Assembly (NCBI RefSeq): GCF_027107535.1
Contig: NZ_CP114283.1
Location: forward strand, 4,464,001 to 4,528,000
Direction: 5' to 3'
Source of the DNA: Streptomyces aurantiacus
Lineage (GTDB): Bacteria > Actinomycetota > Actinomycetes > Streptomycetales > Streptomycetaceae
DNA: 64,000 bases
Shown here: one piece after another, positions 1-64,000 of the stretch
How positions within the stretch are numbered: the first letter of the stretch is position 1
Layout: the number at the start of each line of letters is the position of its first letter
Notes under the pieces: generated by a model
Databases searched by the model: none
The model's input: the letters and a program-made list of their open reading frames with translations, nothing else
Told to the model about the DNA's origin: nothing
Program-made: the position numbers and the translations under genes

Positions 1-614
1 CGGTCGGCCTCGGTCTCGCCGGGCCGCAGCGACATGGGAGCGGCGGAGGCGCCGGGACTGACCGCGTTGATGCGGATGCCCTGGTGGATGTGGTCGAGAG
101 CGGCGGCACGGGTCAGCGCAGAGACCGCTGCCTTGGAGGTGATGTAGGCGGCAACGTTCGGGATCCGCAGGTGTGCGCCCAGGTTGGAGGAGATATTGAC
201 GATGGCGCCGCCACCGTTGTCCTTCATGTGGGCGATCTCGTGCTTCATGGCCAGCCAGACGCCGGTGACATTGGTCCGCAGCACCGCGTCCCAGTCCTCC
301 TCGCTCACCTCTCCGACGGCTACGGTGCCGCGGAGTATCCCGGCGTTGTTGACCGCGATGTCCAGTCCGCCGAAGCGGGTAACGCTCTCGTGTACCAGGT
401 TCTGGAGCTGGCCGGAGTCGGTGACATCGGCGGTGACGGTGGTGGCCGTGCCGCCTGCGGCCTCGATGAGGCCGACCGTCTCGTTCAGTGTGGCCGCGGT
501 GCGCCCGGCGGCGACCACGGATGCGTCCTCGGCTGCGAATGCGAGCGCGATTGCGCGGCCGAGGCCGGAGCCTGCGCCGGTGACGAGGACGGTCTTGCCG
601 GTGAAGCGGTTCAT
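1..614 (-). CDS. SDR-family oxidoreductase (C-terminus beyond window)
   Basis: NAD(P)-dependent short-chain dehydrogenase/reductase, read leftward; its C-terminus lies off the left edge. The N-terminus shows the Rossmann TGxxxGLG motif (residues about 11-18), an NNAG motif near residue 87, a serine-rich strand (NISS), and the YxxxK catalytic pair (YITSK) near residue 158. ATG at 614 has a GGGAG-type site just upstream. It is 25 bp from the stop of the MFS gene, so the two probably share a transcript that starts at the TetR gene. Substrate is unknown; the family covers 3-oxoacyl-ACP reductases and many alcohol dehydrogenases. Confidence 0.9.
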   Translation of the reverse strand, partial: MNRFTGKTVLVTGAGSGLGRAIALAFAAEDASVVAAGRTAATLNETVGLIEAAGGTATTVTADVTDSGQLQNLVHESVTRFGGLDIAVNNAGILRGTVAVGEVSEEDWDAVLRTNVTGVWLAMKHEIAHMKDNGGGAIVNISSNLGAHLRIPNVAAYITSKAAVSALTRAAALDHIHQGIRINAVSPGASAAPMSLRPGETEAD

Positions 615-639
615 TTCGGTGGCTCCCTTGAGTGGTGGA

Positions 640-1986
640 CTATTTGGTGCGGTGGTTCAGGAGGGCGACGGCGGCGAGAGCGGCCCCTGTTGCGGCCAGG
701 GACGAGGTATCGCTGCCGAGCGTGAGCAGGATCGCGAACAGGACGGTCGGGCCGAATTCCATCGCGGTGTTCAGCACGCCGCCCGCGAGCCCGGTCTGCT
801 GTTGCGGCACGCGTTCGGTGGCGAGCACGGCGGCTCCCGCGAAGGAGGCCGCCGTGCCGGCCGGCAGCAGCACCAGGCCCGGCAGCAGTCCATACCCGTA
901 TGAGATGTGTGCGTCGATCCCGGTGAGCGCGAGGAGGGCGAGCCCGGCCGCGCCGGTGCCGAGCCCGGCGGCTGTGACGGTTCGGGCCCCGTACCGGCCG
1001 ATGAGCGGTCCTGCCGCGCGGCCCGCGGCGATCAGTGCAACAGCGAACGGTACGAACGCCGCCGAGGTCTGCAGCTGTGACCAGTCGCGCGCCTGCTGGA
1101 GGTGGAGGGAGAGAACCACGAAAGTCATCGCGGTTCCGCAAGCGCTCAGTGCGATGGCCGCGAGAGCGAGGCCCCGCCGCCGGTCGAGCAGGAAGCGGGG
1201 CGGCAGCAGCGGGTCGACGGCGCGGCGCTCGGCGTACCAGAACGCGGCCAGCAGCGCGGTTCCGCAGAGCAGCGGCACGAGCACGCCGACCGACGACCAG
1301 GGGCGGGTATCGGTGACGACGAGCCCGTAACTGGCGAGGGTGACCCCGGCGGTGGCGAGCAGAGCACCCGGCAGGTCGAGAGTCCTGCCCCGGCTCGGCA
1401 TGGTGTCCGGCAGCAGCCGGGGCGTGAGGGCGAGGGCTGCGAGGGCCACCACGAGTGGCACGGCGAAGGTCCAACGCCAAGACAGCAGCGCTGAGATGAC
1501 GCCGGAGAGCAGATTGCCCGCGGTCGCGCCGAGTATCGAGAGCCCGCCCCAGGTGGCCATCGCCCTGCCGTATGCGGTGGGGGAGGGGAAGGCGGCGCGC
1601 AGCACGGCCATGGCGGCGGGTGCGATCAGAGCCGCCCCCGCGCCCTGCGCGAAGCGCGCTGCGAGCAGTGTCCCGATGCCGGTGGTGAGCGGAGCGGCGG
1701 CCGAGGCGGCGGCGAAGAGGACGAGGCCTGCGGTGAGTGCGCGCCGCCCGCCGTAGCGGTCCGCGAGGCGACCGCCAAAGAGCAGCAGTCCGGTGAAGGT
1801 CAGTCCGTAGGCAGCGCTGAGCAGGATCAAGTCGGCGCGCTGCAGGTCGAATTCGCGCCCGATGAGGGGCAGCGGTATGGCGAGCGCGGCGAGTGTGAAG
1901 ATCAGCGTGGCCTGGACGCTACCGAGGAGGACGAAGGCGCGTCGCTGCTGCATAGTGGCGACGCGGGCAGCGCCAGTGGCGGTCAT
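640..1986 (-). CDS. MFS transporter, DHA2-like drug exporter
   Basis: Integral membrane protein of about 448 residues with 12-14 predicted hydrophobic segments. The MFS loop 2-3 signature (GGRLADRYGGRR) follows the second segment, typical of proton-driven multidrug efflux pumps. The chosen start, ATG at 1986, has a strong AGGGGGA site at the right spacing. An in-frame start at 2019 would add 11 residues across an operator-like palindrome and has no such site. It lies downstream of a TetR gene on the same strand, so drug- or metabolite-inducible efflux is likely. Substrate cannot be read from sequence. Confidence 0.88.
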   Translation of the reverse strand: MTATGAARVATMQQRRAFVLLGSVQATLIFTLAALAIPLPLIGREFDLQRADLILLSAAYGLTFTGLLLFGGRLADRYGGRRALTAGLVLFAAASAAAPLTTGIGTLLAARFAQGAGAALIAPAAMAVLRAAFPSPTAYGRAMATWGGLSILGATAGNLLSGVISALLSWRWTFAVPLVVALAALALTPRLLPDTMPSRGRTLDLPGALLATAGVTLASYGLVVTDTRPWSSVGVLVPLLCGTALLAAFWYAERRAVDPLLPPRFLLDRRRGLALAAIALSACGTAMTFVVLSLHLQQARDWSQLQTSAAFVPFAVALIAAGRAAGPLIGRYGARTVTAAGLGTGAAGLALLALTGIDAHISYGYGLLPGLVLLPAGTAASFAGAAVLATERVPQQQTGLAGGVLNTAMEFGPTVLFAILLTLGSDTSSLAATGAALAAVALLNHRTK

Positions 1987-1997
1987 GCCTTCCCCCT

Positions 1998-2018
1998 GAT
2001 ATTTGACCGATCGGTTCA
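1998..2018. promoter_or_regulatory. TetR-type operator upstream of the MFS exporter gene
   Basis: Contains the palindrome ACCGATCGGT inside GATATTTGACCGATCGGTTC. The first 13 bases are repeated on the other strand upstream of the TetR gene (about 2670-2692). That makes this a probable binding site for the TetR protein encoded next door, lying between tetR and the exporter ribosome binding site. Confidence 0.6.
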
Positions 2019-2066
2019 TTATTTGGGCATGCGGAAGCGAGCCCGGTGGTTCCCGGTGGGTGTGAG

Positions 2067-2663
2067 TCAGTCCAGCAGGGCTAGGGCCTGTTCGGCCGCG
2101 TCCCGCACCCGGGCGGGATCGTTCGACGCCTTGCCGACGATCCGTACACCCTGCAGCAGGACGAGCAGCATGCGGGCCAGTGCGCGCGGATCGCGGCCCT
2201 CGGGCAGCTCGCCCTGAGCCTGGGCCCGTACGAGCGCGGAGTGCAGCAGGGTCTCGACGTGCTCCCAGCTGATCTCGACCCGACGGGCCGCCGCAGGGTC
2301 GTGCGGGGCCAGTTCGGCCGCGGTATTGGTGACGAAGCAGCCGTTCAGCCGGGCTTCCGGGGAGGCGGCCTCTGTGGCGAAGCGGCGCACCACCGCCCGC
2401 ACCGCAGGCAGTGCGGGGCCCGGCTGGGACAACTCGGCGAGGAGAGCCGGGTCGCGCGTCTCGGCGTACCGGTCCATGGCCTTCAGATACAGCTCGTGCT
2501 TGCTGCCGAAGGTCGCGTATATGCTCGCGCGGCCGATGCCGAGGTGCTCGACGAGGTCCGTCATTGACGTAGCTTCGTAGCCGCGCCGCCAGAACAGCTC
2601 AAGGGCCGACTGCAGCGCGGCGTCCGGATCGAATTCCTTGGTCCTGGCCACGTCGAAGACCAT
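2067..2663 (-). CDS. TetR-family transcriptional regulator
   Basis: Regulator of 194-198 residues. An N-terminal helix-turn-helix (residues about 15-60) shows the TetR pattern of a GY-ATS-DL segment followed by GRASIYATFGSKHELY. The C-terminal half is a helical ligand domain. The start is uncertain: ATG at 2663 gives MVFDVARTKEF, while GTG at 2651 gives the more typical family N-terminus VARTKEF. The gene sits upstream of an MFS exporter and an SDR on the same strand and is flanked by two matching operator-like sites, so autoregulated repression of an export/detoxification operon is likely. Confidence 0.92.
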   Translation of the reverse strand: MVFDVARTKEFDPDAALQSALELFWRRGYEATSMTDLVEHLGIGRASIYATFGSKHELYLKAMDRYAETRDPALLAELSQPGPALPAVRAVVRRFATEAASPEARLNGCFVTNTAAELAPHDPAAARRVEISWEHVETLLHSALVRAQAQGELPEGRDPRALARMLLVLLQGVRIVGKASNDPARVRDAAEQALALLD

Positions 2664-2669
2664 AGGCGT

Positions 2670-2692
2670 ATCTAGAACGGTCGGTCAAATAT
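2670..2692. promoter_or_regulatory. Second TetR-type operator, at the tetR promoter
   Basis: On the minus strand this reads GATATTTGACCGACCGTTC. It shares GATATTTGACCGA with the site before the exporter and lies directly upstream of the tetR start, as expected for autoregulation. Confidence 0.5.
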
Positions 2693-3010
2693 CTGACACC
2701 GTGGCCGGGTCGTGAGGGCTCCCAATTTCCCACGCGCTTCCAGGACCCGGTACACCGTCGCGCGAGATACGGAGAATAGTTCGGCGAGGTCGGCGTTGGT
2801 GTGCTCGCCGGTGGCATGCTGCTTGATGAGGTGGGCCTGCCGACGGGCGGAGAGTTTTGGCGGCTTGCCGTGGAGCTTGCCCTTGGAACGGCCGACGGCC
2901 ATGTCCTCGCGAGTTTTCATCCGCAACAGATCGACTTCGAACAGCGCAGGTGGCCAGGATGTTGAAGAACATCTTGCCACCGGGATGGCGACCAGGGGTG
3001 CGCAGCGGAG
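2690..3010 (-). pseudogene. Serine recombinase (resolvase/invertase) remnant, frameshifted
   Basis: C-terminal part of a Tn3-type resolvase. One frame gives a GGKMFFNILAT segment; after a frameshift near 2950 another frame continues with FEVDLLRMKTREDMA, KLHGKPPKL and the HTH_7 DNA-binding segment (NADLAELFSVSRATVYRVL). The N-terminal catalytic serine domain is missing, so it cannot recombine DNA. It is a relic of a mobile element and supports past insertion at this point. Confidence 0.75.
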
Positions 3011-3054
3011 GGTCAGGCTTCGGCCCCGCGAGCGCATGAGGTAGGAAGACATCC

Positions 3055-3702
3055 GTGACCGAGCCGCCCCAGACCGCCACCCAGCACGCGTTTATCGCCC
3101 TCGCGCCGCCCGACCATGCGAAGAAGGAGCTGGCGCACGCGCTGAGCCCGGCCTACGCCGCCTATCCCGAGCTGCGCTGGAACCGCATCGAGGACTGGCA
3201 CATCACCCTGGCGTTCCTGGGCGAGCTGCCTGTGCAGGCCGTCCACCGGCTTCGTTCGCCCCTCGCAGACCTGGCGGCTGCCCGCCCCTCTCTCGAACTG
3301 GTACTCCTCGGTGGCGGACACTTCGACGAGCGAGTGCTGTGGAGTGGCATCGAGGGCGATCTCGACGAACTGCACGAGCTGGGCGAAGCAGTGCGGGCGC
3401 GGATCAGGGACTGCGACATCGCCTTCGTCGAACGTCCGCTGCGTCCTCACCTCACGCTGGCCCGCGCTCGCCGCTACGACAACGCGTCCGTACCGGCGGC
3501 GGCCGCCTGCCTCGACGGCTTCACCGGACGCCCTTGGCAGACCGAACGTCTCCACCTGGTCGGCAGCACGGTAAGCGGCCACCCAGGCCCGCGGCGCTAT
3601 CAGGACATCGACGCATGGACCCTGGCCACTGGGCCATGGCATCCCGACCCGAAACCGTCACAACTCACGTCAGGAGATCCGAGAAACAGCGCCTGGTTCT
3701 AG
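3055..3702 (+). CDS. thpR: RNA 2',3'-cyclic phosphodiesterase (ThpR/LigT)
   Basis: 2H-phosphoesterase of 215 residues expected to open 2',3'-cyclic RNA ends. Both catalytic HxTL motifs are present: HITL near residue 40 (IEDWHITLAFLGE) and HLTL near residue 136 (LRPHLTLARAR). Length is a little above the usual 180-200 because of a C-terminal extension. The start is GTG at 3055, with AGGAAG about nine bases upstream. It stands alone between a recombinase relic and a truncated MerR gene. Confidence 0.9.
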   Translation: MTEPPQTATQHAFIALAPPDHAKKELAHALSPAYAAYPELRWNRIEDWHITLAFLGELPVQAVHRLRSPLADLAAARPSLELVLLGGGHFDERVLWSGIEGDLDELHELGEAVRARIRDCDIAFVERPLRPHLTLARARRYDNASVPAAAACLDGFTGRPWQTERLHLVGSTVSGHPGPRRYQDIDAWTLATGPWHPDPKPSQLTSGDPRNSAWF

Positions 3703-3853
3703 GGTCTACGCGGCGAGGGCGTGCCTGGTGCCAGGGATGCCTTCCCTGCGCTGGCTCGGGGCGACCCGCGCATAGCTGATGTAACGGGGTCAATGCCGCG
3801 CCCTTGCCGGTCACGCTTGCGTCTCCTGCCGGTGGAGGGTTGAGGATCTCCGC

Positions 3854-4165
3854 ATGGATGAGGAGAACCCCGACCTGCTCACCATTGGCCAGCTCGCGCG
3901 CCGCACCAACCTTGCAGTGCGTACTTTGCGCTTCTGGTCGGACGAGGGGGCAGTGCCGCCTGTGGCCCGTTCCGCGGGCGGTTACCGGCTGTACGAGGCC
4001 GAGGCCGTGGCCCGGGTCGACCTGGTGCGGACCCTGCGGGAGCTGGGGTTCGGTCTCGATGACGTGGTCCGCGTCGTGAGTGGCCGCACCACGGTCGCCG
4101 AGGTTGCTGACGCGCATGTGGCCGCGCTTGATGCGCAAATTCGTTCACTCAAGGTGAGCCGGGTA
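3854..4165 (+). pseudogene. MerR-family regulator, 3' end lost
   Basis: The first ~100 residues are a good MerR DNA-binding domain: LLTIGQLARRTNLAVRTLRFW (helix-turn-helix), then GGYRLYEAEAVARVDLVRTLRELG and the start of the dimerisation helix (residues 70-98). After IRSLK the reading frame runs into unrelated sequence that resembles, in another frame, the end of a transposase, and stops at 4276. The effector domain is gone. The shortened 140-residue product might still bind DNA but is probably non-functional as a ligand-responsive regulator. Confidence 0.7.
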
Positions 4166-4302
4166 CGCAGGGCCCAGCAGAACTCCGACGGCACCTCAAG
4201 AACTGGCGGATCCTCACCAAACTTCGAACCGATCCCGCCCGCGCCACCCAACTTCTGCGTGTTCTGCTCGTACTGACCAACCTTGAAGTCGACCGCTGAC
4301 GA
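4166..4302 (+). mobile_element. 3' remnant of an IS transposase gene
   Basis: One frame reads HLKNWRILTKLR, DPARATQLLRVLLVL and TNLEVDR before a TGA. This has the look of the C-terminus of an IS5/IS4-group transposase as found in Streptomyces. The rest of the element is absent, and the join falls exactly where MerR homology ends, so insertion followed by deletion is likely. Confidence 0.5.
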
Positions 4303-4383
4303 ATGATCCTCTCCGCGGACTCCCGCCCACGACCAGCACGTGTACCCCGAGGACCGATCACACCAGGTCTTTGACCTGCGACT

Positions 4384-5919
4384 TCAAGTTGGTGGCAACT
4401 CAGTCCGTGGCTTCCGGGTCGAGACAGTGCCAGGATCGGCCTTCGGAGACGGGTCGAGGTCCCGGACATAGACGCTGACACGCGCCCCGTTGACATGGGT
4501 TGTTCCGTACGCACGGAAGTGGCGCCGCAGGGTGCTTGTTTTCGCTTCCTCCTGCGAGTTGGTCGACGACTGCACACCCACCGCGCGGACCACGACGATC
4601 CGGTCGAACTCCAGCATGCGTGCCGCTATTTCCTGGGCGGGAAGCTCGACACCTGCCAGCGTGTTCGACGAAACGGGATCCTGCGCCAGGGCCAGATCCG
4701 TCAGGAAACGGGTGTCCCCGGGGTTGGCCGCAGTCAAGATCCGGTGCTGGCCGGCGAGATAGAGCAGCCCGTCGCCGGGACGGCCTTCCTTGCGTACGGC
4801 GGCACCGATGGCGGTGACGTCATTGCTCCGGCTCTGAGGCGTCCTCAGCGAAAAACTCGGCTGGACGAGCGCGGCCAGTACGGCAACCGCCGCGATCCAC
4901 GCGTAGCGGGAAGACCGCTGCCGCCGGAGGAAGTGATCCATCCAGGCGCCCAGCAGCAAGGCGATTCCGATATTGCTGAAAAGCACATACCGGTCGACGA
5001 AAAGGGGCTTGACCAGTGAGGCGATCAGCAGCAAAAGGCCCGGAAGCACAAGAATCGGCACAGCCAGCACGGAAAGCCGAACGGGCCCCCTCACCCCCAG
5101 GGGCGCCAGGGCACACACCACGCCCATGACCGCCACGACCAGGAAATATCCAGGCCGCACCGGTCCGCCGATCCAGGACACCTGCTCCGACTGCCCCGCA
5201 CTGTAGATCGCCAGCGGCAACAGCCCGGCCACAACGCCCGCGGCAGCCACACCCCACGCCCTCAGCACCGGTCGTGAAACACGGGAGACAACCAGTGTGA
5301 CGCCGTGTGCAACCAGGACGAGGACAGCGAACTCATGGAGCAGACAGGCCAGCAGCATCGTGGAGCCATAGACCGCCCACCGCCACCGGGCGCGATGCGG
5401 GACGCTGACCACGAGCGCATAGGTGGCCCAGGTGACCAGGGCACAGACCATGGCATACGAGCGGCCTTCCTGCGCGAACTTCTGTACCTGGGGAAGGAGC
5501 GGAAACACCAGCCCGGCCAGCAGCCCGGCACGGGGTCCCGCCAGGCGCAGCGCCAGAAGCCCGACTCCGCTCGCCGCCGCGGACATCGCCAGCACAGAAG
5601 GCAGCCGCAACGTCAGCAGCCCTGTGCCGAAGAGACCGAAGATCTCGTGCATCACGGCGTAGTAGAGGGCATGGACCAGATCAATGTGCTGGGCGGTGAG
5701 CCATATCTGCGAAAGATCGCGGTGCGCGAGCTGATAGGTGACGGACTCGTCCCCCCACATGGTGCCCTGCCTGCGGATACCCCAGAGCCCCAGAGCGATG
5801 GTCAGCGCCAAGGGCGCGATGACGACAACGGCCTGGGCCGGGCCCGGTGATCGTCGACGGGCGGGTACGGGAGGGGAAACCGTCCTGGCGACGGCGGGGA
5901 CACGTTCATCAACGGACAT
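4384..5919 (-). CDS. Membrane glycosyltransferase, GT39/ArnT-like
   Basis: Polytopic membrane protein of 511 residues with about ten hydrophobic helices. The first extracytoplasmic loop carries an acidic motif (MWGDES, residues about 52-57), the place where polyprenyl-phosphate-dependent GT-C transferases keep their catalytic Asp/Glu. It probably moves a sugar from a polyprenyl-phosphate donor to an extracytoplasmic acceptor. A C-terminal soluble region of about 120 residues follows. It stands alone on the minus strand, upstream of an IS110 element; acceptor unknown. Confidence 0.75.
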   Translation of the reverse strand: MSVDERVPAVARTVSPPVPARRRSPGPAQAVVVIAPLALTIALGLWGIRRQGTMWGDESVTYQLAHRDLSQIWLTAQHIDLVHALYYAVMHEIFGLFGTGLLTLRLPSVLAMSAAASGVGLLALRLAGPRAGLLAGLVFPLLPQVQKFAQEGRSYAMVCALVTWATYALVVSVPHRARWRWAVYGSTMLLACLLHEFAVLVLVAHGVTLVVSRVSRPVLRAWGVAAAGVVAGLLPLAIYSAGQSEQVSWIGGPVRPGYFLVVAVMGVVCALAPLGVRGPVRLSVLAVPILVLPGLLLLIASLVKPLFVDRYVLFSNIGIALLLGAWMDHFLRRQRSSRYAWIAAVAVLAALVQPSFSLRTPQSRSNDVTAIGAAVRKEGRPGDGLLYLAGQHRILTAANPGDTRFLTDLALAQDPVSSNTLAGVELPAQEIAARMLEFDRIVVVRAVGVQSSTNSQEEAKTSTLRRHFRAYGTTHVNGARVSVYVRDLDPSPKADPGTVSTRKPRTELPPT

Positions 5920-6068
5920 CGGCGACAGGGCCTAATCAGTTCGGGGAGTCGGCCGTGCGGCAGACTCCGGGTGGTAGCCGACGGTGGGTGAGCACTCATT
6001 GGGCTTGGACTTTCGAGTCCTGCTGAAAGACCGTGCCCCTGCCGTTCGGCCCGGAGAGTTGATCGCTA

Positions 6069-6078
6069 CTGGGATGTC
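6069..6078. repeat. Left copy of a 10-bp direct repeat at the IS110 element
   Basis: CTGGGATGTC occurs here and again at 7413-7422, bracketing the transposase gene. Similar bases precede both copies (GTTGA...CTAC). This may be the insertion core or element boundary. Confidence 0.4.
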
Positions 6079-6177
6079 GTGCCTGCCGCACCTCGGCGTG
6101 AGCACTGCTTGATTAGGTCGCTGATAGTTCTCCGGCAGGCTGCTGCAGTTGATCGGTACCGGAGTGCGGGAGGACCA

Positions 6178-7401
6178 TTGCGACTGTTCGTCGGGGATGA
6201 CTGGGCCGAAGACCACCACGACATCGAGCTGATGGACTCGGCCGGGCGGCGGCTGGCTAAGGCGCGGTTGCCCGAAGGGGTGGCCGGGATGAGCCGGCTG
6301 CACGCGTTGGTGGGTGAAGCGGTGGGAGAGGGCGCCGATACGGCCGAGGTCGTTGTGGGGATCGAAACCGACCGTGGTCCGTGGGTACGTGCCCTGGTCA
6401 CGGCCGGGTATACGGTGCTGGCCGTCAACCCGCTGCAGGCCGCCCGGTTCCGTGACCGGCTTGCGGTGTCGGGGGCCAAGAGCGATCCGGGCGATGCGCA
6501 TGTGCTGGCCGACATGGTCCGTACCCACAGCCACGAGCTGCGGCCCGTTGCCGGGGACAGCGCCCAGGCCGAAGCGGTCAAGGTGGTCACCCGCACCCAC
6601 AAGACGCTGATCTGGGAGCGCACCCGGCACACTCAACGACTGCGGCACGCATTGCGCGACTACTTCCCCGCAGCACTGGCCGCCTTCGAGGACCTGGACG
6701 CCGCCGACACCCTGGAACTGCTCGGCAAGGCGCCTACTCCCGCCCAGGCTGCGAAGCTCACGGCGGGGCAGATCAGTGCCGCACTCAAGCGCGCCCACCG
6801 AAAGAACGTGACCGCCAAGGCGAAGGCCATCCAGGGGGCGCTGCGTGAGCAACACCTCGGCCAGCCCGAGGAAGTAGCCGCCGCCTACGCCGCGTCCATC
6901 ACCGCGCTCATAGCGGTCCTGGCCACGCTGAATACCCAAATCAAGACCCTGCAAGGGCAGGTCGAGGCGCATTTTGGCCGGCACCCGGCCGCTGAGATCC
7001 TCCTGTCCCAGCCCGGAATGGGAGTCGTCCTCGGTGCCCGGGTGCTCGCAGAATTCGGCGACGACCCCGACCGCTACGCCAGCGCCAAGGCCCGCAAGAA
7101 CTACGCCGGCACCTCCCCGATCACCCGCGCCTCCGGCAAGAAGAAGGTCGCCCTGGCGCGCTACGTCCACAACGACCGGCTCATCGATGCCCTGCTCACT
7201 CAGGCATTCGGCACCTTGCGCTACTCGCCCAACGCCTACGCCTACTACCAGCGACAACGCGCCCGCGGCGCCGGCCACAACGCCGCCTTGCGCCAAGTCG
7301 CCAACCGCCTCGTCGGCATCCTCCACGGGTGCCTCAAAACCGGCACCCTCTACGACGAGGCAACCGCCTGGTCGCATCACGCGGAACTGGCTACGAGTTG
7401 A
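6178..7401 (+). CDS. IS110-family transposase
   Basis: Transposase of 407 residues. The N-terminal RuvC-like DEDD domain starts LFVGDDWAEDHHD and continues with GIETDRG and KSDPGDAHVLADM. The C-terminal Transposase_20 domain includes LLSQPGMGVVLGARVLAEFGD and ARYVHNDRLIDA. TTG at 6178 is chosen because GGGAGG lies just upstream and the homology begins there; the upstream GTG at 6079 adds 33 residues without family character. The frame is uninterrupted, so the element may be active. It lies between a glycosyltransferase gene and a two-component pair. Confidence 0.85.
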   Translation: MRLFVGDDWAEDHHDIELMDSAGRRLAKARLPEGVAGMSRLHALVGEAVGEGADTAEVVVGIETDRGPWVRALVTAGYTVLAVNPLQAARFRDRLAVSGAKSDPGDAHVLADMVRTHSHELRPVAGDSAQAEAVKVVTRTHKTLIWERTRHTQRLRHALRDYFPAALAAFEDLDAADTLELLGKAPTPAQAAKLTAGQISAALKRAHRKNVTAKAKAIQGALREQHLGQPEEVAAAYAASITALIAVLATLNTQIKTLQGQVEAHFGRHPAAEILLSQPGMGVVLGARVLAEFGDDPDRYASAKARKNYAGTSPITRASGKKKVALARYVHNDRLIDALLTQAFGTLRYSPNAYAYYQRQRARGAGHNAALRQVANRLVGILHGCLKTGTLYDEATAWSHHAELATS

Positions 7402-7412
7402 CATCTACGCTC

Positions 7413-7422
7413 CTGGGATGTC
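7413..7422. repeat. Right copy of the 10-bp direct repeat at the IS110 element
   Basis: CTGGGATGTC, identical to 6069-6078, 12 bp after the transposase stop codon. The pair encloses about 1.35 kb, a plausible size for an IS110-group element. Confidence 0.4.
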
Positions 7423-7537
7423 TTTCAGCAGTGGCGAAGAAACGCCGCCAGCGTGCCCGGACCTTGTTGACCGGATGCTGATCCAACCTGACCGGCCGAT
7501 CAGGAAGGCGGCCCGGTGCTGTGCGAAGCTGCACCGC

Positions 7538-8218
7538 ATGCGCATCCTGGTGGTCGAAGACGAGGTGGACCTTGCCCACACCCTGCATACCGGTCTGACC
7601 GCCGAGGGCTACAGCGTCGACCTCGCCCATGACGGCCGGCAGGGACTGTGGATGGCCCGGACCGGCGAATACGCCCTTGTCGTACTGGACTTGATGCTGC
7701 CCGGACTCAACGGCTACAAGGTCTGCGCCCAGCTGCGCCGGGAGGGCAACGCGACCCCCATCCTGGTCCTCACCGCCAAGGACGGGGAGTGGGACCAGGC
7801 AGAGGCACTGGACACGGGGGCCGACGACTACCTGGCCAAACCCTTCTCCTACATGGTGCTCGTCGCACGGCTGCGGGCCCTGGTCAGACGAGCCGCCACG
7901 GTCGCACCGCCCGTCCTTGCCGTGGGCGACCTCTCGTTGGATGTCGCCGGCCGGGTCTGCCGCCGGGCCGGGGCCCGGGTGGAACTCACGCCCAGGGAGT
8001 TCGCGGTGCTGGAGCTGCTGGCCCGCCGGGCGGGCCAGGCGGTCTCCAAAGCGGATCTGCTCTATCACGCGTGGCCCGACGAGGCACTGGATCCCAACCT
8101 GGTGGAGGCGCGCGTCAGCGCACTGCGCAAGAAGGTGGACTCCGCGTTCGGCCGACTGTCCCTGCAGACCGTACGGGGCACCGGCTACCGTCTGGTGGAC
8201 GACCGTGAACGCGACTGA
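7538..8218 (+). CDS. OmpR-family response regulator
   Basis: Two-domain regulator of 226 residues. The receiver domain (1-115) has the acidic pair E7/D8, the phosphoacceptor D51 (VVLDLMLPG), the LTAKD threonine and the LAKPF lysine. The winged-helix output domain follows (about 125-222: LTPREFAVLELL, RVSALRKKVD, VRGTGYRL). ATG at 7538 begins the family N-terminus MRILVVEDE. Its 3' end overlaps the kinase gene by 14 bp, so the pair is translationally coupled and forms one signalling system. Signal unknown. Confidence 0.95.
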   Translation: MRILVVEDEVDLAHTLHTGLTAEGYSVDLAHDGRQGLWMARTGEYALVVLDLMLPGLNGYKVCAQLRREGNATPILVLTAKDGEWDQAEALDTGADDYLAKPFSYMVLVARLRALVRRAATVAPPVLAVGDLSLDVAGRVCRRAGARVELTPREFAVLELLARRAGQAVSKADLLYHAWPDEALDPNLVEARVSALRKKVDSAFGRLSLQTVRGTGYRLVDDRERD

Positions 8219-9680
8219 GCCGCGACGCCGCTGGTGGCCGCGTTCGGTACGATCCCGCACGGCCCTGGCCGCCGCCTCGGCCGCCGCTGTCATCCTGGTC
8301 GCCATCGGCTGGTGGCTGCACCACGACGTCTACCGCCAGGGCACGCAGATCGCCGAAGGACAAGCCGAGCAACAGCTCTGGGCTCTTGTCGATCAGCTGA
8401 ACGAGGGTGTGGTTCCCGCTCGCAGAGGCACCGTGCTGCCGTACGAGGTCGTCGCGACCGGCCGACGCACCGCTGTCGCCTTCGGCGGAGGCATGGACGA
8501 CTTCGATCCCGGCACTCGCCATGTGCTGCCCGCCCCATCGGAGGCCAGGCAGCCCGGAAGCCTGACGATCCTTCCCCTCCGCATACCGGTGCGCGACTCC
8601 AACTCAAGGGACAGATTCGACATGGCCGGCAGGACCTACACGGTCCTGTTCGCCGATATCAGCGCCGATGAACTCAGCAGTGACGAAGTCGCCGCTCTGG
8701 GCGTCGCCGCCGACGCCACGCTGCGGGTCTACGTGGTGGTGCTCCCGCACACAGCCGAGGCAATCACCGAGACCACCGACCGCCTGCTGCTGCGGGCCGG
8801 GCTCGTCGGCCTCGTACTGATCGCCGCCGCCGCCTACTTCGCCGTCCGGATCGCGCTGCGGCCGATCGAAGCCATCCGTGTCCTCACCGCCTCGGTCACC
8901 GCGAGCGACCCTCGCGAACGTGTCACCGTCCCCGCCACGGGACACGAGATCACCGCCCTGGCCACCACCATCAACACCACCCTCCAGCGCCTCGACGACG
9001 CCGCCGCCCAGCAACGCCGCTTCGTCGCGGACGCCGCTCACGAACTGCGCAGCCCCCTCACCACACTGCTGGCCAGCCTGGAAGTCGCGCTCGCCTACCC
9101 GGAACGCACCGACTGGCCCGCCGCGGCCACCACCGCCGCACGACAGACCCGCCGCCTCCAAGCCCTCGCCGAAGACCTGCTGCTCCTTGCCCGCCTCGAC
9201 ACCCGCACCCCCACAGCCGACCCCGAAACCGTCGACCTGACAGCCCTCGCCTCCCGGCTGACCGAGCAATACCCCCTCACCGAAGGACCGTTGACCCTCA
9301 CCTGCGACAGCACCGCCCCCGCACACGTAGACGGAAACCCCGACGAATACGAACGGCTGCTGCGCAACCTCATCGACAACGCCGCCCGCCACGCCGCACA
9401 CCGCATCCAGATCACCGTCCGGAACCAGGACGCCTGGGTCGTCCTCACGGTGCACGACGACGGACCGGGCGTGCCCACCGAGGACGCCGAGCGCATCTTC
9501 GAACGCTTCGTCCGGCTCGACGACGCCCGCGCCCGCGACCACGGCGGCACCGGCCTGGGCCTCGCCATCGCCCGCGACCTGGCCCACCGCCACAAAGGCG
9601 CCCTCACCCTCACCCCCCGGACCCTCGGAGCATGCTTCCAGCTACGCGTTCCCCGAGCCCCCGAGCCGGCCGAGGAATGA
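8205..9680 (+). CDS. Sensor histidine kinase, partner of the OmpR-type regulator
   Basis: Membrane kinase of 491 residues. A first membrane helix lies at about 20-38 and a second at about 200-220, enclosing an extracellular sensor region of some 160 residues. Then come a HAMP linker, the dimerisation helix with phosphoacceptor H279 (DAAHELRSPL), the N-box (RNLIDNAARHA), the G1 box (DDGPGVP) and the G2 box (GGTGLGLAI). The GTG start overlaps the regulator gene by 14 bp. Confidence 0.93.
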   Translation: MNATEPRRRWWPRSVRSRTALAAASAAAVILVAIGWWLHHDVYRQGTQIAEGQAEQQLWALVDQLNEGVVPARRGTVLPYEVVATGRRTAVAFGGGMDDFDPGTRHVLPAPSEARQPGSLTILPLRIPVRDSNSRDRFDMAGRTYTVLFADISADELSSDEVAALGVAADATLRVYVVVLPHTAEAITETTDRLLLRAGLVGLVLIAAAAYFAVRIALRPIEAIRVLTASVTASDPRERVTVPATGHEITALATTINTTLQRLDDAAAQQRRFVADAAHELRSPLTTLLASLEVALAYPERTDWPAAATTAARQTRRLQALAEDLLLLARLDTRTPTADPETVDLTALASRLTEQYPLTEGPLTLTCDSTAPAHVDGNPDEYERLLRNLIDNAARHAAHRIQITVRNQDAWVVLTVHDDGPGVPTEDAERIFERFVRLDDARARDHGGTGLGLAIARDLAHRHKGALTLTPRTLGACFQLRVPRAPEPAEE

Positions 9681-9686
9681 CGCGCT

Positions 9687-9902
9687 TCACCGCGGCAGCC
9701 CGTGGAAACAGGACTCGATCTCGTCCTTGTGGTCGGCGAGCCAAGCCCGGACGCTCTTCGAACGGTGGGCCGAGTGCCGGTCGACGATCAAGTGGACCTT
9801 CCGGGGGCGCGCACCGCCGACGACCCGCGACAAGGCGTACGGCTCGAAGGCTGTGCGCGGTGAGCTGCGACGCCGCTGCATCCAGGCGCTGATCTCCAGC
9901 AA
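9687..9902 (-). pseudogene. IS630-family transposase fragment
   Basis: About 70 residues carrying the DDE-domain segment HLIVDRHSAHRSKSVRAWL typical of IS630 transposases. The N-terminal part and the segment after the second Asp (normally LPSYSPELNPVE) are missing. It is a relic, lying 6 bp beyond the kinase stop. Confidence 0.7.
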
Positions 9903-9960
9903 GGGCTACCCGAACGTTACTACCCGGCCTTGGGCCCTGATTCGGAATCTTGGACACGGG

Positions 9961-10075
9961 CTATGCGGCCTGGGCCAAGGTAGTCGATGTTGTGCGGAGT
10001 GTTATCTCGTAGGCGATGGGGCTGCGTTGTCCGAGGCGGGAGTGGCGGCGTCGGGTGAGCAGACAGAGCAGCCCC
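9961..10075 (-). pseudogene. C-terminal scrap of an IS3-family transposase (OrfB)
   Basis: The minus strand reads TRRRHSRLGQRSPIAYEI and ends with TLAQAA before a stop. RRRHSxLG...SP is the usual end of IS3-family integrase-core transposases. Only the last ~35 residues remain. With the neighbouring IS630 scrap it marks a spot of repeated insertion and decay. Confidence 0.6.
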
Positions 10076-10394
10076 GGCGGCTGGACGAGGGAAGCCGGCG
10101 GAGTTGTGTGCGGTGGCGTGCCACGGGCGGTCACCGTGCGGACTGACCAGAGCGCCGGTTCAGACGTCGGCCTCCGGCTCGCAGGGCCCATCTGTTCGGC
10201 TCTCTCGCTGCCTGTGGCCTTGTCGGTCCTGTGCGCGGCGCAGTGACGTGTCGCATGGCTCTGCAGTGCACGGTGTTCCCGCCCGTGGCGCGCGGGAACA
10301 CCGTGTGTGCGAGGGCTGTCAGCAGACCGGGAGTGCTCCCCGTTTCGGGGGTGCGCCCGATCTCCCGGGGCGCTCCCGTCGCGCGTACGGCGGT
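10076..10394. other. Non-coding stretch with one strong hairpin
   Basis: I see no convincing gene here: the open frames lack family features. The only structured element is the hairpin at 10269-10305, listed separately. Confidence 0.5.
10269..10305 (-). terminator. Probable terminator after the PQQ dehydrogenase gene
   Basis: Perfect 14-bp inverted repeat, CACGGTGTTCCCGC and GCGGGAACACCGTG, with a 9-nt loop. It lies 90 bp beyond the stop of the minus-strand dehydrogenase gene. Without a U-run it is the usual actinobacterial terminator type. Confidence 0.65.
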
Positions 10395-11960
10395 TCAGCG
10401 GCCGACGGCGCAGGCGTCCCCGTTGAGGGTGAACCGTGGCGGTGGTGAGGCGTCGCCGGTGTGCTCGGCGAGATAGCCGAGGGTGACGCTCGCGCCTGCG
10501 GCGATCGTGGCGTTGTGCCCGGCGTCGGCAGCCGCGATCGTGTTGCTGCCCTGGACCAGGTCGGTGTTCCAGTCGGAGACGACGGTCTGCCCGAGGGCCA
10601 GCGGGAACTCGAGCGTCCAGCCGTTCACCGGGGCGCCGCCCGTGTTGGTGAGGGTGAGGTCGACCGTCGTGCCGGTGCCCCAGGCGCGTACAGTCCGCTC
10701 AACCCGGCAGGTCGGCTCCTCCCGCGCGAACGACACCCTGTGCAGGCCGCCCGGCAGGTCGTTGACCACGTAGAACTCGCCCTCCGCCGTCGTTCCGATC
10801 GACGTCACCTGGGTGGGCATCTCCCCGATCTCGGCCTGTTCGTAGCCGCCCGTGCCGTCGGGGCGCAGCGCCCATACGGTGGAGGAGCAGTAGTCGGTGG
10901 CGATGTACGTGCCGCCCACCAGACCGGCGTACTCCCGGCCGCGATACACATGACCCCCGATGACCGAGCAGCCACCGGTGTACGGGGAGTAGGTGAAGAC
11001 CGGCTCGGTGTACTCCTCACCGGGAGGACAGGTGCCGCCGGCGAACCTCTCCAGTCCCTCGTAACAGGACCAGCCGAGGTTCGCGCCCCCTCGGCCGGGT
11101 GCAAGGTGGTCGACCTCCTCCCACCGGCCCTGGCCGACGTCGCCGATCCACAGCGAGCCGTCGGCGCTGTCGAAGGAGAACCGCCACGGGTTGCGCAGGC
11201 CGTACAGCCAGATCTCCGCACGGGCGCCGGGGGTGTCCACGAAGGGGTTGTCGTCGGGGACGCAGTAGAGGAGAGGTCCGCAGGCGCGGCTGACGTCGAT
11301 CCGCAGGATCTTGCCCAGCAGGGTGTCCAGCCGCTGCCCGGCGCGCAGAGGGTCCGCGGAGCCTCCGCCGTCACCGATGCTCCAGTACAGGTTGCCGTCT
11401 GGGCCGAACGCGAGCTGGCCGCCGTTGTGGTTGCTGAACTCGGCGTGCTCCTGGGCGAGCAGGACCTCCAGGCGCTTGTCGTCGAGGCGGTAGCGGGCGA
11501 GCGTGACGGCTCCGGCAGGCGGTGCCGTGTACGCCAGGTACACCTCCTGGCTGTCGGCGAAGTCGGGTGCGAGGGCGATGCCGAGCAGCCCGCGTTCGTT
11601 GCCCGATTCGTCGACCGACGCGGTGATGTCCAGCAGCGGCGTGCGCTCCAGGCCGGTGTCCGGGTGGTAGACGCGGACGGTGCCGGACTTCTCGGTGATG
11701 AACAGCCGGCCCGAGCCGTCGTCCGGGGCGACGAGCGCGGTGGGCCTGCGCAGTCCGGAAGCGACCTGGGTCGTGGTGGCGCTGAGCGAGGGCAGGGGTG
11801 CGGCCGGTGCGGCCTCCCGCGCTCCCGTCCGGTGCGCAGGTGTGTGCGTCGAGGTGGGGGGACCCGCTGCGTGGTCGGGGGCCGCGGTGGCGGGCAGGGC
11901 GGTGAGAGCGGTCAGCAGGAGGGCCAGCAGAACTGGCCCGGGCCAGCGGCGTGGGGACAT
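10395..11960 (-). CDS. Secreted PQQ-dependent sugar dehydrogenase with CBM2-like domain
   Basis: Secreted protein of 521 residues. A signal peptide (1-27, ending ATAAP) is followed by a Ser/Thr/Pro-rich stretch, then a soluble-glucose/sorbosone-dehydrogenase beta-propeller (about 60-400) with the family segments LLGIALAPDF, HNGGQLAFGPDG and YGLRNPWRFSFD. After a short linker the last ~100 residues (CRVERTVRAWGTG..., GWTLEFPL, SDWNTDLVQ) resemble a family 2 cellulose-binding module. It should oxidise sugars or oligosaccharides at the surface of plant polysaccharide. It lies 161 bp downstream of an AA10 LPMO gene on the same strand and could donate electrons to that enzyme. Confidence 0.85.
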   Translation of the reverse strand: MSPRRWPGPVLLALLLTALTALPATAAPDHAAGPPTSTHTPAHRTGAREAAPAAPLPSLSATTTQVASGLRRPTALVAPDDGSGRLFITEKSGTVRVYHPDTGLERTPLLDITASVDESGNERGLLGIALAPDFADSQEVYLAYTAPPAGAVTLARYRLDDKRLEVLLAQEHAEFSNHNGGQLAFGPDGNLYWSIGDGGGSADPLRAGQRLDTLLGKILRIDVSRACGPLLYCVPDDNPFVDTPGARAEIWLYGLRNPWRFSFDSADGSLWIGDVGQGRWEEVDHLAPGRGGANLGWSCYEGLERFAGGTCPPGEEYTEPVFTYSPYTGGCSVIGGHVYRGREYAGLVGGTYIATDYCSSTVWALRPDGTGGYEQAEIGEMPTQVTSIGTTAEGEFYVVNDLPGGLHRVSFAREEPTCRVERTVRAWGTGTTVDLTLTNTGGAPVNGWTLEFPLALGQTVVSDWNTDLVQGSNTIAAADAGHNATIAAGASVTLGYLAEHTGDASPPPRFTLNGDACAVGR

Positions 11961-12121
11961 GTCGGCTCCAGGGACGAGGTCGCTTGCGCGGCGGTGGTGC
12001 TGGTGCGGCGTGGCGGCTGCGCGGCCGGACCGCGGCCGGCGCGACCGGTCCGTGGGCCGACGGACGCCGTCCCGCCGGACGGTGTGCCGTGTCCGGCGGG
12101 ACGCTCCGCCGACCCGCCGGG

Positions 12122-12793
12122 TCAGCGGAAGTTCACGTCACTGCACAGGAAGTAGGTCTGGTCCATGTGCGACGCCTGCCAGATCGTGTAGACGACATGG
12201 CGACCGCTGTAGCCGGACGTGCTCACGGGGATCGAGTAGTTCTGGCTGGGCGCGTACCGGCCGGTGCGTGCCACCAGCTGCAGGTCGTTCCAGGTCAAGG
12301 GCTGAGTGGTGGGATCGAAGCCCTGCCGGGTGACGTAGACCAGGAAGTAGTCGGCGCCGTGGCTGGCCTGGTCGTACAGATTGACGCTGAAGTTGGCGTT
12401 GATGTCCGTGGTCTTCCACGGGCCCACGGCGTCGAGCGCGTTGTAGCGGCCGCCCTCGGTCCGCCCTCCGCTGCACAACTGGCCGTTCGGGACGGCGGCC
12501 TGGAAGTTACCGCCGGAGCCGTTGCGGTAAAGGCCGTTCCAGTTCCACATGCCGTTGGGGTCGGCTTGCCAGGCCTGCCAGCACATAGGGTCCTGCTGGG
12601 CCATGGCGGGGTTCTGGAAGTCACTGCCCCAGCGCAGCCAGCAGCCGTAGTTGCGGGAGGCCGGGTCGATGACCGAGCCGTGGGCGACGGCCGTTCCGCT
12701 CCAGGGAATGACGCTGAGCAGCGCGGCGACGAAGGCGGTCAGAACGAGCGTCAGTCGGCTCCGCATGCGTGGGGCATGCGCATGACAATCCAT
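12122..12793 (-). CDS. AA10 lytic polysaccharide monooxygenase
   Basis: Secreted copper enzyme of 223 residues that cleaves crystalline polysaccharide (cellulose or chitin) by oxidation. Signal-peptide cleavage after AVA leaves His38 (HGSV) as mature residue 1. His145 (ASHGADYF) fits as the second histidine-brace ligand, with the aromatic axial residue in the final segment (TYFLCSDVNF). Cysteines at 51, 71 and 107 fit family disulfides. There is no binding module. ATG at 12793 has GAGGAGAAG upstream. A CebR-like box lies 57 bp upstream, and a PQQ dehydrogenase gene follows on the same strand. Confidence 0.93.
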   Translation of the reverse strand: MDCHAHAPRMRSRLTLVLTAFVAALLSVIPWSGTAVAHGSVIDPASRNYGCWLRWGSDFQNPAMAQQDPMCWQAWQADPNGMWNWNGLYRNGSGGNFQAAVPNGQLCSGGRTEGGRYNALDAVGPWKTTDINANFSVNLYDQASHGADYFLVYVTRQGFDPTTQPLTWNDLQLVARTGRYAPSQNYSIPVSTSGYSGRHVVYTIWQASHMDQTYFLCSDVNFR

Positions 12794-12849
12794 GATTCTC
12801 TTCTCCTCGGTGGGGGGAATGTCTGATTCCGGTGCGGGTGTCGACGAGA

Positions 12850-12863
12850 TGGGAGCGCTCCCG
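12850..12863. promoter_or_regulatory. CebR-like operator upstream of the LPMO gene
   Basis: TGGGAGCGCTCCCG matches 13 of 14 bases of the palindrome TGGGAGCGCTCCCA known as the site of CebR, the cello-oligosaccharide-responsive repressor of cellulolytic genes in Streptomyces. The position, 57 bp before the LPMO start, suits a repressor. Confidence 0.8.
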
Positions 12864-13036
12864 CGCCTCCAGGCTGCGCGTCTCGAAACGGAGCGGCAAC
12901 GTTTGTTTGCGCCACTTTGGATCCGTGCGGCGCGATCGTGACTCTCGGGCGAGGCTTGTTTGAAACGTTCCGATTCGAACGGAGGGTCGATTCGCTGAGG
13001 GGGTTGCGTCGTGGCACGCCCCTCCTCTAACTCCCT

Positions 13037-13200
13037 GAGCTACGCAAGCGTGCGGTCCGTGTGGTCGCCGAGGTGCGGTCGGACCACGCCACCGAGCGGG
13101 CCGCGATGAATGCGGCCACGAGCAAGCTGGGGATCGGTTCGCCCGAAGTGCTGCGCTCGTGGGTCCGCCTGGACCAGGTCGACAGCGGAACTCGGCCAGG
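13037..13200 (+). pseudogene. IS3-family OrfA fragment
   Basis: The frame reads ELRKRAVRVVAEVRSD, then KLGIGSPEVLRSWVRLDQVD, the helix-turn-helix part of IS3-group OrfA proteins. It then degenerates. No OrfB follows, so the element is dead. Confidence 0.7.
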
Positions 13201-13411
13201 GACGAGACGGCGCGAACCGGTGGAACGACGCTGTCGCGTCCTTCTGCAGTGCGGACTGCGACGTCGAGGAACAGGCGCCGCTCTGTGTCCAGGTTGGCCG
13301 ACGGAGATCATCGATTTGCTGGTGGGCCTGTTCATCCGGCTCGTACTGTGGGTCCGCCGAGTAGGGGAGGCGCTCTCGAAGCGGGCGGGGTAACCGTGCG
13401 AGGCAGTCAGG

Positions 13412-13720
13412 GTGAAGCTCGCCCATTACTGGGTTGCTATCGAGAAGGCGAGGGAGGCGACTGCTGTCGCCCCAGCACGCTACGAGTACCGGTACACGCT
13501 CATCGATGTCGCCTCCTACAAGACCGGCCCGCAGGATGGCAGAGTCCGCGATACCGCGCCGCCGGGAGGCAACGGCTGTCAGGGCACGGCTGCGGTGGTC
13601 TATCTCGGCGAAGACATTCCACTGCGATCTCTGCCGTACGACTTCATCGCCAACCGTGGCGGGAGCGTGTGGAATGCGGGGCATGAGTCACGCGTCCCTG
13701 CCCCCCCCATAGCGGGGTGA
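13412..13720 (+). CDS. Hypothetical protein, about 102 residues
   Basis: Open frame with a GTG start at 13412 (VKLAHYWVAIEKARE...). I recognise no family. The sequence is not low-complexity and keeps Streptomyces-like codon use, but no ribosome binding site stands out and the surroundings (an IS3 fragment on the left) are decayed. It could be a remnant or a chance frame. Confidence 0.25.
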   Translation: MKLAHYWVAIEKAREATAVAPARYEYRYTLIDVASYKTGPQDGRVRDTAPPGGNGCQGTAAVVYLGEDIPLRSLPYDFIANRGGSVWNAGHESRVPAPPIAG

Positions 13721-13768
13721 CTGGACGGAGGAGTCCACCCCAGCAGCCAATTGGGCACTACCTCCAAG

Positions 13769-13787
13769 CCCGGTCCTCAGGACCGGG
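13769..13787 (-). terminator. Hairpin terminator at the stop of the LLM oxidoreductase gene
   Basis: Perfect 8-bp arms CCCGGTCC and GGACCGGG with a 3-nt loop, immediately beyond the stop at 13788. Confidence 0.6.
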
Positions 13788-14672
13788 TCAAGTTGACTGT
13801 CTCGTGGTGTTCGGCCAGTTGGAGAACGCGGCGGTCAGCGGAGCCACCTGGTCCAGGAAACGGTGCACGGCCTCGGGGTCGGCCGGGGGTGCGTAGCGCA
13901 CCGCCCGGTTCACGCCGATGTCCCGCAACTCTGCCAGGTGCGCGGGCTCCGGCTCGGCCCCGAAGACGGTCACCGGCACGTCATCGGCGCGTCCGTCCGC
14001 GCGTCCCGCGGCACGCAACTTCGCGATGCGCGCGGCCAGTTCGGCTACGGGCATGCCGGCGTGCGGCATCCACTCGTCCCCGAAGTCGAGCACCCGGCTC
14101 GCCACAAAGGGAAGGGAACCGCCCACCAGTACCGGCGGGCCGGACGGCCGGTGGGGCTTGGGCCAGGACCACAGGGGTCCGAAGCGCACGTGCTCGCCGT
14201 GGAACTCGGCGACGTCGTGCCCCCAGATCCAGCGCATCGCCTTCACCCGCTCGGCCGTGACACTCCAGCGGCGCCCCGGATCGGTGCCGTGTTGGGCGAT
14301 CTCCTCGCTGATCCATCCGGCGCCCACCCCGAACAGCACACGTCCGCCCGACAGGGCGTCCAGGCTGGCCACCGCTTTGGCGGTGACGATCGGGTCGCGC
14401 TGGGGCACCAGACAGATGCCGGTGCCCACCAGCAGGGACCGGGTGGCGGCCGCGGCATAGGTGAGAGCGACGAACAGATCGTGGGTGTGGGAGAAGTGCG
14501 CGGGCAGTTCCCCCACCTCGGCGCGCGTGCGTTCGGTGGCGGGCATGTGGGTGTGCTCGGGAAGGAACAGCGACTCGAAGCCGCGGTCCTCGACCGCACG
14601 GGCGAGTTCGTCGGGGCGGACGGCGAAGTCCGCGGGGAACATGGCAATACCTAGTTTCATGTCTTCCGTCAT
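13788..14672 (-). CDS. LLM-class F420-dependent oxidoreductase
   Basis: Luciferase-like (beta/alpha)8-barrel protein of 294 residues. Typical segments are FESLFLPEHTHMP near residue 33, ATRSLLVGTGICLVPQRDPIVTAK near 78, GGRVLFGVGAGW near 108, and PPVLVGGS near 180. These fit the coenzyme F420-using branch common in actinobacteria. Start is either ATG 14672 or ATG 14660 (MKLGIAMF); the latter matches family N-termini. Probably monocistronic, with a hairpin right at its stop. Substrate unknown. Confidence 0.88.
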   Translation of the reverse strand: MTEDMKLGIAMFPADFAVRPDELARAVEDRGFESLFLPEHTHMPATERTRAEVGELPAHFSHTHDLFVALTYAAAATRSLLVGTGICLVPQRDPIVTAKAVASLDALSGGRVLFGVGAGWISEEIAQHGTDPGRRWSVTAERVKAMRWIWGHDVAEFHGEHVRFGPLWSWPKPHRPSGPPVLVGGSLPFVASRVLDFGDEWMPHAGMPVAELAARIAKLRAAGRADGRADDVPVTVFGAEPEPAHLAELRDIGVNRAVRYAPPADPEAVHRFLDQVAPLTAAFSNWPNTTRQST

Positions 14673-14783
14673 CGGTAGCAGGCGACGCGCGCTCTTCCGG
14701 AGGTCGCGCAGGGCCGTCCTGCGCCGTCTTGGGCTGCCGACTATCTCCTTGCCTCTTCGGCGAGCAGCCTGCGCAGCATCCGT

Positions 14784-15626
14784 ATGCTCCCGGTCATGAG
14801 ATTTCTACGGCGGCGTGGCCGAAGCGACGCCCAACGAATGACGGGGACGCCTGTGGCGGAGGCCAAAGCCCTTTACGAAGCCGGGCGTTACGCCGAGGCG
14901 GAGGCCGAATCCCGTGCCGTGGCCCGATCGCGGCCGCGCGACGACGAGTACGCAGCTGTGGCGCTGAACATCGCCGCGCTCGCGACGGGCGCCCAAGGCC
15001 GTCACGCCGAGGCACTCGCCACCTACGACGAAGCGCTGCCTGCCTTCAGCAGGATATTTGGAGCCGATCACTGGTTGACCCTGAAGCTGCGCTCGGACCG
15101 CGCCCAGCAGATGACCTCGCTCGGTCAGCACGCCGAGTGCGAGGCAGAATGTGCGGCCGTCGCCGAGGCCGCGGGCCGCGGTACCGGCCCGGAAATGTCA
15201 CTCCTGGCAGCGGCCGCCCGCAATGGGCTGGTATTCGCCCTCAATGCGCAGGGGCGCCACCAGGAGGCTGAAGCACTCGCCCGCGAGGCCCTGGCCGCCC
15301 GTCGCGTACGTGACCGGGCGTCCCTCGTCCTGCGACTCGGCCTGGCTCGCAGCCTCAACGGCCAGGCTCGCCACGAAGAGGCCCTCATCGAGGCGCAGGG
15401 GGCCGACAAGCTGTACCGCGCTCTGCCCGATTACCAGCGCCATCCAGATACAGGCGCCGTCGAACTGGCCTTTGCTACTGCCCTGTTGGGGTTGCGGCGC
15501 GCTCCCGATGCCCGTCGCCAGGCTGCAGCCGCTCATGATGCCTGCCTGGCCTCCTTCGGCCCGGACCACCGCCGCACCGTTGAAGCCCGAACGCTGCTCG
15601 AGCACATCGACGGCACTCGACCGTAA
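14784..15626 (+). CDS. Tetratricopeptide-repeat protein
   Basis: A 280-residue helical protein with several TPR-type units: AKALYEAGRYAEAEAESRAV, then GRHAEALATYDEALP, GRHQEAEALAREAL, ARHEEALIEAQGA. No enzyme domain, signal peptide or membrane segment is visible. A second ATG at 14796 (MRFLRRRG) is an alternative start; neither has a clear ribosome binding site. TPR proteins mediate protein-protein contacts; partner unknown. Confidence 0.75.
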   Translation: MLPVMRFLRRRGRSDAQRMTGTPVAEAKALYEAGRYAEAEAESRAVARSRPRDDEYAAVALNIAALATGAQGRHAEALATYDEALPAFSRIFGADHWLTLKLRSDRAQQMTSLGQHAECEAECAAVAEAAGRGTGPEMSLLAAAARNGLVFALNAQGRHQEAEALAREALAARRVRDRASLVLRLGLARSLNGQARHEEALIEAQGADKLYRALPDYQRHPDTGAVELAFATALLGLRRAPDARRQAAAAHDACLASFGPDHRRTVEARTLLEHIDGTRP

Positions 15627-15724
15627 GAGCAGCGCCCCCGCTCGGGGCGAATCGCAGGCGCTCCCTGGGCAGCTCATCCAGCTATCGCAACGCGCCGGGC
15701 AAAGGGGTCATCTCATTCGGTGAC

Positions 15725-16695
15725 GTGGCCACGAACACGATCGCGGTCCAGCACTTCCCGGGCACCGTTCCGGCGTCGGCCACCACCCTGCGGGCGAGTC
15801 GGCGCCTCCAGCACCACCCACTGAACTCATCATCCGGTCGGGGCTGTGCCGTGGACCGGCTGGGCTTTGCGGGGTTCCATGTCATCGCCGAGGGCGTCTG
15901 CTGGCTGCGGACCGCCGAGGCGCCACCGGTGCAGCTGGTGTCCGGGGACGTGGTGCTGTTGCCGCGCGGCACGCCGCACCGGCTGCTCGGGGCCCCCGAC
16001 GAAGAGGCCCTCCCGTACGCGGAGTTGGAGGCCGCTCACCCGCCGGGCGGGGAGGGCGTGGTCGACCTCGGCGGGGCCGGGCCCGTCGTGCGGTGGTGTG
16101 CGGCAAGTTCCAACTACGCCGGCAATACCGACGGGCATCCGGTGCTGTCGGCGCTGCCGGAGGTCATCCATGTGCCCGGCATGAGTGCCGACCCCCGGTT
16201 ACAGGATGTCTTCCGGATCCTCGCCACCGAGACGGCGGGCGGGCAGCCCGGCTCCCGGGCAGTAACCACCCGTCTGACCGAGGTGCTCTTCGTGCTCGCG
16301 ATCCGCGCCTGGATCGAACGGGCCGACACCGCCACCGAGACGGGACCGTCCTGGCTGACCGCCCTGCGCGACCCGCGCATCGGAACCGCCCTGTCATTGA
16401 TGCACGAAGAGCCGCACCGCGACTGGACGGTGGAGAGCCTGGCCCGCGCCGTCACGATGTCCCGCCCGGCTTTCGCTCGCCAGTTCAAGGAGGTGGTGGG
16501 CCACACCCCCTGGCCTACCGCTCTCGCGTGCGGATCGACCTGGCCGCCCGCCTCCTGCGCGACACCGACAATCCGGTCGGCGACATCGCGCAAGCCGTCG
16601 GATATCGGTCCGAGTTCGCCTTCTCGCGGGCGTTCTCCCGGGAACAGGGCATCGCGCCCGGCCACGACCGTCGTACGGCATCAGTGCCGTCCTGA
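15725..16695 (+). pseudogene. AraC-family regulator with a frameshift in its DNA-binding domain
   Basis: The N-terminal cupin-like sensor half is intact (residues 1-190: GVCWLRTAE, GDVVLLPRGTPHRLLG). The first AraC helix-turn-helix follows (WTVESLARAVTMSRPAFARQF). At about 16510 the frame breaks in a run of five Cs: the expected continuation, LAYRSRVRIDLAARLLRD then DIAQAVGYRSEFAFSRAF, is read in another frame to a stop at 16695. One more C would restore the protein (~323 residues). This could be a real inactivating mutation or a sequencing error. Confidence 0.8.
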
Positions 16696-17511
16696 TCAGC
16701 CGCTTGCTGAAGCTTCGCCTCGGTCGGCAGGGTGCGGCGGTACGGCGCGGTTGTTGAGGTCCACCGAGAGGAAGATGTCGTTCGCGACGGGGTTGCGGAT
16801 CTCCTCGGCGAGCTGACCGATGAGTCCGGCCGTGCGGGCGAGCAGGGCGAAGGCGCGCAGTAGTTCCAGCGGGAGGCCGAGGTCGGCGAGCGCGGCGCCG
16901 CAGACGCCGGCGCCGTTCAGCGGCAGTGTTTTGCCCAGAACGTGAGGGTGGATTCGGCCGATGGCTGCGAAGAGCGACAGGTGCGGACCGACCAGCTCTT
17001 CCTCGGCGGCGATGTGGAACAGCCGCGGTGTGCGGGGGTCGCCCTTTTTGTGTACGTGGTGCCCGAGACCGGGGATCACCCTGCCCTCCGCTCGTGCCGA
17101 GCGCACGGAGGCGAGGGCGAGTTCGTCCCAGCCTGCCTCGTCGGTCGGGGGGCCACCCCGAGCTGTCGACAGGGCGTCGTGGAGGAACCTGCCGCAGTCC
17201 TCGGTCACGCCGAGGAAGCGTGAGCCGCCGCCCAGGAGCCCGGCGGCGAGGGCGCCCTGGACCGAGTCGGGCGCCGACAGGTACGTCAGCCTGGTCGTGA
17301 TCGCGGTCGGGGTGAAGCCGTGGTCGGCCAGAGCGGCGAGCACGGCCTCGAACACCCGTGTCTCCCCGGGGGTGGGTCGGCGCTGTGCGGCGAGCCAGAA
17401 CGCCAGCTCGCCGAAGCCCACCTCGCCCATCACATCGGCCGCGAGGTCCTGGCCGAGCAGGGTGATCTTGTCCAGGGAGGACGCACCGAGGGCGGTCGGG
17501 TACTCAGGCAT
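16696..17511 (-). CDS. Citryl-CoA lyase (citrate-synthase fold)
   Basis: Protein of 271 residues, far shorter than citrate synthase (~370-430), matching the short lyase subgroup that splits a 3-hydroxyacyl-CoA such as citryl-CoA. The citrate-synthase-like active-site histidine segment PGLGHHVHKKGDPRTPRL lies near residues 150-167; NGAGVCGAALADLG and AGLIGQLAEEIRNP follow. Its start overlaps the CoA-transferase gene by 8 bp, so the transferase probably activates the acid that this lyase cleaves. Last gene of a five-gene operon beginning with an intradiol dioxygenase. Confidence 0.8.
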   Translation of the reverse strand: MPEYPTALGASSLDKITLLGQDLAADVMGEVGFGELAFWLAAQRRPTPGETRVFEAVLAALADHGFTPTAITTRLTYLSAPDSVQGALAAGLLGGGSRFLGVTEDCGRFLHDALSTARGGPPTDEAGWDELALASVRSARAEGRVIPGLGHHVHKKGDPRTPRLFHIAAEEELVGPHLSLFAAIGRIHPHVLGKTLPLNGAGVCGAALADLGLPLELLRAFALLARTAGLIGQLAEEIRNPVANDIFLSVDLNNRAVPPHPADRGEASASG

Positions 17512-18682
17512 GGTCGTCCCCCAGCAAGTCCTGCAGCCACTTGCGCAGTTCGGTCCCGTGCTCGTCCAACTCGGGCGGGGGCAGGCGGTAGGCGGCGGGC
17601 GTCTCGGAGAAGCGGATCGGGTGCCGTGTCGTGGGTACGGCCCGGTCTCCCTCGCCGACCTCGACGACCGGGTCGAGTCCGAAGCGTTCGGCCATCGCGA
17701 ATCCGCCGTCGATGGTGTTGATCGGCCCGCAGGGGACCCCGGCGTCGACGAGCAGCTCGAACCACTCCAGGGCGGTCCTCGTCTTCAGCCGTTCGAGCAG
17801 GAGGGGCCGGAGTTCCTCCCGTCGCTCGGTGCGGTCGGCGTTGTGCCGGAAGCGGGGATCGTCGGCGGTCTCGGGGATCCCGAGTACTTCGCACAGCTTG
17901 CGGAACTGCCCGTCGTTGGCCGCGGTGACGATCAGGTCCTGGTCGGCCGTCGGCAACGGTTCGTAGGGGAAGACGCTGGGATGCGCGTTGCCCATCCGAT
18001 AGGGCACGGTGTCGCCGGCGACGTAGGAGGAGCTGTGGTTGACCAGCCCGGTCAGCGCCGACGACAGCAAATTCACCTCGACGAGCTGGCCCCGGCCGGT
18101 CGCGTCGCGGTGGCGGAGGGCGGCGAGGATACCGATGGTGGCGTGGTTGCCCGCCATCACGTCGAAGACCGAGATCCCCGCCCGGTACGGCGGCCCGTCC
18201 GGATCACCGGTCAGACTCATCAGCCCGGAGATCGCCTGCACCATCAGGTCGTAGCCGGGTACGTTCCGGCCGGGTCCGGCTCCGAAACCGCTGATCGACG
18301 CGTACACCACGCCCGGGTTTCCGGCGCTCACCGAGGCGTGGTCGAGGCCGTACCGTGCCAGTCCGCCCGGCTTGAAGTTCTCGATCACCACGTCGGCGCG
18401 CCGGGCGAGCTCCCTCGCGAGCCGCGCGTCCGCCTCGTCGCGGAAGTCGAGCGCGAGCGACCGCTTCCCGCGGTTGATCCCCAGGTAGTAGGTCGACACA
18501 CCGTCGCGCGCCGGCGGCGTCCACGTGCGGGTGTCGTCCCCTTGAGGACCCTCGACCTTCACCACGTCGGCCCCGAGATCGGCGAGCAACATCGTCGCGT
18601 ACGGACCGGCGAGGATGCGGGAGAAGTCCGCCACCAGCAGCCCGTCGAGCGGTCCGCGTGAGCCGCCTGAACCGCTGCTCAT
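17504..18682 (-). CDS. CaiB/BaiF (class III) CoA-transferase
   Basis: Protein of 392 residues. The N-terminus LDGLLVADFSRILAGPYATMLLADLGADVVKVE is diagnostic of the family. The catalytic aspartate is in SVFDVMAGNHATIGILAAL near residue 165. It moves CoA between carboxylic acids. It overlaps the citryl-CoA lyase by 8 bp and is 3 bp from the amidohydrolase, so all are co-translated. In this context the acceptor is likely a di- or tricarboxylic acid from ring cleavage; that is inference. Confidence 0.88.
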   Translation of the reverse strand: MSSGSGGSRGPLDGLLVADFSRILAGPYATMLLADLGADVVKVEGPQGDDTRTWTPPARDGVSTYYLGINRGKRSLALDFRDEADARLARELARRADVVIENFKPGGLARYGLDHASVSAGNPGVVYASISGFGAGPGRNVPGYDLMVQAISGLMSLTGDPDGPPYRAGISVFDVMAGNHATIGILAALRHRDATGRGQLVEVNLLSSALTGLVNHSSSYVAGDTVPYRMGNAHPSVFPYEPLPTADQDLIVTAANDGQFRKLCEVLGIPETADDPRFRHNADRTERREELRPLLLERLKTRTALEWFELLVDAGVPCGPINTIDGGFAMAERFGLDPVVEVGEGDRAVPTTRHPIRFSETPAAYRLPPPELDEHGTELRKWLQDLLGDDHA

Positions 18683-18685
18683 GGG

Positions 18686-20161
18686 CTACGCCCCCTCGTT
18701 CTGCACGGCGACGCCTTCGCCGCGGTACTCGCTGTAGGTGTACGGGTTGGAGATCACCTCGGTTGTCGGGATCTCCGGCTCCACGGCCTCCCGCCACGCG
18801 TCCTCGCCCATGGTGGTCCGCGCGTAGTCCACGGTCGCGGCGACGGCGGTGCGGGCCCGCTCCAGGTCGACGCCGACCAGTTCGTGCGCGTACTTCACCA
18901 CGGTTCCGTTGACCAGCACGGTGTGCACGTCGGCGCGGGTGGCCTGGTAGACCACGTGCCCGTAGGGGTGCAGGATCGGGTACATCGCCGGGGACCGGTC
19001 GTTCTTGAGCAGGACGAGGTCGGCCTTCTTGCCCGGCGTCAACGAGCCGATGGTGTCGCTGAGACCGAGCACTCCGGCGCCGCCGATCGTGGCCCACTCC
19101 ACGACGTCCCGGGCCCGCAGGCTGTGGTGCACCACCGTCTCCCCGGCCGCGTGGGCCGCCATGTGCTCGCGCGTGCGGTCGGCCGACAGGGTGGCGCGCA
19201 TCGCCGAGAACAGATCGGCGCTGAACCACACGCTGGTGTCCATCGACAGCGACACGGGGATGCCGTGGCGCCTCAGCCGCCAGGTGGGAGGGTAGCCCTG
19301 GCCGGCGTTGTGCTCGCTCTCCGCCGACACCGAGACCGTGCCGCCCGAGGCGGCGATCCGGTGGTACGAGTCCTCGCTGAGCGTCGCGGAATGTACGTAC
19401 GTGACGTCCGGCGTCATGAACCCGTGGTCCCACATCAGACGTATGCCGTTGTCGTTCGTCGCGCCCCACACACCCGCGTGGGTGGTGACCGGCAACCCGA
19501 GCTCGCGGGCCGCCTCGAACGCCGCCTTCTCGGGGAAGGCGGCGTCACCGGTGACGTCGAAGGCGAGCTGCAGGCCCAGCATGTCGTCCCGCCCGGAGAA
19601 GTGGCGGTCGACGAAGGACCGGAACTCCTTCGAGCGGGCCCACTCCCAGGGAGCGCCGAGCAGGTTGCCGTAGGCCAGCACGAAGCGGCCCGGCACCGCG
19701 CGCAGCGATTCGACGGCCGCGTCCCCGTGCTCGGGCGTCTGCAGCCCGTGCGACCAGTCCACCGTGGTGGTCACACCCGCGTCGAGCGCCTCGATGCCGG
19801 ACAGCAGGTTGCCGGCGTGGATGTCCTCGGGACGGAAGATCTTGCCCCAGGTGAGGTAGTAGAAGACGAAGTACTGCGACAGGGTCCAGTCGGCGCCGAG
19901 TCCGCGCAGCGCGGTCTGCCACATGTGCCGGTGGGTGTCGACCATGCCGGGCATGAGGATGCCGCCGGCGCAGTCCACCACCACGGCGTCGTCGGGTGCC
20001 TGAAGGTCCCTTCCGACCTGCTCGATCCGTTCGCCGCGGACCAGCACGTCGCCGCGGTCGAGCAGGCCGATCGCGGGGTCCATGGACAGGACGGTCGCGT
20101 TGCGGAACAGGACGGGACGTCCGAAGGCGAAGTCCTCGCTGCGTGGTTGTTCGATCGTCAC
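18686..20161 (-). CDS. Amidohydrolase-superfamily metal hydrolase
   Basis: Protein of 491 residues with the TIM-barrel of the cytosine-deaminase/atrazine-chlorohydrolase group. The metal site begins with MVDTHRHMWQ near residue 58; VTTHAGVWG near 210 and TYVHSATLSEDSY near 245 supply further ligands, then SLSMDTSVWFSADLF. GTG at 20161 is preferred over the longer 20206 start because GAGGTGA sits just before it. It starts 4 bp after the DoxX stop. In an aromatic operon it could hydrolyse a lactone/enol or deaminate/dehalogenate a ring; unresolved. Confidence 0.8.
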   Translation of the reverse strand: MTIEQPRSEDFAFGRPVLFRNATVLSMDPAIGLLDRGDVLVRGERIEQVGRDLQAPDDAVVVDCAGGILMPGMVDTHRHMWQTALRGLGADWTLSQYFVFYYLTWGKIFRPEDIHAGNLLSGIEALDAGVTTTVDWSHGLQTPEHGDAAVESLRAVPGRFVLAYGNLLGAPWEWARSKEFRSFVDRHFSGRDDMLGLQLAFDVTGDAAFPEKAAFEAARELGLPVTTHAGVWGATNDNGIRLMWDHGFMTPDVTYVHSATLSEDSYHRIAASGGTVSVSAESEHNAGQGYPPTWRLRRHGIPVSLSMDTSVWFSADLFSAMRATLSADRTREHMAAHAAGETVVHHSLRARDVVEWATIGGAGVLGLSDTIGSLTPGKKADLVLLKNDRSPAMYPILHPYGHVVYQATRADVHTVLVNGTVVKYAHELVGVDLERARTAVAATVDYARTTMGEDAWREAVEPEIPTTEVISNPYTYSEYRGEGVAVQNEGA

Positions 20162-20165
20162 GTGG

Positions 20166-20684
20166 TCACCTCGTTGTGGAGTCTGTGGTCCGGGACCGCA
20201 GAACACGGGAGCGGGCGGTCAGTGGTACGGCCGCGGCGGCCAGGCCGAGGGCCAGTGCCGCGCATCCCCATGCGTAGCCGTCGAGTTCCGTCAGCCCGCG
20301 GGCGTGGTCGAGTGACCAGGCGCCGGGGCCGGTGAAGGCGAGGACCGCTGCCACCGCGCCGTAGGAGAAGGGCACTTCGCAGCCGCCCTTCTGGGCCCAG
20401 AAGCCGTTCGGCGCGGTCGCCGCCGCCGCGACCGCCATGGTGCCGACGATCACCGCGCAGCCGCCGGGAGTCAGCAGCCCGGCAGCGACCGAGACCGCTC
20501 CGGCGAGTTCGGCCGCCCCGGCGACGAGCACCATCCGCCGGCCGGGCACGAAGCCCCACTGGTCGAAGACGGCGGCGGTCCCGGCCCGCCCGGCACCGCC
20601 GAACCAGCCGAACAGTTTCTGGGTGCCGTGGCCGAACAGCAGCGCGGCGAGCAGCAGCCGCAGCAGGAGCAGCCCGAGATTCAC
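20166..20684 (-). CDS. DoxX-family membrane protein
   Basis: A 172-residue protein with four hydrophobic helices. Its N-terminus, LLLRLLLAALLFGHGTQKLFGWFGG, has the DoxX GxxKLxG pattern. GTG start overlaps the dioxygenase stop (GTGA). DoxX-like proteins act as membrane redox or quinone-linked subunits; here it is a co-transcribed member of an aromatic-degradation operon. Confidence 0.8.
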   Translation of the reverse strand: MNLGLLLLRLLLAALLFGHGTQKLFGWFGGAGRAGTAAVFDQWGFVPGRRMVLVAGAAELAGAVSVAAGLLTPGGCAVIVGTMAVAAAATAPNGFWAQKGGCEVPFSYGAVAAVLAFTGPGAWSLDHARGLTELDGYAWGCAALALGLAAAAVPLTARSRVLRSRTTDSTTR

Positions 20685-21562
20685 GGCTGCGGCTCGTCCG
20701 TCGTCCGGGGCTGCAGCACGAAATCGAACTCGGCGCGCAGGTACGGCTCGTCGATGGTGCCGCCGTCAGGGGAGGGGCCTGCCGGTTCCTCGGTAAAGCG
20801 CACGATCAGCTCGTCCTTCGTGCCGAACACGACATCGGTGTCGAGGAATTCGGAACCCTCCCGGAACAGATGGGTGATGAGCTTCTCGTGGCCGGGGTGG
20901 TCGATCAGGAAGTGGATGTGCGCGGGACGGAAGTGGCTGATGTCGGTCCTGCCGATCAGGTCACCGACCGGACCGTCCATCGGAATCGCGTAGCCGCGTG
21001 GCGCGATGGTGCGCACGCAGTACGTGCCGTCCGCCCGCGTCCGGTACAGCGCGCGCAGCCGGGCCTCGTCGATGTCCGGCAGCTGCGCCTCGTAGGCGCC
21101 GTCGGTGTCGGCCTGCCATACGTCCAGGACGATGTCGGGCAGAGGCGTGCCGTCGAGGTCGAGGACCCGGCCGATGATGAACAGCGGCGTGCCCGGAATG
21201 CCGTCCGACATGTCGGCTCCGAAACCGGCCGTCGGAGAGCCGTCGATGTGGAACGGACCGAGCACCGTCGCCGGAGTGGCGTCCGCCGAGAAGTGATGGT
21301 TCAGCTGGACGACGAGCGTGCTCAGACCCAGGACGTCGGAGGCGAGGATGAACTCCTGACGCTTGTCGTCACTGATCCGGCCGGTCGCTGTGAGCCATTC
21401 GACGGCAGCCGCCCACTCCTCCTCCGTCAGTCCGACCTCGCGGGCGTACGCGTGGAGGTGCCGCACCAACGCTGTCATCAGCTCGGCGAGCCGGGGAGAG
21501 TGCGCCGTGGCCCACCGCTTCACCGCCAGGTCGCTGAGGTTGTCCTCCGTCACGAAGGCCAT
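20681..21562 (-). CDS. Intradiol ring-cleavage dioxygenase, hydroxyquinol 1,2-dioxygenase-like
   Basis: A 293-residue Fe(III) dioxygenase. The N-terminal helical dimer domain (about 1-100) contains EFILASDVLGLSTLV, close to hydroxyquinol dioxygenases. The catalytic beta domain supplies two tyrosines (YRTRADGTY and GYAIP region) and two histidines (HFRPAHIHF, near 223-231) as iron ligands; VLGPFHIDGSP is the family segment before it. ATG at 21562 follows GAGGAGG; the 21625 start has no such site. First gene of the operon to 16696, behind a large dyad at 21590. Confidence 0.88.
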   Translation of the reverse strand: MAFVTEDNLSDLAVKRWATAHSPRLAELMTALVRHLHAYAREVGLTEEEWAAAVEWLTATGRISDDKRQEFILASDVLGLSTLVVQLNHHFSADATPATVLGPFHIDGSPTAGFGADMSDGIPGTPLFIIGRVLDLDGTPLPDIVLDVWQADTDGAYEAQLPDIDEARLRALYRTRADGTYCVRTIAPRGYAIPMDGPVGDLIGRTDISHFRPAHIHFLIDHPGHEKLITHLFREGSEFLDTDVVFGTKDELIVRFTEEPAGPSPDGGTIDEPYLRAEFDFVLQPRTTDEPQP

Positions 21563-21589
21563 GGAATCCTCCTCGATTCGTTCCGGCCC

Positions 21590-21623
21590 GACCGCTGTGC
21601 GGACATCAGTCCGTACAGCGGTC
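21590..21623. promoter_or_regulatory. Large dyad just upstream of the intradiol dioxygenase operon
   Basis: Arms GACCGCTGTGCGGAC and GTCCGTACAGCGGTC (14 of 15 complementary) with a 4-nt loop, 28 bp before the dioxygenase start. The position suits an operator or a leader hairpin. The CGGAC/GTCCG elements recall, in opposite order, the palindrome near the IclR gene at 37812. Confidence 0.5.
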
Positions 21624-21809
21624 ACACTGGCGCATGGTTGACTCGTAAATCAAGCCCTTGGATGGCTGCATTGAAGCCAGGCTCGGGTTGGGGTCGATCG
21701 GACTGCTGTCTGCATCTCGGATATGCGTGGCCCGTGACCGGCCGGTGACGGGCCCAGGGGCCGCGAGGGGCCGCGAGGGACCGCGAGAGATCGCGAGAAT
21801 CCGGAGAGG

Positions 21810-22796
21810 TCAGAACATCGTGTTGTCGTTGGCGGAGGTGGCCGGGACGTCCTGTACGGCGTCCCAGTGCTCGATGATCTTGAGCTCGCCATTCTTCTGC
21901 TTCTTGACCCGGAAGATGTCCACGACCGACTGTCCCCGGTCCTCGGGACTGAGGCGGTAGTGCGCGTGGATGGCGACGTAGTCCTTGTCGGCGATGACGC
22001 GCTTGCGCTCCACGATCAGGTTCGGGAACTGGCGGAAGAAATTGGTGAACTGCTCACGCAGGCCGGCCGAGCCGCTGGGGATGGTCGGGTTGTGCTGGTA
22101 GTACTCCGGCGCGAGGTACCTGACGGCGTCGGGGTTCTTGTCGACGAGGAGGGTGTCGAAGTAACCGGTGGCGATCTTCTCGCTGAGCGCTGTGCTCCAG
22201 CGCGGGCCGCTGGGCTGGTTCGTGTGCGGGTTGCTGACCGTGCCGAACATGTCGTTGCCGTTGACGCTGGTCGCCGGCACGTCCTGGACCGTGTCCCAGT
22301 GCTCGGCGATCATGCCGCTCCTGGGGTCGAATCGGAAGATGTCGACCACGGCCGTGCCACGGGTGCCGGGCTCGTAGACGGGGTTGGAGTGCACCAGGAC
22401 CAGGTTGCCCTGGGCGAGGACCCGCTTCACGTTGTACTGGTGGTCCGGGAAGCGCGCGGTCCAGTCGCGGATGAAGTTCTTGATCGCTTCCCGGCCGTTG
22501 GGCGCGGCGGGGTTGTGCTGGATGTAGTCCTCGCGGATGTACCGGTCGGCGACCTCGAGGTTGCCCTCCTCGAAGAGCTGGGTGAGGACGTGGACGGCGA
22601 CGCGCTTGTTGCGCTGCTGCGTGGCGGGGCTCGTGTACGGGGCGTCGAGGCCGAGGCCCGGGCCGCTGTGGGACGGCGCGGAGGCGGAGACAGTGGCCGT
22701 GGCGGCAGGTGCGAAGCCGGCCACAGCTCCTACGGTCGCCGCAGCCAGGAGGGTGGCTACGGCCTTGCGGGGCAGCCGGCTGGTGCTGTTCGACAT
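21810..22796 (-). CDS. Secreted protein with two tandem SnoaL-like domains
   Basis: A 328-residue exported protein. A twin-basic signal-like N-terminus (MSNSTSRLPRKAVATLL, cleavage near ATATVSA) is followed by two NTF2/SnoaL-like cone domains, about 60-175 and 200-328. Both repeats contain a YxQHNP motif (YIQHNPAAPNG, YYQHNPTIPSG), VxDIFRF/VxDIFRV, and both end with EHWD.VQDVPATS. Such proteins occur among polyketide cyclases and small-molecule isomerases; activity unknown. Two-domain architecture suggests internal duplication. Confidence 0.8.
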   Translation of the reverse strand: MSNSTSRLPRKAVATLLAAATVGAVAGFAPAATATVSASAPSHSGPGLGLDAPYTSPATQQRNKRVAVHVLTQLFEEGNLEVADRYIREDYIQHNPAAPNGREAIKNFIRDWTARFPDHQYNVKRVLAQGNLVLVHSNPVYEPGTRGTAVVDIFRFDPRSGMIAEHWDTVQDVPATSVNGNDMFGTVSNPHTNQPSGPRWSTALSEKIATGYFDTLLVDKNPDAVRYLAPEYYQHNPTIPSGSAGLREQFTNFFRQFPNLIVERKRVIADKDYVAIHAHYRLSPEDRGQSVVDIFRVKKQKNGELKIIEHWDAVQDVPATSANDNTMF

Positions 22797-22889
22797 GGGG
22801 GTTCTCCAATGCTGTGCGGACGGCGGTGAACGCGTCGGCGGGTGTTTGGTGGGAGGTCGGGAGTAAAGAGCAAAGGCGCCCGTGTGGGC

Positions 22890-23594
22890 TCAGGCGCGGT
22901 CGAAGGCGAGGAGGAACTCGATGTTTCCCTCGTCCTCCACCGCGATCCCGCCGAAGTTGGGTGCCTCGATGCCGTAGTCGGCGAAGGTGACCGGAATGGA
23001 ACCGTTGACCCGGAAGCCGTCGGCGGTGCGCTGGGCGTCGAGCTCGAAGGAGACCGAGTTGGTCTCACCGTGGACGGTCAGCTCACCTGAGGCTTTGGCG
23101 CTGATCTGCTCGCCCACCGCCGGAGCAGAACCGAAGTCGACGGGCTCGGTGAGCTCGAAGGTGGCCTCCGGGTAGCGCTCGGTGTTCATGACCCGGCCGC
23201 GGAACTGGCCGTCGCGCTGGTCGGAGTCGCTCTTCACCGAAGCAAGGTCGGAGGTGAAGGATCCGCTGACCGCCCGGTTGCCTTCGATCTCCAGCTCTCC
23301 GGTGACCTTTTCGGCACGGCCCAGCGCCGTGACGTTCTGGCCGAAGAGGACTTCGTCGACCCGGTAACCGGCCTGCGAACCGCTGCCCACCCGCCAGGCA
23401 CCCTCGACATCTCCGGAACCCGAGGAACTGGCGGAGGAGTCCGAGCCTGGCTGGTCGTCGAGCGAGAGGGCCGCTGGTGGCTTCTCCTGGACGTAGTTGA
23501 TGTAGATGTAGGGGCCCGCCGTGCAAAGCACGGCGACGGTGGCCACACCGGCGATGAGCCAGCGCTTCCAGTGCCTGCGGATGCTGCCTGCCAT
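22890..23594 (-). CDS. YceI-family lipid-binding protein with N-terminal membrane anchor
   Basis: A 234-residue protein: basic N-terminus, one membrane helix (about 11-30), a Ser-rich linker, then a YceI lipocalin-like beta-barrel (about 65-234) with GAWRVGSGSQAGYRVDE, GQFRGRVMNTERYPEATFEL and GELTVHG segments. Such proteins bind isoprenoid or other amphiphiles outside the membrane. ATG at 23594 is chosen for the GGGGGA site six bases upstream; ATG 23606 has none. Confidence 0.85.
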   Translation of the reverse strand: MAGSIRRHWKRWLIAGVATVAVLCTAGPYIYINYVQEKPPAALSLDDQPGSDSSASSSGSGDVEGAWRVGSGSQAGYRVDEVLFGQNVTALGRAEKVTGELEIEGNRAVSGSFTSDLASVKSDSDQRDGQFRGRVMNTERYPEATFELTEPVDFGSAPAVGEQISAKASGELTVHGETNSVSFELDAQRTADGFRVNGSIPVTFADYGIEAPNFGGIAVEDEGNIEFLLAFDRA

Positions 23595-23617
23595 GGTGTC
23601 CCCCATATGTTTCGTGA

Positions 23618-23635
23618 TTCAACTGAAGTTTCAAG
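23618..23635. promoter_or_regulatory. Repeated TTGAA element upstream of the YceI gene
   Basis: On the minus strand CTTGAAACTTCAGTTGAA carries two TTGAA units, resembling MarR-type boxes often found before yceI in actinobacteria. No MarR gene is nearby. Weak evidence. Confidence 0.3.
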
Positions 23636-23718
23636 TATTGGATCGCGGGTCGCCCTGGGGTGTGAGGGGTCGCTACGGACGGGCGCGGGCTCAGTCGTGG
23701 GCGGCGAGCGGGATGAGG

Positions 23719-24693
23719 TCAGTCCAGGAGTTGCTCGGAGACCTGCCAGAGTCGCTCGGCCGCCTCCGGATCCAGGGCGTGCGGCGCGACCCCGGTGTTG
23801 GTGCCCGGCTGGTGCAGTGGTGCCTCGTTGCAGTCCTCGAAGTACCGGCCGCTGATGCCGTCGAGCAAGGGTGAGGTGGCCAGCAGGACGGAGGTCGCGG
23901 CGCCCTGTTCGACCGATTTGAAGGACATCTCGGGCAAGGGTGTTCCTTCGCCGAGGAGGGCTCGCAGGTGGGCCATGAACAGGCCCATCCGGGCGTCGTC
24001 CATGTAGCGTCCCAGGTTGGTCTGGATCCCTCCGGGCATCAGCGCATTGACCGTGATCCCGTCGGCGGCCCATCGCCGGCCGGCCTCGACCGCGAACAAC
24101 ACGTTTGCGGTCTTGGACTGGCCGTACGCCAGCCACGGATCGTAAGGCCGCTCGGTGAAGTGGAGGTCGTCGAAGACGACGGGTGAGAACAGGTGCCCGC
24201 TGGAACTCACCGACGCCACCCGGGCGCCGCCGGCCGCCGCGAGTGCCTCGTGCAGCCCGGTGGCCAGGGCGAAGTGCCCCAGGTGGTTGGTGGCGAACTG
24301 CAACTCCCAGCCCTGGGGTGTGCGGCTCTCCGGGGCGGCCATGACACCGGCGTTGTTGACGAGGATGTGCAGCGGGCCCTGCCAGGTGGCGGTGAACGCG
24401 CGGACGGACGCCGGATCGGTCAGGTCCAGGGCGGCTACCCGTACGCCTTCGGAGCCGGTGGCGGCCCGGATATCCTTCGCGATGCGATCGCCGGTGGCGG
24501 TGTCCCGCACGGCCAGCGTGACCTCCGCGCCGGCGCCGGCCAGCGCTCGGGCGGTCTCCACGCCGATGCCGGACGCCGCCCCGGTGACGACAGCGCGGCG
24601 GCCCGTGAGGTCGATGCCCGCGATGACGTCGGCAGCCGTGGACCGGCTGGTGAACGGAGTGGTGATGCCTGTCCTCGTGGCCATTCTCGCCAT
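23719..24693 (-). CDS. SDR-family oxidoreductase (retinol-dehydrogenase-like)
   Basis: A 324-residue short-chain dehydrogenase. Cofactor motif TGAASGIG near residue 38, NNAG near 112, catalytic Ser in SVSSSGH near 155 and YGQSK near 190. The long N-terminus and extended C-terminal substrate region fit the WW-oxidoreductase/retinol-dehydrogenase-like subgroup. AGGGAG precedes the ATG at 24693. It diverges from a TetR gene with two palindromic sites between them, so it is probably the repressor's target. Confidence 0.88.
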   Translation of the reverse strand: MARMATRTGITTPFTSRSTAADVIAGIDLTGRRAVVTGAASGIGVETARALAGAGAEVTLAVRDTATGDRIAKDIRAATGSEGVRVAALDLTDPASVRAFTATWQGPLHILVNNAGVMAAPESRTPQGWELQFATNHLGHFALATGLHEALAAAGGARVASVSSSGHLFSPVVFDDLHFTERPYDPWLAYGQSKTANVLFAVEAGRRWAADGITVNALMPGGIQTNLGRYMDDARMGLFMAHLRALLGEGTPLPEMSFKSVEQGAATSVLLATSPLLDGISGRYFEDCNEAPLHQPGTNTGVAPHALDPEAAERLWQVSEQLLD

Positions 24694-24718
24694 GCTCCCT
24701 GTTTGCTATTCTCGAAAA

Positions 24719-24732
24719 CGGAGGTGCCTCCG
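24719..24732. promoter_or_regulatory. Palindromic operator 1 between SDR and TetR genes
   Basis: CGGAGGTGCCTCCG is a perfect 6-bp inverted repeat with a 2-nt centre, followed by ATTG. It has a near-identical twin 33 bp to the right. Confidence 0.7.
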
Positions 24733-24751
24733 ATTGCTTCCAGACCCTAAG

Positions 24752-24765
24752 CGGAGGGGCCTCCG
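24752..24765. promoter_or_regulatory. Palindromic operator 2 between SDR and TetR genes
   Basis: CGGAGGGGCCTCCG, same arms as the site at 24719 and also followed by ATTG. The 33-bp centre-to-centre spacing is about three helical turns, fitting two repressor dimers on one DNA face. Confidence 0.7.
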
Positions 24766-24788
24766 ATTGTCCAGAAGGAAGGAAGACT

Positions 24789-25364
24789 GTGACCGCCACC
24801 CCACGCGGACTGCGTGCTGACGCGCGACGCAACCGGGAACGCCTGCTCGAAGCCGCGGGACGCGCGTTCTCCGAGACCGGCACCGACGCGTCCCTCGAGG
24901 CCATCGCCAAGGACGCCGGCGTGGGAATCGGCACGCTCTACCGGCACTTCCCGACCCGGGAGGCCCTGCTCGAGGCCGCCTACCGCAACGAACTCGCCCG
25001 GGTCTGCGACAGCGTCACGGAACTGCTCGCACAACTCCCGCCCGACCAGGCCATGCGGAGGTGGATGGACCTGTTCATCGACTACCTGGCCACCAAGCAG
25101 GGCATGGCGGACGCACTGAAGGCCGTCATCGCCTCCGGCGACGAGGATCCGTTCGCCGAGAGTCTCGACCGGATCAGCACGGCCATCAGCACACTGCTGC
25201 ACGCCGGGGCCGAAGTGGGAGTTCTGCGCTCGGACGTGGACCCGCTCGATGTCGGGTTCAGTCTCGGGGGTGTCCTGCTGATCACGAGCGACAAGGGGCT
25301 GCGCGACCGCGCGGGCCGCATGCTCGACCTCCTGCTCGACGGGCTCCGCTATCGCTCCGGCTGA
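24789..25364 (+). CDS. TetR-family regulator divergent from the SDR gene
   Basis: A 191-residue repressor. Helix-turn-helix at about 12-58 with the family pattern (RERLLEAAGRAFSETG, LEAIAKDAGVGIGTLYRHFPTREALLEAAY); the rest is a helical ligand domain. GTG at 24789 follows GGAAGGAAG. Two identical-armed palindromes lie in the 95-bp divergent region and probably control both genes. Confidence 0.92.
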   Translation: MTATPRGLRADARRNRERLLEAAGRAFSETGTDASLEAIAKDAGVGIGTLYRHFPTREALLEAAYRNELARVCDSVTELLAQLPPDQAMRRWMDLFIDYLATKQGMADALKAVIASGDEDPFAESLDRISTAISTLLHAGAEVGVLRSDVDPLDVGFSLGGVLLITSDKGLRDRAGRMLDLLLDGLRYRSG

Positions 25365-25523
25365 TGCGTCCGGGCGGGGAAGGCGTCCGCGCTCGGCCTC
25401 GCCTGACGGCACGCCTGCGGCGGTCCACACCGACTCAGAGAGATACACCACGACAGCACCACGGGGCTGGGTGCCACATCACCCGAGCGGCACGGGCATC
25501 GGCCGAGCTGGGCTGACGGCGTA

Positions 25524-26372
25524 TCACCGCCTCAGGTTCTCGAACAGCACCATCCCGGCCGCCGTGTTGGACGCCGGTACGTGGTAGGCCTCGTACACAC
25601 GGCGGATCCGGGGTCCCAGCGCGCCGCGCATGATCAGCCACATGATCAGCTCGATGCCCTCGGAGCCGGCCTCGCGGATGTACTCCTCGCGCGTCAGCGC
25701 GGCCAATTTCTCGGGGTCGTGCTCGATCGCGTCGAGGAACATCCGGTCGAAGTCCTGGTTGATCAGTCCCGCGCGGGCGCCGGCGAGCTGGTGGGACATG
25801 CCGCCGGTTCCGAAGACGGCGACCTTGAGGTCCTCGGGGAAGGAGCGGATGGCCTCGCCGAGCGCGCGGCCGAGGGCCAGGCACCGCGCGGCGGTCGGCT
25901 GCGGGTACTGGATGACGTTGACCAGGAGGGGGACCACCGCGCAGGGCCAGCGTTCGCCGGGGTCGGGGCAGTAGACCGACAGTGGAACGGTCAGGCCGTG
26001 GTCGACGTCGAGTTCCTGGTAGACGGTCAGGTCGAAGGAGGCGTCGATCAGGCTCTTGACGAGGTGGTCGGAGAACTCGGGGGCGCCCGTGACCGTGGGC
26101 ACCGGGCGGCTGCCCCATCCTTCGTCGGCCACCTGGTACGACTCCGCCGTGCCGAGCGCGAAGGTCGGGGTGGCGCTCATGTCGACGGCGTTGGCGTGGT
26201 CGTTGTAGATGACCACCGCGACGTCGGGGGTGTGCCGGGCCATCCACTCCCGCGCCGGCGTGTATCCGTCGAACAGCCTTTTCCAGTACGGGTCTTGCGT
26301 CTTCCCGTGGTCCATGGCCGCACCGATCGACGGCACGTGCGAGGTCGCCAGACCCCATGTCACCTCAGCCAA
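25524..26372 (-). CDS. ligB: Class III extradiol dioxygenase, beta (catalytic) subunit, LigB-like
   Basis: A 282-residue catalytic subunit of a protocatechuate/gallate 4,5-dioxygenase-type enzyme. Histidines near the N-terminus (GLATSHVPSIG, His at 12) and in VVIYNDHAN (about 59) are the expected iron ligands; DHGLTVPLSV near 125 and GTGGMSHQL near 190 are further family segments. It overlaps ligA by 8 bp, so the alpha-beta pair is made together. Ring-cleavage step after the Rieske oxygenase of the same operon; gallate, protocatechuate or a methoxylated relative could be the substrate. Confidence 0.88.
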   Translation of the reverse strand: MAEVTWGLATSHVPSIGAAMDHGKTQDPYWKRLFDGYTPAREWMARHTPDVAVVIYNDHANAVDMSATPTFALGTAESYQVADEGWGSRPVPTVTGAPEFSDHLVKSLIDASFDLTVYQELDVDHGLTVPLSVYCPDPGERWPCAVVPLLVNVIQYPQPTAARCLALGRALGEAIRSFPEDLKVAVFGTGGMSHQLAGARAGLINQDFDRMFLDAIEHDPEKLAALTREEYIREAGSEGIELIMWLIMRGALGPRIRRVYEAYHVPASNTAAGMVLFENLRR

Positions 26373-26721
26373 AGCTCCGTCCTCCCGCTTTGAGCGCCTG
26401 CGTGAACTCCTCGGTGGTCATGCCGGTGAACACCCCGCCGAGGTACTGCATGGACTTCTGGTCGACCATGGCGAGCTTGAAGACGTAGAAGATGGAACCG
26501 CCCAGCTCCATCAGCCGGTTCCAGTCCCGCCGCAGAACGGCGTCCTGCTGCTCGGCCGTGAGCCCGAACTTCTCGCAGTACGCGGCTTCGTCGGCTTTGA
26601 ACCTCTCCCGGTTCTCGGCGTCCTTGAAGGAACCGCAGAGCCGGTTCAACGCTCGGCCGCGGCGGTTCTCCGCGGCGTCGAAGACATAGGTGCCGGGGAC
26701 CCGGGGTGTGGTGCTGGACAT
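26365..26721 (-). CDS. ligA: Extradiol dioxygenase alpha subunit, LigA-like
   Basis: A 118-residue all-helical subunit that caps the LigB active site. Recognisable segments: PGTYVFDAAENRRGRALNRLC at the N-terminus, DEAAYCEKFGLTAEQQDAVL in the middle, GMTTEEFTQALKAGG at the end. The length is typical of LigA. AGAGGAGAA precedes the ATG at 26721. Confidence 0.9.
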   Translation of the reverse strand: MSSTTPRVPGTYVFDAAENRRGRALNRLCGSFKDAENRERFKADEAAYCEKFGLTAEQQDAVLRRDWNRLMELGGSIFYVFKLAMVDQKSMQYLGGVFTGMTTEEFTQALKAGGRSFG

Positions 26722-26753
26722 GCTGTTCTTCTCCTCTCCGGTGTTGATGACGG

Positions 26754-27497
26754 TCAGTGCAGGAGCCCGCCGCCGTCGCAGACGAGCGTCTGGCCGGTGA
26801 CCATGGACGCGCTCGGTGAGACGAGATAGGAGACCAGCCCCGCGAACTGTTCCGGGGTGACGAACTCCTTGATCGCCTGCCGGCTCATGGTCGCGGCGAA
26901 CACCTCGTCGCCGGAGTGCGCCCGGGTGCCCGGGGTGGCCACCTGCGCGGGCGCCACCGCGTTGACCGTGATCCGGTGCTCGCCCAGTTCGCGTGCCATC
27001 ACCCGGGTCATCCCGATGAGCGCGCCCTTGCTCGCGACGTAGGCGATCTGGCCCGGAGACCCCGTGAAGAAGGTGCGGGACGCGACATTGACCACCCGCC
27101 CGCGGTGCGGGCTGCCGCGCAGCCAGGGCACGCACGCCTGCACCATGAGCAGCGGGCCGACGGCGTTGACGGCGAAGAAGCGGTGCATCTCCTCCGGGGT
27201 CGTCTCCAGCAGCGGCGCCCGGTCGGAGAGCAGGCCGGCGTTGTTGACGAGGACGTCGACCCCGCCGTACGCGTCGGCGATCTCGGATACGGTCCGGCGG
27301 GTCGCGGCCGGGTCCCCGACGTCGCAACGCCAGGCCCGGCCGCCCGCGATCGAGCTGGTGTCGTCGGGTTCGTCGAGGTCGAGGGCGGCGACCGTGAAAC
27401 CGTCCCCGGCCAGTCTGCGGGCGATGGCGAGCCCCAGGCCGCCGGCGGCGCCCGTGACCACGGCGACCCGGGGGCTGGGGTTCACCGGGCCGGTCAT
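26754..27497 (-). CDS. SDR-family oxidoreductase in the LigAB operon
   Basis: A 247-residue classical short-chain dehydrogenase: TGAAGGLG cofactor loop near 16, NNAG near 87, YVASK catalytic motif near 153, and a GQTLVCDGGG ending. GGAGAG precedes ATG 27497. Between ligA and the muconolactone-isomerase-like gene (4-bp overlap), it may oxidise a diol or hydroxy intermediate of the pathway. Confidence 0.9.
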   Translation of the reverse strand: MTGPVNPSPRVAVVTGAAGGLGLAIARRLAGDGFTVAALDLDEPDDTSSIAGGRAWRCDVGDPAATRRTVSEIADAYGGVDVLVNNAGLLSDRAPLLETTPEEMHRFFAVNAVGPLLMVQACVPWLRGSPHRGRVVNVASRTFFTGSPGQIAYVASKGALIGMTRVMARELGEHRITVNAVAPAQVATPGTRAHSGDEVFAATMSRQAIKEFVTPEQFAGLVSYLVSPSASMVTGQTLVCDGGGLLH

Positions 27498-27790
27498 CGG
27501 GCTCTCTCCTGCGGATGGGTGGCGAGTGCCTCGACGGTGATGTCCATCCACTTCCACATCGGCAGGGAGACCAGTGCGTCGTGCAGCTGTGCCGGGTCGG
27601 CCGCCTCGTACAGGCCGATGGTCGCGTTGCGGCCAGGCACCCGCCACAGCCGCTTGAGGATGCCGGCCTCCCTGAGCTGCATGGCCCGTTCGCGCTCGCC
27701 CTTGCGCAGCTCCTCGCGTACGTCGTCGGGGGTGTCCGGGGGCAAGGTGTTCTCGGTGCGGACGAGGAATTCCACGGGGATGTCCTTCAC
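27494..27790 (-). CDS. Muconolactone delta-isomerase-like protein
   Basis: A 98-residue ferredoxin-like-fold protein with the family pattern EFLVRTENTLPPDTP, RERAMQLREAGILKRLWRVPG, and WMDITVEALATHP. In the beta-ketoadipate pathway this family shifts the double bond of muconolactone. Here its neighbours are Rieske and extradiol genes, so it may act on a different lactone. GTG start lies 4 bp after the hydrolase stop. Confidence 0.85.
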   Translation of the reverse strand: MKDIPVEFLVRTENTLPPDTPDDVREELRKGERERAMQLREAGILKRLWRVPGRNATIGLYEAADPAQLHDALVSLPMWKWMDITVEALATHPQERAR

Positions 27791-27794
27791 GGGG

Positions 27795-28511
27795 TCAGGC
27801 TGCCGCGATCTCCAGCAGCAGTTCGGCGAGTCGGCCGGGGGCGGTGACCATCGCTTCGTGTCCGGTGGCGATCTCGTGGACCGGCCAGCCGCGGGCGGCG
27901 GCGCGCTCGGCGTGTGGGGTGAACACCCGCATCCAGTCGGTGCACTCGACGAAGACACCGGGGACCTGGTCGGCCTTGCCAGTCAGCCGCAGCGGCTCGG
28001 TGTAGGCCAGCCACGGGTGCGGGGTCAGCCGCGGGCCGAGCCAGTCGAGGTCCGCCTGGTCCTCGACGCCGAGCACGCTCAGCGAGCGCACCGGGATGAG
28101 CCAGCCGAACCCGGGCCCGGCCACGGACTCCCGGTAGTGCCCGGCGATGCGCTCGGGCAGCAGATCGATCGCCGCGTCACCGTCGTCGCCGACGAAGGCG
28201 TCGAGGTGGACCCGCTTCGCAAGCCGGTCCGGGATCCGGTCCGCGACGCCGGTGACGACCTGGCCCGCGTAACTGTGGCCGACGAGCACCACATCCCGGG
28301 CGTCGTGGGCCTCTATCAGCGCCACCGCGTCCTCGACGTGCGTGCCGAGTCCGATCTGCGGGTTCAGCAGATGGGCGCGGTCACTCACCCCGGTCAACGT
28401 GGGGGTGTGCACCTCGTGTCCGGCCGCGCGCAGCAGCGGGGCGACACGCTGCCACACCCAGCCGCCGTGCCAGGCTCCGTGCAGCAGTACGAAGACGTGG
28501 CGGCCGCTCAT
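27795..28511 (-). CDS. Alpha/beta hydrolase
   Basis: A 238-residue alpha/beta-hydrolase. N-terminal oxyanion segment LLHGAWHGGWVW (residues 9-20), nucleophile elbow GHSYAG near residue 80, a late Asp/Glu region and the catalytic His in ATGHEAMV near 218. Resembles the salicylate-esterase/EstC-like branch. It overlaps the Rieske gene stop (ATGA) and lies in the same operon; a C-C bond or ester hydrolase for a ring-cleavage product is plausible. Confidence 0.85.
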   Translation of the reverse strand: MSGRHVFVLLHGAWHGGWVWQRVAPLLRAAGHEVHTPTLTGVSDRAHLLNPQIGLGTHVEDAVALIEAHDARDVVLVGHSYAGQVVTGVADRIPDRLAKRVHLDAFVGDDGDAAIDLLPERIAGHYRESVAGPGFGWLIPVRSLSVLGVEDQADLDWLGPRLTPHPWLAYTEPLRLTGKADQVPGVFVECTDWMRVFTPHAERAAARGWPVHEIATGHEAMVTAPGRLAELLLEIAAA

Positions 28512-29554
28512 GCGGACGCCCGGGGTCGCGCGGTGCCGGCCTGCTGTTCGCGGGTGAGCATCTTCGCCACCGCCCGGCGTCCGCGCAGTGCGGCGAGGTC
28601 GGACTTGATGCTGGACTCGGCGGTGCCGCCCGGGTCGGTGGCGTACATGATCTCCTGCGCCTCCAGGGCGTCGACGTCCTCCTGCATCACGGCCAGTTGC
28701 TGCTCGTGCTGGAACCTCGTGAGCTCCTGGTCGTCGATGAGGTAGTCGCGGCCGAGCGCGTAGAAGTCGTGCGTTTCGTTGCCGCGTCCCGGGGTCATCC
28801 CGTACAGCACCTTCATGTGGAAGCCGTCCGGCTCCTCGGTGCCGGTGGCCGCGACGCGGATGTTGAGGACGAAGATGCCCGGCGGGTAGAAGTCGCCGTC
28901 CTGCCAGCGGTCCACCGGAGAGGTCAGTCCGCAGGACTTCTCGTAGAACGGCGGCGCCTCGATGCCGGTCATGCGGCGGCTGAAGCCGACCCGGTCGCCG
29001 TCCACCGTCACGTCGATCGGGGTCGCGGCGACGGCGGCGTTTCCGATGCTGGTCGGGTGCAGGAACGTTTCGTGGGTGAGGTCGAGCAGGTTCTCCAGGA
29101 GCAGCAGATGCCGGGCCTTCAGTGGGACGACCCCGTGCACATGGGTCCAGTTCGGGTCGTTCAGCCACGAGGTGTCGGGCAGGAGGCCCTCGTCGGCCAG
29201 TTCGGGGTCCCCGGGCCAGATCCATACGGCGCCGTCCCGCTCGACCAGGGGGAAGCGACGCAGTGCCGCCTTGGGCTTGTCGGCCTGCTCGGCGACCCCG
29301 ACACACACGCCCTGCCCGTCGAAGCGGTAGCCGTGGTAGTCGCACTGGAGGGTTCCGTCGTCGTCGAGGTGGCCCAGCGACAGCGGGTACTTGCGGTGGG
29401 GGCAGCGGTCCTCGACGGCCGTGACGGTCTGGTCGGGCAGCCGGTAGAAGCAGACCGGGAGGTCGGTGATCCAGCGCTGCTTGAGGGTTCGGCCGATCTC
29501 GTCGGACCAGGCCCCCAGGTACCAGCCGTTGCGCACGTGCTGTGTCAGTGTCAT
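28508..29554 (-). CDS. vanA: Rieske oxygenase, vanillate O-demethylase-like alpha subunit
   Basis: A 348-residue Rieske non-heme iron oxygenase. The [2Fe-2S] ligands are in CPHRKYPL (about 51) and CDYHGYRFDG (about 70). The mononuclear iron region follows: ENLLDLTHETFLHPTSIG near 155-172 carries the family D-x2-H-x4-H. Size and segments fit the VanA/PobA-type oxygenases that demethylate methoxybenzoates. The reductase partner is encoded 60 bp upstream. Exact substrate (vanillate, syringate, phenoxybenzoate) not provable here. Confidence 0.85.
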   Translation of the reverse strand: MTLTQHVRNGWYLGAWSDEIGRTLKQRWITDLPVCFYRLPDQTVTAVEDRCPHRKYPLSLGHLDDDGTLQCDYHGYRFDGQGVCVGVAEQADKPKAALRRFPLVERDGAVWIWPGDPELADEGLLPDTSWLNDPNWTHVHGVVPLKARHLLLLENLLDLTHETFLHPTSIGNAAVAATPIDVTVDGDRVGFSRRMTGIEAPPFYEKSCGLTSPVDRWQDGDFYPPGIFVLNIRVAATGTEEPDGFHMKVLYGMTPGRGNETHDFYALGRDYLIDDQELTRFQHEQQLAVMQEDVDALEAQEIMYATDPGGTAESSIKSDLAALRGRRAVAKMLTREQQAGTARPRASA

Positions 29555-29614
29555 GGCGGTCCTTCCTTTGACGTCGGCCCAACAGGGCAGTCCGCCTGTC
29601 GAATTGACGAAGTA

Positions 29615-30652
29615 TCAGAGATCCAGGACGAGGCGTCGGCCCCGAGCGCGGGAGACGCAGATCAGCATCGTGTCGTTCGCTGCCCGCTCGTCGTCGGTGA
29701 GCAGTGAGTCGCGGTGGTCGACCTCGCCCTCCAGGACGGAGGTCTCGCACGAGCCGCAGATGCCTTCCTCGCAGGACGACAGGACAGGTACGCCCGCCTG
29801 CTCCACGGCCTTGAGGACCGACAGCCCGGGCGGCACGGTCAGCGTCGTCCCGGACGCCCGCAGTTCCACCTCTATGGGCTGCTCGGCCTCATCGCCCGCC
29901 GGCTGTCGCACGTCCGCCGCGGCGAACCGCTCGACGTTCAGCGCTCCGGTCGGCCAGCCGGCGCAGTGTGCCTCGACCGCGTCGATGAGCCCCGCGGGGC
30001 CGCAGCAGTAGACCAGGGCGGACCGGTCGGGATCGCCGAGGTGACCGGTGAGGTCGAGCAGACCGTACTGGTCCTGCGGACGTACGGTCACGCGCTCGCC
30101 GTAGCCCTCCAGCTCGGGCAGGAACGCCATGGACGCGCGCGTGCGGCCCCCGTAGAGCAGGGACCACTCGGCCCCCGCAGCCTCGGCCTCGGCGATCATC
30201 GGGAGCAGGGGGGTGATGCCGATCCCGCCGCCGACGAACAGGTACCGGGCCGCCGGCCGCAAGGGGAAGTTGTTGCGCGGGCCGCGCACCCGGAGTTCGC
30301 CGCCCTCCACGAGGTGGTCGTGGATCCACTGCGATCCGCCGCGTCCGTCGGGCTCTCGGAGCACCGCCACGCGCCAGCGGGCCGTGTCTTTCACCGGACC
30401 GCAGAGCGAGTACTGCCGGATGACGCCCGTGGGCAGGACGACGTCGATGTGTGCTCCCGGCCGCCAGGGCGGCAGCGGTTCGCCGCAGCTCGCTGCGAGT
30501 TCCAGCGACACGACACCGTCCGCCACCGTCTGGCGGGCCACTACGGTGGCGGTGCCTTCGAACTCGGTGCCGCGCCGGGCCGCGGAGGGCGTTCCGGCCT
30601 CGGCGGAACCGAGGGTGTGCGTGTCCGGGGCGGCGGTTGGGGGGCTCGTCAC
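29615..30652 (-). CDS. vanB: Rieske oxygenase reductase, VanB-like
   Basis: A 345-residue electron-transfer protein of the phthalate-dioxygenase-reductase type. FMN domain (RQYSLCG near 85), NAD domain (GGGIGITPLLPM near 140, YCCGPAGL near 205), and a C-terminal plant-type ferredoxin whose cluster ligands lie in SSCEEGICGSCETSVLEG plus a later Cys (MLICVSRA). It passes electrons from NADH to the Rieske oxygenase. GTG at 30652 follows GAGGAGACGAAC. Confidence 0.9.
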   Translation of the reverse strand: MTSPPTAAPDTHTLGSAEAGTPSAARRGTEFEGTATVVARQTVADGVVSLELAASCGEPLPPWRPGAHIDVVLPTGVIRQYSLCGPVKDTARWRVAVLREPDGRGGSQWIHDHLVEGGELRVRGPRNNFPLRPAARYLFVGGGIGITPLLPMIAEAEAAGAEWSLLYGGRTRASMAFLPELEGYGERVTVRPQDQYGLLDLTGHLGDPDRSALVYCCGPAGLIDAVEAHCAGWPTGALNVERFAAADVRQPAGDEAEQPIEVELRASGTTLTVPPGLSVLKAVEQAGVPVLSSCEEGICGSCETSVLEGEVDHRDSLLTDDERAANDTMLICVSRARGRRLVLDL

Positions 30653-30793
30653 GTTCGTCTCCTCGGTACGGTCGGCAGGGATCGCTCCGGCCGCGGTCGG
30701 CGGCGCCACGATCGACGCTAGCCACCGGAGAACGCCCAGGTCATCGCTCGAATGACCGGATCGGGGCGGCGCATGGTCGTGGCCCCGACTACG

Positions 30794-31132
30794 TCATCCG
30801 TCGCGCGGGCCGGGCGTCCCGGCACGCTCGTCGGGCTGCGGAGCCTGGTCGAGGTGGATCCGTACCTGGCGGTCGTCCTCGTTCCAGAGGGTTTCCACGA
30901 CGGCGTGCAGCCGTCTGACGTCGGTGCGCCACATCGGTACGCCGTAGCGGTCGTCGCGTGTCAGCGCGTCCTCGGCGACTGCATCGGCCAACAGGCTCCG
31001 GCGGTCGTCCGTCGGGGCCGTTCCGTTCGCTCCGTCGGGTTCGTCCGCGAACTGCACGTAAAGGGATGTGTCCCGGAAGGGAACCCAGATGTGCGTAACC
31101 CCACGGACACCCGTCCCGCCCTGTGCCGTCAC
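30794..31132 (-). CDS. Hypothetical 112-residue protein at the head of the catabolic operon
   Basis: Soluble protein of 112 residues (VTAQGGTGVRGVTHIWVPFRDTS...), family not recognised. The GTG start overlaps the stop of a shortened PIG-L gene (GTGA), so it is translated with it, and vanB begins 142 bp downstream. Charged C-terminal half with a WRTDVRRLHAVVETLWNE helix. Possibly an accessory protein of aromatic degradation. Confidence 0.5.
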   Translation of the reverse strand: MTAQGGTGVRGVTHIWVPFRDTSLYVQFADEPDGANGTAPTDDRRSLLADAVAEDALTRDDRYGVPMWRTDVRRLHAVVETLWNEDDRQVRIHLDQAPQPDERAGTPGPRDG

Positions 31133-31293
31133 GCCAGAACACCCGTCGTCTGCGGGTAGAGCCGCACGTACGCCTCTCCCATGGTTCCGTGCGAGAGGGC
31201 TATGGCGCCGCCGGCCCGCCAGACGAAGTCCCCCGCATGCGCGCTGATCACCAGCAGCGCGCCTTCGGACGGAGTGGAGGTGTGGGAGGTCAT
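31129..31293 (-). pseudogene. PIG-L/GalB-type hydratase gene reduced to its two ends
   Basis: A 54-residue frame with a good start (AAGGAG before ATG 31293). The first 33 residues, ending SAHAGDFVWRAGGAIALS, match the N-terminus of PIG-L-fold proteins of the 4-oxalomesaconate hydratase (GalB) type. The last ~18 (EAYVRLYPQTTGVLA) look like a C-terminal tail of the same kind. The ~200 residues between are gone, with the frame kept. The product cannot be active. GalB would act right after LigAB in gallate/protocatechuate 4,5-cleavage. Confidence 0.65.
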
Positions 31294-31373
31294 CAGGACT
31301 CCTTGGGATCGAGTGGGGTGACCGGCCTGGTGCGAAGTGCCGTGCCCTGTGTTGTGGAGGGCGACTGAGCACC

Positions 31374-31550
31374 GTGAGCATTCCTTTGGAAACCGACGTC
31401 ACCGGTGCGATCCGGGACGCGCTGCTGCGCGGTGCGTACGTGCCGCGACAGCGCCTGGTCGAGGCGGACCTCTGCGAACGGTTCGGCGCCGGCCGAGTCG
31501 GCGTCAGGTCGGCACTCCGGCTGCCGGCGGCACCGCGCGAGCTGAGGCAG
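31374..31550 (+). pseudogene. GntR-family regulator, N-terminal fragment
   Basis: A GTG start leads into a GntR winged helix: DVTGAIRDALLRGAYVPRQ, then RLVEADLCERFGAGRVGVRSAL. After about 50 residues homology fades, and the convergent acyl-CoA ligase gene ends at 31560. The ligand-binding domain is lost. Its divergent position, 80 bp from the van-lig operon, suggests it once controlled that operon. Confidence 0.6.
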
Positions 31551-31559
31551 ACGCCACGG

Positions 31560-33200
31560 TCACATTCCGTCGCCCGAGTCGGCTTCCTGCGCCGTCTTCC
31601 TGGCCCAGGCGGTCTCGAGCTTGCCGGTCGGGGTCCGCGGCAGCCTGTCCGTCAGGACGATGGAACGCGGCACCTTGTACCCGGCGAGACTCTGCCGGAC
31701 CAGGTCGCGCAGTTCGTCACCGGTGACGGTACCGCCCGGCTGGACTGCCACGACGGCCGCCACACGCTCGCCCCAGGTCTCGTCGGGGACGCCGACGACG
31801 GCACAGTCCGTCACCTCGGGATGCCCCAGCAGTACGTTCTCCACCTCCTGCGGGTGCACCTTCTCCCCACCCGTGTTGATCACGCCCGAACCACGTCCGA
31901 GGAACCGGATCGCGCCGTCGGCCTCAAGTCGAGCCAGGTCGCCGGGGATCGCGTACCGGACCCCCTCGATGGTGCGGTACGCCTTCGCGCTCTTCTCGGT
32001 GTCCTTGTAGTAGCCGAGCGGCATGGGCCCGCAATAGGCGAGGACGCCCGTCTCGTCGCTGCCTGGTTCGAGAAAGCGGTCATCGGAGCCGATCACCCGC
32101 GTCGCCGGAACGGGGTGGAACCGCGAGGGCAGATCCTCTACCGAGGAGGTGACCGCGAAGGCGAAAGGGCCCCCTTCGCTCGATGCGATGGCTTCGGTGA
32201 TGGTGACGTCGGCACGTTCGTGCAGTGCCCTCTTGAGCGGATCGCTGAGCGCGGTGCCGGAGCTGATCATCCTGCGCAACGAGCGCAGGTCGTGCGGCGT
32301 CCCGGCTTTCTCAGCCCGCAGGAGTTCGTCGACGAGCGGGCGGCACACGGCGTTGCCCGCGATGATGGCCGTATCGACCCGCTGCTCGGCGATCATGTGC
32401 CAGACATGTTCCGGGTCGAGGCCGCCCGCTCGTGCGGTGACCGCCCGGCCTCCTGTCATCAGGGCGCCCATGGTGTTGAACAGCCCGGTGGCGTGCATCA
32501 GGGGTACGACGGGCATCGTGGTCGGCGCGCGGCCTTCGTGGCGTGCCTTGACAGCGATGGCCACGGCCTCGTCGAGGCTTGCGGGGAGTTCGGTGACTCC
32601 GAGCGGGTGGTAGAACGGGACGACGTGGGCGCGCAGCAGGTCGCTCAGCTGCCATATGACGCCCTTCGGCTTGCCCGTGGTCCCGCCGGTGTACATGAAC
32701 AGCTGGTCCGTTCCGGGCCGTCGCTGAGGCTCGCGCGGCGCGTGCGCGGTCAGTAGCTCCTCCAGTTCGGGCACCGCGGGCCCGCCCGGACCGTCGGCGG
32801 GCGGCTCGCCCACTCTCACCAGCAGCTTCAGCGTGCGCACATGCTTCGCGGCATGCGTGACGCGGTCGGCCAGGGAGCCGCTGAAGACGACCGCGGCGGC
32901 GTCGGCGTCGGTCAGGAGCTCGGAAAGTTCCTTGCCGGTGTAGCGGTAGTTGGCGTTCACCGGTACGGCACCGAGCTTGAAGGCGGCGAAGACCGTCTCC
33001 AGGTAGGTGGCCCCGTTGTGCAGGTAGCAGGCCACGGTGTCTCCCTCGCCCACTCCGGCCGATTCCAGTGCGGCGGCCAGCCGTGACGCGCGCTCGTCGA
33101 ACTCCCGGTACGTGGTCTCACGACCGGGCTCCGTGATGGCGACGGCATCGGGCAGCGCGCGGCAGACCGCCTCCCAGACCGTGCCGATGGACACGTTCAC
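31560..33200 (-). CDS. Acyl-CoA synthetase (AMP-forming)
   Basis: A 546-residue adenylate-forming ligase. Motifs in order: YTGGTTGKPKGVIWQ (P-loop-like A3, about 180), ITEAIASSEG (A5), YAIPGDLARLEADGAIRFLGR (A7/A8, about 420), and PRTPTGKLETAW (A10, with the catalytic lysine, near 530). GTG at 33200 follows GAGGAGG. Substrate unknown; in this aromatic region a cinnamate- or fatty-acid-like acid is plausible (feruloyl-CoA synthetase would fit), but no enoyl-CoA hydratase/lyase partner is in the window. Confidence 0.9.
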   Translation of the reverse strand: MNVSIGTVWEAVCRALPDAVAITEPGRETTYREFDERASRLAAALESAGVGEGDTVACYLHNGATYLETVFAAFKLGAVPVNANYRYTGKELSELLTDADAAAVVFSGSLADRVTHAAKHVRTLKLLVRVGEPPADGPGGPAVPELEELLTAHAPREPQRRPGTDQLFMYTGGTTGKPKGVIWQLSDLLRAHVVPFYHPLGVTELPASLDEAVAIAVKARHEGRAPTTMPVVPLMHATGLFNTMGALMTGGRAVTARAGGLDPEHVWHMIAEQRVDTAIIAGNAVCRPLVDELLRAEKAGTPHDLRSLRRMISSGTALSDPLKRALHERADVTITEAIASSEGGPFAFAVTSSVEDLPSRFHPVPATRVIGSDDRFLEPGSDETGVLAYCGPMPLGYYKDTEKSAKAYRTIEGVRYAIPGDLARLEADGAIRFLGRGSGVINTGGEKVHPQEVENVLLGHPEVTDCAVVGVPDETWGERVAAVVAVQPGGTVTGDELRDLVRQSLAGYKVPRSIVLTDRLPRTPTGKLETAWARKTAQEADSGDGM

Positions 33201-33569
33201 GTCTCGGACCTCCTCGTCCTCGATGGCTTGCGCGGAGCGCACGGCCGAGCAGGCGGCTCGTGGGACCCCGCGGATCCATTCGGGGGAGTAACGATCCGCG
33301 GGGCGTCCTCTCAACTTAGGCAGGCGGCCTCCTCGCGGGGAACGCGAGCAATGACTGAAGCGGCTCGGCGCTTCGACCTGCCGACGAACAGGTCGAATGA
33401 CGTAGGACCACCTCGAATACGCCGGGCTACGATGCTGTGGCCGGGCGCAAGTCGCCTTCGTCCCCAAACCGGCCGACGCGTACGACGCAGGCCCGCGGTT
33501 TCGAACGCGTCCCCGTCGCACAGCAAATCTGCGGGGCGGGTTCTTCGTCGATGTTGAGGGAGATCGGTC
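33201..33569. promoter_or_regulatory. Divergent intergenic region with an 11-bp inverted repeat
   Basis: Lies between the acyl-CoA ligase (leftward) and the sensor kinase (rightward). It holds a perfect inverted repeat, CCCCGCGGATC at 33266-33276 and GATCCGCGGGG at 33293-33303, 16 nt apart, a candidate operator for the ligase promoter. No other gene or RNA is seen. Confidence 0.45.
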
Positions 33570-35225
33570 ATGTCCACGTCGCCGCTCGTGGGGTGGGACG
33601 ACATCGTCGCCGTCGCGCCGGACGGCCTCGCCGTTCTGGACTGCGTGGGCCGGTTCGTACGGCTGAACCCGGCGGCGGCCGCGCTGCTTCGGGCGGACGC
33701 AGAGGGCGACCTCATCGGTGCGCCGTCCCCGTTCACCCTTGTGGAGGGAGCCGCCGAGTGCCGCGCGGGGCTGCTGGAGCTCCGGTCGGACGAGCAGGTG
33801 GCCCACTGGGAGCCCGCCCGCGGACCCCGACGTGAATTCGCCTACCGGGCCCGCAGTCTGCCGGCCGACCCGAAGCTCACCGTGGTGTCGTTCCGCGACG
33901 TCACCGACGAATGGCACCGGCAGCGCAGGATCGCGGCGATCGCCCGGACGTCGATCGCTCTGGCCTCGGAGAGTTCGCTCGGCTCGACCCTGGACGCCGT
34001 GGCCCAGCAGATCGTCCAGGCGGACGGCCTGGCCGGCGTGCAGATCCTCAGCCTCGACAGCACCGGCCGGGAACTGCGGCTGATGGGCTCCGCGGGACTG
34101 CGCCACTGGGACTCGTTCCTCGACCGTCTGCTGGAGTGCCGTGACCGGGGCGCCCGGCTGTCCATGCTGGACGCCCTGAAGGAACGCAAGCCGATCGTCG
34201 TCCCGCACCGGTGGGCCCAGATCCGCGAGGACCCGGCCTGGGAACCGCTGCACGGCTACCTCGGCGAGCTGAACTGGGACTCCTTCGTCAGCGTGCCGTT
34301 GATGGCGCGCGGTCGTCCCGAAGGGGTACTGAACGCCTACTTCGCCCCCGGGCAGGAGATCGGTAGCCGGACACTGGAGTTCCTCGCCGCCATGGCGGAA
34401 CACGCTGCCCTCGCCGTCGACTACGCCACGCTGCTCCAGCGTGAGCGCGAGGGCGCCCGTCGCAACGAGCGTCAGCGCCTCGCCCGCGACCTGCACGACT
34501 CGATCGTCCAGCAGGTGTTCTCCATCGGTATGCAGGCCAACGCCGCCGGGGTGCTGGGCGCGCGGGGCGAAGCGGTGTCGGCGGAAGCGGTCCGCGCCTT
34601 CGCGGACGAAGTCGGGACTCTCTCGCGAACCGTCCTCGCCGACCTCCGGGCCATGGTGCACGAACTGCGTCCAGCCTCCTCCTCCCTCCGGCTCGGCCTT
34701 GAGGACGCGGTGACCACGCTTGTCAAAAGCACCGAGAACCGGACGGGCCTCAGCATCCGGCTGGAGTTCGGACAACAGGTGGACACGGTCGAACCGGAAC
34801 TGGCCGAGGACATGTACCGGATCGTCGCGGAAGCCATCCACAACGTGGTCAAGCACGCGGAAGCCACCACCGTCACCATCCGCCTCGCCGTACAGGACCA
34901 CACACTGACCGCCGTCATCCGCGACGACGGACGCGGAATCGCGGAATCCGGCGGGCGACGGGCCGCACCGGAGAACGAGGACGGCGAGGCGACAGGTGCC
35001 ACCGGACATCACGGCTACGGACTGACGACCATGCGGGAAAGGACAGAGCGATGGGGCGGCACCATGAGGATCAGATCCGAGGGGAGGAGCGGCACGACCG
35101 TACGGGTCGTCATACCCCTTCCGGTACGAGTGCCGGAGTCGCCCCCGGACTCGGAGGGAGCACGGAGCATCCCGTCGGCGGTTTCGCTCCGAGAAGCGGA
35201 GAACCCCGCCCGGTCCGGGTCCTGA
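33570..35225 (+). CDS. NarL-type sensor histidine kinase (PAS-GAF-HisKA_3-HATPase)
   Basis: A 551-residue soluble kinase without membrane helices. A PAS-like domain (about 5-115) and a GAF domain (about 125-290) precede the HisKA_3 dimerisation helix with phosphoacceptor H309 (RLARDLHDSIVQQVFSIG). The ATPase domain follows, with an N-box (EAIHNVVKHAEATTVTI), G1 (RDDGRGI) and HHGYGLTTMRER. Cytosolic sensing of a small molecule, perhaps an aromatic, is likely. The partner regulator gene begins inside its 3' end. Confidence 0.93.
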   Translation: MSTSPLVGWDDIVAVAPDGLAVLDCVGRFVRLNPAAAALLRADAEGDLIGAPSPFTLVEGAAECRAGLLELRSDEQVAHWEPARGPRREFAYRARSLPADPKLTVVSFRDVTDEWHRQRRIAAIARTSIALASESSLGSTLDAVAQQIVQADGLAGVQILSLDSTGRELRLMGSAGLRHWDSFLDRLLECRDRGARLSMLDALKERKPIVVPHRWAQIREDPAWEPLHGYLGELNWDSFVSVPLMARGRPEGVLNAYFAPGQEIGSRTLEFLAAMAEHAALAVDYATLLQREREGARRNERQRLARDLHDSIVQQVFSIGMQANAAGVLGARGEAVSAEAVRAFADEVGTLSRTVLADLRAMVHELRPASSSLRLGLEDAVTTLVKSTENRTGLSIRLEFGQQVDTVEPELAEDMYRIVAEAIHNVVKHAEATTVTIRLAVQDHTLTAVIRDDGRGIAESGGRRAAPENEDGEATGATGHHGYGLTTMRERTERWGGTMRIRSEGRSGTTVRVVIPLPVRVPESPPDSEGARSIPSAVSLREAENPARSGS

Positions 35226-35860
35226 TCGTCGACGACCACGCCGTCGTACGCCGCGGAATCCGTGCCTACCTCGAGGTCCTGGACGACATGGAAGTGGCCG
35301 CGGAGGCCGCCGACGGCCAGGAGACACTCACCCGGCTCGACGCGATGGCCGCCCACCGGGAGTTGCCGGACGTCGTCTTGATTGACCTGCTCATGCCCAA
35401 GATGGACGGGGTGACCGCGATCGGAGAGATCAAGCAGCGCCACCCCGGTCTCCGACTCGTGGTCCTCACCAGCTTCGGAGAGATGGAACGCGTCCACGCG
35501 GCACTCGCCCAGGGAGCTGCCGGCTACCTGCTCAAGGACGCCGACGCAAGTGAGGTGGTCGCCGCAATCCGCGCGGCCGCCCGGGGCGAGGTCTTCCTCG
35601 ACCCCGCGGTGGCCAGGGGACTCACCCAGGAGATCGTTTCGCCGCCGACCGGGCTCGCCTCGCTCACCAGCCGGGAACGCGACGTCCTTGTCCTGGTCGC
35701 CGAAGGACGGTCGAACCAGCAGATCGCCGACGAGTTGGTGATCAGCGAGCGCACCGCCCGCACCCACGTGAGCAACGTCCTGCGCAAACTCCGGCTCACC
35801 TCCCGGACCCAGGCCGCGTTGCTCGCGGTGCGGCAAGGACTGGTGCCCCCGAAGGGCTGA
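35051..35860 (+). CDS. NarL/LuxR-family response regulator
   Basis: A 269-residue regulator. A ~50-residue N-terminal tail precedes the receiver domain (VRVLIVDDHAVVRRGI, phosphoacceptor D112 in VLIDLLMP, VVLTSFGEMERV, GYLLKDA); the C-terminal LuxR helix-turn-helix reads LTSRERDVLVLVAEGRSNQQIA. ATG 35051 is the only in-frame ATG/GTG between there and the receiver domain. It puts 175 bp of the gene inside the kinase gene in another frame. Translation coupling is almost certain. Confidence 0.9.
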   Translation: MGRHHEDQIRGEERHDRTGRHTPSGTSAGVAPGLGGSTEHPVGGFAPRSGEPRPVRVLIVDDHAVVRRGIRAYLEVLDDMEVAAEAADGQETLTRLDAMAAHRELPDVVLIDLLMPKMDGVTAIGEIKQRHPGLRLVVLTSFGEMERVHAALAQGAAGYLLKDADASEVVAAIRAAARGEVFLDPAVARGLTQEIVSPPTGLASLTSRERDVLVLVAEGRSNQQIADELVISERTARTHVSNVLRKLRLTSRTQAALLAVRQGLVPPKG

Positions 35861-36003
35861 CCGCCCTGCCGACCGCGACGGATGTCCCGGACCGGCCGGG
35901 ACACAGGTCGGCCGCAGATGCCGTCATCAGCGGGATCCTCACGGGCTCAGGGGTTCCTACGCTCAGGGGAGTCGCCCTATCGCCCCCAGTTCAGGAGGAC
36001 AGC

Positions 36004-36915
36004 ATGCTCGACGGCAAAGTCGCCATTGTCACAGGTTCGGGCCGAGGCCTGGGGCGTGCCTATGCTCGCGGGATGGCCGCGGCGGGTGCCGCCGTCGTCG
36101 TGAACGACCTCGACGCCGATGTGGCCACGGAGACGGTCGACCTGATCACGGACGCGGGCGGAACGGCCGTCGCCCATGTCGGTGCGGTCGGAGGTTCCGA
36201 GTTCGCCGACGCGCTGGTGCGGCGCGCGGTCGACGAGTTCGGCCGACTGGACGTGATGGTCACCAACGCCGGTGCGCTGCGCGACCGGACCCTGCGCAAC
36301 ACCACCGATGACGACTTCGACCTCGTCGTCAACAGCCATCTGCGCGGTACGTTCACCTGCGGCCGCGCGGCGGCGGCCCGCTTCCGCGAACAGGGCGAGG
36401 GCGGCCGGCTCATCCTGGTGGGATCACCGGCTGGGCAGCGCGCCAGCTTCGGCCAGACCGCGTACTCGGCGTCCAAGGGCGCGATCGTCGCGATGACGCG
36501 CACCTGGGCGCTCGAGCTCGCGAAGATCGATGTCACCGTCAACGCCATCGTGCCGACCGCGCTGACCCGCATGGTGGCGACCATGCCCCGGCTCGGTGAC
36601 CTCGTGGCGAAGGTCGATGCCGGGGAGCCCGTTCCCGACGCCATCCGGCGGCAGGGGCTGGGATCGCCGGAAGACGTGGCACCGGTGATCGTGTATCTCG
36701 CGTCCAAGGAGTCGGCCCACGTCACCGGACAGGCCATCGCGGCGGGAGGCGACCGGATCGCCCTGTGGACGCACCCCGGTGAGGTCGAGGAGCGGTTCCG
36801 GCAGGACGGCTGGACCGCCGGATCGGTCGCGGAACTCTTCTCAGGCGCCCACGCGGACCGACTCCAGGACTTCAGGCCCACACCCCTCGATCTGGAAGCC
36901 TTTGAGGAGGCGTGA
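36004..36915 (+). CDS. SDR-family dehydrogenase
   Basis: A 303-residue short-chain dehydrogenase with TGSGRGLGRAYA cofactor loop (residues 10-21), TNAG near 91, a catalytic Ser (VGSPAG) and YSASK near 156. The C-terminal ~55 residues extend beyond the classical fold, as in (3R)-hydroxyacyl-CoA-dehydrogenase-like members. AGGAGG precedes ATG 36004. Likely a dehydrogenation step of the surrounding aromatic/acyl-CoA catabolism. Confidence 0.9.
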   Translation: MLDGKVAIVTGSGRGLGRAYARGMAAAGAAVVVNDLDADVATETVDLITDAGGTAVAHVGAVGGSEFADALVRRAVDEFGRLDVMVTNAGALRDRTLRNTTDDDFDLVVNSHLRGTFTCGRAAAARFREQGEGGRLILVGSPAGQRASFGQTAYSASKGAIVAMTRTWALELAKIDVTVNAIVPTALTRMVATMPRLGDLVAKVDAGEPVPDAIRRQGLGSPEDVAPVIVYLASKESAHVTGQAIAAGGDRIALWTHPGEVEERFRQDGWTAGSVAELFSGAHADRLQDFRPTPLDLEAFEEA

Positions 36916-36968
36916 CGCGCACGCGGCCCCTCATACGGCCCTCAGGTCCGTGCCGGGGCAGTGGCTGC

Positions 36969-37760
36969 TCAGGTCTGCGGCACGGCGGCGACGCGGGCGA
37001 AATCCGCGCTGATGTCTCCCGCGGTCTGCAACAGCAGCGGTAGATGCTCCTCGACAAGTCGCTCGACCGATGTCTCGGCCGCGTGGCAGTTGACGTTGAG
37101 CGCCGCGATGACCTGGCCGTACCCGTCACGCAACGGGGCCGCGACCGACCGAATGCCGGGCGCCAGATGTTGGTCCGTCAGTGCCCACCCACGTGCCCGC
37201 ACCTCGCGCAGGACCGCGTCGCGTTCGCCGGGGCTGGGCTGCCAGCACGGCGTCAGCCCCGAGCGTGAGGGTTCGGCGAGCACCCCTTCCAGCTCATCGG
37301 CCGGCAGGGCCGCCAGCAGTACCTTTCCCAGGGAGGTCTGCAGTGCCGGAAACCGCGTTCCGATCTGCACCGACAGGGTCACCAGCTTCGGGACGGCCAC
37401 CCGGGCCACATAGATGATGTCCGATCCGTCCAGCTGAGCCACGGAGCACGACTCGCCGGTCCGCTCCACCAGCCGCTCCATCTGGGGCCGCGCGATCTCC
37501 CACAAGCCCATGGAGCGTACGTAGGCGACCCCGAGTTCGAGCACCCTCGGGGTCAGAGCGAACCCTGTCTCGCACGAGCGGACATAGCCGAGTTCCTCCA
37601 GGGTCAGCAGAATCCTGCGGGCGGTCGGCCTGGCGAGCCCGGTGGCACCGGCGACCTGAGCCAGTGACATCCGCGGGTGCCCCGGCCGGAACGCGGCAAT
37701 GACTTCCAGCCCCCGCGCCAGTGCCTCGATGAAATCCGGTCCTGTTCCGTGGCGTGGCAC
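36969..37760 (-). CDS. IclR-family regulator (PcaR/PobR-like)
   Basis: A 263-residue regulator. N-terminal winged helix (about 10-70: ALARGLEVIAAFRPGHPRMS, TGLARPTARRILLTLEELGYV) and C-terminal IclR effector domain (about 85-250: CSVAQLDGSDIIYVARVA, LGKVLLAALP, RSVAAPLRDGYGQVIAALN). GTG 37760 is chosen for the GAGGAGCC site before it; the frame runs open to 37910 but through the operator region. Divergent from an aldehyde dehydrogenase gene, with a palindrome beside its own start. IclR proteins often sense protocatechuate or related acids. Confidence 0.9.
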   Translation of the reverse strand: MPRHGTGPDFIEALARGLEVIAAFRPGHPRMSLAQVAGATGLARPTARRILLTLEELGYVRSCETGFALTPRVLELGVAYVRSMGLWEIARPQMERLVERTGESCSVAQLDGSDIIYVARVAVPKLVTLSVQIGTRFPALQTSLGKVLLAALPADELEGVLAEPSRSGLTPCWQPSPGERDAVLREVRARGWALTDQHLAPGIRSVAAPLRDGYGQVIAALNVNCHAAETSVERLVEEHLPLLLQTAGDISADFARVAAVPQT

Positions 37761-37811
37761 GTGGCTCCTCGGCGGCGGTCGGCATGGTCTCTGACCGGTC
37801 AGCCTAACGTG

Positions 37812-37828
37812 TGTCCGTGATACGGACA
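37812..37828. promoter_or_regulatory. Palindromic IclR-type operator
   Basis: TGTCCGT-GAT-ACGGACA, a perfect 7-bp inverted repeat with a 3-nt centre, 52 bp upstream of the IclR start. A second, 13-of-17 matching copy is at 37901. Confidence 0.7.
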
Positions 37829-37860
37829 GCTGTGCCTGCGAGGCTTCCGCATCCGAGGGG

Positions 37861-37917
37861 TTGACACGGCCAATTGTCCAAAGTGACCCTGACCTCACCA
37901 TGTCCGCCATACGGATG
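37861..37917 (+). promoter_or_regulatory. Aldehyde dehydrogenase promoter region with second IclR-type site
   Basis: TTGACA at 37861 is a good -35 element for rightward transcription; no convincing -10 follows. The site TGTCCGCCATACGGATG at 37901-37917 resembles the palindrome at 37812 and lies where a bound regulator would affect initiation. Confidence 0.5.
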
Positions 37918-37980
37918 ATCGTCCGCCAGGCGTCTCAAGCCCTTCTTTCTCGCGCTTCTTGATCTTTCCTGGAGAGTCGC

Positions 37981-39462
37981 ATGTCCGAAAGAATCCATAC
38001 AGCACCGCAGGAGACCGGGGCGGCGCCCGTCCGCACCGGACTGATCATCGACGGCAAGACAGTCGAGACCGAGGAGTGGACGGCCGTCCACAACCCCGCC
38101 GCCCCCGACCTGGTCGTCGGCCACGCAGCCGCGGCGACCCCTGAGCAAGCCCGCGCGGCGGTCGCGGCCGCGGATGCCGCGTTCCCCGCCTGGGCCGCGA
38201 TGCCCGCCCGTCGGCGAGCGGAGATCATCAGTGAGGCGCTCACCCTGCTCGAGGGAAGCGAGGCCGAGCGGGCGGCCTTGATGACCCGCGAGAACGGCAA
38301 GATCTCCTTCGAGAGCCAGATAGAGATGGGCGTCTTCGTCGCGCGCACGCGGGCGGCGATCGATCTCGCCGACTCCCTCGACCAGGTACGGCGCCTCGAA
38401 GGCCCGCCGCTGACCTCGCACATCCACCGCCTCCCCATGGGCGTGGTCACCGTCATCGTGCCGTTCAACTGGCCGATCGCCATCCTCGGCGCGAGCCTGC
38501 CGTACGCGCTGCTCGCCGGGAACACAGCCGTGGTCAAGCCCCCGCCCACCGTGCCGCTGGCCATGGTGCGCACGCTGGAGCTGTTCGCCGCAGGGCTCCC
38601 GGCCGGGGTGCTGAACGTCGTGACGGGCAGCAACGACGCCGTCGCCCCGCTGCTCACCGACCCTCGTGTTCGGAAGATCGTCTTCACCGGCAGCACGGAC
38701 GCCGGCAAGCACATCATGGCCGCCGCCGCACAGAACCTCGCCTCGGTGACGCTCGAACTCGGCGGCAACGACCCCGCGATCGTCCTCGACGACGCCGTAC
38801 TGGACCAGGAGCACATCGGACGGCTCGTCCAGGGCTCCTTCCTGACGAGCGGCCAGGTCTGCATGGCCGTCAAGCGGGTGTACGTCCACCGCTCCCGCTA
38901 CGACGAACTCGTCGACGAGCTCTCTTCCGCCCTTGACACCCAGCGTGTGGGGCCCGGAGACGATCCTGCCTCGACCATGGGCCCTCTCAACAGCGCCGCC
39001 CAACGGGACAAGGTGGCCGCCATGCTCGCCCAGGCGGCCGGAGCCGGAGCCGAGATACGCGAACGGGGCACCCTGGCCTCCGGTGCCGCCACCTCCACAG
39101 GCCACTTCCTGCGCCCCGCCCTCGTCCTCGATCCCGACCCGGGCCTGAGAATCGTCACCGAGGAACAGTTCGGCCCCGCCTTGCCGATCCTGCCCTTCGA
39201 CGACGTGGACTCCGTACTGGACCAGGTCAACAACGACTGGTCGGGACTGTGCTCCTCGGTCTGGAGCGCCGACCCCGCCCGCGCGGCGGGCCTCGCGGAA
39301 CGGCTGCGCACCGGCACCACCTGGATCAACCACGCCAACGCCGTTGCGTGCGACGACCGAGCCCCCTTCGGCGGCTTCCGCCAGAGCGGCATCGGACGCG
39401 AGATGGGCCCGGACGGCCTGCTCTCCTTCACCGAAGCGCACACCATCACGACGCACGGATAG
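37981..39462 (+). CDS. Aldehyde dehydrogenase (vanillin/benzaldehyde dehydrogenase-like)
   Basis: A 493-residue NAD(P)-dependent aldehyde dehydrogenase. Rossmann part with VTVIVPFNWPIAI near 155 and GNTAVVKPPPTVPL near 180; general base Glu in TLELGGNDP near 260; nucleophile Cys in SGQVCMAVKR near 294; FGGFRQSGIGREMG near the C-terminus. Position next to an aromatic-acid operon and an IclR gene suggests oxidation of an aromatic aldehyde such as vanillin to its acid, the Rieske enzyme's substrate. That link is inferred. Confidence 0.9.
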   Translation: MSERIHTAPQETGAAPVRTGLIIDGKTVETEEWTAVHNPAAPDLVVGHAAAATPEQARAAVAAADAAFPAWAAMPARRRAEIISEALTLLEGSEAERAALMTRENGKISFESQIEMGVFVARTRAAIDLADSLDQVRRLEGPPLTSHIHRLPMGVVTVIVPFNWPIAILGASLPYALLAGNTAVVKPPPTVPLAMVRTLELFAAGLPAGVLNVVTGSNDAVAPLLTDPRVRKIVFTGSTDAGKHIMAAAAQNLASVTLELGGNDPAIVLDDAVLDQEHIGRLVQGSFLTSGQVCMAVKRVYVHRSRYDELVDELSSALDTQRVGPGDDPASTMGPLNSAAQRDKVAAMLAQAAGAGAEIRERGTLASGAATSTGHFLRPALVLDPDPGLRIVTEEQFGPALPILPFDDVDSVLDQVNNDWSGLCSSVWSADPARAAGLAERLRTGTTWINHANAVACDDRAPFGGFRQSGIGREMGPDGLLSFTEAHTITTHG

Positions 39463-39469
39463 AAACTGC

Positions 39470-39520
39470 GAGCACGGCTGGACCCCGCCCGCTTCGAGCG
39501 GACAGGGGCCGGCCGTGCTC
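39470..39520 (+). terminator. Hairpin after the aldehyde dehydrogenase gene
   Basis: Arms GAGCACGGC (39470-39478) and GCCGTGCTC (39512-39520) enclose a GC-rich loop able to pair further. It starts 7 bp after the stop codon. Confidence 0.5.
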
Positions 39521-39530
39521 CGGCCGTGCG

Positions 39531-40398
39531 TCACACCAACGGCACGGACATCGCGTTGTAAGGGGTGTTCTCATCCCGGTCCAAGGGGAAGCGGGAGTTG
39601 GGGAGGTACAGCCGACCCTGGTAGGCGGCGGCAGTGGTGGGCAGGTCGAAGCGGTCGTCCCTGATCACCCCGATCGCGGTGCCCCACGTACCCGACCGGT
39701 TGAGCCGGATCACGTCCACCTGGTTGGGGTTGGGCTGGACGACGTAGAGGGTGCGGCCGACGAGTACGAGCCCGTCGCCGCTGGGCAGTGTGGTGTCACC
39801 CAGGTCTACCTTGCGGGCTCCGCCGGTGCGGGGGCTGACGCGCATCAGCGAACCGCCGTCCACGGCCGCGTTGGTGACGAGCAGGGCGCTGCCGTCGGGG
39901 TGAGTGAGATGCCGTTGGACGTGAAACCGGACTGCACCCAGTCACCGCTCAGCGTAAGGCTCTCCGGGGCGCCGAAGCGGCCCTGCCTGCCCAGCGGCAG
40001 CTTGAAGAGCTGTGCGCTGAACGACTCGGTGAACCAGGCGGCGTCGCGGGTGAGCAGGACGTCGTTGACGAAACTGTTCTCTCCGGCGACCCCGTGGTTG
40101 GCGAGCAGCGCACCACTGTGGGCTTCGACGACCCGCAGTTCACCACTGCTGCCGCCCGCCAGGAGCAGCCGCCCCAGGAGTCGACCTTCAGCCCGACCGT
40201 CATGCGTCCCAGGCCGCGGTGGACCACCTTGCCCTTGCCGTCCGTGAGGTTCACCCGGTATACGCCGCCGGTGGCGATCGATCCAAAGTACGCGTACGGC
40301 GCGGAACCGATCGCGACTCCCTCCGGCCCCAGCCGTTGGGCAGCGAAAACTCCTTGAGCCAGCCTTTGGGTCTTGCGGTCGGCCATGACCGTGTAGCC
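39531..40398 (-). pseudogene. SMP-30/NHL-like beta-propeller protein, frameshifted and 5'-truncated
   Basis: Joining frames gives one propeller-type protein. The N-terminal part (YTVMADRKTQRLAQGVFAAQ, PYAYFGSIATGGVYRVNL) shifts frame near 40170 and again near 39905, and ends with LPSGDGLVLVGRTLYVVQ and AAAYQGRLYLPNSRFP. The 5' end, with start and any signal peptide, is missing where a recombinase fragment abuts it. Resembles secreted lactonase-like proteins; no function now. Confidence 0.65.
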
Positions 40399-40429
40399 GA
40401 CGGGAACCGCGCGCCTTGGCTGCGATGGC

Positions 40430-40773
40430 TGGTCACCGCTGGCAACGCTTGCGGCGGGGAGATTTTCCTCCCCCTCACCATCGGACCCGCCTTCCTCCCC
40501 ATCGACGTCTGGGGCCACCTCGGCGACCGCGCACTCTCACCCGAAGCCGTCCGAGAAATCATCGCCCGCAACGCCGAACGAGCCGGACTCGCTGTCCGGT
40601 TGACCGGCCACTCGGTGCGGGCCGGGTTCATCACCACGAGCCGCAAGGCCGGAAGGCGTGAAGAGAAGATCCGCGCCCAGTCTGGCCACGCCGACAACAG
40701 CCCCGCCTTCTGGGGCTACATCCGCGAAGCCGACAAGTGGACCGACGCCGCTAGCGAGGACATCGGACTCTGA
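40430..40773 (+). pseudogene. Tyrosine recombinase (phage-type integrase), C-terminal fragment
   Basis: The last ~80 residues of an integrase: RLTGHSVRAGFITTSRKAG with the HxxR pair, then SGHADNSPAFWGYIREAD, where the Tyr is the expected nucleophile. The N-terminal arm-binding and first catalytic parts are missing. It abuts the truncated SMP-30-like gene and points to an old integration or excision event at this border. Confidence 0.65.
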
Positions 40774-40779
40774 GCATGC

Positions 40780-40816
40780 GAACGCCCCCGTGGCCCCTTG
40801 TTCCGCGAGGGCGTTC
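40780..40816 (+). terminator. Hairpin after the integrase fragment
   Basis: Arms GAACGCCC and GGGCGTTC with a 21-nt loop, 7 bp beyond the integrase stop; outer bases GAGCATGC and GCGTGCTC can pair partly. Confidence 0.4.
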
Positions 40817-40993
40817 CGCTGTGCGTGCTCATCCCCAGGCGGTGTCGCTCATGTCCCCTCCTACGGCAGGTGCGGCCACCGAGCGTCCCGAAGGACCCCG
40901 CCCCGAAGGGTGGTTGCGAACCCAGGTGGCCGCTTGATCACGGTAGGCGCATCCTGTCCCGTTTGTCAGCCCTCCATGCCTGACTGACCGCAC

Positions 40994-41029
40994 GCCCGCC
41001 TCGTCACCACCCCCGTTGCCGAGGCGGGC
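40994..41029 (-). terminator. Hairpin terminator after the small membrane protein gene
   Basis: Perfect 10-bp arms GCCCGCCTCG and CGAGGCGGGC with a 16-nt loop, 12 bp beyond the stop at 41041. Confidence 0.55.
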
Positions 41030-41040
41030 GCTCGCGCGTG

Positions 41041-41313
41041 TCAGCCGGCCTTCTGTTCCCGCAGCTCGTGGACGGTCGCGGTGAGGGTGCCGTCGTGCTG
41101 CTCGTAGTGGGAGAGGGCGACGCCGAGGCCGAAGAAGGTGGGCGCCCACTGGCCGACGAAGATTCCCCACCGGTCGGCGCGGGCGAGACCGCCGACGGGC
41201 TCCATCTTGAGGCTGCCCACCCAGCTGGCGATGGAGAGGCCGATGCTGCCGAGGGCCGCCATGTAGGCGTGTTCGCTGCGGATGCCCATGTCGTGCATCT
41301 TCTTGATGACCAT
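41041..41313 (-). CDS. Small membrane protein, family not recognised
   Basis: A 90-residue protein with two hydrophobic stretches (about 18-36, AALGSIGLSIASWVGSL; and 50-68, FVGQWAPTFFGLGVALS). GGAGC precedes ATG 41313. It is followed by a good hairpin and looks intact amid decayed neighbours. Diverges from a truncated Ku gene. Function unknown. Confidence 0.6.
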   Translation of the reverse strand: MVIKKMHDMGIRSEHAYMAALGSIGLSIASWVGSLKMEPVGGLARADRWGIFVGQWAPTFFGLGVALSHYEQHDGTLTATVHELREQKAG

Positions 41314-41455
41314 GATGGTGCTCCGTTCGCTAGTGGGACATACCATGACGAAGTGCCCTGAAACGGAATAGCTAACCGGTGTAGACCTGCCGACATGCCG
41401 CACACTCGAACCGTCCGTAGGCTGATGCCCTCGGGGCTCGTCGCGGAGGTTTGCC

Positions 41456-41930
41456 TTGCCCTACGCCATCTGGACCGGAGCCATCTCGTTCGGCCTGGTC
41501 ACGATCCCTATACGCGTAACTGCCGCGACCGAGGACCACAGCATCCGCTTCCACCAGTACCACCTGGAGGACATGGGCCGGGCGCGAGTGCGGAAGTATT
41601 GCGACCTGGAGGACCGCGAGGTCACCCAGGACGAGATCGGTAAAGGGTTCGAGCTGTCCAAGGATCAGGTGATCCCGGTGTCGGATGATGAGCTGGCCGC
41701 GTTGCCGCTGCCGACGGCGAAGGCCATCGAGATCGCCGCTTTCGTGCCGCTGGACAGCATCGATCCGATCCGGATCGGCGACGGCTACTACCTGGAGGCG
41801 TCGAGCCCTGTCGCCGCGAAGCCGTATGTGCTGCTGCGGAAGGCGCTGGAGCGGTCGTCGAAGGTGGCGGTCGCCAAGTTCGCGTGGTCGGGACGGGAGC
41901 GCCTGGGCCTGCTCCGGGTGCGCGGCGACG
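41456..41930 (+). pseudogene. Ku DNA-end-binding protein, 3'-truncated
   Basis: The first ~158 residues match bacterial Ku of the non-homologous end-joining pathway: IWTGAISFGLVTIPIRV, VRKYCDLEDREVTQDEIGKG, ALPLPTAKAIEIAAFVPLDSIDPI. The TTG start follows GGAGG. At about 41930 the sequence switches abruptly to an MFS transporter gene in another frame, and the Ku frame runs into a foreign tail, stopping at 41977. The bridge/dimer core is incomplete, so it is unlikely to encircle DNA. Confidence 0.75.
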
Positions 41931-42720
41931 TATCGCCGCACCGGAGCACGCCGGGCGTGCCCTTGCCATCGCCATGACCGGAACCCCCGTCGCGCTGTCC
42001 GTCGGAACCCCCCTTGGCGCCTGGCTGGGCTCGACGGTCGGGGGCCGCTGGTCCTTCGCCGCGATGTCACTGCTCAGCGTCATCGTCATGGTCTTCGCGA
42101 AGTTCCTCGTGCCCGACGCTCGGGGGCAGTCGGCGCAGACACGCGCTCCGCTCAGCCGAGTGGTGGGCATTCCCGGCGTGGCGACCATCCTCGCCGTCGT
42201 ATTCGTCTGGATGCTCGCGCACAACCTGCTCTACACATACATCGCTTCCTATCTGCAGCAGATGCGTCTAGCTCTCCGGCCCGACGTCACACTTCTCGTC
42301 TTCGGCGTCGCTGCGCTCGGCGGCATCTGGATCACCGGCGTGTTCATCGACCGCGCACTTCGCAGGCTCACCCTGGCGAGCGTGACTCTGTTCATCGTCG
42401 CCGCAGCGTTTCTTGCCGCCGCGCAGCAGTCCACTGTGCTCGTGCTGCTCGCGATCGTCCTGTGGGGCCTCGCGTTCGGCGGCTCGGCGACGCAGCTGCA
42501 GACGGCCCTGGGGGAGGCCGCGGGCGAGAACGCCGATGCGGCGAACGCGATGCTGACGACATCCTTCAACATGGCGATCTTTGCGGGTGGTGCTGTGGGG
42601 GCTGTGGTCGTCGATGGCGTGGGCGCACCGGTTCTTCCAGCCGCGATGATCGCTCTCACACTCATGGCGCTCGTCATGGTCGGCTTCGGCCGGCGCGCAG
42701 CATTCCCCGCAGGGCGTTGA
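41931..42720 (+). pseudogene. MFS transporter, 5'-truncated
   Basis: About 263 residues, the C-terminal two-thirds of a DHA1/AraJ-like sugar or drug exporter. It opens inside a helix (GRALAIAMTGTPVALSVGTPLGAWLG), followed by six or seven hydrophobic helices (GVATILAVVFVWMLAHNLL, TLLVFGVAALGGIWITGVF, AMIALTLMALVMVGFG). The first three or four helices and the start are lost at the junction with Ku. Non-functional unless an internal start is used. Confidence 0.7.
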
Positions 42721-42799
42721 TCGAGAACTGACCGGACCACGCCTCGTGGCTTGTCGTGCAGCCTTGGACGGGTATGCCGTCCACTGGCGGATTGGGCAG

Positions 42800-43201
42800 C
42801 GGCGGTGGCATGGCCACCGTCGGTTTCTACGGGGCAGGCAAGGCCGCACTCGACTCGGTCGGCGAGGCACTGGCGATAGTGGCCGAGGGGTCCGGCAGCA
42901 AGGTCACCATCGTGCAGATGGGCGGCTACAACACCGGCCTGTTCACCGCCGGCACCACGACCACCGAACCTTGGGCGCAGTATCAGCCCCTGCGCACCGA
43001 GATGGAGGCGATGTGGGGCGACGGCGTCCCCCGGAGCCGGGCACCGCTGCTCCGGTCATCATGGAACTGGCTGCACTGCCGGACTCGCCCCGACGGCTGA
43101 TCGTCGGCAGTCAGTCCTTCGATCACGTCTTGCAGATGGACCAGGACCAAGCGGATCTGCACCGGTCCTGGGAGCGCCTCAGCCGTGCCGCCCCCGGCTG
43201 A
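42800..43201 (+). pseudogene. SDR oxidoreductase, C-terminal fragment with frameshift
   Basis: Begins just before the catalytic YxxxK motif (GFYGAGKAALDSVGEALA), continues through VTIVQMGGYNTGLF, then shifts frame near 43015 to end with ELAALPDSPRRLIVGSQ and a final helix. The cofactor-binding half is absent. Relic. Confidence 0.6.
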
Positions 43202-43261
43202 CCCGGGGCCACGCACCCTCCCATGCCCGTACCCGCCCCCGCCGCGCACGGGATTGTGCAA

Positions 43262-43545
43262 CCAACGGGCCGCAAGGCCGACGAGATCACCTGCTCCAAC
43301 GCCCTCGTCGTTCGCGTCGGCAAGGACGACCAGAAGGTGGCCCGCCGTGCGCCGCCGCGATCGGCCGCCGGTTCGAGGAGCTGAAGACCAACAGTCTGGC
43401 CGGTACCCCGGACGAGGATGTCGAGCAGACCGGCCGCTGTGCAGAGATCGGCTCCCGGCGCATTTACCTCCGGATCCTCGACCTCGCCCCATCTGGAGCA
43501 CCTGGAGCTGATCGCGCCCCAGGTGCAGTCGCAGCTGCCGTGGTC
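43262..43545 (+). pseudogene. LLM/F420 oxidoreductase, C-terminal fragment with frameshifts
   Basis: Pieces in different frames match the end of a luciferase-like F420 enzyme: ADEITCSNALVVRVGKDDQ, then LAGTPDEDVEQ, AEIGSRRIYLRILDLA, and HLEHLELIAPQVQSQL. At least two frameshifts. Only the C-terminal third remains. It ends 30 bp before the first glycosyltransferase gene of the biosynthetic cluster. Confidence 0.5.
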
Positions 43546-43573
43546 GGGCGGGGAGCACGGTGGCGCGCGGGCG

Positions 43574-45034
43574 TCAGAGGTATCTGACGCCCCGTTCCGT
43601 GCTGCCGGCCAGGAAGCCGGAGAGCCGGGCGCCGTAGCGGATCCAGCGGCGGCGCAGGCTCGGGGAGCGGGCGAGGTCGGAGGTGTGCAGGAGCAGCCAG
43701 GACCAGTTCATGAGGACCGTCCGGTTGTCGCGGCGCTCGAAGCCGGCGTGACGGTAGGCGGCGTACAGCCGGGCGCCGGACCTGCCGTAGTTCCACTTCT
43801 GCCGGGCCAGGCCGGAGAGTTCCGCGCGCAGCCGGTAGTGCATGCGGGCGTCGTGCGCATAGCCGACCCGGTAGCCGCACAGGTGGGCCCGCCAGGACAG
43901 GTCCATGTCCTCGCCGCCGCCCCGGAAGCTCTCGTCCCAGCCGCCGATCGTCGTCAACACGTCTTTCCAGGCGGCGCAGTTGGCACCTCGCGCGAAGGGC
44001 AGGAAGTCCGTCTGCTCGGTCATCGGCGCCGGCTGCTCGTCGGCGTACATGGGGCTCAGCACACTGCTGTCCAGGCTGCCGCCGATGAGGTCGGCGTCCG
44101 GGGCGGCCGCGGCCAGCGCGGCGAGCCAGCCGGGGTCGGCGACGTCGTCCGCGTCGCAGAAGGCGATGAAGTCACCGCGGGCGGCGGCGATTCCGCGGTT
44201 GCGGGCGTAGCTCTCGCCGGGGCGCTCGTGGGCGTCGACGATCCGCAGGCCGGGCAGGTCGGGGCGCGCCTTCTCCGCCACCTCGCGCGTCGAGTCGGTC
44301 GAGCCGTTGTCGACGACGAGGACTTCCCACGGGGCGGTGTAGGTCTGGGACGCGAGCGCACGCAGCTGTGCCGGGAGCGTGAGCGCGCCGTCGCGGACGG
44401 GGATCACGACGGAGACGAGGTCCGGGGCCCCTCTGTGTACGGACACGTCCGTGGAGGGTGCGTGGGTGGAGGGGGTGAGGCGGGTGTCCCGGATGAGGCA
44501 GGTCCCCGCGGCCAGGGCGGCGGACGCGGTGGCCGCGGTGTCGTCGGTCCGGCGCCGCACCAGCAGTCGCGGCACCATGACCCACGCTGCCCGATGATCT
44601 CTCGTGTGCAGCAGATCGCGTCGTACGGCGTACGCGGCACCGTCGAGACCGGGCGCCAGGGTGATGCCCTCGACCAGTGCGTCGGCCCGCAGCCGGAGCG
44701 TGCCGCACTGGACGAGGCCTGCATCGTCTTGGGCCGCCCGGGCCAGGTGGTGCAGCAAGTCCGGGAGGGCCTCGTCGCGACCGTGGAGGAAGGCGACGTA
44801 GGGAGTCCGGGCGGCGCGTGCGGCCTCGACACACCCCTCGGCGGCGGTTTCGGACGGGCAGCGCATGAAGTGCAGCTGTGGGTCCGGCGGCGGGTCCGCC
44901 GGGGTGACCACCGTGATCGCGGCGGGCGGCAGGAGGGACTGACGCAGCAGGCTGCGCACCGCGGGTTCCCACTCGCCCTCGGGCGCCGCGACGACCACGG
45001 CGATCTCGGGCAGGGGTGCTTCCATGTCGGTCAC
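43574..45034 (-). CDS. Glycosyltransferase, family 2, with an extra N-terminal domain
   Basis: A 486-residue protein. The catalytic GT-A domain is in the second half: VSVVIPVRDGALTLPAQLRAL near 210, VDNGSTDSTREV, and the DxD motif in IAFCDADDVADPGW (~295), then a GGGEDMDLSWRAHLCGY acceptor segment (~395). The first ~190 residues look like a second, degenerate GT2 domain whose DxD position reads FLHGRDE. GTG start lies 3 bp after the next gene upstream, so the two are co-transcribed. Predicted cytoplasmic sugar transferase of the phosphoglycolipid pathway, in the role of a MoeGT. Confidence 0.8.
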   Translation of the reverse strand: MTDMEAPLPEIAVVVAAPEGEWEPAVRSLLRQSLLPPAAITVVTPADPPPDPQLHFMRCPSETAAEGCVEAARAARTPYVAFLHGRDEALPDLLHHLARAAQDDAGLVQCGTLRLRADALVEGITLAPGLDGAAYAVRRDLLHTRDHRAAWVMVPRLLVRRRTDDTAATASAALAAGTCLIRDTRLTPSTHAPSTDVSVHRGAPDLVSVVIPVRDGALTLPAQLRALASQTYTAPWEVLVVDNGSTDSTREVAEKARPDLPGLRIVDAHERPGESYARNRGIAAARGDFIAFCDADDVADPGWLAALAAAAPDADLIGGSLDSSVLSPMYADEQPAPMTEQTDFLPFARGANCAAWKDVLTTIGGWDESFRGGGEDMDLSWRAHLCGYRVGYAHDARMHYRLRAELSGLARQKWNYGRSGARLYAAYRHAGFERRDNRTVLMNWSWLLLHTSDLARSPSLRRRWIRYGARLSGFLAGSTERGVRYL

Positions 45035-45037
45035 CCG

Positions 45038-45856
45038 TCACCCGCCCACCGCGACCGGGTCCAGCGTGAAGTCGATGTCGTTGGGCGGCGCGACCAGCAG
45101 GGGCAGCAGCTCCGCGCGGGTCGTCGCCTCGCGGCGGCGGCGTTCCTGGTCGTTCATGGCCCGTGTGTAGGATCGGCGTTCCGCCGACCCGAAGCCCGTC
45201 TCGGGCGCCTGGGTCAGCGACTGGGGCCAGATCCGGTAGCGGTACAGGACGTGGCGCACACTGCGCAGCCGGTACAGCCGGGCCGCCCGGAGGTGGAAGT
45301 CGGTGTCCGCGCCCAGCCGGACCGTGCCGTCGAAGCCGCCGAGCCGCTCCAGCACCTCGCGGCGCACGACCGACGACGGGTGCAGCACCACCGTCGAACG
45401 GCCCAGGCGCATCCACAGGTTGCCGTTGCGGGGCATCCGGCGGCGGCCCGTACTGTCGCCCGCGGCGTCGATGTACTCGTAGGCGCAGCCCACCAGGTCG
45501 GCCTTGTTCCGTTCCAGCAGGGCGAGTTGATGGCGCAGCCGACCCGGCAGGCTGATGTCGTCGGCGTCCTGGAAGGCGATGTACGGGGTGTCCACGCGCT
45601 CAAGGACCTTGTTCTTGATGCGCAGATGGCCGACGTTCTCGGAGGTGCGCAGCACGGTCAGACGCGGGTCGTCGGCGTGCGGACGCAGTGCGGCCGTCCA
45701 TGTCTCGTCGGGGGAGCAGTCGTCGACCACGACCAGGTGGAGGTCGGTCCGGTCCTGGGCGAGGACCGAGGCCGCTGCCACGCCCAGGTAGTCCGCGCAG
45801 TCGTAGTGAGGCAGGACGACGGTGACCGCTGCCTCCTTGTGTGCCGATGTCCGCAC
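45038..45856 (-). CDS. Glycosyltransferase, family 2
   Basis: A 272-residue GT-A enzyme: VTVVLPHYDCADYLGVAAASV at the N-terminus, VVVDDCSPDETW near 42, and the metal-binding DxD in IAFQDADDISLPGRL near 95. A LGADTDFHLRAARLY segment near 185 fits the acceptor/base region. No membrane helix. GTG at 45856 follows GGAAGGGAG. Member of the leftward glycosyltransferase group of the moenomycin-like cluster. Confidence 0.85.
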   Translation of the reverse strand: MRTSAHKEAAVTVVLPHYDCADYLGVAAASVLAQDRTDLHLVVVDDCSPDETWTAALRPHADDPRLTVLRTSENVGHLRIKNKVLERVDTPYIAFQDADDISLPGRLRHQLALLERNKADLVGCAYEYIDAAGDSTGRRRMPRNGNLWMRLGRSTVVLHPSSVVRREVLERLGGFDGTVRLGADTDFHLRAARLYRLRSVRHVLYRYRIWPQSLTQAPETGFGSAERRSYTRAMNDQERRRREATTRAELLPLLVAPPNDIDFTLDPVAVGG

Positions 45857-45940
45857 GGCGTCTCCCTTCCGGGGCCGCCGCAGCGGGCAGCCGCCTGTGT
45901 CGGCGTGCGGACGGCCGCCGTGCCGGGCGGCCGTCCCGTG

Positions 45941-47095
45941 TCAGCGTCCGGTGCGTGCCGCCGCGGGCCGCCCCCCGGCGGCCGGGCTCATGAAGTCGCC
46001 GTCGTCGCCCCACGGCACGTGCCGCAGCGGGCGGCCCACCGCGCCACGTATGGCGAGGCTCACGGCGACCGAGCAGAACCAGGCCAGGTGTACGGCCTTG
46101 ACGGTCCAGCGCTTCAGTCCCCGTACCGGGCCGCCGCTGCCGTCCCATGCGGCGAGCGGCCACAGGCCGTGGAACAGGGTGCCGGTGAGGTACGTCCGCG
46201 CGGTCGCCCACGGGTAGTCGGCCGTGCAGGTCACATGGCTGTAGAGGGAGCGACGCAGTCGGCGCAGCGTGTCGTGGGTCCGGGTGACCCGGTAGAAGCT
46301 GCCCCGGGCGTCCGGCAGTACTTCGAGGTCGTGCAGCGGGTCGGCCGCGTCGGGGTCGAGGAGTTCGAAGAGCACGTAGCCGTCGTCGGCGAGCCGGCGG
46401 GCCGGTATGCCGTCGGCGACGACGTCGGCCGCGACGAGCATGCAGGCCGCCGCAGGGTAGGAGCCCGGCGGCACGGTGACGCCGGAAATTCGGTCCATCG
46501 TCCGCGACGCGGCCGACGCACGGGGCAGGGCCACGAGATGGGCGCCGACCGCGCCGGCGCCGCCGCGTTCGTGGAAGCGGTCGACGAGCCGGGCGAGACA
46601 GCCGGGGCCGAACTCGACGTCGTCGTCGGTCCACAGCCAGCCGGTGTGGCCGAGCCGCCGGGACAGCCCGAGCGCCGTGTTGACCGTCCGGAGTTTCCCC
46701 CGGCCCGGCAGCGCGAACCCGACGACGGGTACGGCGGAGGCCCTGGTCAGCCTGCGCAGCCGGTCGACGGCCTCCGCCTGCTCTCCGGGGCCGTACTGCA
46801 TGCCCAGCCAGATCGTCAGCGGGAGTCCGGGACGGGTGTCCCGTACGTCGGCGAGAGCGTCGAGGAGATGACGGAGCGCGGTCTCGTGGGCTGCCAGGTC
46901 GCAGCGCGCCACGTACGTGGGCAGCAGCACCCCGAGTCCACCGGAGGGCAGTCCGGTGTCCAGGCCCGCCGAGTCCTGCTGGACCTCTCCCGACCTGACC
47001 AGGGTCACCGGGGCGTGTGGTGGGGGCAGGGGGTCGAATCCGCGGGCCACGGCGCGTTGCCACCACGTGCGCCCGCTTCCGGTGCCCCCGAGCAT
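45941..47095 (-). CDS. Glycosyltransferase, GT2-like, with C-terminal hydrophobic region
   Basis: A 384-residue protein. The metal motif is in GWLWTDDDVEFGPGCLARL, and LADDGYVLFELLDPDAADPL (~245) is the downstream acidic motif. The C-terminal third carries a GLWPLAAWDG...RGLKRWTVKAVHLAWF segment, hydrophobic enough to sit on the membrane. It is paralogous along its whole length to the gene at 53426-54559. ATG 47095 is preferred over GTG 47128 because GAAGGGA lies before it. Sugar donor unknown. Confidence 0.8.
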   Translation of the reverse strand: MLGGTGSGRTWWQRAVARGFDPLPPPHAPVTLVRSGEVQQDSAGLDTGLPSGGLGVLLPTYVARCDLAAHETALRHLLDALADVRDTRPGLPLTIWLGMQYGPGEQAEAVDRLRRLTRASAVPVVGFALPGRGKLRTVNTALGLSRRLGHTGWLWTDDDVEFGPGCLARLVDRFHERGGAGAVGAHLVALPRASAASRTMDRISGVTVPPGSYPAAACMLVAADVVADGIPARRLADDGYVLFELLDPDAADPLHDLEVLPDARGSFYRVTRTHDTLRRLRRSLYSHVTCTADYPWATARTYLTGTLFHGLWPLAAWDGSGGPVRGLKRWTVKAVHLAWFCSVAVSLAIRGAVGRPLRHVPWGDDGDFMSPAAGGRPAAARTGR

Positions 47096-47554
47096 CCGCG
47101 TCCCTTCGCCGGCCGACCCGTGCACCACCCGTTCCGGCCCCTCGTCAGATATCCGCGGACGAAGGGGAATTCACTGTCGACGTGCGCGCCGCGCAATGCG
47201 CGGAGTGTACTGATTTCGACGGGGCGTACTCTAACTGGCGCCTTGAAGTGATCACAAGACGCCCGTCCTGTTCCGGGGCGATGGCCGAAATGACCGCGTT
47301 CTGGTTGCGCCGGTTCGGTGAATCATCCGGGCAGACGTGTGGGAATCGGATGGTGTCCTGGCCGAATTCCGCTGCCGTCGCGCGGAGTTCCCCTCGGACG
47401 GCATCCGGGAAACGGCCGAAAACGGTCGGCCGAATTTTTCCGATCCACCCTGTGTGTCGGTGGTGTGTGCGGCCCGCTCGCCGCTCTGTGGCAGGCTGAC
47501 GGCACAGCATTCCGCGCCATTCGTCGCGGGCGGCGGAGGAAGAAGGTGTCACAC
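47096..47554. promoter_or_regulatory. Divergent promoter region between glycosyltransferase and ABC transporter genes
   Basis: About 450 bp with local AT-rich patches (for example GAATTTTTCC near 47430) unlike the GC-rich coding flanks. It must hold the start sites for the leftward glycosyltransferase group and the rightward transporter-prenyl operon. No consensus promoter, operator or RNA gene can be called with confidence. Confidence 0.45.
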
Positions 47555-48229
47555 ATGAGGTATTCCGCACGTGCGGAACAGCAGTTGGGCGGGACGTCCG
47601 GGCCGTCGTCCGGGCGGGACGTCCTGCTGCACGCGCACGGGATCGTGAAGAGTTATGGCCGCCGCCGCGTCCTGAACGGCGTCGACCTCGTCGTGCGCGC
47701 GGGCGAGGTCGCGGCGATCGTGGGCAGCAACGGAGCCGGCAAGTCCAGCATGCTCAAGATCTGCGCCGGGCTGCTCGCCCCGGACTCGGGCCGGGTGACC
47801 ATCTCCGGACGCCTCGGATACTGCCCGCAGAACGCCGGCGTCATGGGCTTCCTCACGCCGCGCGAGCACTTCACGCTGTTCGGTACGGGACGTGGCATGG
47901 GCGGCCGGGACGCCGACCGCCGAGGGCGCGAACTCGCCTCCAAGCTCGACTGGTCGGTGTCCCGCAGCACCCTGGCCAAGGACCTGTCGGGCGGCACCCG
48001 GCAGAAGCTCAACGTCGTCCTCTCCGCCCTCGGCGACCCGGACGTCCTGCTGCTCGACGAGCCCTACCAGGGCTTCGACCGGGGGTCCTACGTGGACTTC
48101 TGGCAGAACGTCTGGGGCTGGCGCGACCAGGGCAAGGCGATCGTCGTCGTGACCCACATGCTCAACCAGCTCGACCAGGTGGACCACGTGCTGGACCTCA
48201 GCCCCAGGGAACAGGAGGCGGGCCGATGA
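47555..48229 (+). CDS. moeX5: ABC transporter ATP-binding protein, MoeX5-like
   Basis: A 224-residue ATPase: Walker A GSNGAGKSS near 56, Q-loop YCPQNAGVMGFL, a signature LSGGTRQKL near 146, Walker B VLLLDEPYQGFD near 165, and H-loop VVTHML. ATG 47555 with GGAGGAAGAAGG upstream. The stop overlaps the permease start (ATGA). The pair resembles the MoeX5/MoeP5 transporter next to moeN5/moeO5 in the moenomycin cluster and probably exports or flips the lipid product or confers self-protection. The symbol is by analogy. Confidence 0.8.
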   Translation: MRYSARAEQQLGGTSGPSSGRDVLLHAHGIVKSYGRRRVLNGVDLVVRAGEVAAIVGSNGAGKSSMLKICAGLLAPDSGRVTISGRLGYCPQNAGVMGFLTPREHFTLFGTGRGMGGRDADRRGRELASKLDWSVSRSTLAKDLSGGTRQKLNVVLSALGDPDVLLLDEPYQGFDRGSYVDFWQNVWGWRDQGKAIVVVTHMLNQLDQVDHVLDLSPREQEAGR

Positions 48230-48906
48230 CGCGGACCCTGCGCATGGCCGAGATGACACTGCGCGAACTGCTGCGCCGGCGCGGAGTGCTGAGCCTGCTC
48301 CTCCTCGTGCCGCTGGTGTTTTACCTCGGCCGGCACGACCAGCCCGGCCAGGCAATCCGGTTCGCCAGTCTCGGCGTGGGGTTCGCGGTGAGCACCGCCG
48401 CCCTCTTCTCGGCCGTCGGCGGCCGGGAGATCGAGTCCCGGCTCACCCTGTCCGGCTTCCGGCCCCGGCATCTGTACCTGGGCCGCATGGTCGCCCTCCT
48501 CACCGCCGGGCTGCTGATCTCCGCGCTGTACGCCGTGGTCGTGATCGTGGACCAGGACGTGGCGAACCCGCAGGCGGTCGCCCTGGAACTGGCGTTGACC
48601 ACGCTGGTGGCGGTCCCGCTCGGGCTGCTGCTCGGCCTCGCCGTGCCCCGGGACCTGGAGGGCACCCTGCTGCTGATCTCCGTCATCGGCGCCCAGATGG
48701 TGATCGACCCGGCCAAGGATGTCGCCAAGGTGCTGCCCTTCTGGTCGACCCGGGAGATCATCACGTACGCCGTCGACGGCGCCGGCAGCGGTTCCCTCGT
48801 CTCGGGCGCGACGCATGCCGTCGTGGTGACCGCGCTGCTGGTTCTGGCGAGCGGCGGCGTCATGTCGGTGCGATTGCGGCGGCGTACCCACATGCAATTC
48901 GTGTGA
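48226..48906 (+). CDS. moeP5: ABC-2-type permease, MoeP5-like
   Basis: A 226-residue membrane protein with about six hydrophobic helices (GVLSLLLLVPLVFYL, FASLGVGFAVSTAALF, MVALLTAGLLISALYAVVVI, ALTTLVAVPLGLLLGLAV and others). Overlaps the ATPase gene by 4 bp, giving a two-component half transporter. Context points to a phosphoglycolipid exporter. Confidence 0.8.
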   Translation: MTRTLRMAEMTLRELLRRRGVLSLLLLVPLVFYLGRHDQPGQAIRFASLGVGFAVSTAALFSAVGGREIESRLTLSGFRPRHLYLGRMVALLTAGLLISALYAVVVIVDQDVANPQAVALELALTTLVAVPLGLLLGLAVPRDLEGTLLLISVIGAQMVIDPAKDVAKVLPFWSTREIITYAVDGAGSGSLVSGATHAVVVTALLVLASGGVMSVRLRRRTHMQFV

Positions 48907-48971
48907 ATCCGCCGCGAGTCCGTGCGGCGGGCCGGGGGAAAGTGACTCTGTCTCGCCGATACGAACGCGTG

Positions 48972-48977
48972 TAGGGT
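48972..48977 (+). promoter_or_regulatory. Possible -10 element before the cyclase-like gene
   Basis: TAGGGT fits the actinobacterial -10 consensus (TANNNT) and lies 82 bp before the GTG start, in the only sizeable gap (152 bp) of this rightward gene group. The -35 is poor. Confidence 0.3.
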
Positions 48978-49058
48978 TGGGGAATCGTCCTGCCGGTGCG
49001 TGCCCACGCGTCGGTACGGTGGCCCGGCTCGTCGCCTCTCCCCAGAAAGGAGAGATTC

Positions 49059-50144
49059 GTGAACGGTGCACAGCGATTACCCCTCGGCGAATCAGCCGAA
49101 CAAGCCCTTTCGAGGGCAACGGAATTCCTCCGGACCGCACGTGATGCGGACGGTTGGTGGAACGACTACGAAGTCCGTGGCCCAGGCCAGTTCTGGGCCA
49201 CTGCCTTTGTCGGTGCCTCACTCGCGGAATTGCCCGACGGCCCCGGGCAATTGGCGGCGGTGTCCGCCTGGGAGCTGCTGAAACAGGCCCGTGGCCCGTC
49301 CGACGGCTGGGGCTACTGCCCCCAGGTTCCCGGTGACGCCGACATCACTTCCTGGGTACTGCGGCTGGCCGAGGCGCTGGGAGCCGAGGACGACCTCCGT
49401 GCGGACGAGGGCTACCGCTTCGTCGCGGCGCACCTTCAGGAGGACGGCGGCATCTCCAGCTATCTGCCGCAGATCGCCGCGCCCTTCCTGGACCGGGTGG
49501 CCCCCCGTTGGGACGCCTGGTACGCCAGTCACGTGTGTGTGACCTCGGCCGCCGCCGGGCTGCTCCACCTGTCCGTTCACGAGCGGCTGTTGGCCAGACT
49601 CCGTGAAATCCAGCGACCGGACGGGTCGTGGCCCGCCTACTGGTGGCCGGATCGCGAGTACCCCACGGCGCTGGCGGCCGAGGCGCTCACCGTCGGCCGC
49701 CCGGCCGGGGACGGTCCCGAGGCGCGGGCAGCCGCCCGCTGGGCCGCGGCCAGGATCGGTGCGGACGGTGCCGTGCGTACCGAGTGGGAGCCGGAGGGCT
49801 CCGCCTTCGCCACCGCCTTCGCCGTGCGTGCCGTGCTGGCCGGCGAGCTGCCGGATGGACGTGACGCCGTCCGCCGGGCGGTCTCCTACCTGGTCGACTC
49901 CCAGGAGAAGGACGGCAGTTGGCGGCCGTCTGCATGGTGCCGGGTGCCCGGCCCCATGGAGTTCGACCCCGACGCACGTGAGCACTGGGAACGCGGACGG
50001 CGCGGCAAGGCCGCGCTGGGATCCGTCGTCCTGGACACGAAAGCGCTCTACACCACAGCGTCCGTCGTGGCCGCGCTGGCCAGGACGAGCACCGCGGCGG
50101 TGTCCTCGGCGACGGCCGCGCCGAGCCGCGCGGACCGCGCATGA
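49059..50144 (+). CDS. Terpene-cyclase-fold protein (squalene-cyclase/prenyltransferase alpha-alpha barrel)
   Basis: A 361-residue protein built of QW-like repeats: GPGQFWATAFVGASLAEL, PSDGWGYCPQVPGDADITSW, LQEDGGISSYLP, IQRPDGSWPAYWWP, EKDGSWRPSAW. This is the barrel fold of class II terpene cyclases, at about half the size of squalene-hopene cyclase. DADIT (about 102-106) sits where class II enzymes have DxDD and keeps the proposed acidic third residue. GTG 49059 follows GGAGAG. Codon 7 is the rare TTA. Between the ABC pair and the moeO5-like gene it probably cyclises the prenyl chain. I recall no counterpart in the moenomycin A cluster. Confidence 0.75.
   Translation: MNGAQRLPLGESAEQALSRATEFLRTARDADGWWNDYEVRGPGQFWATAFVGASLAELPDGPGQLAAVSAWELLKQARGPSDGWGYCPQVPGDADITSWVLRLAEALGAEDDLRADEGYRFVAAHLQEDGGISSYLPQIAAPFLDRVAPRWDAWYASHVCVTSAAAGLLHLSVHERLLARLREIQRPDGSWPAYWWPDREYPTALAAEALTVGRPAGDGPEARAAARWAAARIGADGAVRTEWEPEGSAFATAFAVRAVLAGELPDGRDAVRRAVSYLVDSQEKDGSWRPSAWCRVPGPMEFDPDAREHWERGRRGKAALGSVVLDTKALYTTASVVAALARTSTAAVSSATAAPSRADRA
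49077..49079 (+). promoter_or_regulatory. TTA codon (bldA switch) in the cyclase-like gene
   Basis: TTA leucine codon at position 7, read in Streptomyces only by the developmentally regulated bldA tRNA. Confidence 0.85.
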
Positions 50145-50187
50145 CGGCGCGCAACGCGCCACGACCGGACAACGAGGGGGAACGCTG

Positions 50188-51003
50188 GTGAACACGTCAC
50201 CGCAGTTGGTCCAGCGCACGGAAGTCCCGGCCGTACCACCCCTGTTGGGACCTGGAGCTGTCCTCGGGAGGCTGCGGGGCCACGAGCGGGGGCCCGTCCA
50301 CATCATCGACCCGTTCAAGGTGTCTCAGACCGAGGCCGTGGAGAAGGCGAAGATCCTCGACGACCTCGGCTGTCCCGCCCTCATCCTCGCCAGCACCGAC
50401 TACGAGTCGTTCGAGTCCCGCATGGACCCGTACGTGGCGGCGATCAAAGAGGCCAGCTCGCTGCCGGTGCTGCTGCACTTCCCGCCGCGGAAAGGTTTCG
50501 GCTTTCCGCTGGCCCGCGGCGCCGACGCCGTCATCCTGCCCGCGCTGCTCGGCTCACGCGACGACTACTACGTGTGGAAGAGCTACCTGGAGACCCTGGT
50601 CAACCTGCCCGGCCGGCTCGACCGCGAGGACTGGCCCGAACTCCTGCTCACCGTCGCCCTCACCTTCGGCGAGGACCACAAGACGGGGGACCTGCTCGGC
50701 ACGGTGCCGGTGGCCACCACGAGCTCCGAACAGATCGACCGGTACATAGCGGTCACCCGTAGCTTCGGCTTCCACATGGTGTACCTGTACTCCCGCTACG
50801 CCCAGGTCCCCGTCGACGTGGTGAGCCATTTCCGGCGTCAGCTCCATCCCGACCAGATCCTCTTCGTCAGCGGCAACGTCCGCCGACGGGAGCACGTCAC
50901 CGCGTACCTGGAGGCGGGCGCCGACTACGTGGGCTTCGCCGGGGCGCTGGAACACGTCGACTGGCGGTCGACGCTCGCCGAGATCACGGCGGACCGGCCG
51001 TGA
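50188..51003 (+). CDS. moeO5: Prenyl-phosphoglycerate synthase, MoeO5-like (GGGP-synthase family)
   Basis: A 271-residue TIM-barrel protein of the geranylgeranylglyceryl-phosphate synthase family. GPVHIIDPFKVS near 33 is the Mg/diphosphate segment; PVLLHFPPRKGFGFPLARGADAVILPALL follows in two pieces; FVSGNVRRREHVTAYLEAGADYVGFAGA near 230 is the phosphate-binding end. MoeO5 of moenomycin biosynthesis belongs here and joins a farnesyl chain to 3-phosphoglycerate, the first committed step. GTG 50188 follows GAGGGGG. GTGA overlap with the moeN5-like gene supports the assignment. Confidence 0.88.
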   Translation: MNTSPQLVQRTEVPAVPPLLGPGAVLGRLRGHERGPVHIIDPFKVSQTEAVEKAKILDDLGCPALILASTDYESFESRMDPYVAAIKEASSLPVLLHFPPRKGFGFPLARGADAVILPALLGSRDDYYVWKSYLETLVNLPGRLDREDWPELLLTVALTFGEDHKTGDLLGTVPVATTSSEQIDRYIAVTRSFGFHMVYLYSRYAQVPVDVVSHFRRQLHPDQILFVSGNVRRREHVTAYLEAGADYVGFAGALEHVDWRSTLAEITADRP

Positions 51004-51818
51004 CCGCGGTACTGCCCGAGGCCTACACCGCGTCCATGCTGGTCACCGAGTCCGCGAACCGCGACCACGTCACCGACTTCGTCGCCCGCAACGGCGGCTC
51101 CCCCGAACTTGTGGCCCATACCGCGGCGTTGCGCCTGTACCTGAGAGTGCCGCACTTCCTCACCGAGTGGGTCACCGAACCGGGGCGGCGCACCGCGGTG
51201 GCCCGGGCGCTGGCCATGGACATCGTGGCCATGAAGCTGCTCGACGACCTCATGGACGATGACACCGGGCTCGACCGCGTCGAACTCGCCTGTCTGTGCC
51301 TGCACCTGCACCTGACGGCGCTGCACGAGATGTGCGCGCTCGCCGCGGACGCACGCGCCGTGACCGACGTGCTCGAGCACGACTTCACCAAGGTCTGCAC
51401 CGGCCAGATACGCACCAAGAGCCACCGCGCGGAGAACCTCGACGAGTGGTGCGCCAACGCCAGCACCTACGGCGCCACCTTCCTCGGCTGCTACGGCTCC
51501 CTCTCCGCGATCTGTGGTCGGCAGGAGAGGTCCGTCGACCCCGCGCGGCGGTTCGCCGAGGCGTTCGGCACGATCATCACGATCGCCGACGACCTGACGG
51601 ACTACGACCGCAATGGCGAGCGGGAGGGAAACCTCGGTCATCTGATGCGGACCGGGGCCGTGCCCGCACGGGACGTCGAGCAACTGCTGGAGCGATTGCG
51701 CGCCCAGGCGCTCGACGCGGTCCGGGAGCAGCCGGCCTCCTCGGGGCTGGTCCCCGTCGTCGGCCTCTACACCGACGACGTACTGGACCGGCTGCTGCCG
51801 CGGCACCTCGTGCACTGA
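51000..51818 (+). CDS. moeN5: Prenyltransferase, MoeN5-like (isoprenyl-diphosphate-synthase fold)
   Basis: A 272-residue all-helical protein with two aspartate-rich metal motifs: LLDDLMDDD near 82 and IADDLTDYDRN near 196. No other IPP-synthase signatures are strong, which suits the divergent MoeN5 group that adds a C10 unit to the prenyl-phosphoglycerate-glycan to make the C25 lipid. The GTG start overlaps the moeO5-like stop, so they are translated as a pair. It ends against the convergent carbamoyltransferase with a shared hairpin. An all-trans GGPP synthase is the alternative. Confidence 0.8.
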   Translation: MTAVLPEAYTASMLVTESANRDHVTDFVARNGGSPELVAHTAALRLYLRVPHFLTEWVTEPGRRTAVARALAMDIVAMKLLDDLMDDDTGLDRVELACLCLHLHLTALHEMCALAADARAVTDVLEHDFTKVCTGQIRTKSHRAENLDEWCANASTYGATFLGCYGSLSAICGRQERSVDPARRFAEAFGTIITIADDLTDYDRNGEREGNLGHLMRTGAVPARDVEQLLERLRAQALDAVREQPASSGLVPVVGLYTDDVLDRLLPRHLVH

Positions 51819-51827
51819 CCGTCGGCC

Positions 51828-51861
51828 GATGGCCTACCGGGGCTCGCTCCGGTAGGCCATC
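51828..51861. terminator. Bidirectional terminator between moeN5-like and moeM5-like genes
   Basis: Perfect 13-bp arms GATGGCCTACCGG and CCGGTAGGCCATC with an 8-nt loop. It spans the 15-bp gap and the last codons of the carbamoyltransferase gene, serving both convergent genes. Confidence 0.75.
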
Positions 51862-53426
51862 ACGTCGTCGAAGACGAACAGGTCGACGTCGCTGTGCGCG
51901 AAGTCGTCCAGCACGTGCCGGGCGGTGTGTGCGATGGCACGGCCGGGGCCGTTGAGCGAGGTGTTGATCAGGGCCGGGACACCGGTCTGCGCCTCGAAGG
52001 AGGCGAGCAGCCCGTGCAGCCGCGGCTGGTCGGCACCCAGGGTCTGGATCCGGCAGGTCCCGTTGATGTGCCGGGCCTCCGGGGCGGTGCCTTCCGGCAA
52101 CTGGTACTCGAAGAGCATGTACGGCGACGGCCGGTCGGCCGGGTAGAGCTCGGCAAAACGCTCGTCGCGCATCACGGCTCCCAGCGGGCGGTACCACTCC
52201 CGCTGCTTGAGCTTCTCGCTCAGCCGCTTGCGCATCCCGGACGCGGCCGGGTTGCCCAGCAGCGAGCGATGCCCGAGCGCCCGCGGCCCGAGCTCGGCCG
52301 CCCCCTCCGTCAGGGCCACGACACCGCCGTCCGCGAGCAGCCGGGCGACCGCGTGGGCGTCGTACGGAACGGCCTTCAGCCCTGACGTGTCCAGGGTGGC
52401 CAGGACGTCGGTGCGGGGCTCGCCGGTGCCGTTGCCGTACACGCTGAGCGGTTCGGGCCGCTGGCCCAGCACGTAGGTGAGGGCGTAGATGCCGGCGCCC
52501 GCCAGGTGCCCCGCGTCGCCGCAGGCCGGCGGGACGGCGATATCGCGGCCGAAGGCCGCGCGCAGCTCCGAGTTGGCGACGATGTTCAGCGCACAGCCGC
52601 CGCCGAGGGCGATGGGCCCCACCCCCGTGGCGGTGCGGGTGACGTGTCGATCGAGCACGGCGTGCACGGCTTCGGTGAACAGTTGCTGGAAGGTGGCGAC
52701 GACGTGTGCCGCTGTCTCGAACTCGGGGTGGAACTCGGGGCGTTCGGCGAGTTCGGCGCGTACCCGCTCAGCCAGTTCCAGATCGTGCATCACCCGGGGA
52801 TCCACCGCCTGCAACTGCTCGCGTATGCGGGCGTCCGGCTGCCCGTAGCCGCCGAGCGCCATCACCTTGCCTGCGACGCTGGGGCTCTTGCCGAAGCCCA
52901 GGAGGTGGCCGATCGCGGTCCAGCCGAAGCCGTTGCCGTACCAGGGCAGCGGGTCCTTCGCGATCCACTCCAGGCGGTCCTCCTCGACCCGGAACAGGGA
53001 GCTGCGGGTGAGCTGTCCGCGGCCCTCGTTGACCAGCACGAGGGTGCCGTCCTCGTGCCCCGCGTAGTGGGCGGCGAGCGCGGCGTGCGAGACCTCGTGC
53101 GTGACGACCACGCAGTCCACACGCCGGCCGAGCAGGTCGCAGGTGGTCCGGTGGTGCGGCGCGCCGGCGTTGATCCGTTCCATCGCGTGGTCCAGGTCCG
53201 GAATCTGCAGCAGGGCGCTGCGGACCGGGGTGCTGACCGCCACCAGGTCGATCCCGTCGGTGTCCACGCACTCCTGGGACAGCACGTGCTGCAGCGCGAT
53301 GTCTGAACGGTGGTCGTGCTTGACGCGGGTGAGCCGTTCGGTCTCGATGGCGAAGACCAGCCGCCCGTCCTCGAAGTAGCCGACGCCGGTGTCGTGACCG
53401 GCGGAATGGAGAGACAGTACCTTCAT
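51834..53426 (-). CDS. moeM5: Carbamoyltransferase, MoeM5-like (NodU/CmcH family)
   Basis: A 530-residue enzyme. N-terminal Kae1-like ASKHA domain: MKVLSLHSAGHDTGVGYFEDG, VVVTHEVSHAALAAHYAGHE (metal histidines near 110), GGGCALNIVANSEL near 280. C-terminal YrdC-like-group domain: GVVALTEGAAELGPRALGHRSLL near 370, and PALINTSLNGPGRAI. Transfers a carbamoyl group from carbamoyl phosphate to a sugar hydroxyl; moenomycin carries such a carbamate. The ATG overlaps the stop of the upstream glycosyltransferase by 1 bp. Confidence 0.92.
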   Translation of the reverse strand: MKVLSLHSAGHDTGVGYFEDGRLVFAIETERLTRVKHDHRSDIALQHVLSQECVDTDGIDLVAVSTPVRSALLQIPDLDHAMERINAGAPHHRTTCDLLGRRVDCVVVTHEVSHAALAAHYAGHEDGTLVLVNEGRGQLTRSSLFRVEEDRLEWIAKDPLPWYGNGFGWTAIGHLLGFGKSPSVAGKVMALGGYGQPDARIREQLQAVDPRVMHDLELAERVRAELAERPEFHPEFETAAHVVATFQQLFTEAVHAVLDRHVTRTATGVGPIALGGGCALNIVANSELRAAFGRDIAVPPACGDAGHLAGAGIYALTYVLGQRPEPLSVYGNGTGEPRTDVLATLDTSGLKAVPYDAHAVARLLADGGVVALTEGAAELGPRALGHRSLLGNPAASGMRKRLSEKLKQREWYRPLGAVMRDERFAELYPADRPSPYMLFEYQLPEGTAPEARHINGTCRIQTLGADQPRLHGLLASFEAQTGVPALINTSLNGPGRAIAHTARHVLDDFAHSDVDLFVFDDVMAYRSEPR

Positions 53427-54559
53427 CAGCGCTCCTGGTCAGCGGGTGTGAGGGTGTGGACGGCCGAATATGCGGCCCACTCGACGGCGCGCAGTGGCCG
53501 GCCGGTCAGCCCGCGCAGGTACAGCTCCGTCCCCACCCCCGCGAACCAGGCGAAGTAGAGCCACTTGATCATCGCCTTCTGGATGCCGCGCCGCCGTCCG
53601 TCGGCGCCGTCGAATCCGGTCAGCGGCCACAGCCCGGCGAACAGGATGTCGCGGAAGTAGTGCCGGACCACGGGCAGGGGCCAGTCGGCGAGGTCGACGA
53701 GGTGGCTGAGGAGGAGCCTGCGGATCCTGCGGCGGGTCTCGCCCGCGGGACCGGCGACGTAGTAGTGGCAGCGTGCGTCCGGTACGAGGCGCAGCTGGGC
53801 GAGTGGATCCGGCAGGGCGGGATCGAGGAGCCGGAAGCAGACGTATCCGTCGTCCGAGACGTAACGGCCGGGCATGCCGCCGGACAGGACGTCCGTGGCC
53901 ACCAGGATGCAGCAGCCGTGCGGGTAGTTGGTCGCGGGCGCCGCGATCGCCTTGGCGCGGGCCAGCAGGCGGGAGGTGGCGAACTCCTTGGTGTGCGGGA
54001 TCTTGGTGGCGCCCACCGCGCCCCGGCAGCCGGCCGCCAGGAAGTCCCGCCACAGCCGCGACAGACAGCCCGGGTCGAGGGTCACGTCGTCGTCGACCCA
54101 GCCGACGCCCGCGCAGCCGAGCAGTTCGGCCACCTCGATCGCGGCGTTGAGCGTGCGGGGCTTGCCGGGGCCGGGCAGGGAGAGGCCGCACACGGGCAGC
54201 TGTGGCAGCCGGGTGCGGGCCCGGAGCAGCAGCGCCCGCAGCCGCCGTACGGACTCGTCCTCCTCCTCGGCCGAGGACCACTGCATGCCCACGAACAGGA
54301 CAGTGGGGGCGTCCGGCTGGTCCTCGGCCAGCTCGGCGACGCGGTCCAGCAGGGCGTCGAGGCGCTCCGTATGCTCGGCGAGGGTGCCGCGGGACACGTA
54401 GGTCGGGGCGATCAGGGCGAGGGCGGGGGAGCCGGTGGCCAGGGCGTCGGCGGCGGCCCGGGCACGGGAGAGCAGGGGCGATCCGCCCGACGGCCCGTCG
54501 GGCAGGACGTACCGCACGGGTACCGACCAGGACGGCGGCGGGCGGAAGCCGCGCGCCAT
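53426..54559 (-). CDS. Glycosyltransferase, GT2-like, paralogue of the one at 45941
   Basis: A 377-residue protein with VGWVDDDVTLDPGCLSRLW (metal motif, ~195) and VSDDGYVCFRLLDPALPDPL (~255). GLWPLTGFDG...RGIQKAMIKWLYFAWF forms the hydrophobic C-terminal part. It matches the 45941 gene domain by domain. No ribosome binding site stands out; an in-frame GTG at 54658 would read through a strong hairpin, so ATG 54559 is preferred. Placed between the radical SAM and carbamoyltransferase genes, it should add one sugar to the phosphoglycolipid. Confidence 0.75.
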   Translation of the reverse strand: MARGFRPPPSWSVPVRYVLPDGPSGGSPLLSRARAAADALATGSPALALIAPTYVSRGTLAEHTERLDALLDRVAELAEDQPDAPTVLFVGMQWSSAEEEDESVRRLRALLLRARTRLPQLPVCGLSLPGPGKPRTLNAAIEVAELLGCAGVGWVDDDVTLDPGCLSRLWRDFLAAGCRGAVGATKIPHTKEFATSRLLARAKAIAAPATNYPHGCCILVATDVLSGGMPGRYVSDDGYVCFRLLDPALPDPLAQLRLVPDARCHYYVAGPAGETRRRIRRLLLSHLVDLADWPLPVVRHYFRDILFAGLWPLTGFDGADGRRRGIQKAMIKWLYFAWFAGVGTELYLRGLTGRPLRAVEWAAYSAVHTLTPADQER

Positions 54560-54595
54560 GGTCTTGCGGACGTGGTGGGTCAGGAACGGTTCGCC

Positions 54596-54628
54596 GCGCC
54601 GCTGCCGGCCGAGGGCCGGCAGCGGCGC
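54596..54628 (-). terminator. Strong hairpin between the radical SAM and glycosyltransferase genes
   Basis: Perfect 15-bp arms GCGCCGCTGCCGGCC and GGCCGGCAGCGGCGC with a 3-nt loop (GAG), in the 121-bp gap. Could terminate or attenuate transcription, or protect the upstream mRNA end. Confidence 0.6.
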
Positions 54629-54680
54629 GTTGAGGCGGACGGGAGGGCCCGGTCGCACGGACGCGGCCGGGCGGGCGGTC

Positions 54681-56198
54681 TCAGAAGTCACGGTCGGTGT
54701 TGGAGGTCGACCGGGCCAGGCTGCGCAGACCGTCCAGGGTGTTGCGCCACTGGCCGGTCGAGGCCATGTGGGACAGCAGCGGCTTCGCCATGGAGCGGCG
54801 CAGGAAGAACGCGCGGTAGGCGGCCTGGGCGCGGCGCTGGGCGTCGGGCACCAGATAGCCGATCCGCGCGTCGAACTCGCCCTGCACGAACCGGTCCCAG
54901 TAGTCGGCGGGTATCTGCCCCGCGGCCACGGACTCGGTGTGCAGCGGAGTGCCTGGCAGCGGGGTCGCGGTGTAGAAGCTCGCGTAGTCCAGCGGGATGC
55001 GGCAGGCGAGGTCGATGGTGGCGCGGAACTGCTCCCGGGTCTCGCCGAGCCAGCCGACGATGAAGTAGCCGAAGCCCTTGATGCCCGCCTCGTGCGCGGA
55101 GGTGACGGCCCGTTCGATCTTCTCGATGTCGCTCTCCTTGCGCATCCGCTTGAGGATCTCCGAATCGCCGTGCTCAATGCCGAACCGCAGTCGTACGCAG
55201 CCCGCCCCGGCCATCGCCTCCAGCAGCGGTTCCGGCACCAGGTCCACGCGGGTCGGCGCCTCCCAGCGCACCTTCAGACCCTGTTCGCCGATCAGCGCGC
55301 AGATCTCCCGGACCCGGCCGCGGTGCAGGGTGAACACGTCGTCGTAGAACATGATCTCCTTCACCCCCCACCGGTCCTTCAGCTCCGTCATCTCCCCGAC
55401 GACATCCTCGGGGGAGCGGTACATCGACTTCTTGTCGACTGCCTGCTTGAAGCAGAAGCTGCACTTGAAGGGGCAGCCCCGGCTGGAGATCATCGTCGCG
55501 AACGGCCGGGGAGCCATGATCGAGTAGTAGCTGTTCATCGGCAGGCCGTCGCGGGAGGGCCAGCCGACCTCCTCCAGGTTCACCATGGGCGCGGCGCCGC
55601 CGTCGTGTTCGCGGGTCACCAGGCCGCGGATGCCCTCCGGTTTGTCGCCCTGCTCCATGGCTTCGGCCAGCTCCGGCATGATCGTGATGCCTTCGCCGAC
55701 GCCGACGTAGTCGATGCAGTCGTGGAAGAGGTTCTCGTGCGAGTAGACCTCACTGTGCGGGCCGCCGAGGATGACCTTGGCGCCGGTGCTCTTGGCCGCC
55801 TGGCAGGCCTCGACGGCGCCGGGCAGGCCGGGCGTGGTGGTGCTGACGCCGACCAGGTCCGGTTCGAAGTCGGCGAGCAGTTTGCGCAGTCCCTCGCTGT
55901 CCAGGCCCAGGGCGGGGGTGTCGACCTGGATGACGTTGTGGAAGCCGGCCGACTTCAGCGCGGTGTGAATGTAGCCCAGTCCGAGGTGCGGCAGGACGCC
56001 GGCCCGCTTCTGGATCTGGGTGATCTGACGGGTGTTGAGGCACAGGTCGTGGTGGCGGACCAGCGCGATCCGCAGGTTGCGCTTGCGCCAGCGCGGCAGT
56101 TCCGGGCGGGCCGGTGCGTTGGTGACGGCCGTCGAGCAGCCGCCCGACGCGGTCCCCGCCGCCGCACCGGTACTGATGACGGGCAGTGTCTTCCGCAT
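54681..56198 (-). CDS. moeK5: B12-binding radical SAM C-methyltransferase, MoeK5-like
   Basis: A 505-residue enzyme. A cobalamin-binding Rossmann domain (about 40-180: LGLGYIHTALKSAGF, PDLVGVSTTTPG, KVILGGPHSE) precedes the radical SAM barrel, whose [4Fe-4S] cysteines are in SRGCPFKCSFCFKQ near 250. RLRFGIEHGDSEILKRMRK lies further on. This layout fits class B radical SAM methyltransferases; MoeK5 adds a methyl to a sugar carbon of moenomycin. AAGGAGGGG precedes ATG 56198. Confidence 0.88.
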   Translation of the reverse strand: MRKTLPVISTGAAAGTASGGCSTAVTNAPARPELPRWRKRNLRIALVRHHDLCLNTRQITQIQKRAGVLPHLGLGYIHTALKSAGFHNVIQVDTPALGLDSEGLRKLLADFEPDLVGVSTTTPGLPGAVEACQAAKSTGAKVILGGPHSEVYSHENLFHDCIDYVGVGEGITIMPELAEAMEQGDKPEGIRGLVTREHDGGAAPMVNLEEVGWPSRDGLPMNSYYSIMAPRPFATMISSRGCPFKCSFCFKQAVDKKSMYRSPEDVVGEMTELKDRWGVKEIMFYDDVFTLHRGRVREICALIGEQGLKVRWEAPTRVDLVPEPLLEAMAGAGCVRLRFGIEHGDSEILKRMRKESDIEKIERAVTSAHEAGIKGFGYFIVGWLGETREQFRATIDLACRIPLDYASFYTATPLPGTPLHTESVAAGQIPADYWDRFVQGEFDARIGYLVPDAQRRAQAAYRAFFLRRSMAKPLLSHMASTGQWRNTLDGLRSLARSTSNTDRDF

Positions 56199-56245
56199 GA
56201 TGTCCCCTCCTTCTGGGGTCGTTCGGGCGGTGTTGACGTCCGGAC

Positions 56246-57754
56246 TCAGGCGGTTCTCCCGGCCGCGAGGGACTCCAGCTGGAGCAGGTAGAGGGCCAGC
56301 GGCTGGAGTCGGCTGACACGCTGCGGCGCCCCCGGGCCGCGGCCCGCGGCCAGCAGCTGTTGCAGGATCCGGTCGCGGCTGGACCACCAGTCCCGTTCGC
56401 TGTGCAGGGTGTGGCCGAGCAGCCGGGTGAGGTACGCCAGCCGGTGTCCGACCAGGACCAGCCCGTGGCGCTGCGGAACGGCCGAGGCGAAGCCCAGGCC
56501 GGCGTGTTCCGGGAACGCCTTGTGCAGCGCCTGGTCGTGGAAGGTGCCGTCGATCAGGAAGTGGTGCGGCACCGAGGCGAGGTGGTCGACGAGCGCGTGG
56601 TCGAGGTAGGGGGTGTGGATCACCGCGTGGTCGTCGCCCAGCGTGAAGGGGGCGAGGGCGATGGACCGCCGGGTCCGGTTCCAGAAGAAGAACGAGCCGA
56701 GCGGGAAGGCGGCGTCGGCGTGCCGGGCCAGTTCTCGCACGAGCCGGGCGCGGGCCCTTTCCCGGCTCCACAGGATGTGGGTCCGGGGGCCCAGGAGGTG
56801 CTCGACGTGTGCTCCGGTGCGGCCGGCGGCCAGCAGCCGGTCCGCGAGCCCCGGCAGGTCCGTCACGTCGTACGGGTTCTTCCTGATCAGCGCGATGCTG
56901 GGGTTCTGCGCGAGCTCGCCACCGCCGATCCCGTCGTACCAGAGCCCGCTGTGGCGGCGCAGGAAGGCCAGCAGGGACAGGGCCCAGGCGCCGTCCAGGG
57001 TGCCCATGCCCTGTGCCGGGTTGGCGGTGCGTTCCGCGCGGAACTGCGAGCGCGGCCGGGCGACGGTGTGGTGCGGCAGGCCGAGGCGTCCGGCGAGGTG
57101 GGCGGCGACGCGGGCGTCGGCACCCGGGTCGGGCGGGAACTTGGCGCCGCTGACGCACAGCCGCGGCGGGGCGCCCTGACGGCAGAGCTCCAGCAGGATG
57201 TGCCGGGAGTCCCGGCCACCGCTCAGCGGAAGGACGTGCGGCTCCGCGGGCAGCCGACGGGCCACGGCGGCGCGGAACAACTCGACGAAGCCGTCCACGG
57301 CATCGGCCCGGGTGAGGGCCGCGGGACCCGGCACGGGGAGCGCGGGCGAACGGATGCCGGGCCCGTCGGGCGTCCAGGTCAGCGTGGCGGCGGGGGGCAG
57401 CGCGCGGATCGCGGCGAAGGCGGTGTCCTCACCGAGGAAGAAGCCCAGCCGGATGAAGACGGCCAGTGCGTCGTCGTCGAGTTCGGCGCTCTCGCCGGAC
57501 AGGAGCAGGGCAAGAGGATCGGGGGAGAGCGTCAGGGAGCCGGGGTCGGCGCGGTAGTACAGCGGGTGCATGCCGTACCGGTCGTTGCGGACGAGGAGGC
57601 GTTCGCCGTCCCACTCCCAGGCGGCGAAGACGCCCTCGGGCGGCGGCCCCTCGGCCAGGGGATCCCCGCCGAGGGCGTGTCCGAGCCGTGCCTCCTTGTC
57701 GCCCTCGGCCCGGACCCCGTCGGGCGTGGCGACGAGCCGGATGCAGGGTTTCAC
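56246..57754 (-). CDS. moeH5: Asparagine-synthase-like amide synthetase, MoeH5-like
   Basis: A 502-residue protein of the asparagine synthetase group. The N-terminal domain (1-160) keeps the Ntn fold (AAWEWDGERLLVRNDRYGMHPLYY) but lacks the N-terminal catalytic Cys: the protein starts MKPCIRL, so glutamine hydrolysis is doubtful. The synthetase domain has the PP-loop LPLSGGRDSRHILLEL near 195 and a Gly-rich GIGGGELAQNP (~285). This matches the role of MoeH5, which joins an amine to a sugar carboxylate. The start overlaps the moeGT1-like gene (GTGA). Confidence 0.8.
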   Translation of the reverse strand: MKPCIRLVATPDGVRAEGDKEARLGHALGGDPLAEGPPPEGVFAAWEWDGERLLVRNDRYGMHPLYYRADPGSLTLSPDPLALLLSGESAELDDDALAVFIRLGFFLGEDTAFAAIRALPPAATLTWTPDGPGIRSPALPVPGPAALTRADAVDGFVELFRAAVARRLPAEPHVLPLSGGRDSRHILLELCRQGAPPRLCVSGAKFPPDPGADARVAAHLAGRLGLPHHTVARPRSQFRAERTANPAQGMGTLDGAWALSLLAFLRRHSGLWYDGIGGGELAQNPSIALIRKNPYDVTDLPGLADRLLAAGRTGAHVEHLLGPRTHILWSRERARARLVRELARHADAAFPLGSFFFWNRTRRSIALAPFTLGDDHAVIHTPYLDHALVDHLASVPHHFLIDGTFHDQALHKAFPEHAGLGFASAVPQRHGLVLVGHRLAYLTRLLGHTLHSERDWWSSRDRILQQLLAAGRGPGAPQRVSRLQPLALYLLQLESLAAGRTA

Positions 57755-58962
57755 CGGTCGTCCAGCAGGGGCCGTACGGCGGCCCCGATCCGGCGGGCCA
57801 CCGCCTCCTGGTCGAGCACGGACTCGGCGAAGCCGATCGCGGCCTTCTTGTGCTCCTCGATCGCCGACGGGTGGGTCAGCCAGTCGTCGACGGTGTGGAA
57901 CAGTTCGTCGGGCGCGGCACAGGCCCGGCCGAGATGGTTCTCGTGGATCAGCCCCGGCACCCATCGCTCCATCGGTAGCCCCGACTCCAGCATGAGCACC
58001 GGAATCCCGAAGTAGGCCGCCTCGAGCGTGGTGTTGGGGCCCGCCTTCGAGACGAGCAGCCCGTACGGCGACCTGGACGCGCGGTCGATGTAGTCGAAGT
58101 ACTCGGCCTGGGTGAGCCGGCTGTGGAACCGCCAGTGCGTGAGCCGCCGGGCGCCGGCGGCGGCGCGGCGGGCGAGATCGGGATCGTCGTAGCCGACGAA
58201 CACCAGGTCGGTGTCCGGATGGTGTGCGGCGATGTGGTGCACCAGCTCCAGGTAGACATCTCCGCCGCGGTTGCAGAAGACGATCAGCCGGGGGCGGCCG
58301 GAGTCGGCGTCCCCGCCCCAGGGGCCGGCCGCTGGAGCGGCGGACTCGCTGGTCATGAAGTCGCGCAGATCGTGCTGGGCGACCAGCGGTCCCACCACCT
58401 GCACCCGGTCCGGATCGCCGCCCGTCTGCGCGAGGAGGTGGTCCTTCGCCCAGGAGAAACCCACCAGCGTCAGGTCGGGATGCGGACTTCGGTGCAGCGG
58501 CAGCTGGAGGAGCCCCGGGTTGGTGACATGGCTGACCACCCGGGTGTGCAGTCCCGCCAGCCGTACGGCGGCCACGCACAGCCGTGCCACGAAGCCCTTC
58601 GTGCCGACCACCACGTCCGGCGCGGTGGAGCGCAAGTGCTTGGTGAGCGGCGCCAGTTCGGTGATCTGCTGCGAGGTGGGGTCGGTCTCGAAACCGGAGG
58701 GGAAACGTTCCTGGAGACGGGCCATCAGGGCCATGTAGCGCTGGGTGCGGACGGTCGCGTCCGGGCTTTCCAGCGAGATCGTGCGGATCTCGGCACCGGC
58801 CTCGCCGAGCCAGGGGAGTATCGGTTCTGCTTCCAGCAGGGTCACTTCCGCGTCGACGGCGCCGCGCAGCACCCGGGAGAACCGGGTGGCGGCGAGGTAG
58901 TTGCCGAACTCCCCCCAGGTCCGGGGCGACAGCACCTGTATGTGCGGACGGTCAGGGCGCAC
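57751..58962 (-). CDS. moeGT1: MurG-like glycosyltransferase, MoeGT1-like
   Basis: A 403-residue GT-B enzyme. The C-terminal half has the donor-site features of MurG/GT28: LLVSKAGPNTTLEAAYFGIPVLML (about 310-335) and a late WVPGLIHENHLG segment; the N-terminal half includes PDVVVGTKGFVARL near 120. MoeGT1 transfers the first sugar to the prenyl-phosphoglycerate. Start overlaps the moeF5-like stop by 11 bp; stop overlaps the moeH5-like start. Operon order GT1-H5-K5 agrees with a moe cluster. Confidence 0.85.
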   Translation of the reverse strand: MRPDRPHIQVLSPRTWGEFGNYLAATRFSRVLRGAVDAEVTLLEAEPILPWLGEAGAEIRTISLESPDATVRTQRYMALMARLQERFPSGFETDPTSQQITELAPLTKHLRSTAPDVVVGTKGFVARLCVAAVRLAGLHTRVVSHVTNPGLLQLPLHRSPHPDLTLVGFSWAKDHLLAQTGGDPDRVQVVGPLVAQHDLRDFMTSESAAPAAGPWGGDADSGRPRLIVFCNRGGDVYLELVHHIAAHHPDTDLVFVGYDDPDLARRAAAGARRLTHWRFHSRLTQAEYFDYIDRASRSPYGLLVSKAGPNTTLEAAYFGIPVLMLESGLPMERWVPGLIHENHLGRACAAPDELFHTVDDWLTHPSAIEEHKKAAIGFAESVLDQEAVARRIGAAVRPLLDDR

Positions 58963-60904
58963 GGTGGGGCTCCTCGGTGAGGTCGAGGCATGCAGGGGAC
59001 GGGGTGTGCGTGGGCAGTGCCTGGTACCAGAGCTGGTAGGTCAGGAGTGCCCACAACTTGCGCGAGGTGTCGCGGCGGCCACTGAGGTGGTCGTCGGTCA
59101 GCAGCCGCACGGCACGGGCGTCGAACAGCCCCCCGCGGTCCAGCGCGGATGCGGAGAGGGTGTCAAGGAGCAGGGGGCGCAACTCATTCCGCAGCAGGGC
59201 GGCCAGCGGGGCGCGGAAGCCGAGCTTGGTGCGCCGCACGATGTCCGTCGGCAGCCAGTCGGCAGCGACCCGGCGCAACAGGTACTTGCCGGTGAAGCGG
59301 CGCAGTTTCAGCGCGGTGGGCAGTGCGTTGCCGTACTCGACGAGGTCCAGGTCGAGGAAGGGGGAGCGCAGTTCGAGGGCGCTGCGCATACCGCCGCGGT
59401 CGGTCTTGGTGAGGATCACGTCGCGCAGGAAGTGGGCGACGACGGCGAGTTGGCTGCGCTGCACGCCGGTGAGGCCCGGCTGGCCGTCCAGGAGCCGGGA
59501 CACCTCGGCGAAGGGGTCGTGCCCGGCCAGGGCCGCGTGGGCGTCCGGGCGCAGCAGGCCGGGCAGTTCGGCCGGGCCGAAGGGGGCAGTGGACAGGTAG
59601 AAGCGGTGCTCGGGTGCCGCGCGCAGCCCGCGCGCCAGCAGGCCGAGGGCCGCGGCGGCGGGCAGATTGCCGGACCGGGCGGGCAGCTTGCGGACGAGGG
59701 TTCGCACCAGGGCTTCCAGCCGGGGAGCCGGCATCAGCCGCAGCAGGATCTCGATCGCCCGCTCGGCCTGGAAGTACCGGTAGCCGAGGAGCAGTTCGTC
59801 GGCGCCGTCCCCGGTGAGCACCCCGCGGACGTGCTGCCGAGCCGTCCGGCAGACGATGCGGGTGGGCAGCAGGGAGGGGTCGGCGAGGGGTTCGTCGGCC
59901 CGGGCGTACTCCGACTCCACCACGTCGGCGAGTTCGCGTCCGCCGATACGGACGACGTGATGCTCGGTACCGAGGTGCCGGGCGACCGAGCGGGCGTGGG
60001 CGCTCTCGTCGAAGTCGGGCTGCTCGAATCCCGCGCTGAAGGTCAACACCGGTCGCTGCGGGGAGAGTTGCTGGGCGACGGCGGCCACCGCGCTGGAGTC
60101 GAGGCCCCCGCTCAGCAGCACCCCGAGCCGGCTCTCCGTGCTCATGACCCGGCGGGCGACCGCGGCCCGGAACAGCTCCTCGAAGCGTGCGGCGGCCTCC
60201 CGCCCGCCCGGAGTCCCAGCGCCCGTCGCCAACCGCGGCCGCCAGAACTCCACTTCGCGCAGCCGGCCGCCGGAGTGCTCCAGGTAGCTGCCGGGGCGGA
60301 CCTTGTGCACGTCCGTCACTGCCGATCCGGGCGCGCAGAACGCCTGGAGCGTCAGATAGCCGGCGAGGGCCCGGATGTCCGGGGTGCACGGCGCGTCGGG
60401 ATGGCGCAGCAGCGCGGTGAGCTCGGAGGCGAAGGCGATCCCGCCGGGGACAGGCGTGTAGTAGAGCGGCTTCTTGCCCATCGGGTCGCGGGCCAGCACG
60501 GTCGTCGCGGTGCGCGCATCGTGCAGCACGAAGGCGTACATGCCGCGCACCCGCTCCAGTACCTTCATGCCCTGCCGCTCGTACAGCTCCACGAGCACCT
60601 CGGTGTCGCCGGCCGTGCGCAACCGGACCCCTGCGGCCCGCAGTTCGCGGCGGAGCTCCTCGTGGTTGTAGATCTCCCCGTTGAGGACGAGCGCGGTGGC
60701 ACCGCTCGCGGAGACGAACGGCTGCCGGCCCCGGACGGGGTCGACGAAGGTCAGGGCACAGTGCGCGAAGGTCACGCCCCGGTGGTGGCACCAGTTGCTG
60801 CCGTCGGGGCCGCGGTGGGCCACCGCGGCCAGCATCCGGTCCGCCGTGGCGCGGGCGGCCTCCTGGCCACCGCTGAGGTCGCTGAATCCCACGAAGCCGC
60901 ACAT
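58952..60904 (-). CDS. moeF5: Glutamine-dependent amidotransferase, MoeF5-like (asparagine synthase B family)
   Basis: A 650-residue enzyme with an intact glutaminase domain: MCGFVGF puts the catalytic Cys at position 2; AHRGPDGSNW and VLNGEIYNHEELR follow. The synthetase domain has the PP-loop GVLLSGGLDSSAVAAV near 260 and LTGDGADELLLGYRYF near 350. In moenomycin biosynthesis MoeF5 converts the uronic acid carboxylate to a carboxamide. ATG 60904 gives the family N-terminus; the longer 60991 start would bury the Cys. Confidence 0.9.
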   Translation of the reverse strand: MCGFVGFSDLSGGQEAARATADRMLAAVAHRGPDGSNWCHHRGVTFAHCALTFVDPVRGRQPFVSASGATALVLNGEIYNHEELRRELRAAGVRLRTAGDTEVLVELYERQGMKVLERVRGMYAFVLHDARTATTVLARDPMGKKPLYYTPVPGGIAFASELTALLRHPDAPCTPDIRALAGYLTLQAFCAPGSAVTDVHKVRPGSYLEHSGGRLREVEFWRPRLATGAGTPGGREAAARFEELFRAAVARRVMSTESRLGVLLSGGLDSSAVAAVAQQLSPQRPVLTFSAGFEQPDFDESAHARSVARHLGTEHHVVRIGGRELADVVESEYARADEPLADPSLLPTRIVCRTARQHVRGVLTGDGADELLLGYRYFQAERAIEILLRLMPAPRLEALVRTLVRKLPARSGNLPAAAALGLLARGLRAAPEHRFYLSTAPFGPAELPGLLRPDAHAALAGHDPFAEVSRLLDGQPGLTGVQRSQLAVVAHFLRDVILTKTDRGGMRSALELRSPFLDLDLVEYGNALPTALKLRRFTGKYLLRRVAADWLPTDIVRRTKLGFRAPLAALLRNELRPLLLDTLSASALDRGGLFDARAVRLLTDDHLSGRRDTSRKLWALLTYQLWYQALPTHTPSPACLDLTEEPHRAP

Positions 60905-60909
60905 GCCGC

Positions 60910-61932
60910 CTACGACCGGTGGGTGGGGGCCATCTGGGCGGACGAGGCGGTTTCGTGCGGCGGGGTCCGGGCGAGCGACTGCCTGACCCACTCGATCTGG
61001 GTGGCCAGCCCGGCGCGCAGATCCGTCCGTGCGGTGAAGCCGAGGCGGTGCCGCGCCCGCCCGACGTCGGCCGTCGTGGCCCGTACGTCGCCGATGCGCG
61101 CCGGACCGTACCGCGCCTCGGGCGTCCTGCCCGTCAACTCGCCGGTCAGGGCCAGGACTTCGTTCATCGACGCGACACGTCCCGTGCCAATGTTCAGGAC
61201 GTTGCTGCCCTTGTCGGCTGTCGTCGCGGCGAGCATCAGCGCGCGCACGATGTCCGACACGTGGACGAAGTCGCGGATCTGGGTGCCGTCGCCGTAGACC
61301 TCGATCGGTTTGCTCTCCAGGGTGGCGCGGATGACCCGACCGATGAACATGTCCGGGCGCTGGCCGGGGCCGTAGACGGTGAAGAACCGCAGGGCGCTCA
61401 CCGACAGGTCGGCGTCGCGGCGGGCCGCGAAGGCGAGGGCGAGCCGTTCCGCGGCGAGTTTGGTGACCCCGTAGGGGGACAGCGGGCGAGGGAGGTCGTC
61501 CTCGCTCATGGTGCCCTCCGCGCCGCCGTACACGCTTGAGGACGAGGCCATGACCACGCGAGGCACGTTGGCCCGGACACAGGCGTCCATGAGGCGTTGG
61601 GTGGCCAATACGTTGCAGTGGAGATACTCCGGGAATTGTGTCCAGGACGGGCGCACACCCGGCAATGCAGCTAAGTGGAAGACCGTGGCGGCATTTTCCA
61701 GACAGGCCGACAGATCCGCGGAGACGAGGTCGGCACGGATCGCGTGGAGGGATCCCAGCTCGGCGGACGGCGGGATTTCACCGGTGGCCCAACTGGATTT
61801 CCGGTCGATGCCCACCACGTTTGTGCCGCTGCGCCGCAATGCCTCGACGAGATGGGATCCGATGAAACCCGCGGCACCGGTGACCACTGCTTTTCCCGCG
61901 GATTCGACCCCGTTGTGCACGTCAGCCGACAT
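60910..61932 (-). CDS. moeE5: NAD-dependent sugar epimerase, MoeE5-like
   Basis: A 340-residue extended SDR: VTGAAGFIGSHLVEAL near 19-34, a conserved FHLAALPGVRPSW near 85, catalytic ASSSSVYG (~130) and YGVTKLAAE (~153), RFFTVYGPGQRPDM (~178), and FVHVSDIV. Typical of UDP-glucuronate 4-epimerases, giving UDP-galacturonate for the first sugar. AAGGGGGA precedes ATG 61932. Codon 87 is TTA. Diverges from an ABC exporter gene across 410 bp. Confidence 0.9.
   Translation of the reverse strand: MSADVHNGVESAGKAVVTGAAGFIGSHLVEALRRSGTNVVGIDRKSSWATGEIPPSAELGSLHAIRADLVSADLSACLENAATVFHLAALPGVRPSWTQFPEYLHCNVLATQRLMDACVRANVPRVVMASSSSVYGGAEGTMSEDDLPRPLSPYGVTKLAAERLALAFAARRDADLSVSALRFFTVYGPGQRPDMFIGRVIRATLESKPIEVYGDGTQIRDFVHVSDIVRALMLAATTADKGSNVLNIGTGRVASMNEVLALTGELTGRTPEARYGPARIGDVRATTADVGRARHRLGFTARTDLRAGLATQIEWVRQSLARTPPHETASSAQMAPTHRS
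61672..61674 (-). promoter_or_regulatory. TTA codon (bldA switch) in the moeE5-like gene
   Basis: In-frame TTA at codon 87. The moeE5 gene of the moenomycin producer S. ghanaensis is also known to carry a TTA codon. Confidence 0.85.
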
Positions 61933-62342
61933 TGAGAATCCCCCTTGGTTCCGTTGACATCCGGTCGTTCAAGGCGGTGCTCCGTGCTGGTGCTGTCTCC
62001 GGACGTCGGTCCAATTGCGGGTGCGCGAACTCGGCCGACCCGGACGTACGCGGGTGCCGGCAGAACATGGCCGAGAATGGGTAGTACGCACGACGGCGTG
62101 CAAGGCGAATTGCCCAGAAGACCCGTGGAGTCTAACAGCGAGATGAATCGGCGGCAACGGCGTCCAGGACGGCGTTAACCGACATTAAGCGGCGGATCAC
62201 ATTCCGCATGTGGGCGGCTCATTCCCGGCCCCGGCGCAGCGACGCCCTATGGCGAGTTCACCGATGTGCGCGTCATTCCCAACGCCCGGGAACGGACTTT
62301 ATGCTGAGGCCTTCCGCCGCCCGGCACTCGGAGAGGAACGCG
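61933..62342. promoter_or_regulatory. Divergent region between moeE5-like and ABC exporter genes
   Basis: Holds the promoters of two divergent operons. A TTGACA hexamer lies at 61954-61959 (rightward) without a clear -10, and a relatively AT-rich TTAACCGACATTAA at about 62174-62187. No gene, RNA or convincing operator seen. Confidence 0.4.
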
Positions 62343-64000
62343 TTGGCAGGCAGTCCGTTACGGCAGCTCTCCGTACTGTTCCGCTATCTGCGCGGGGAAC
62401 GGCCGTCCGTCCTCCTCCTCGCGGTGCTCGTCCCGCTGGGCATCGGGCTCCAGCTGGTGGCACCCCAGATGCTGCGCCGGTTCATCGACCACACGCTGTC
62501 CCGGAGCCCCTCCGACCTGCTGCTCGCGGTCGCCGCCTGGTACCTGGCGGCGGCCCTCGGGCTGCTCGTGGTGACCATCGGCTGCGACGCCGTGGCCGCG
62601 CGGCTCGCCTGGCGCACCACCAACCGGCTGCGCGCCGACCTGGTGACCCACTGTCTGCGCCGGCCCTCCCGCTTCTACCAGCGGTACCCGCCCGGCGAAC
62701 TCGTCGATCGCGTCGACGGCGACGTCACCAGACTCGCCGCGGTGATGTCCGCGCTGGTCCTGGAAGTTCTCGCCCAGATGCTGCTGGTCGTCGGAATCCT
62801 CGGCGCACTCTTCCAGCTCGACTGGCGACTGGCCCTGGTCTTCGCGCCGTTCGCCCTGGGAACCCTCCTGCTACTGCGCCGACTTGTGGGGAAGGCCATG
62901 CCCTTCGTCGCCGCCCGGCAGACCGCGTCCGCGGAACTCCTGGGCTTCCTGGAGGAACGCCTCGCAGGCGCCGAGGACCTGAGAACCAACGGAGCCTCCG
63001 CCCACACCCTGCGGGCCCTGGAAACCCGGCAGGCCGACCTGTACCGGAAGGCGCGCCGCGCGGCGCGGGTCTCCGTGCGCTGGCCCGCCACGGTCCAGGG
63101 ACTGTCCACCGCCAGCGTGGTCCTCGCCCTGGCCGTCAGCGTGTGGCTGCACGGCCGCGGACAGCTCTCCACCGGCACGGCCTTCGCCTGTCTGTCGTAC
63201 GCCATGCTGCTGCGCCGCCCGCTGCTGGCCGTCACCACCCGCTTCCACGACCTGGAAGGGGCCGCGGTCAGCGTGCAGCGCCTCCAGGAACTGCTGCGCC
63301 AGGAGGACGACGTCGGGCGCACCCGCTCCCGCCACCTGCCCGCGGGCCCCCTGGGCGCCCGACTCGACCGCGTGTCCTTCTGGTACGACCCCGGTGAACC
63401 GGTGCTGCGTGACGTCTCCTTCCGGCTGCGGCCCGGGGAACGGCTCGGCATCGTCGGCCGTACCGGAAGCGGCAAATCGACCGTCGTACGGCTGCTGTTC
63501 GGACTGCACCACCCTGTGAGCGGCGGCGTCAGCGTCGGCGGCCAGGACGTGGCCGGACTCGACACCCGGGCACTGCGCAGCAGGGTCGCCCTGGTCACCC
63601 AGGAGGTGCAGGTCTTCCACGCCACGCTCCGCGACAACCTCACCTTCTTCGACCACCGCGTCGACGATCGCCGGGTGTGCGCCGCGCTGGACTTGGCCGG
63701 GCTCACCGACTGGTGGCGCGAACTGCCCGACGGTCTGGACACCGTGCTGGGCACAGGAGCGCGAGGGATGTCCGCGGGGGAGGAGCAACTTCTCGCGCTG
63801 GCCCGGGTGTTCCTGCGGGACCCGGCCGTGGTCCTGATGGACGAGCCGACGGCCCGGCTGGACCCGCACACCGAGCGGCTGCTCATGCCCGCGATGGAGC
63901 GGCTGCTTGAAGGGCGGACCGCCGTCGTTGTCCAGCACCGGCCGCACGCGCTGCGCCACGTGGACCGCATTCTCGTCCTCGACGCGGGGACGGTGGTCGA
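62343..64000 (+). CDS. moeD5: ABC exporter (fused membrane-ATPase), MoeD5-like, cut by window end
   Basis: At least 552 residues. Six membrane helices (about 15-300) precede an ATPase domain: Walker A GRTGSGKST near 380, Q-loop VTQEVQVFH, Walker B VVLMDEPTARLD near 500, H-loop VVQHRPH. The signature reads MSAGEEQ instead of LSGGQ, a notable deviation. TTG 62343 follows GGAGAGGAA. Codon 6 is TTA. Classed with MoeD5-type exporters by position beside moeE5; the last residues lie beyond the window. Confidence 0.85.
   Translation, partial: MAGSPLRQLSVLFRYLRGERPSVLLLAVLVPLGIGLQLVAPQMLRRFIDHTLSRSPSDLLLAVAAWYLAAALGLLVVTIGCDAVAARLAWRTTNRLRADLVTHCLRRPSRFYQRYPPGELVDRVDGDVTRLAAVMSALVLEVLAQMLLVVGILGALFQLDWRLALVFAPFALGTLLLLRRLVGKAMPFVAARQTASAELLGFLEERLAGAEDLRTNGASAHTLRALETRQADLYRKARRAARVSVRWPATVQGLSTASVVLALAVSVWLHGRGQLSTGTAFACLSYAMLLRRPLLAVTTRFHDLEGAAVSVQRLQELLRQEDDVGRTRSRHLPAGPLGARLDRVSFWYDPGEPVLRDVSFRLRPGERLGIVGRTGSGKSTVVRLLFGLHHPVSGGVSVGGQDVAGLDTRALRSRVALVTQEVQVFHATLRDNLTFFDHRVDDRRVCAALDLAGLTDWWRELPDGLDTVLGTGARGMSAGEEQLLALARVFLRDPAVVLMDEPTARLDPHTERLLMPAMERLLEGRTAVVVQHRPHALRHVDRILVLDAGTVV
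62358..62360 (+). promoter_or_regulatory. TTA codon (bldA switch) in the ABC exporter gene
   Basis: TTA at codon 6, if translation starts at TTG 62343. Third TTA found in the cluster. Confidence 0.75.

Follow-up and report, generated by a model that had tools for sequence, protein, structure and literature searches.

A moenomycin-type gene cluster of Streptomyces aurantiacus with a probable gene for a lipid-ring-closing enzyme

The window analysed here, a 64,000-nucleotide stretch of the Streptomyces aurantiacus genome, ends in a set of biosynthetic genes that an earlier note had read as a moenomycin-type phosphoglycolipid cluster. We found that this reading was borne out. One gene product matched MoeO5 in the PDB (3vk5) with 420 bits, its neighbour matched MoeN5 (5b00) with 396 bits, and the locus is syntenic with other clusters of this kind. 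Judged by these comparisons, it is an intact moenomycin-type (moe) gene cluster, and the reading frames of its genes are intact throughout. The reading was incomplete in two respects, in that its gene list lacked the gene directly 5' of moeO5, here called CYC, and that a MoeR5/MoeS5-like pair is missing beside the cluster. S. aurantiacus has the full gene complement for a moenomycin-type cell-wall antibiotic, together with a probable gene for a lipid-ring-closing enzyme. From homology, the product would be an inhibitor of peptidoglycan glycosyltransferases.

At the centre of the locus, CYC (49059-50144), moeO5 (50188-51003) and moeN5 (51000-51818) lie one behind the other on the plus strand. 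The protein encoded by moeO5, the first committed enzyme, has Tyr199, Tyr201 and Asn230 at numbers identical to those of the residues discussed for the MoeO5 site (PMC13096315), and MoeN5 carries the motifs DDLMD and DDLTD. The next PDB entry after MoeO5, a GGGP synthase, scored 34 bits (GGGP synthase entries 32-34 bits), and the next other protein after MoeN5 scored 24 bits; archaeal-type lipid enzymes, best matches to which would have refuted the earlier note, are ruled out for the GGGP-synthase-like and prenyltransferase genes. Upstream on the same strand are an ABC ATPase (47546-48229; PF00005; 75.6% to its S. viridosporus counterpart) and an ABC-2-type permease (48226-48906; 80% to S. viridosporus, ABC-2 Pfam matches below cut-off), which we take to be MoeX5-like and MoeP5-like, respectively. 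Most of the remaining genes are on the minus strand: moeM5 for a carbamoyltransferase (51834-53426; PF16861 and PF02543 above cut-off; 80% to S. viridosporus), moeK5 for a B12-binding radical SAM enzyme (54681-56198; PF04055 and PF02310, CPFKCSFC at 242), moeH5 for an asparagine-synthase-like amidotransferase without an N-terminal Cys (56246-57754; PF00733; 74.5% to S. viridosporus), moeF5 for a second such protein with an N-terminal Cys in its MCG start (58952-60904; TIGR01536 above cut-off, PF00733 282 bits), and moeE5 for a member of the NAD-dependent epimerase/dehydratase family (60910-61932; PF01370; 77% over 72% to S. viridosporus), with a TTA at codon 87. The enzyme classes named beforehand (GGGP-synthase family, Asp-rich prenyltransferase, two asparagine-synthase-like proteins, B12 radical SAM enzyme, carbamoyltransferase and epimerase) were all recovered.

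Five transferases are encoded in the cluster, all on the minus strand. Three GT2-type enzymes had been proposed; two of these carry PF00535 (43574-44998, 61.6% to the S. viridosporus counterpart; 45038-45856, 81%), and in two further MoeGT homologues, paralogues of each other with ~40% identity, the PF00535 matches stayed below cut-off (45941-47128, 11 bits, 68.5% over 85% to S. viridosporus; 53426-54658, 12.5 bits, 75.8%). The fifth gene (57751-58962) is moeGT1 by position and 79% identical to its syntenic S. viridosporus counterpart. Its proposed MurG-like character drew weak backing from GT-B/GT28 Pfam matches of 13-19 bits, all below cut-off; NCBIfam gave none, the PDB search returned no MurG, and a MurG identity was not confirmed.

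The two ABC systems foreseen by the earlier note were both present according to Pfam and NCBIfam, although one is cut by the window: its MoeD5-like half-transporter runs on the plus strand from 62301 past the last nucleotide (64000) to 64070, and its partner, a second, MoeJ5-like half-transporter, lies outside the window, as do an ALA synthase and an acyl-CoA ligase (up to 68870), both full-length at the cluster's edge. The cluster continues to about 68861, and the segment 43457-68861 is DNA in common with the BV286 cluster. On the window's scale this gives a cassette of 19 genes from ~43.4 to 68.9 kb, which is apparently self-contained and transferable. Across the 14 clusters compared, the other 13 show the same gene order and strands, with some departures, and their proteins are 53-99% identical, indicating that the arrangement is not due to chance; moeK5 alone is 86-99% identical in the 13 others (15 rows, two of them repeating a genome). 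In a 394-genome sample of the class, the search for MoeO5 elsewhere returned none but the window's own.

In S. viridosporus (formerly S. ghanaensis; strain NRRL 2414), the counterparts of the window's core genes lie in the same order and on the same strands up to D5, where the contig ends, with 61-89% protein identity. There, as in the window, moeGT1 overlaps moeH5, by 4 nt in the window and likewise by 4 nt in S. ghanaensis according to PMC8778134. The window cluster differs in having CYC and in lacking the adjacent R5/S5-like pair. Its C5N genes, the ALA synthase and acyl-CoA ligase, also differ from those of S. ghanaensis cluster 1, which PMC4525017 describes as impaired and compensated by a second locus. 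Actinoplanes teichomyceticus has a homologous prenylcyclase, P0016 (47%, length equal to 6ij1), and a MoeO5, P0078 (50%). In its teichomycin cluster 16 of 18 genes have moe orthologues, but the overall architecture, as given in PMC6804068, is unlike that of moe, whereas the window is syntenic with the Streptomyces moe clusters.

CYC encodes a protein of 361 aa that belongs, by its matches, to the monodomain class II terpene cyclases. Its closest PDB entry was 6ij1 from Actinoplanes (277 bits), titled "Prenylcyclase", which we take to be TchmY of the teichomycin cluster; MstE from Scytonema followed with 219 bits. Pfam places a shorter form (start 49260) in the squalene-hopene cyclase (SHC) family, but full-length SHCs reached only ~25 bits, and a general squalene-hopene cyclase was rejected. 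The AlphaFold2 model of CYC (pLDDT 89.2) superposes on 6ij1 with a TM score of 0.88 and on MstE with 0.87 (query length; 36% identity), which is consistent with a single-chain squalene-cyclase-like fold of ~350 residues. The gene has a GTG start at 49059 behind AAAGGAGAG, common to all 6 cyclase genes compared, and a TTA at codon 7. Its motif, D93-A-D95-I-T, has Ile where the canonical DxDD ends in Asp, which counts against our reading; 6ij1 and MstE are likewise without this final Asp. D95 aligns with D109 of MstE, the catalytic general acid and the position altered in the MstE D109N variant; it is invariant in 14/14 aligned sequences, and the other invariant residues of the family alignment are also retained. 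MstE protonates the terminal double bond of geranylgeranyl dihydroxybenzoate, a prenylated aromatic acceptor and not a free diphosphate, and aromatic substitution ends the reaction (PMC9401909). CYC is predicted to close a ring by a similar protonation-initiated cyclisation, a putative activity whose substrate, in place of the dihydroxybenzoate, would presumably be the prenyl chain of the glycolipid.

Next to the cluster comparison, we examined the distribution of CYC. It is present in 6 of the 14 compared clusters. Four of the eight CYC-less clusters (L007, L008, L010 and L016), S. viridosporus among them, have in the same place a stretch that looks like what is left of the 5' end of the cyclase gene. 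Scores as high were reached in 5 (L007), 3 (L010), 7 (L016) and 19 (L008) of 200000 codon shuffles and in 4, 5, 8 and 62, respectively, of 537564 background windows, a chance level of about 1e-5 to 1e-4; as these four clusters are related to one another, they represent a single lineage. Only ~30 codons are covered by the stretch, and the test is informative only in the pre-specified start register. At the protein level the alignment was clear for L010 (1 of 2000 shuffles as good) and not clear for L007, L008 and L016 (103, 71 and 277). S. clavuligerus probably has a cyclase relic too: its codons 2-8 are identical to the cyclase start at 15 of 21 positions (4 of 539412 windows as good, for a stretch length picked after inspection), and two TGA codons stand in frame. 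L012 gave no in-register score (6121 windows as good), the best free-register scores of L009, L011 and L014 were -24.6, -42.9 and -41.3 with no relic claimed, and a full-length CYC nhmmer profile found no significant remnant in the CYC-less gaps (best E 15).

We consider it likely that the cluster makes a moenomycin-family phosphoglycolipid with a CYC-made cyclic lipid, and that the cyclase is ancestral to the moe clusters of actinomycetes and was lost in the lineage of moenomycin A. An ordinary cluster with the acyclic moenocinyl lipid, in which CYC has no activity or no link with the antibiotic, would account for the fact that all the genes S. viridosporus uses for its acyclic lipid are present, and S. 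viridosporus itself had no CYC match. We regard this as improbable, as CYC is open in all 6 clusters with its invariant residues kept, and sits directly upstream of moeO5 in 6/6. Among 392 genomes of the genus, 4 carry CYC and 5 carry MoeO5, and CYC never occurs without moeO5. The two proteins also diverge in step (r 0.984 for 12 pairs and 0.947 for the 10 closer ones; Mantel 0/2000). Other CYC matches in the genomes of the 13 loci were weak (34-39%), and a plasmid collection gave no match. A ring could also be made early, if CYC acted ahead of MoeN5, on geranyl diphosphate or on the farnesyl chain, so that the ring would lie elsewhere or the MoeN5 donor would be cyclic. The position of the gene 5' of moeO5-moeN5 would fit such an order; the acceptor-bound substrate of MstE, the closest characterised relative, argues against it, and we hold this course to be unlikely, though less so than an acyclic lipid.

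The remnant-like stretch bears on the direction of change. It might have been a short leader reading frame or regulatory sequence that was later captured as the N-terminus of a cyclase, which would make CYC a gain. Consistent with this, a promoter-like block and a ribosome-binding site upstream are common to the CYC-positive and CYC-less groups, and among L007, L008, L010 and L016 conservation is higher over the first 31 codons than over the following 29. The MoeO5 tree, which needs 3 label changes for CYC presence, is by itself neutral between gains and losses. However, residues 15-28 of the L010 match align with 6ij1 of Actinoplanes, so the stretch is no Streptomyces-only leader; A. teichomyceticus and one divergent Streptomyces also have CYC, about as distant as their MoeO5; and in-frame stops interrupt the S. 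clavuligerus copy. A captured leader therefore appears improbable to us. Because relics remain in CYC-less clusters and CYC and MoeO5 diverge in step, the open-chain lipid of moenomycin A probably derives from loss of the cyclase, a relic-based reading that is new here. We lean somewhat towards a wider proposal: the ancestral actinomycete moe pathway would have included ring closure by a cyclase, moenomycin A would be a secondarily simplified product whose lineage lost the enzyme, leaving the 5' relic, and carries the R5/S5-like pair instead, the window would hold the complete ancestral-type cyclic-lipid pathway, and CYC would be the diumycinol-forming enzyme.

A MoeR5/MoeS5-like pair, which we assume to supply chinovosamine, accompanies 5/14 clusters and never occurs together with CYC; none was found beside the window cluster. 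The presence of CYC and the absence of the adjacent pair suggest that the product is a family member distinct from moenomycin A, in which the chinovosamine position of moenomycin A probably stays GlcNAc. Such a product, if it otherwise resembled moenomycin A (C69H108N5O34P; PMC12402327), would gain one O and have the calculated formula C69H108N5O35P, with a monoisotopic mass of 1597.656 Da and [M-2H]2- at 797.82. This sugar prediction is less secure than the rest, since the genome also has a lone S5-like gene, ~0.4 Mb away from the cluster, that matches the S. viridosporus protein at 66%; it slightly lowers our confidence in the overall reading. No R5-like neighbour was found around it, and elsewhere in the genome MoeR5 gave only weak matches (best 33-37% over ~130 residues). 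Genes similar to it occur in 8/40 other genomes of the genus and in 0/5 other CYC-positive genomes, a scattered presence which suggests that the gene is unrelated to the cluster.

In the pathway that we propose, MoeO5 would couple farnesyl to 3-phosphoglycerate, the first sugar would be made and decorated by MoeE5, GT1, F5, K5 and M5, and geranyl addition by MoeN5 would give the C25 chain. The remaining transferases would finish the oligosaccharide, MoeH5, the ALA synthase and the acyl-CoA ligase would together attach the C5N unit, and the ABC systems would export the product; what F5, M5 and each single transferase do is taken as background. CYC, the first gene of a probable cyc-moeO5-moeN5 operon, would act through Asp95, protonating the isopropylidene group at the end of the prenyl chain to form the ring.

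CYC is in our opinion the most informative gene of the cluster, and by analogy we predict a ring in the lipid like that of AC326-alpha, which has a cyclic moenocinol chain, "diumycinol" (PMC4126109). A literature search, with most subscription papers outside its reach, found neither a gene cluster for AC326-alpha or diumycin nor a cyclase gene linked to diumycinol-type lipids. A cluster-encoded lipid cyclase would provide a genetic handle on the lipid chain and is a candidate enzyme for the formation of diumycinol-type lipids. The relic, in turn, yields a testable account of how moenomycin A, a model antibiotic, evolved. Since cyclisation leaves the mass unchanged, products of CYC clusters could pass for their acyclic relatives.

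We analysed the cluster within its genome (9.9 Mb, two contigs), in which the window occupies C2:4464001-4528000, also taking in the sequence to the right of the window. Genes were called by codon-position GC, with start codons adjusted where required, and all 19 cluster genes were open frames ending in a stop codon. The GGGPS-like protein matched MoeO5 (PDB 3vk5) ungapped and at full length with 420 bits, the next match being a GGGP synthase at 34 bits, and the prenyltransferase matched MoeN5 (PDB 5b00) with 396 bits, against 24 bits for the next other protein. Tyr199, Tyr201 and Asn230, treated as MoeO5 site residues in a passage of PMC13096315, occur at identical numbers in the window MoeO5. 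Together with synteny, the two matches indicate that the moenomycin-type phosphoglycolipid cluster proposed for 43574-64000 in the earlier note is real and was named correctly. Its MurG-like label for the glycosyltransferase gene GT1 found no confirmation in Pfam, NCBIfam or PDB, and the predicted assignment of this gene rests on synteny.

A MoeO5 scan of GTDB contigs yielded 13 loci, and we compared 14 moenomycin (moe) clusters: 12 named loci, the further genome G314 and the window, with the Cellulomonas fragment L015 excluded. The common order was three glycosyltransferase genes (GT), X5, P5, (CYC), O5, N5, M5, GT, K5, H5, GT1, F5, E5, D5, J5, ALA synthase and acyl-CoA ligase, CYC being a predicted monodomain class II terpene cyclase gene. 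Some clusters depart from it. In L014, several genes were uncalled (X5, P5 and one GT were detected by tblastn), the first GT is cut by the left contig end, and neither ALA synthase nor ligase follows J5; the S. viridosporus contig, as compared, stops inside D5; in L008 no ligase adjoins ALA synthase, a 52% homologue lying farther along; and in L013 two small ORFs precede ALA synthase. Window proteins are 61.6 to 81% identical to their S. viridosporus counterparts, and K5 89%. The excluded L015 (1-6598, a Cellulomonas MAG) holds a compact moe-like set, F5, GT1, O5, GT and N5, on one strand in a different order at 34-51% identity; no cyclase match was found in this MAG, whose completeness is not stated.

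The nearest cluster is that of Streptomyces sp. BV286, which shares DNA with the window from 43457 to 68861 at 95.6-95.7% (pieces compared without K5). Because this likeness ends on both sides, at the cluster edges, the moe cluster seems to behave as a transferable unit. Just to its left (41456-42720) lie two adjoining genes, both probably broken at the cassette edge: a short Ku gene of 173 aa and an MFS transporter gene of half length, covering profile positions 128-346 only.

The strain has a complete Streptomyces moe cluster carrying a built-in gene for a predicted lipid cyclase, a gene that the earlier note does not list. CYC (49059-50144, plus strand; 361 residues) lies between P5 and O5 and stops 43 bases short of moeO5. 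Its product matched 6ij1 ("Prenylcyclase", titled as an Actinoplanes protein) with 277 bits and MstE with 219 bits; A. teichomyceticus P0016, at 346 aa, has the length of 6ij1 and scored equally. An AlphaFold2 model (pLDDT 89.2, pTM 0.90) was closest among solved folds to 6ij1 (TM 0.88) and MstE (TM 0.87, both by query length). Asp95, in the motif D93-A-D95-I-T, aligns with the residue changed in MstE D109N (6sbe), and an alignment of 14 sequences shows no variation at D93, D95, T97 or W99. Like 6ij1 and MstE, CYC lacks the final Asp of the canonical DxDD. A passage of PMC9401909 calls MstE the first monodomain class II terpene cyclase and has it protonate a terminal double bond.

Six of the 14 clusters have CYC, always between P5 and O5. 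A search of the genomes of the 13 loci gave four strong CYC matches, all inside moe clusters, and six weak ones (34-39%). Among 392 genomes of the genus, MoeO5 occurred in five and CYC in four, all four of them MoeO5-positive; the protein database held at least 37 CYC relatives among the best 8000 candidates scored, and 63 MoeO5 relatives. Furthermore, CYC and MoeO5 protein distances were correlated (0.984 for 12 pairs, 0.947 for the 10 closer pairs; Mantel 0/2000), example CYC/O5 identities to the window being 0.78/0.78, 0.64/0.66, 0.46/0.52 and 0.46/0.47. Eight of the 12 pairs agree in the length of the longest contig and were on that ground taken as same-contig, which for A. teichomyceticus means the whole chromosome. 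The correlation suggests long joint inheritance, and the two genes thus appear to have been passed on together.

Was the cyclase gained by some clusters or lost by others? The MoeO5 tree (38 rows, using 24 of the 63 database relatives, with a midpoint root for drawing only) has CYC-positive rows for A. teichomyceticus and Streptomyces sp. NPDC053048, both distant, among others, and for a metagenomic relative beside the long-branched L015, placed there with weak support. Parsimony needed three changes and by itself did not decide between gain and loss. The P5-O5 gap measures 283 to 584 bases in the eight clusters without CYC; in S. clavuligerus it is 646. Aligned from the P5 stop, five of these loci (L007, L008, L010 from S. 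viridosporus, L012 and L016) share a promoter-like block (GAACGCGTGTAG), a ribosome-binding site and the CYC GTG start, and the codons that follow also match (S. viridosporus AFRPSAGESAGRARRRISEHFRTPSTA versus CYC AQRLPLGESAEQALSRATEFLRTARDA), as in a putative 5' remnant of the gene. At protein level only L010 stood out among the four: of 2000 codon shuffles, 1 equalled its score, against 103, 71 and 277 for L007, L008 and L016. At DNA level a position matrix from codons 3-31 of six CYC genes, in fixed register, gave scores that were equalled by 4 (L007), 5 (L010), 8 (L016), 62 (L008) and 6121 (L012) of 537564 background windows, and by 5, 3, 7 and 19 of 200000 codon shuffles for L007, L010, L016 and L008 (L012 was outside this test). 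The scoring clusters are relatives and were counted as one event.

On another branch, in S. clavuligerus pSCL4, 15 of the 21 bases in codons 2-8 agree with CYC, and the stretch contains two TGA codons; an equally good match turned up in 4 of 539412 windows, for a stretch length chosen post hoc. The full 87-base matrix did not pick out this site (best -49.7, elsewhere in the gap), and a full-length CYC nucleotide profile gave nothing significant in the P5-O5 gaps. We do not claim a relic for L009, L011 or L014. Added to the undecided parsimony, the relic makes loss of CYC in the moenomycin A lineage the preferred interpretation, and these sequences provide evidence that the classical cluster descends from CYC-bearing ones. 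Our literature search, with most subscription journals outside it, returned no report of a moe cluster with a built-in cyclase or of such a descent.

The same five clusters, L007, L008, L010, L012 and L016, all without CYC, have a pair of genes to the left of their first GT whose products read as a UDP-sugar dehydratase and a reductase of the RmlD type, and which we take to be MoeR5 and MoeS5. These proteins have a role in making chinovosamine. The pair was absent from the flanks of the six CYC clusters, L009 and L011 (the L005 flank spans only ~2 kb, and L014 was not assessable at its contig end). In the window genome the best R5 match was 33-37% over ~130 residues. A lone S5-like reductase gene, 66% identical to the S. 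viridosporus protein, lies outside any moe cluster at C2:4097063 (~4.097 Mb; L065 10063-12081), with no R5-like neighbour within 20 kb; the adjoining gene reads, by eye, like MraY. Since similar genes occurred in 8 of 40 other genus genomes and in none of the five other CYC-positive genomes, we took it as unrelated. We expect GlcNAc to replace chinovosamine in the predicted product, with a confidence lowered by this gene.

A passage of PMC4126109 states that AC326-alpha carries a cyclic moenocinol chain, diumycinol, and CYC suggests itself as a candidate enzyme for a diumycinol-type chain. The C5N unit, which ALA synthase, amide synthase and ligase direct (PMC4525017, in part), is attached by MoeH5, as other groups may be, according to sections of PMC13096315 and PMC8778134; the window strain has full-length ALA synthase and acyl-CoA ligase genes at the cluster edge. 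For S. ghanaensis, part of PMC3814723 reports UUA codons in moeO5 and moeE5, under bldA control. In contrast, the window cluster has TTA codons in CYC (codon 7), E5, D5 and ALA synthase, and none in O5. The CYC codon is retained in all six aligned cyclase genes, suggesting that bldA may control the cyclase gene.

Elsewhere in the window, an IS110-family transposase gene (6178-7401) adjoins a two-component system, and a glucose/sorbosone-dehydrogenase gene with a cellulose-binding domain adjoins an LPMO_10 gene (10395-12766), likely a cellulose oxidation pair. An aromatic-catabolism group on the minus strand (16696-30541) includes intradiol (catechol-type) and LigB-type extradiol dioxygenases, a VanA-like Rieske oxygenase with a ferredoxin-type reductase, and CoA transferase III, citrate-synthase-like and amidohydrolase genes. 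On the 360-kb second contig, half of 100001-112000 (G000:C1, L060) aligns at 83% with part of a plasmid of Streptomyces sp. NBC_00271 whose annotation there shows type I-E cas3, casA and casB.
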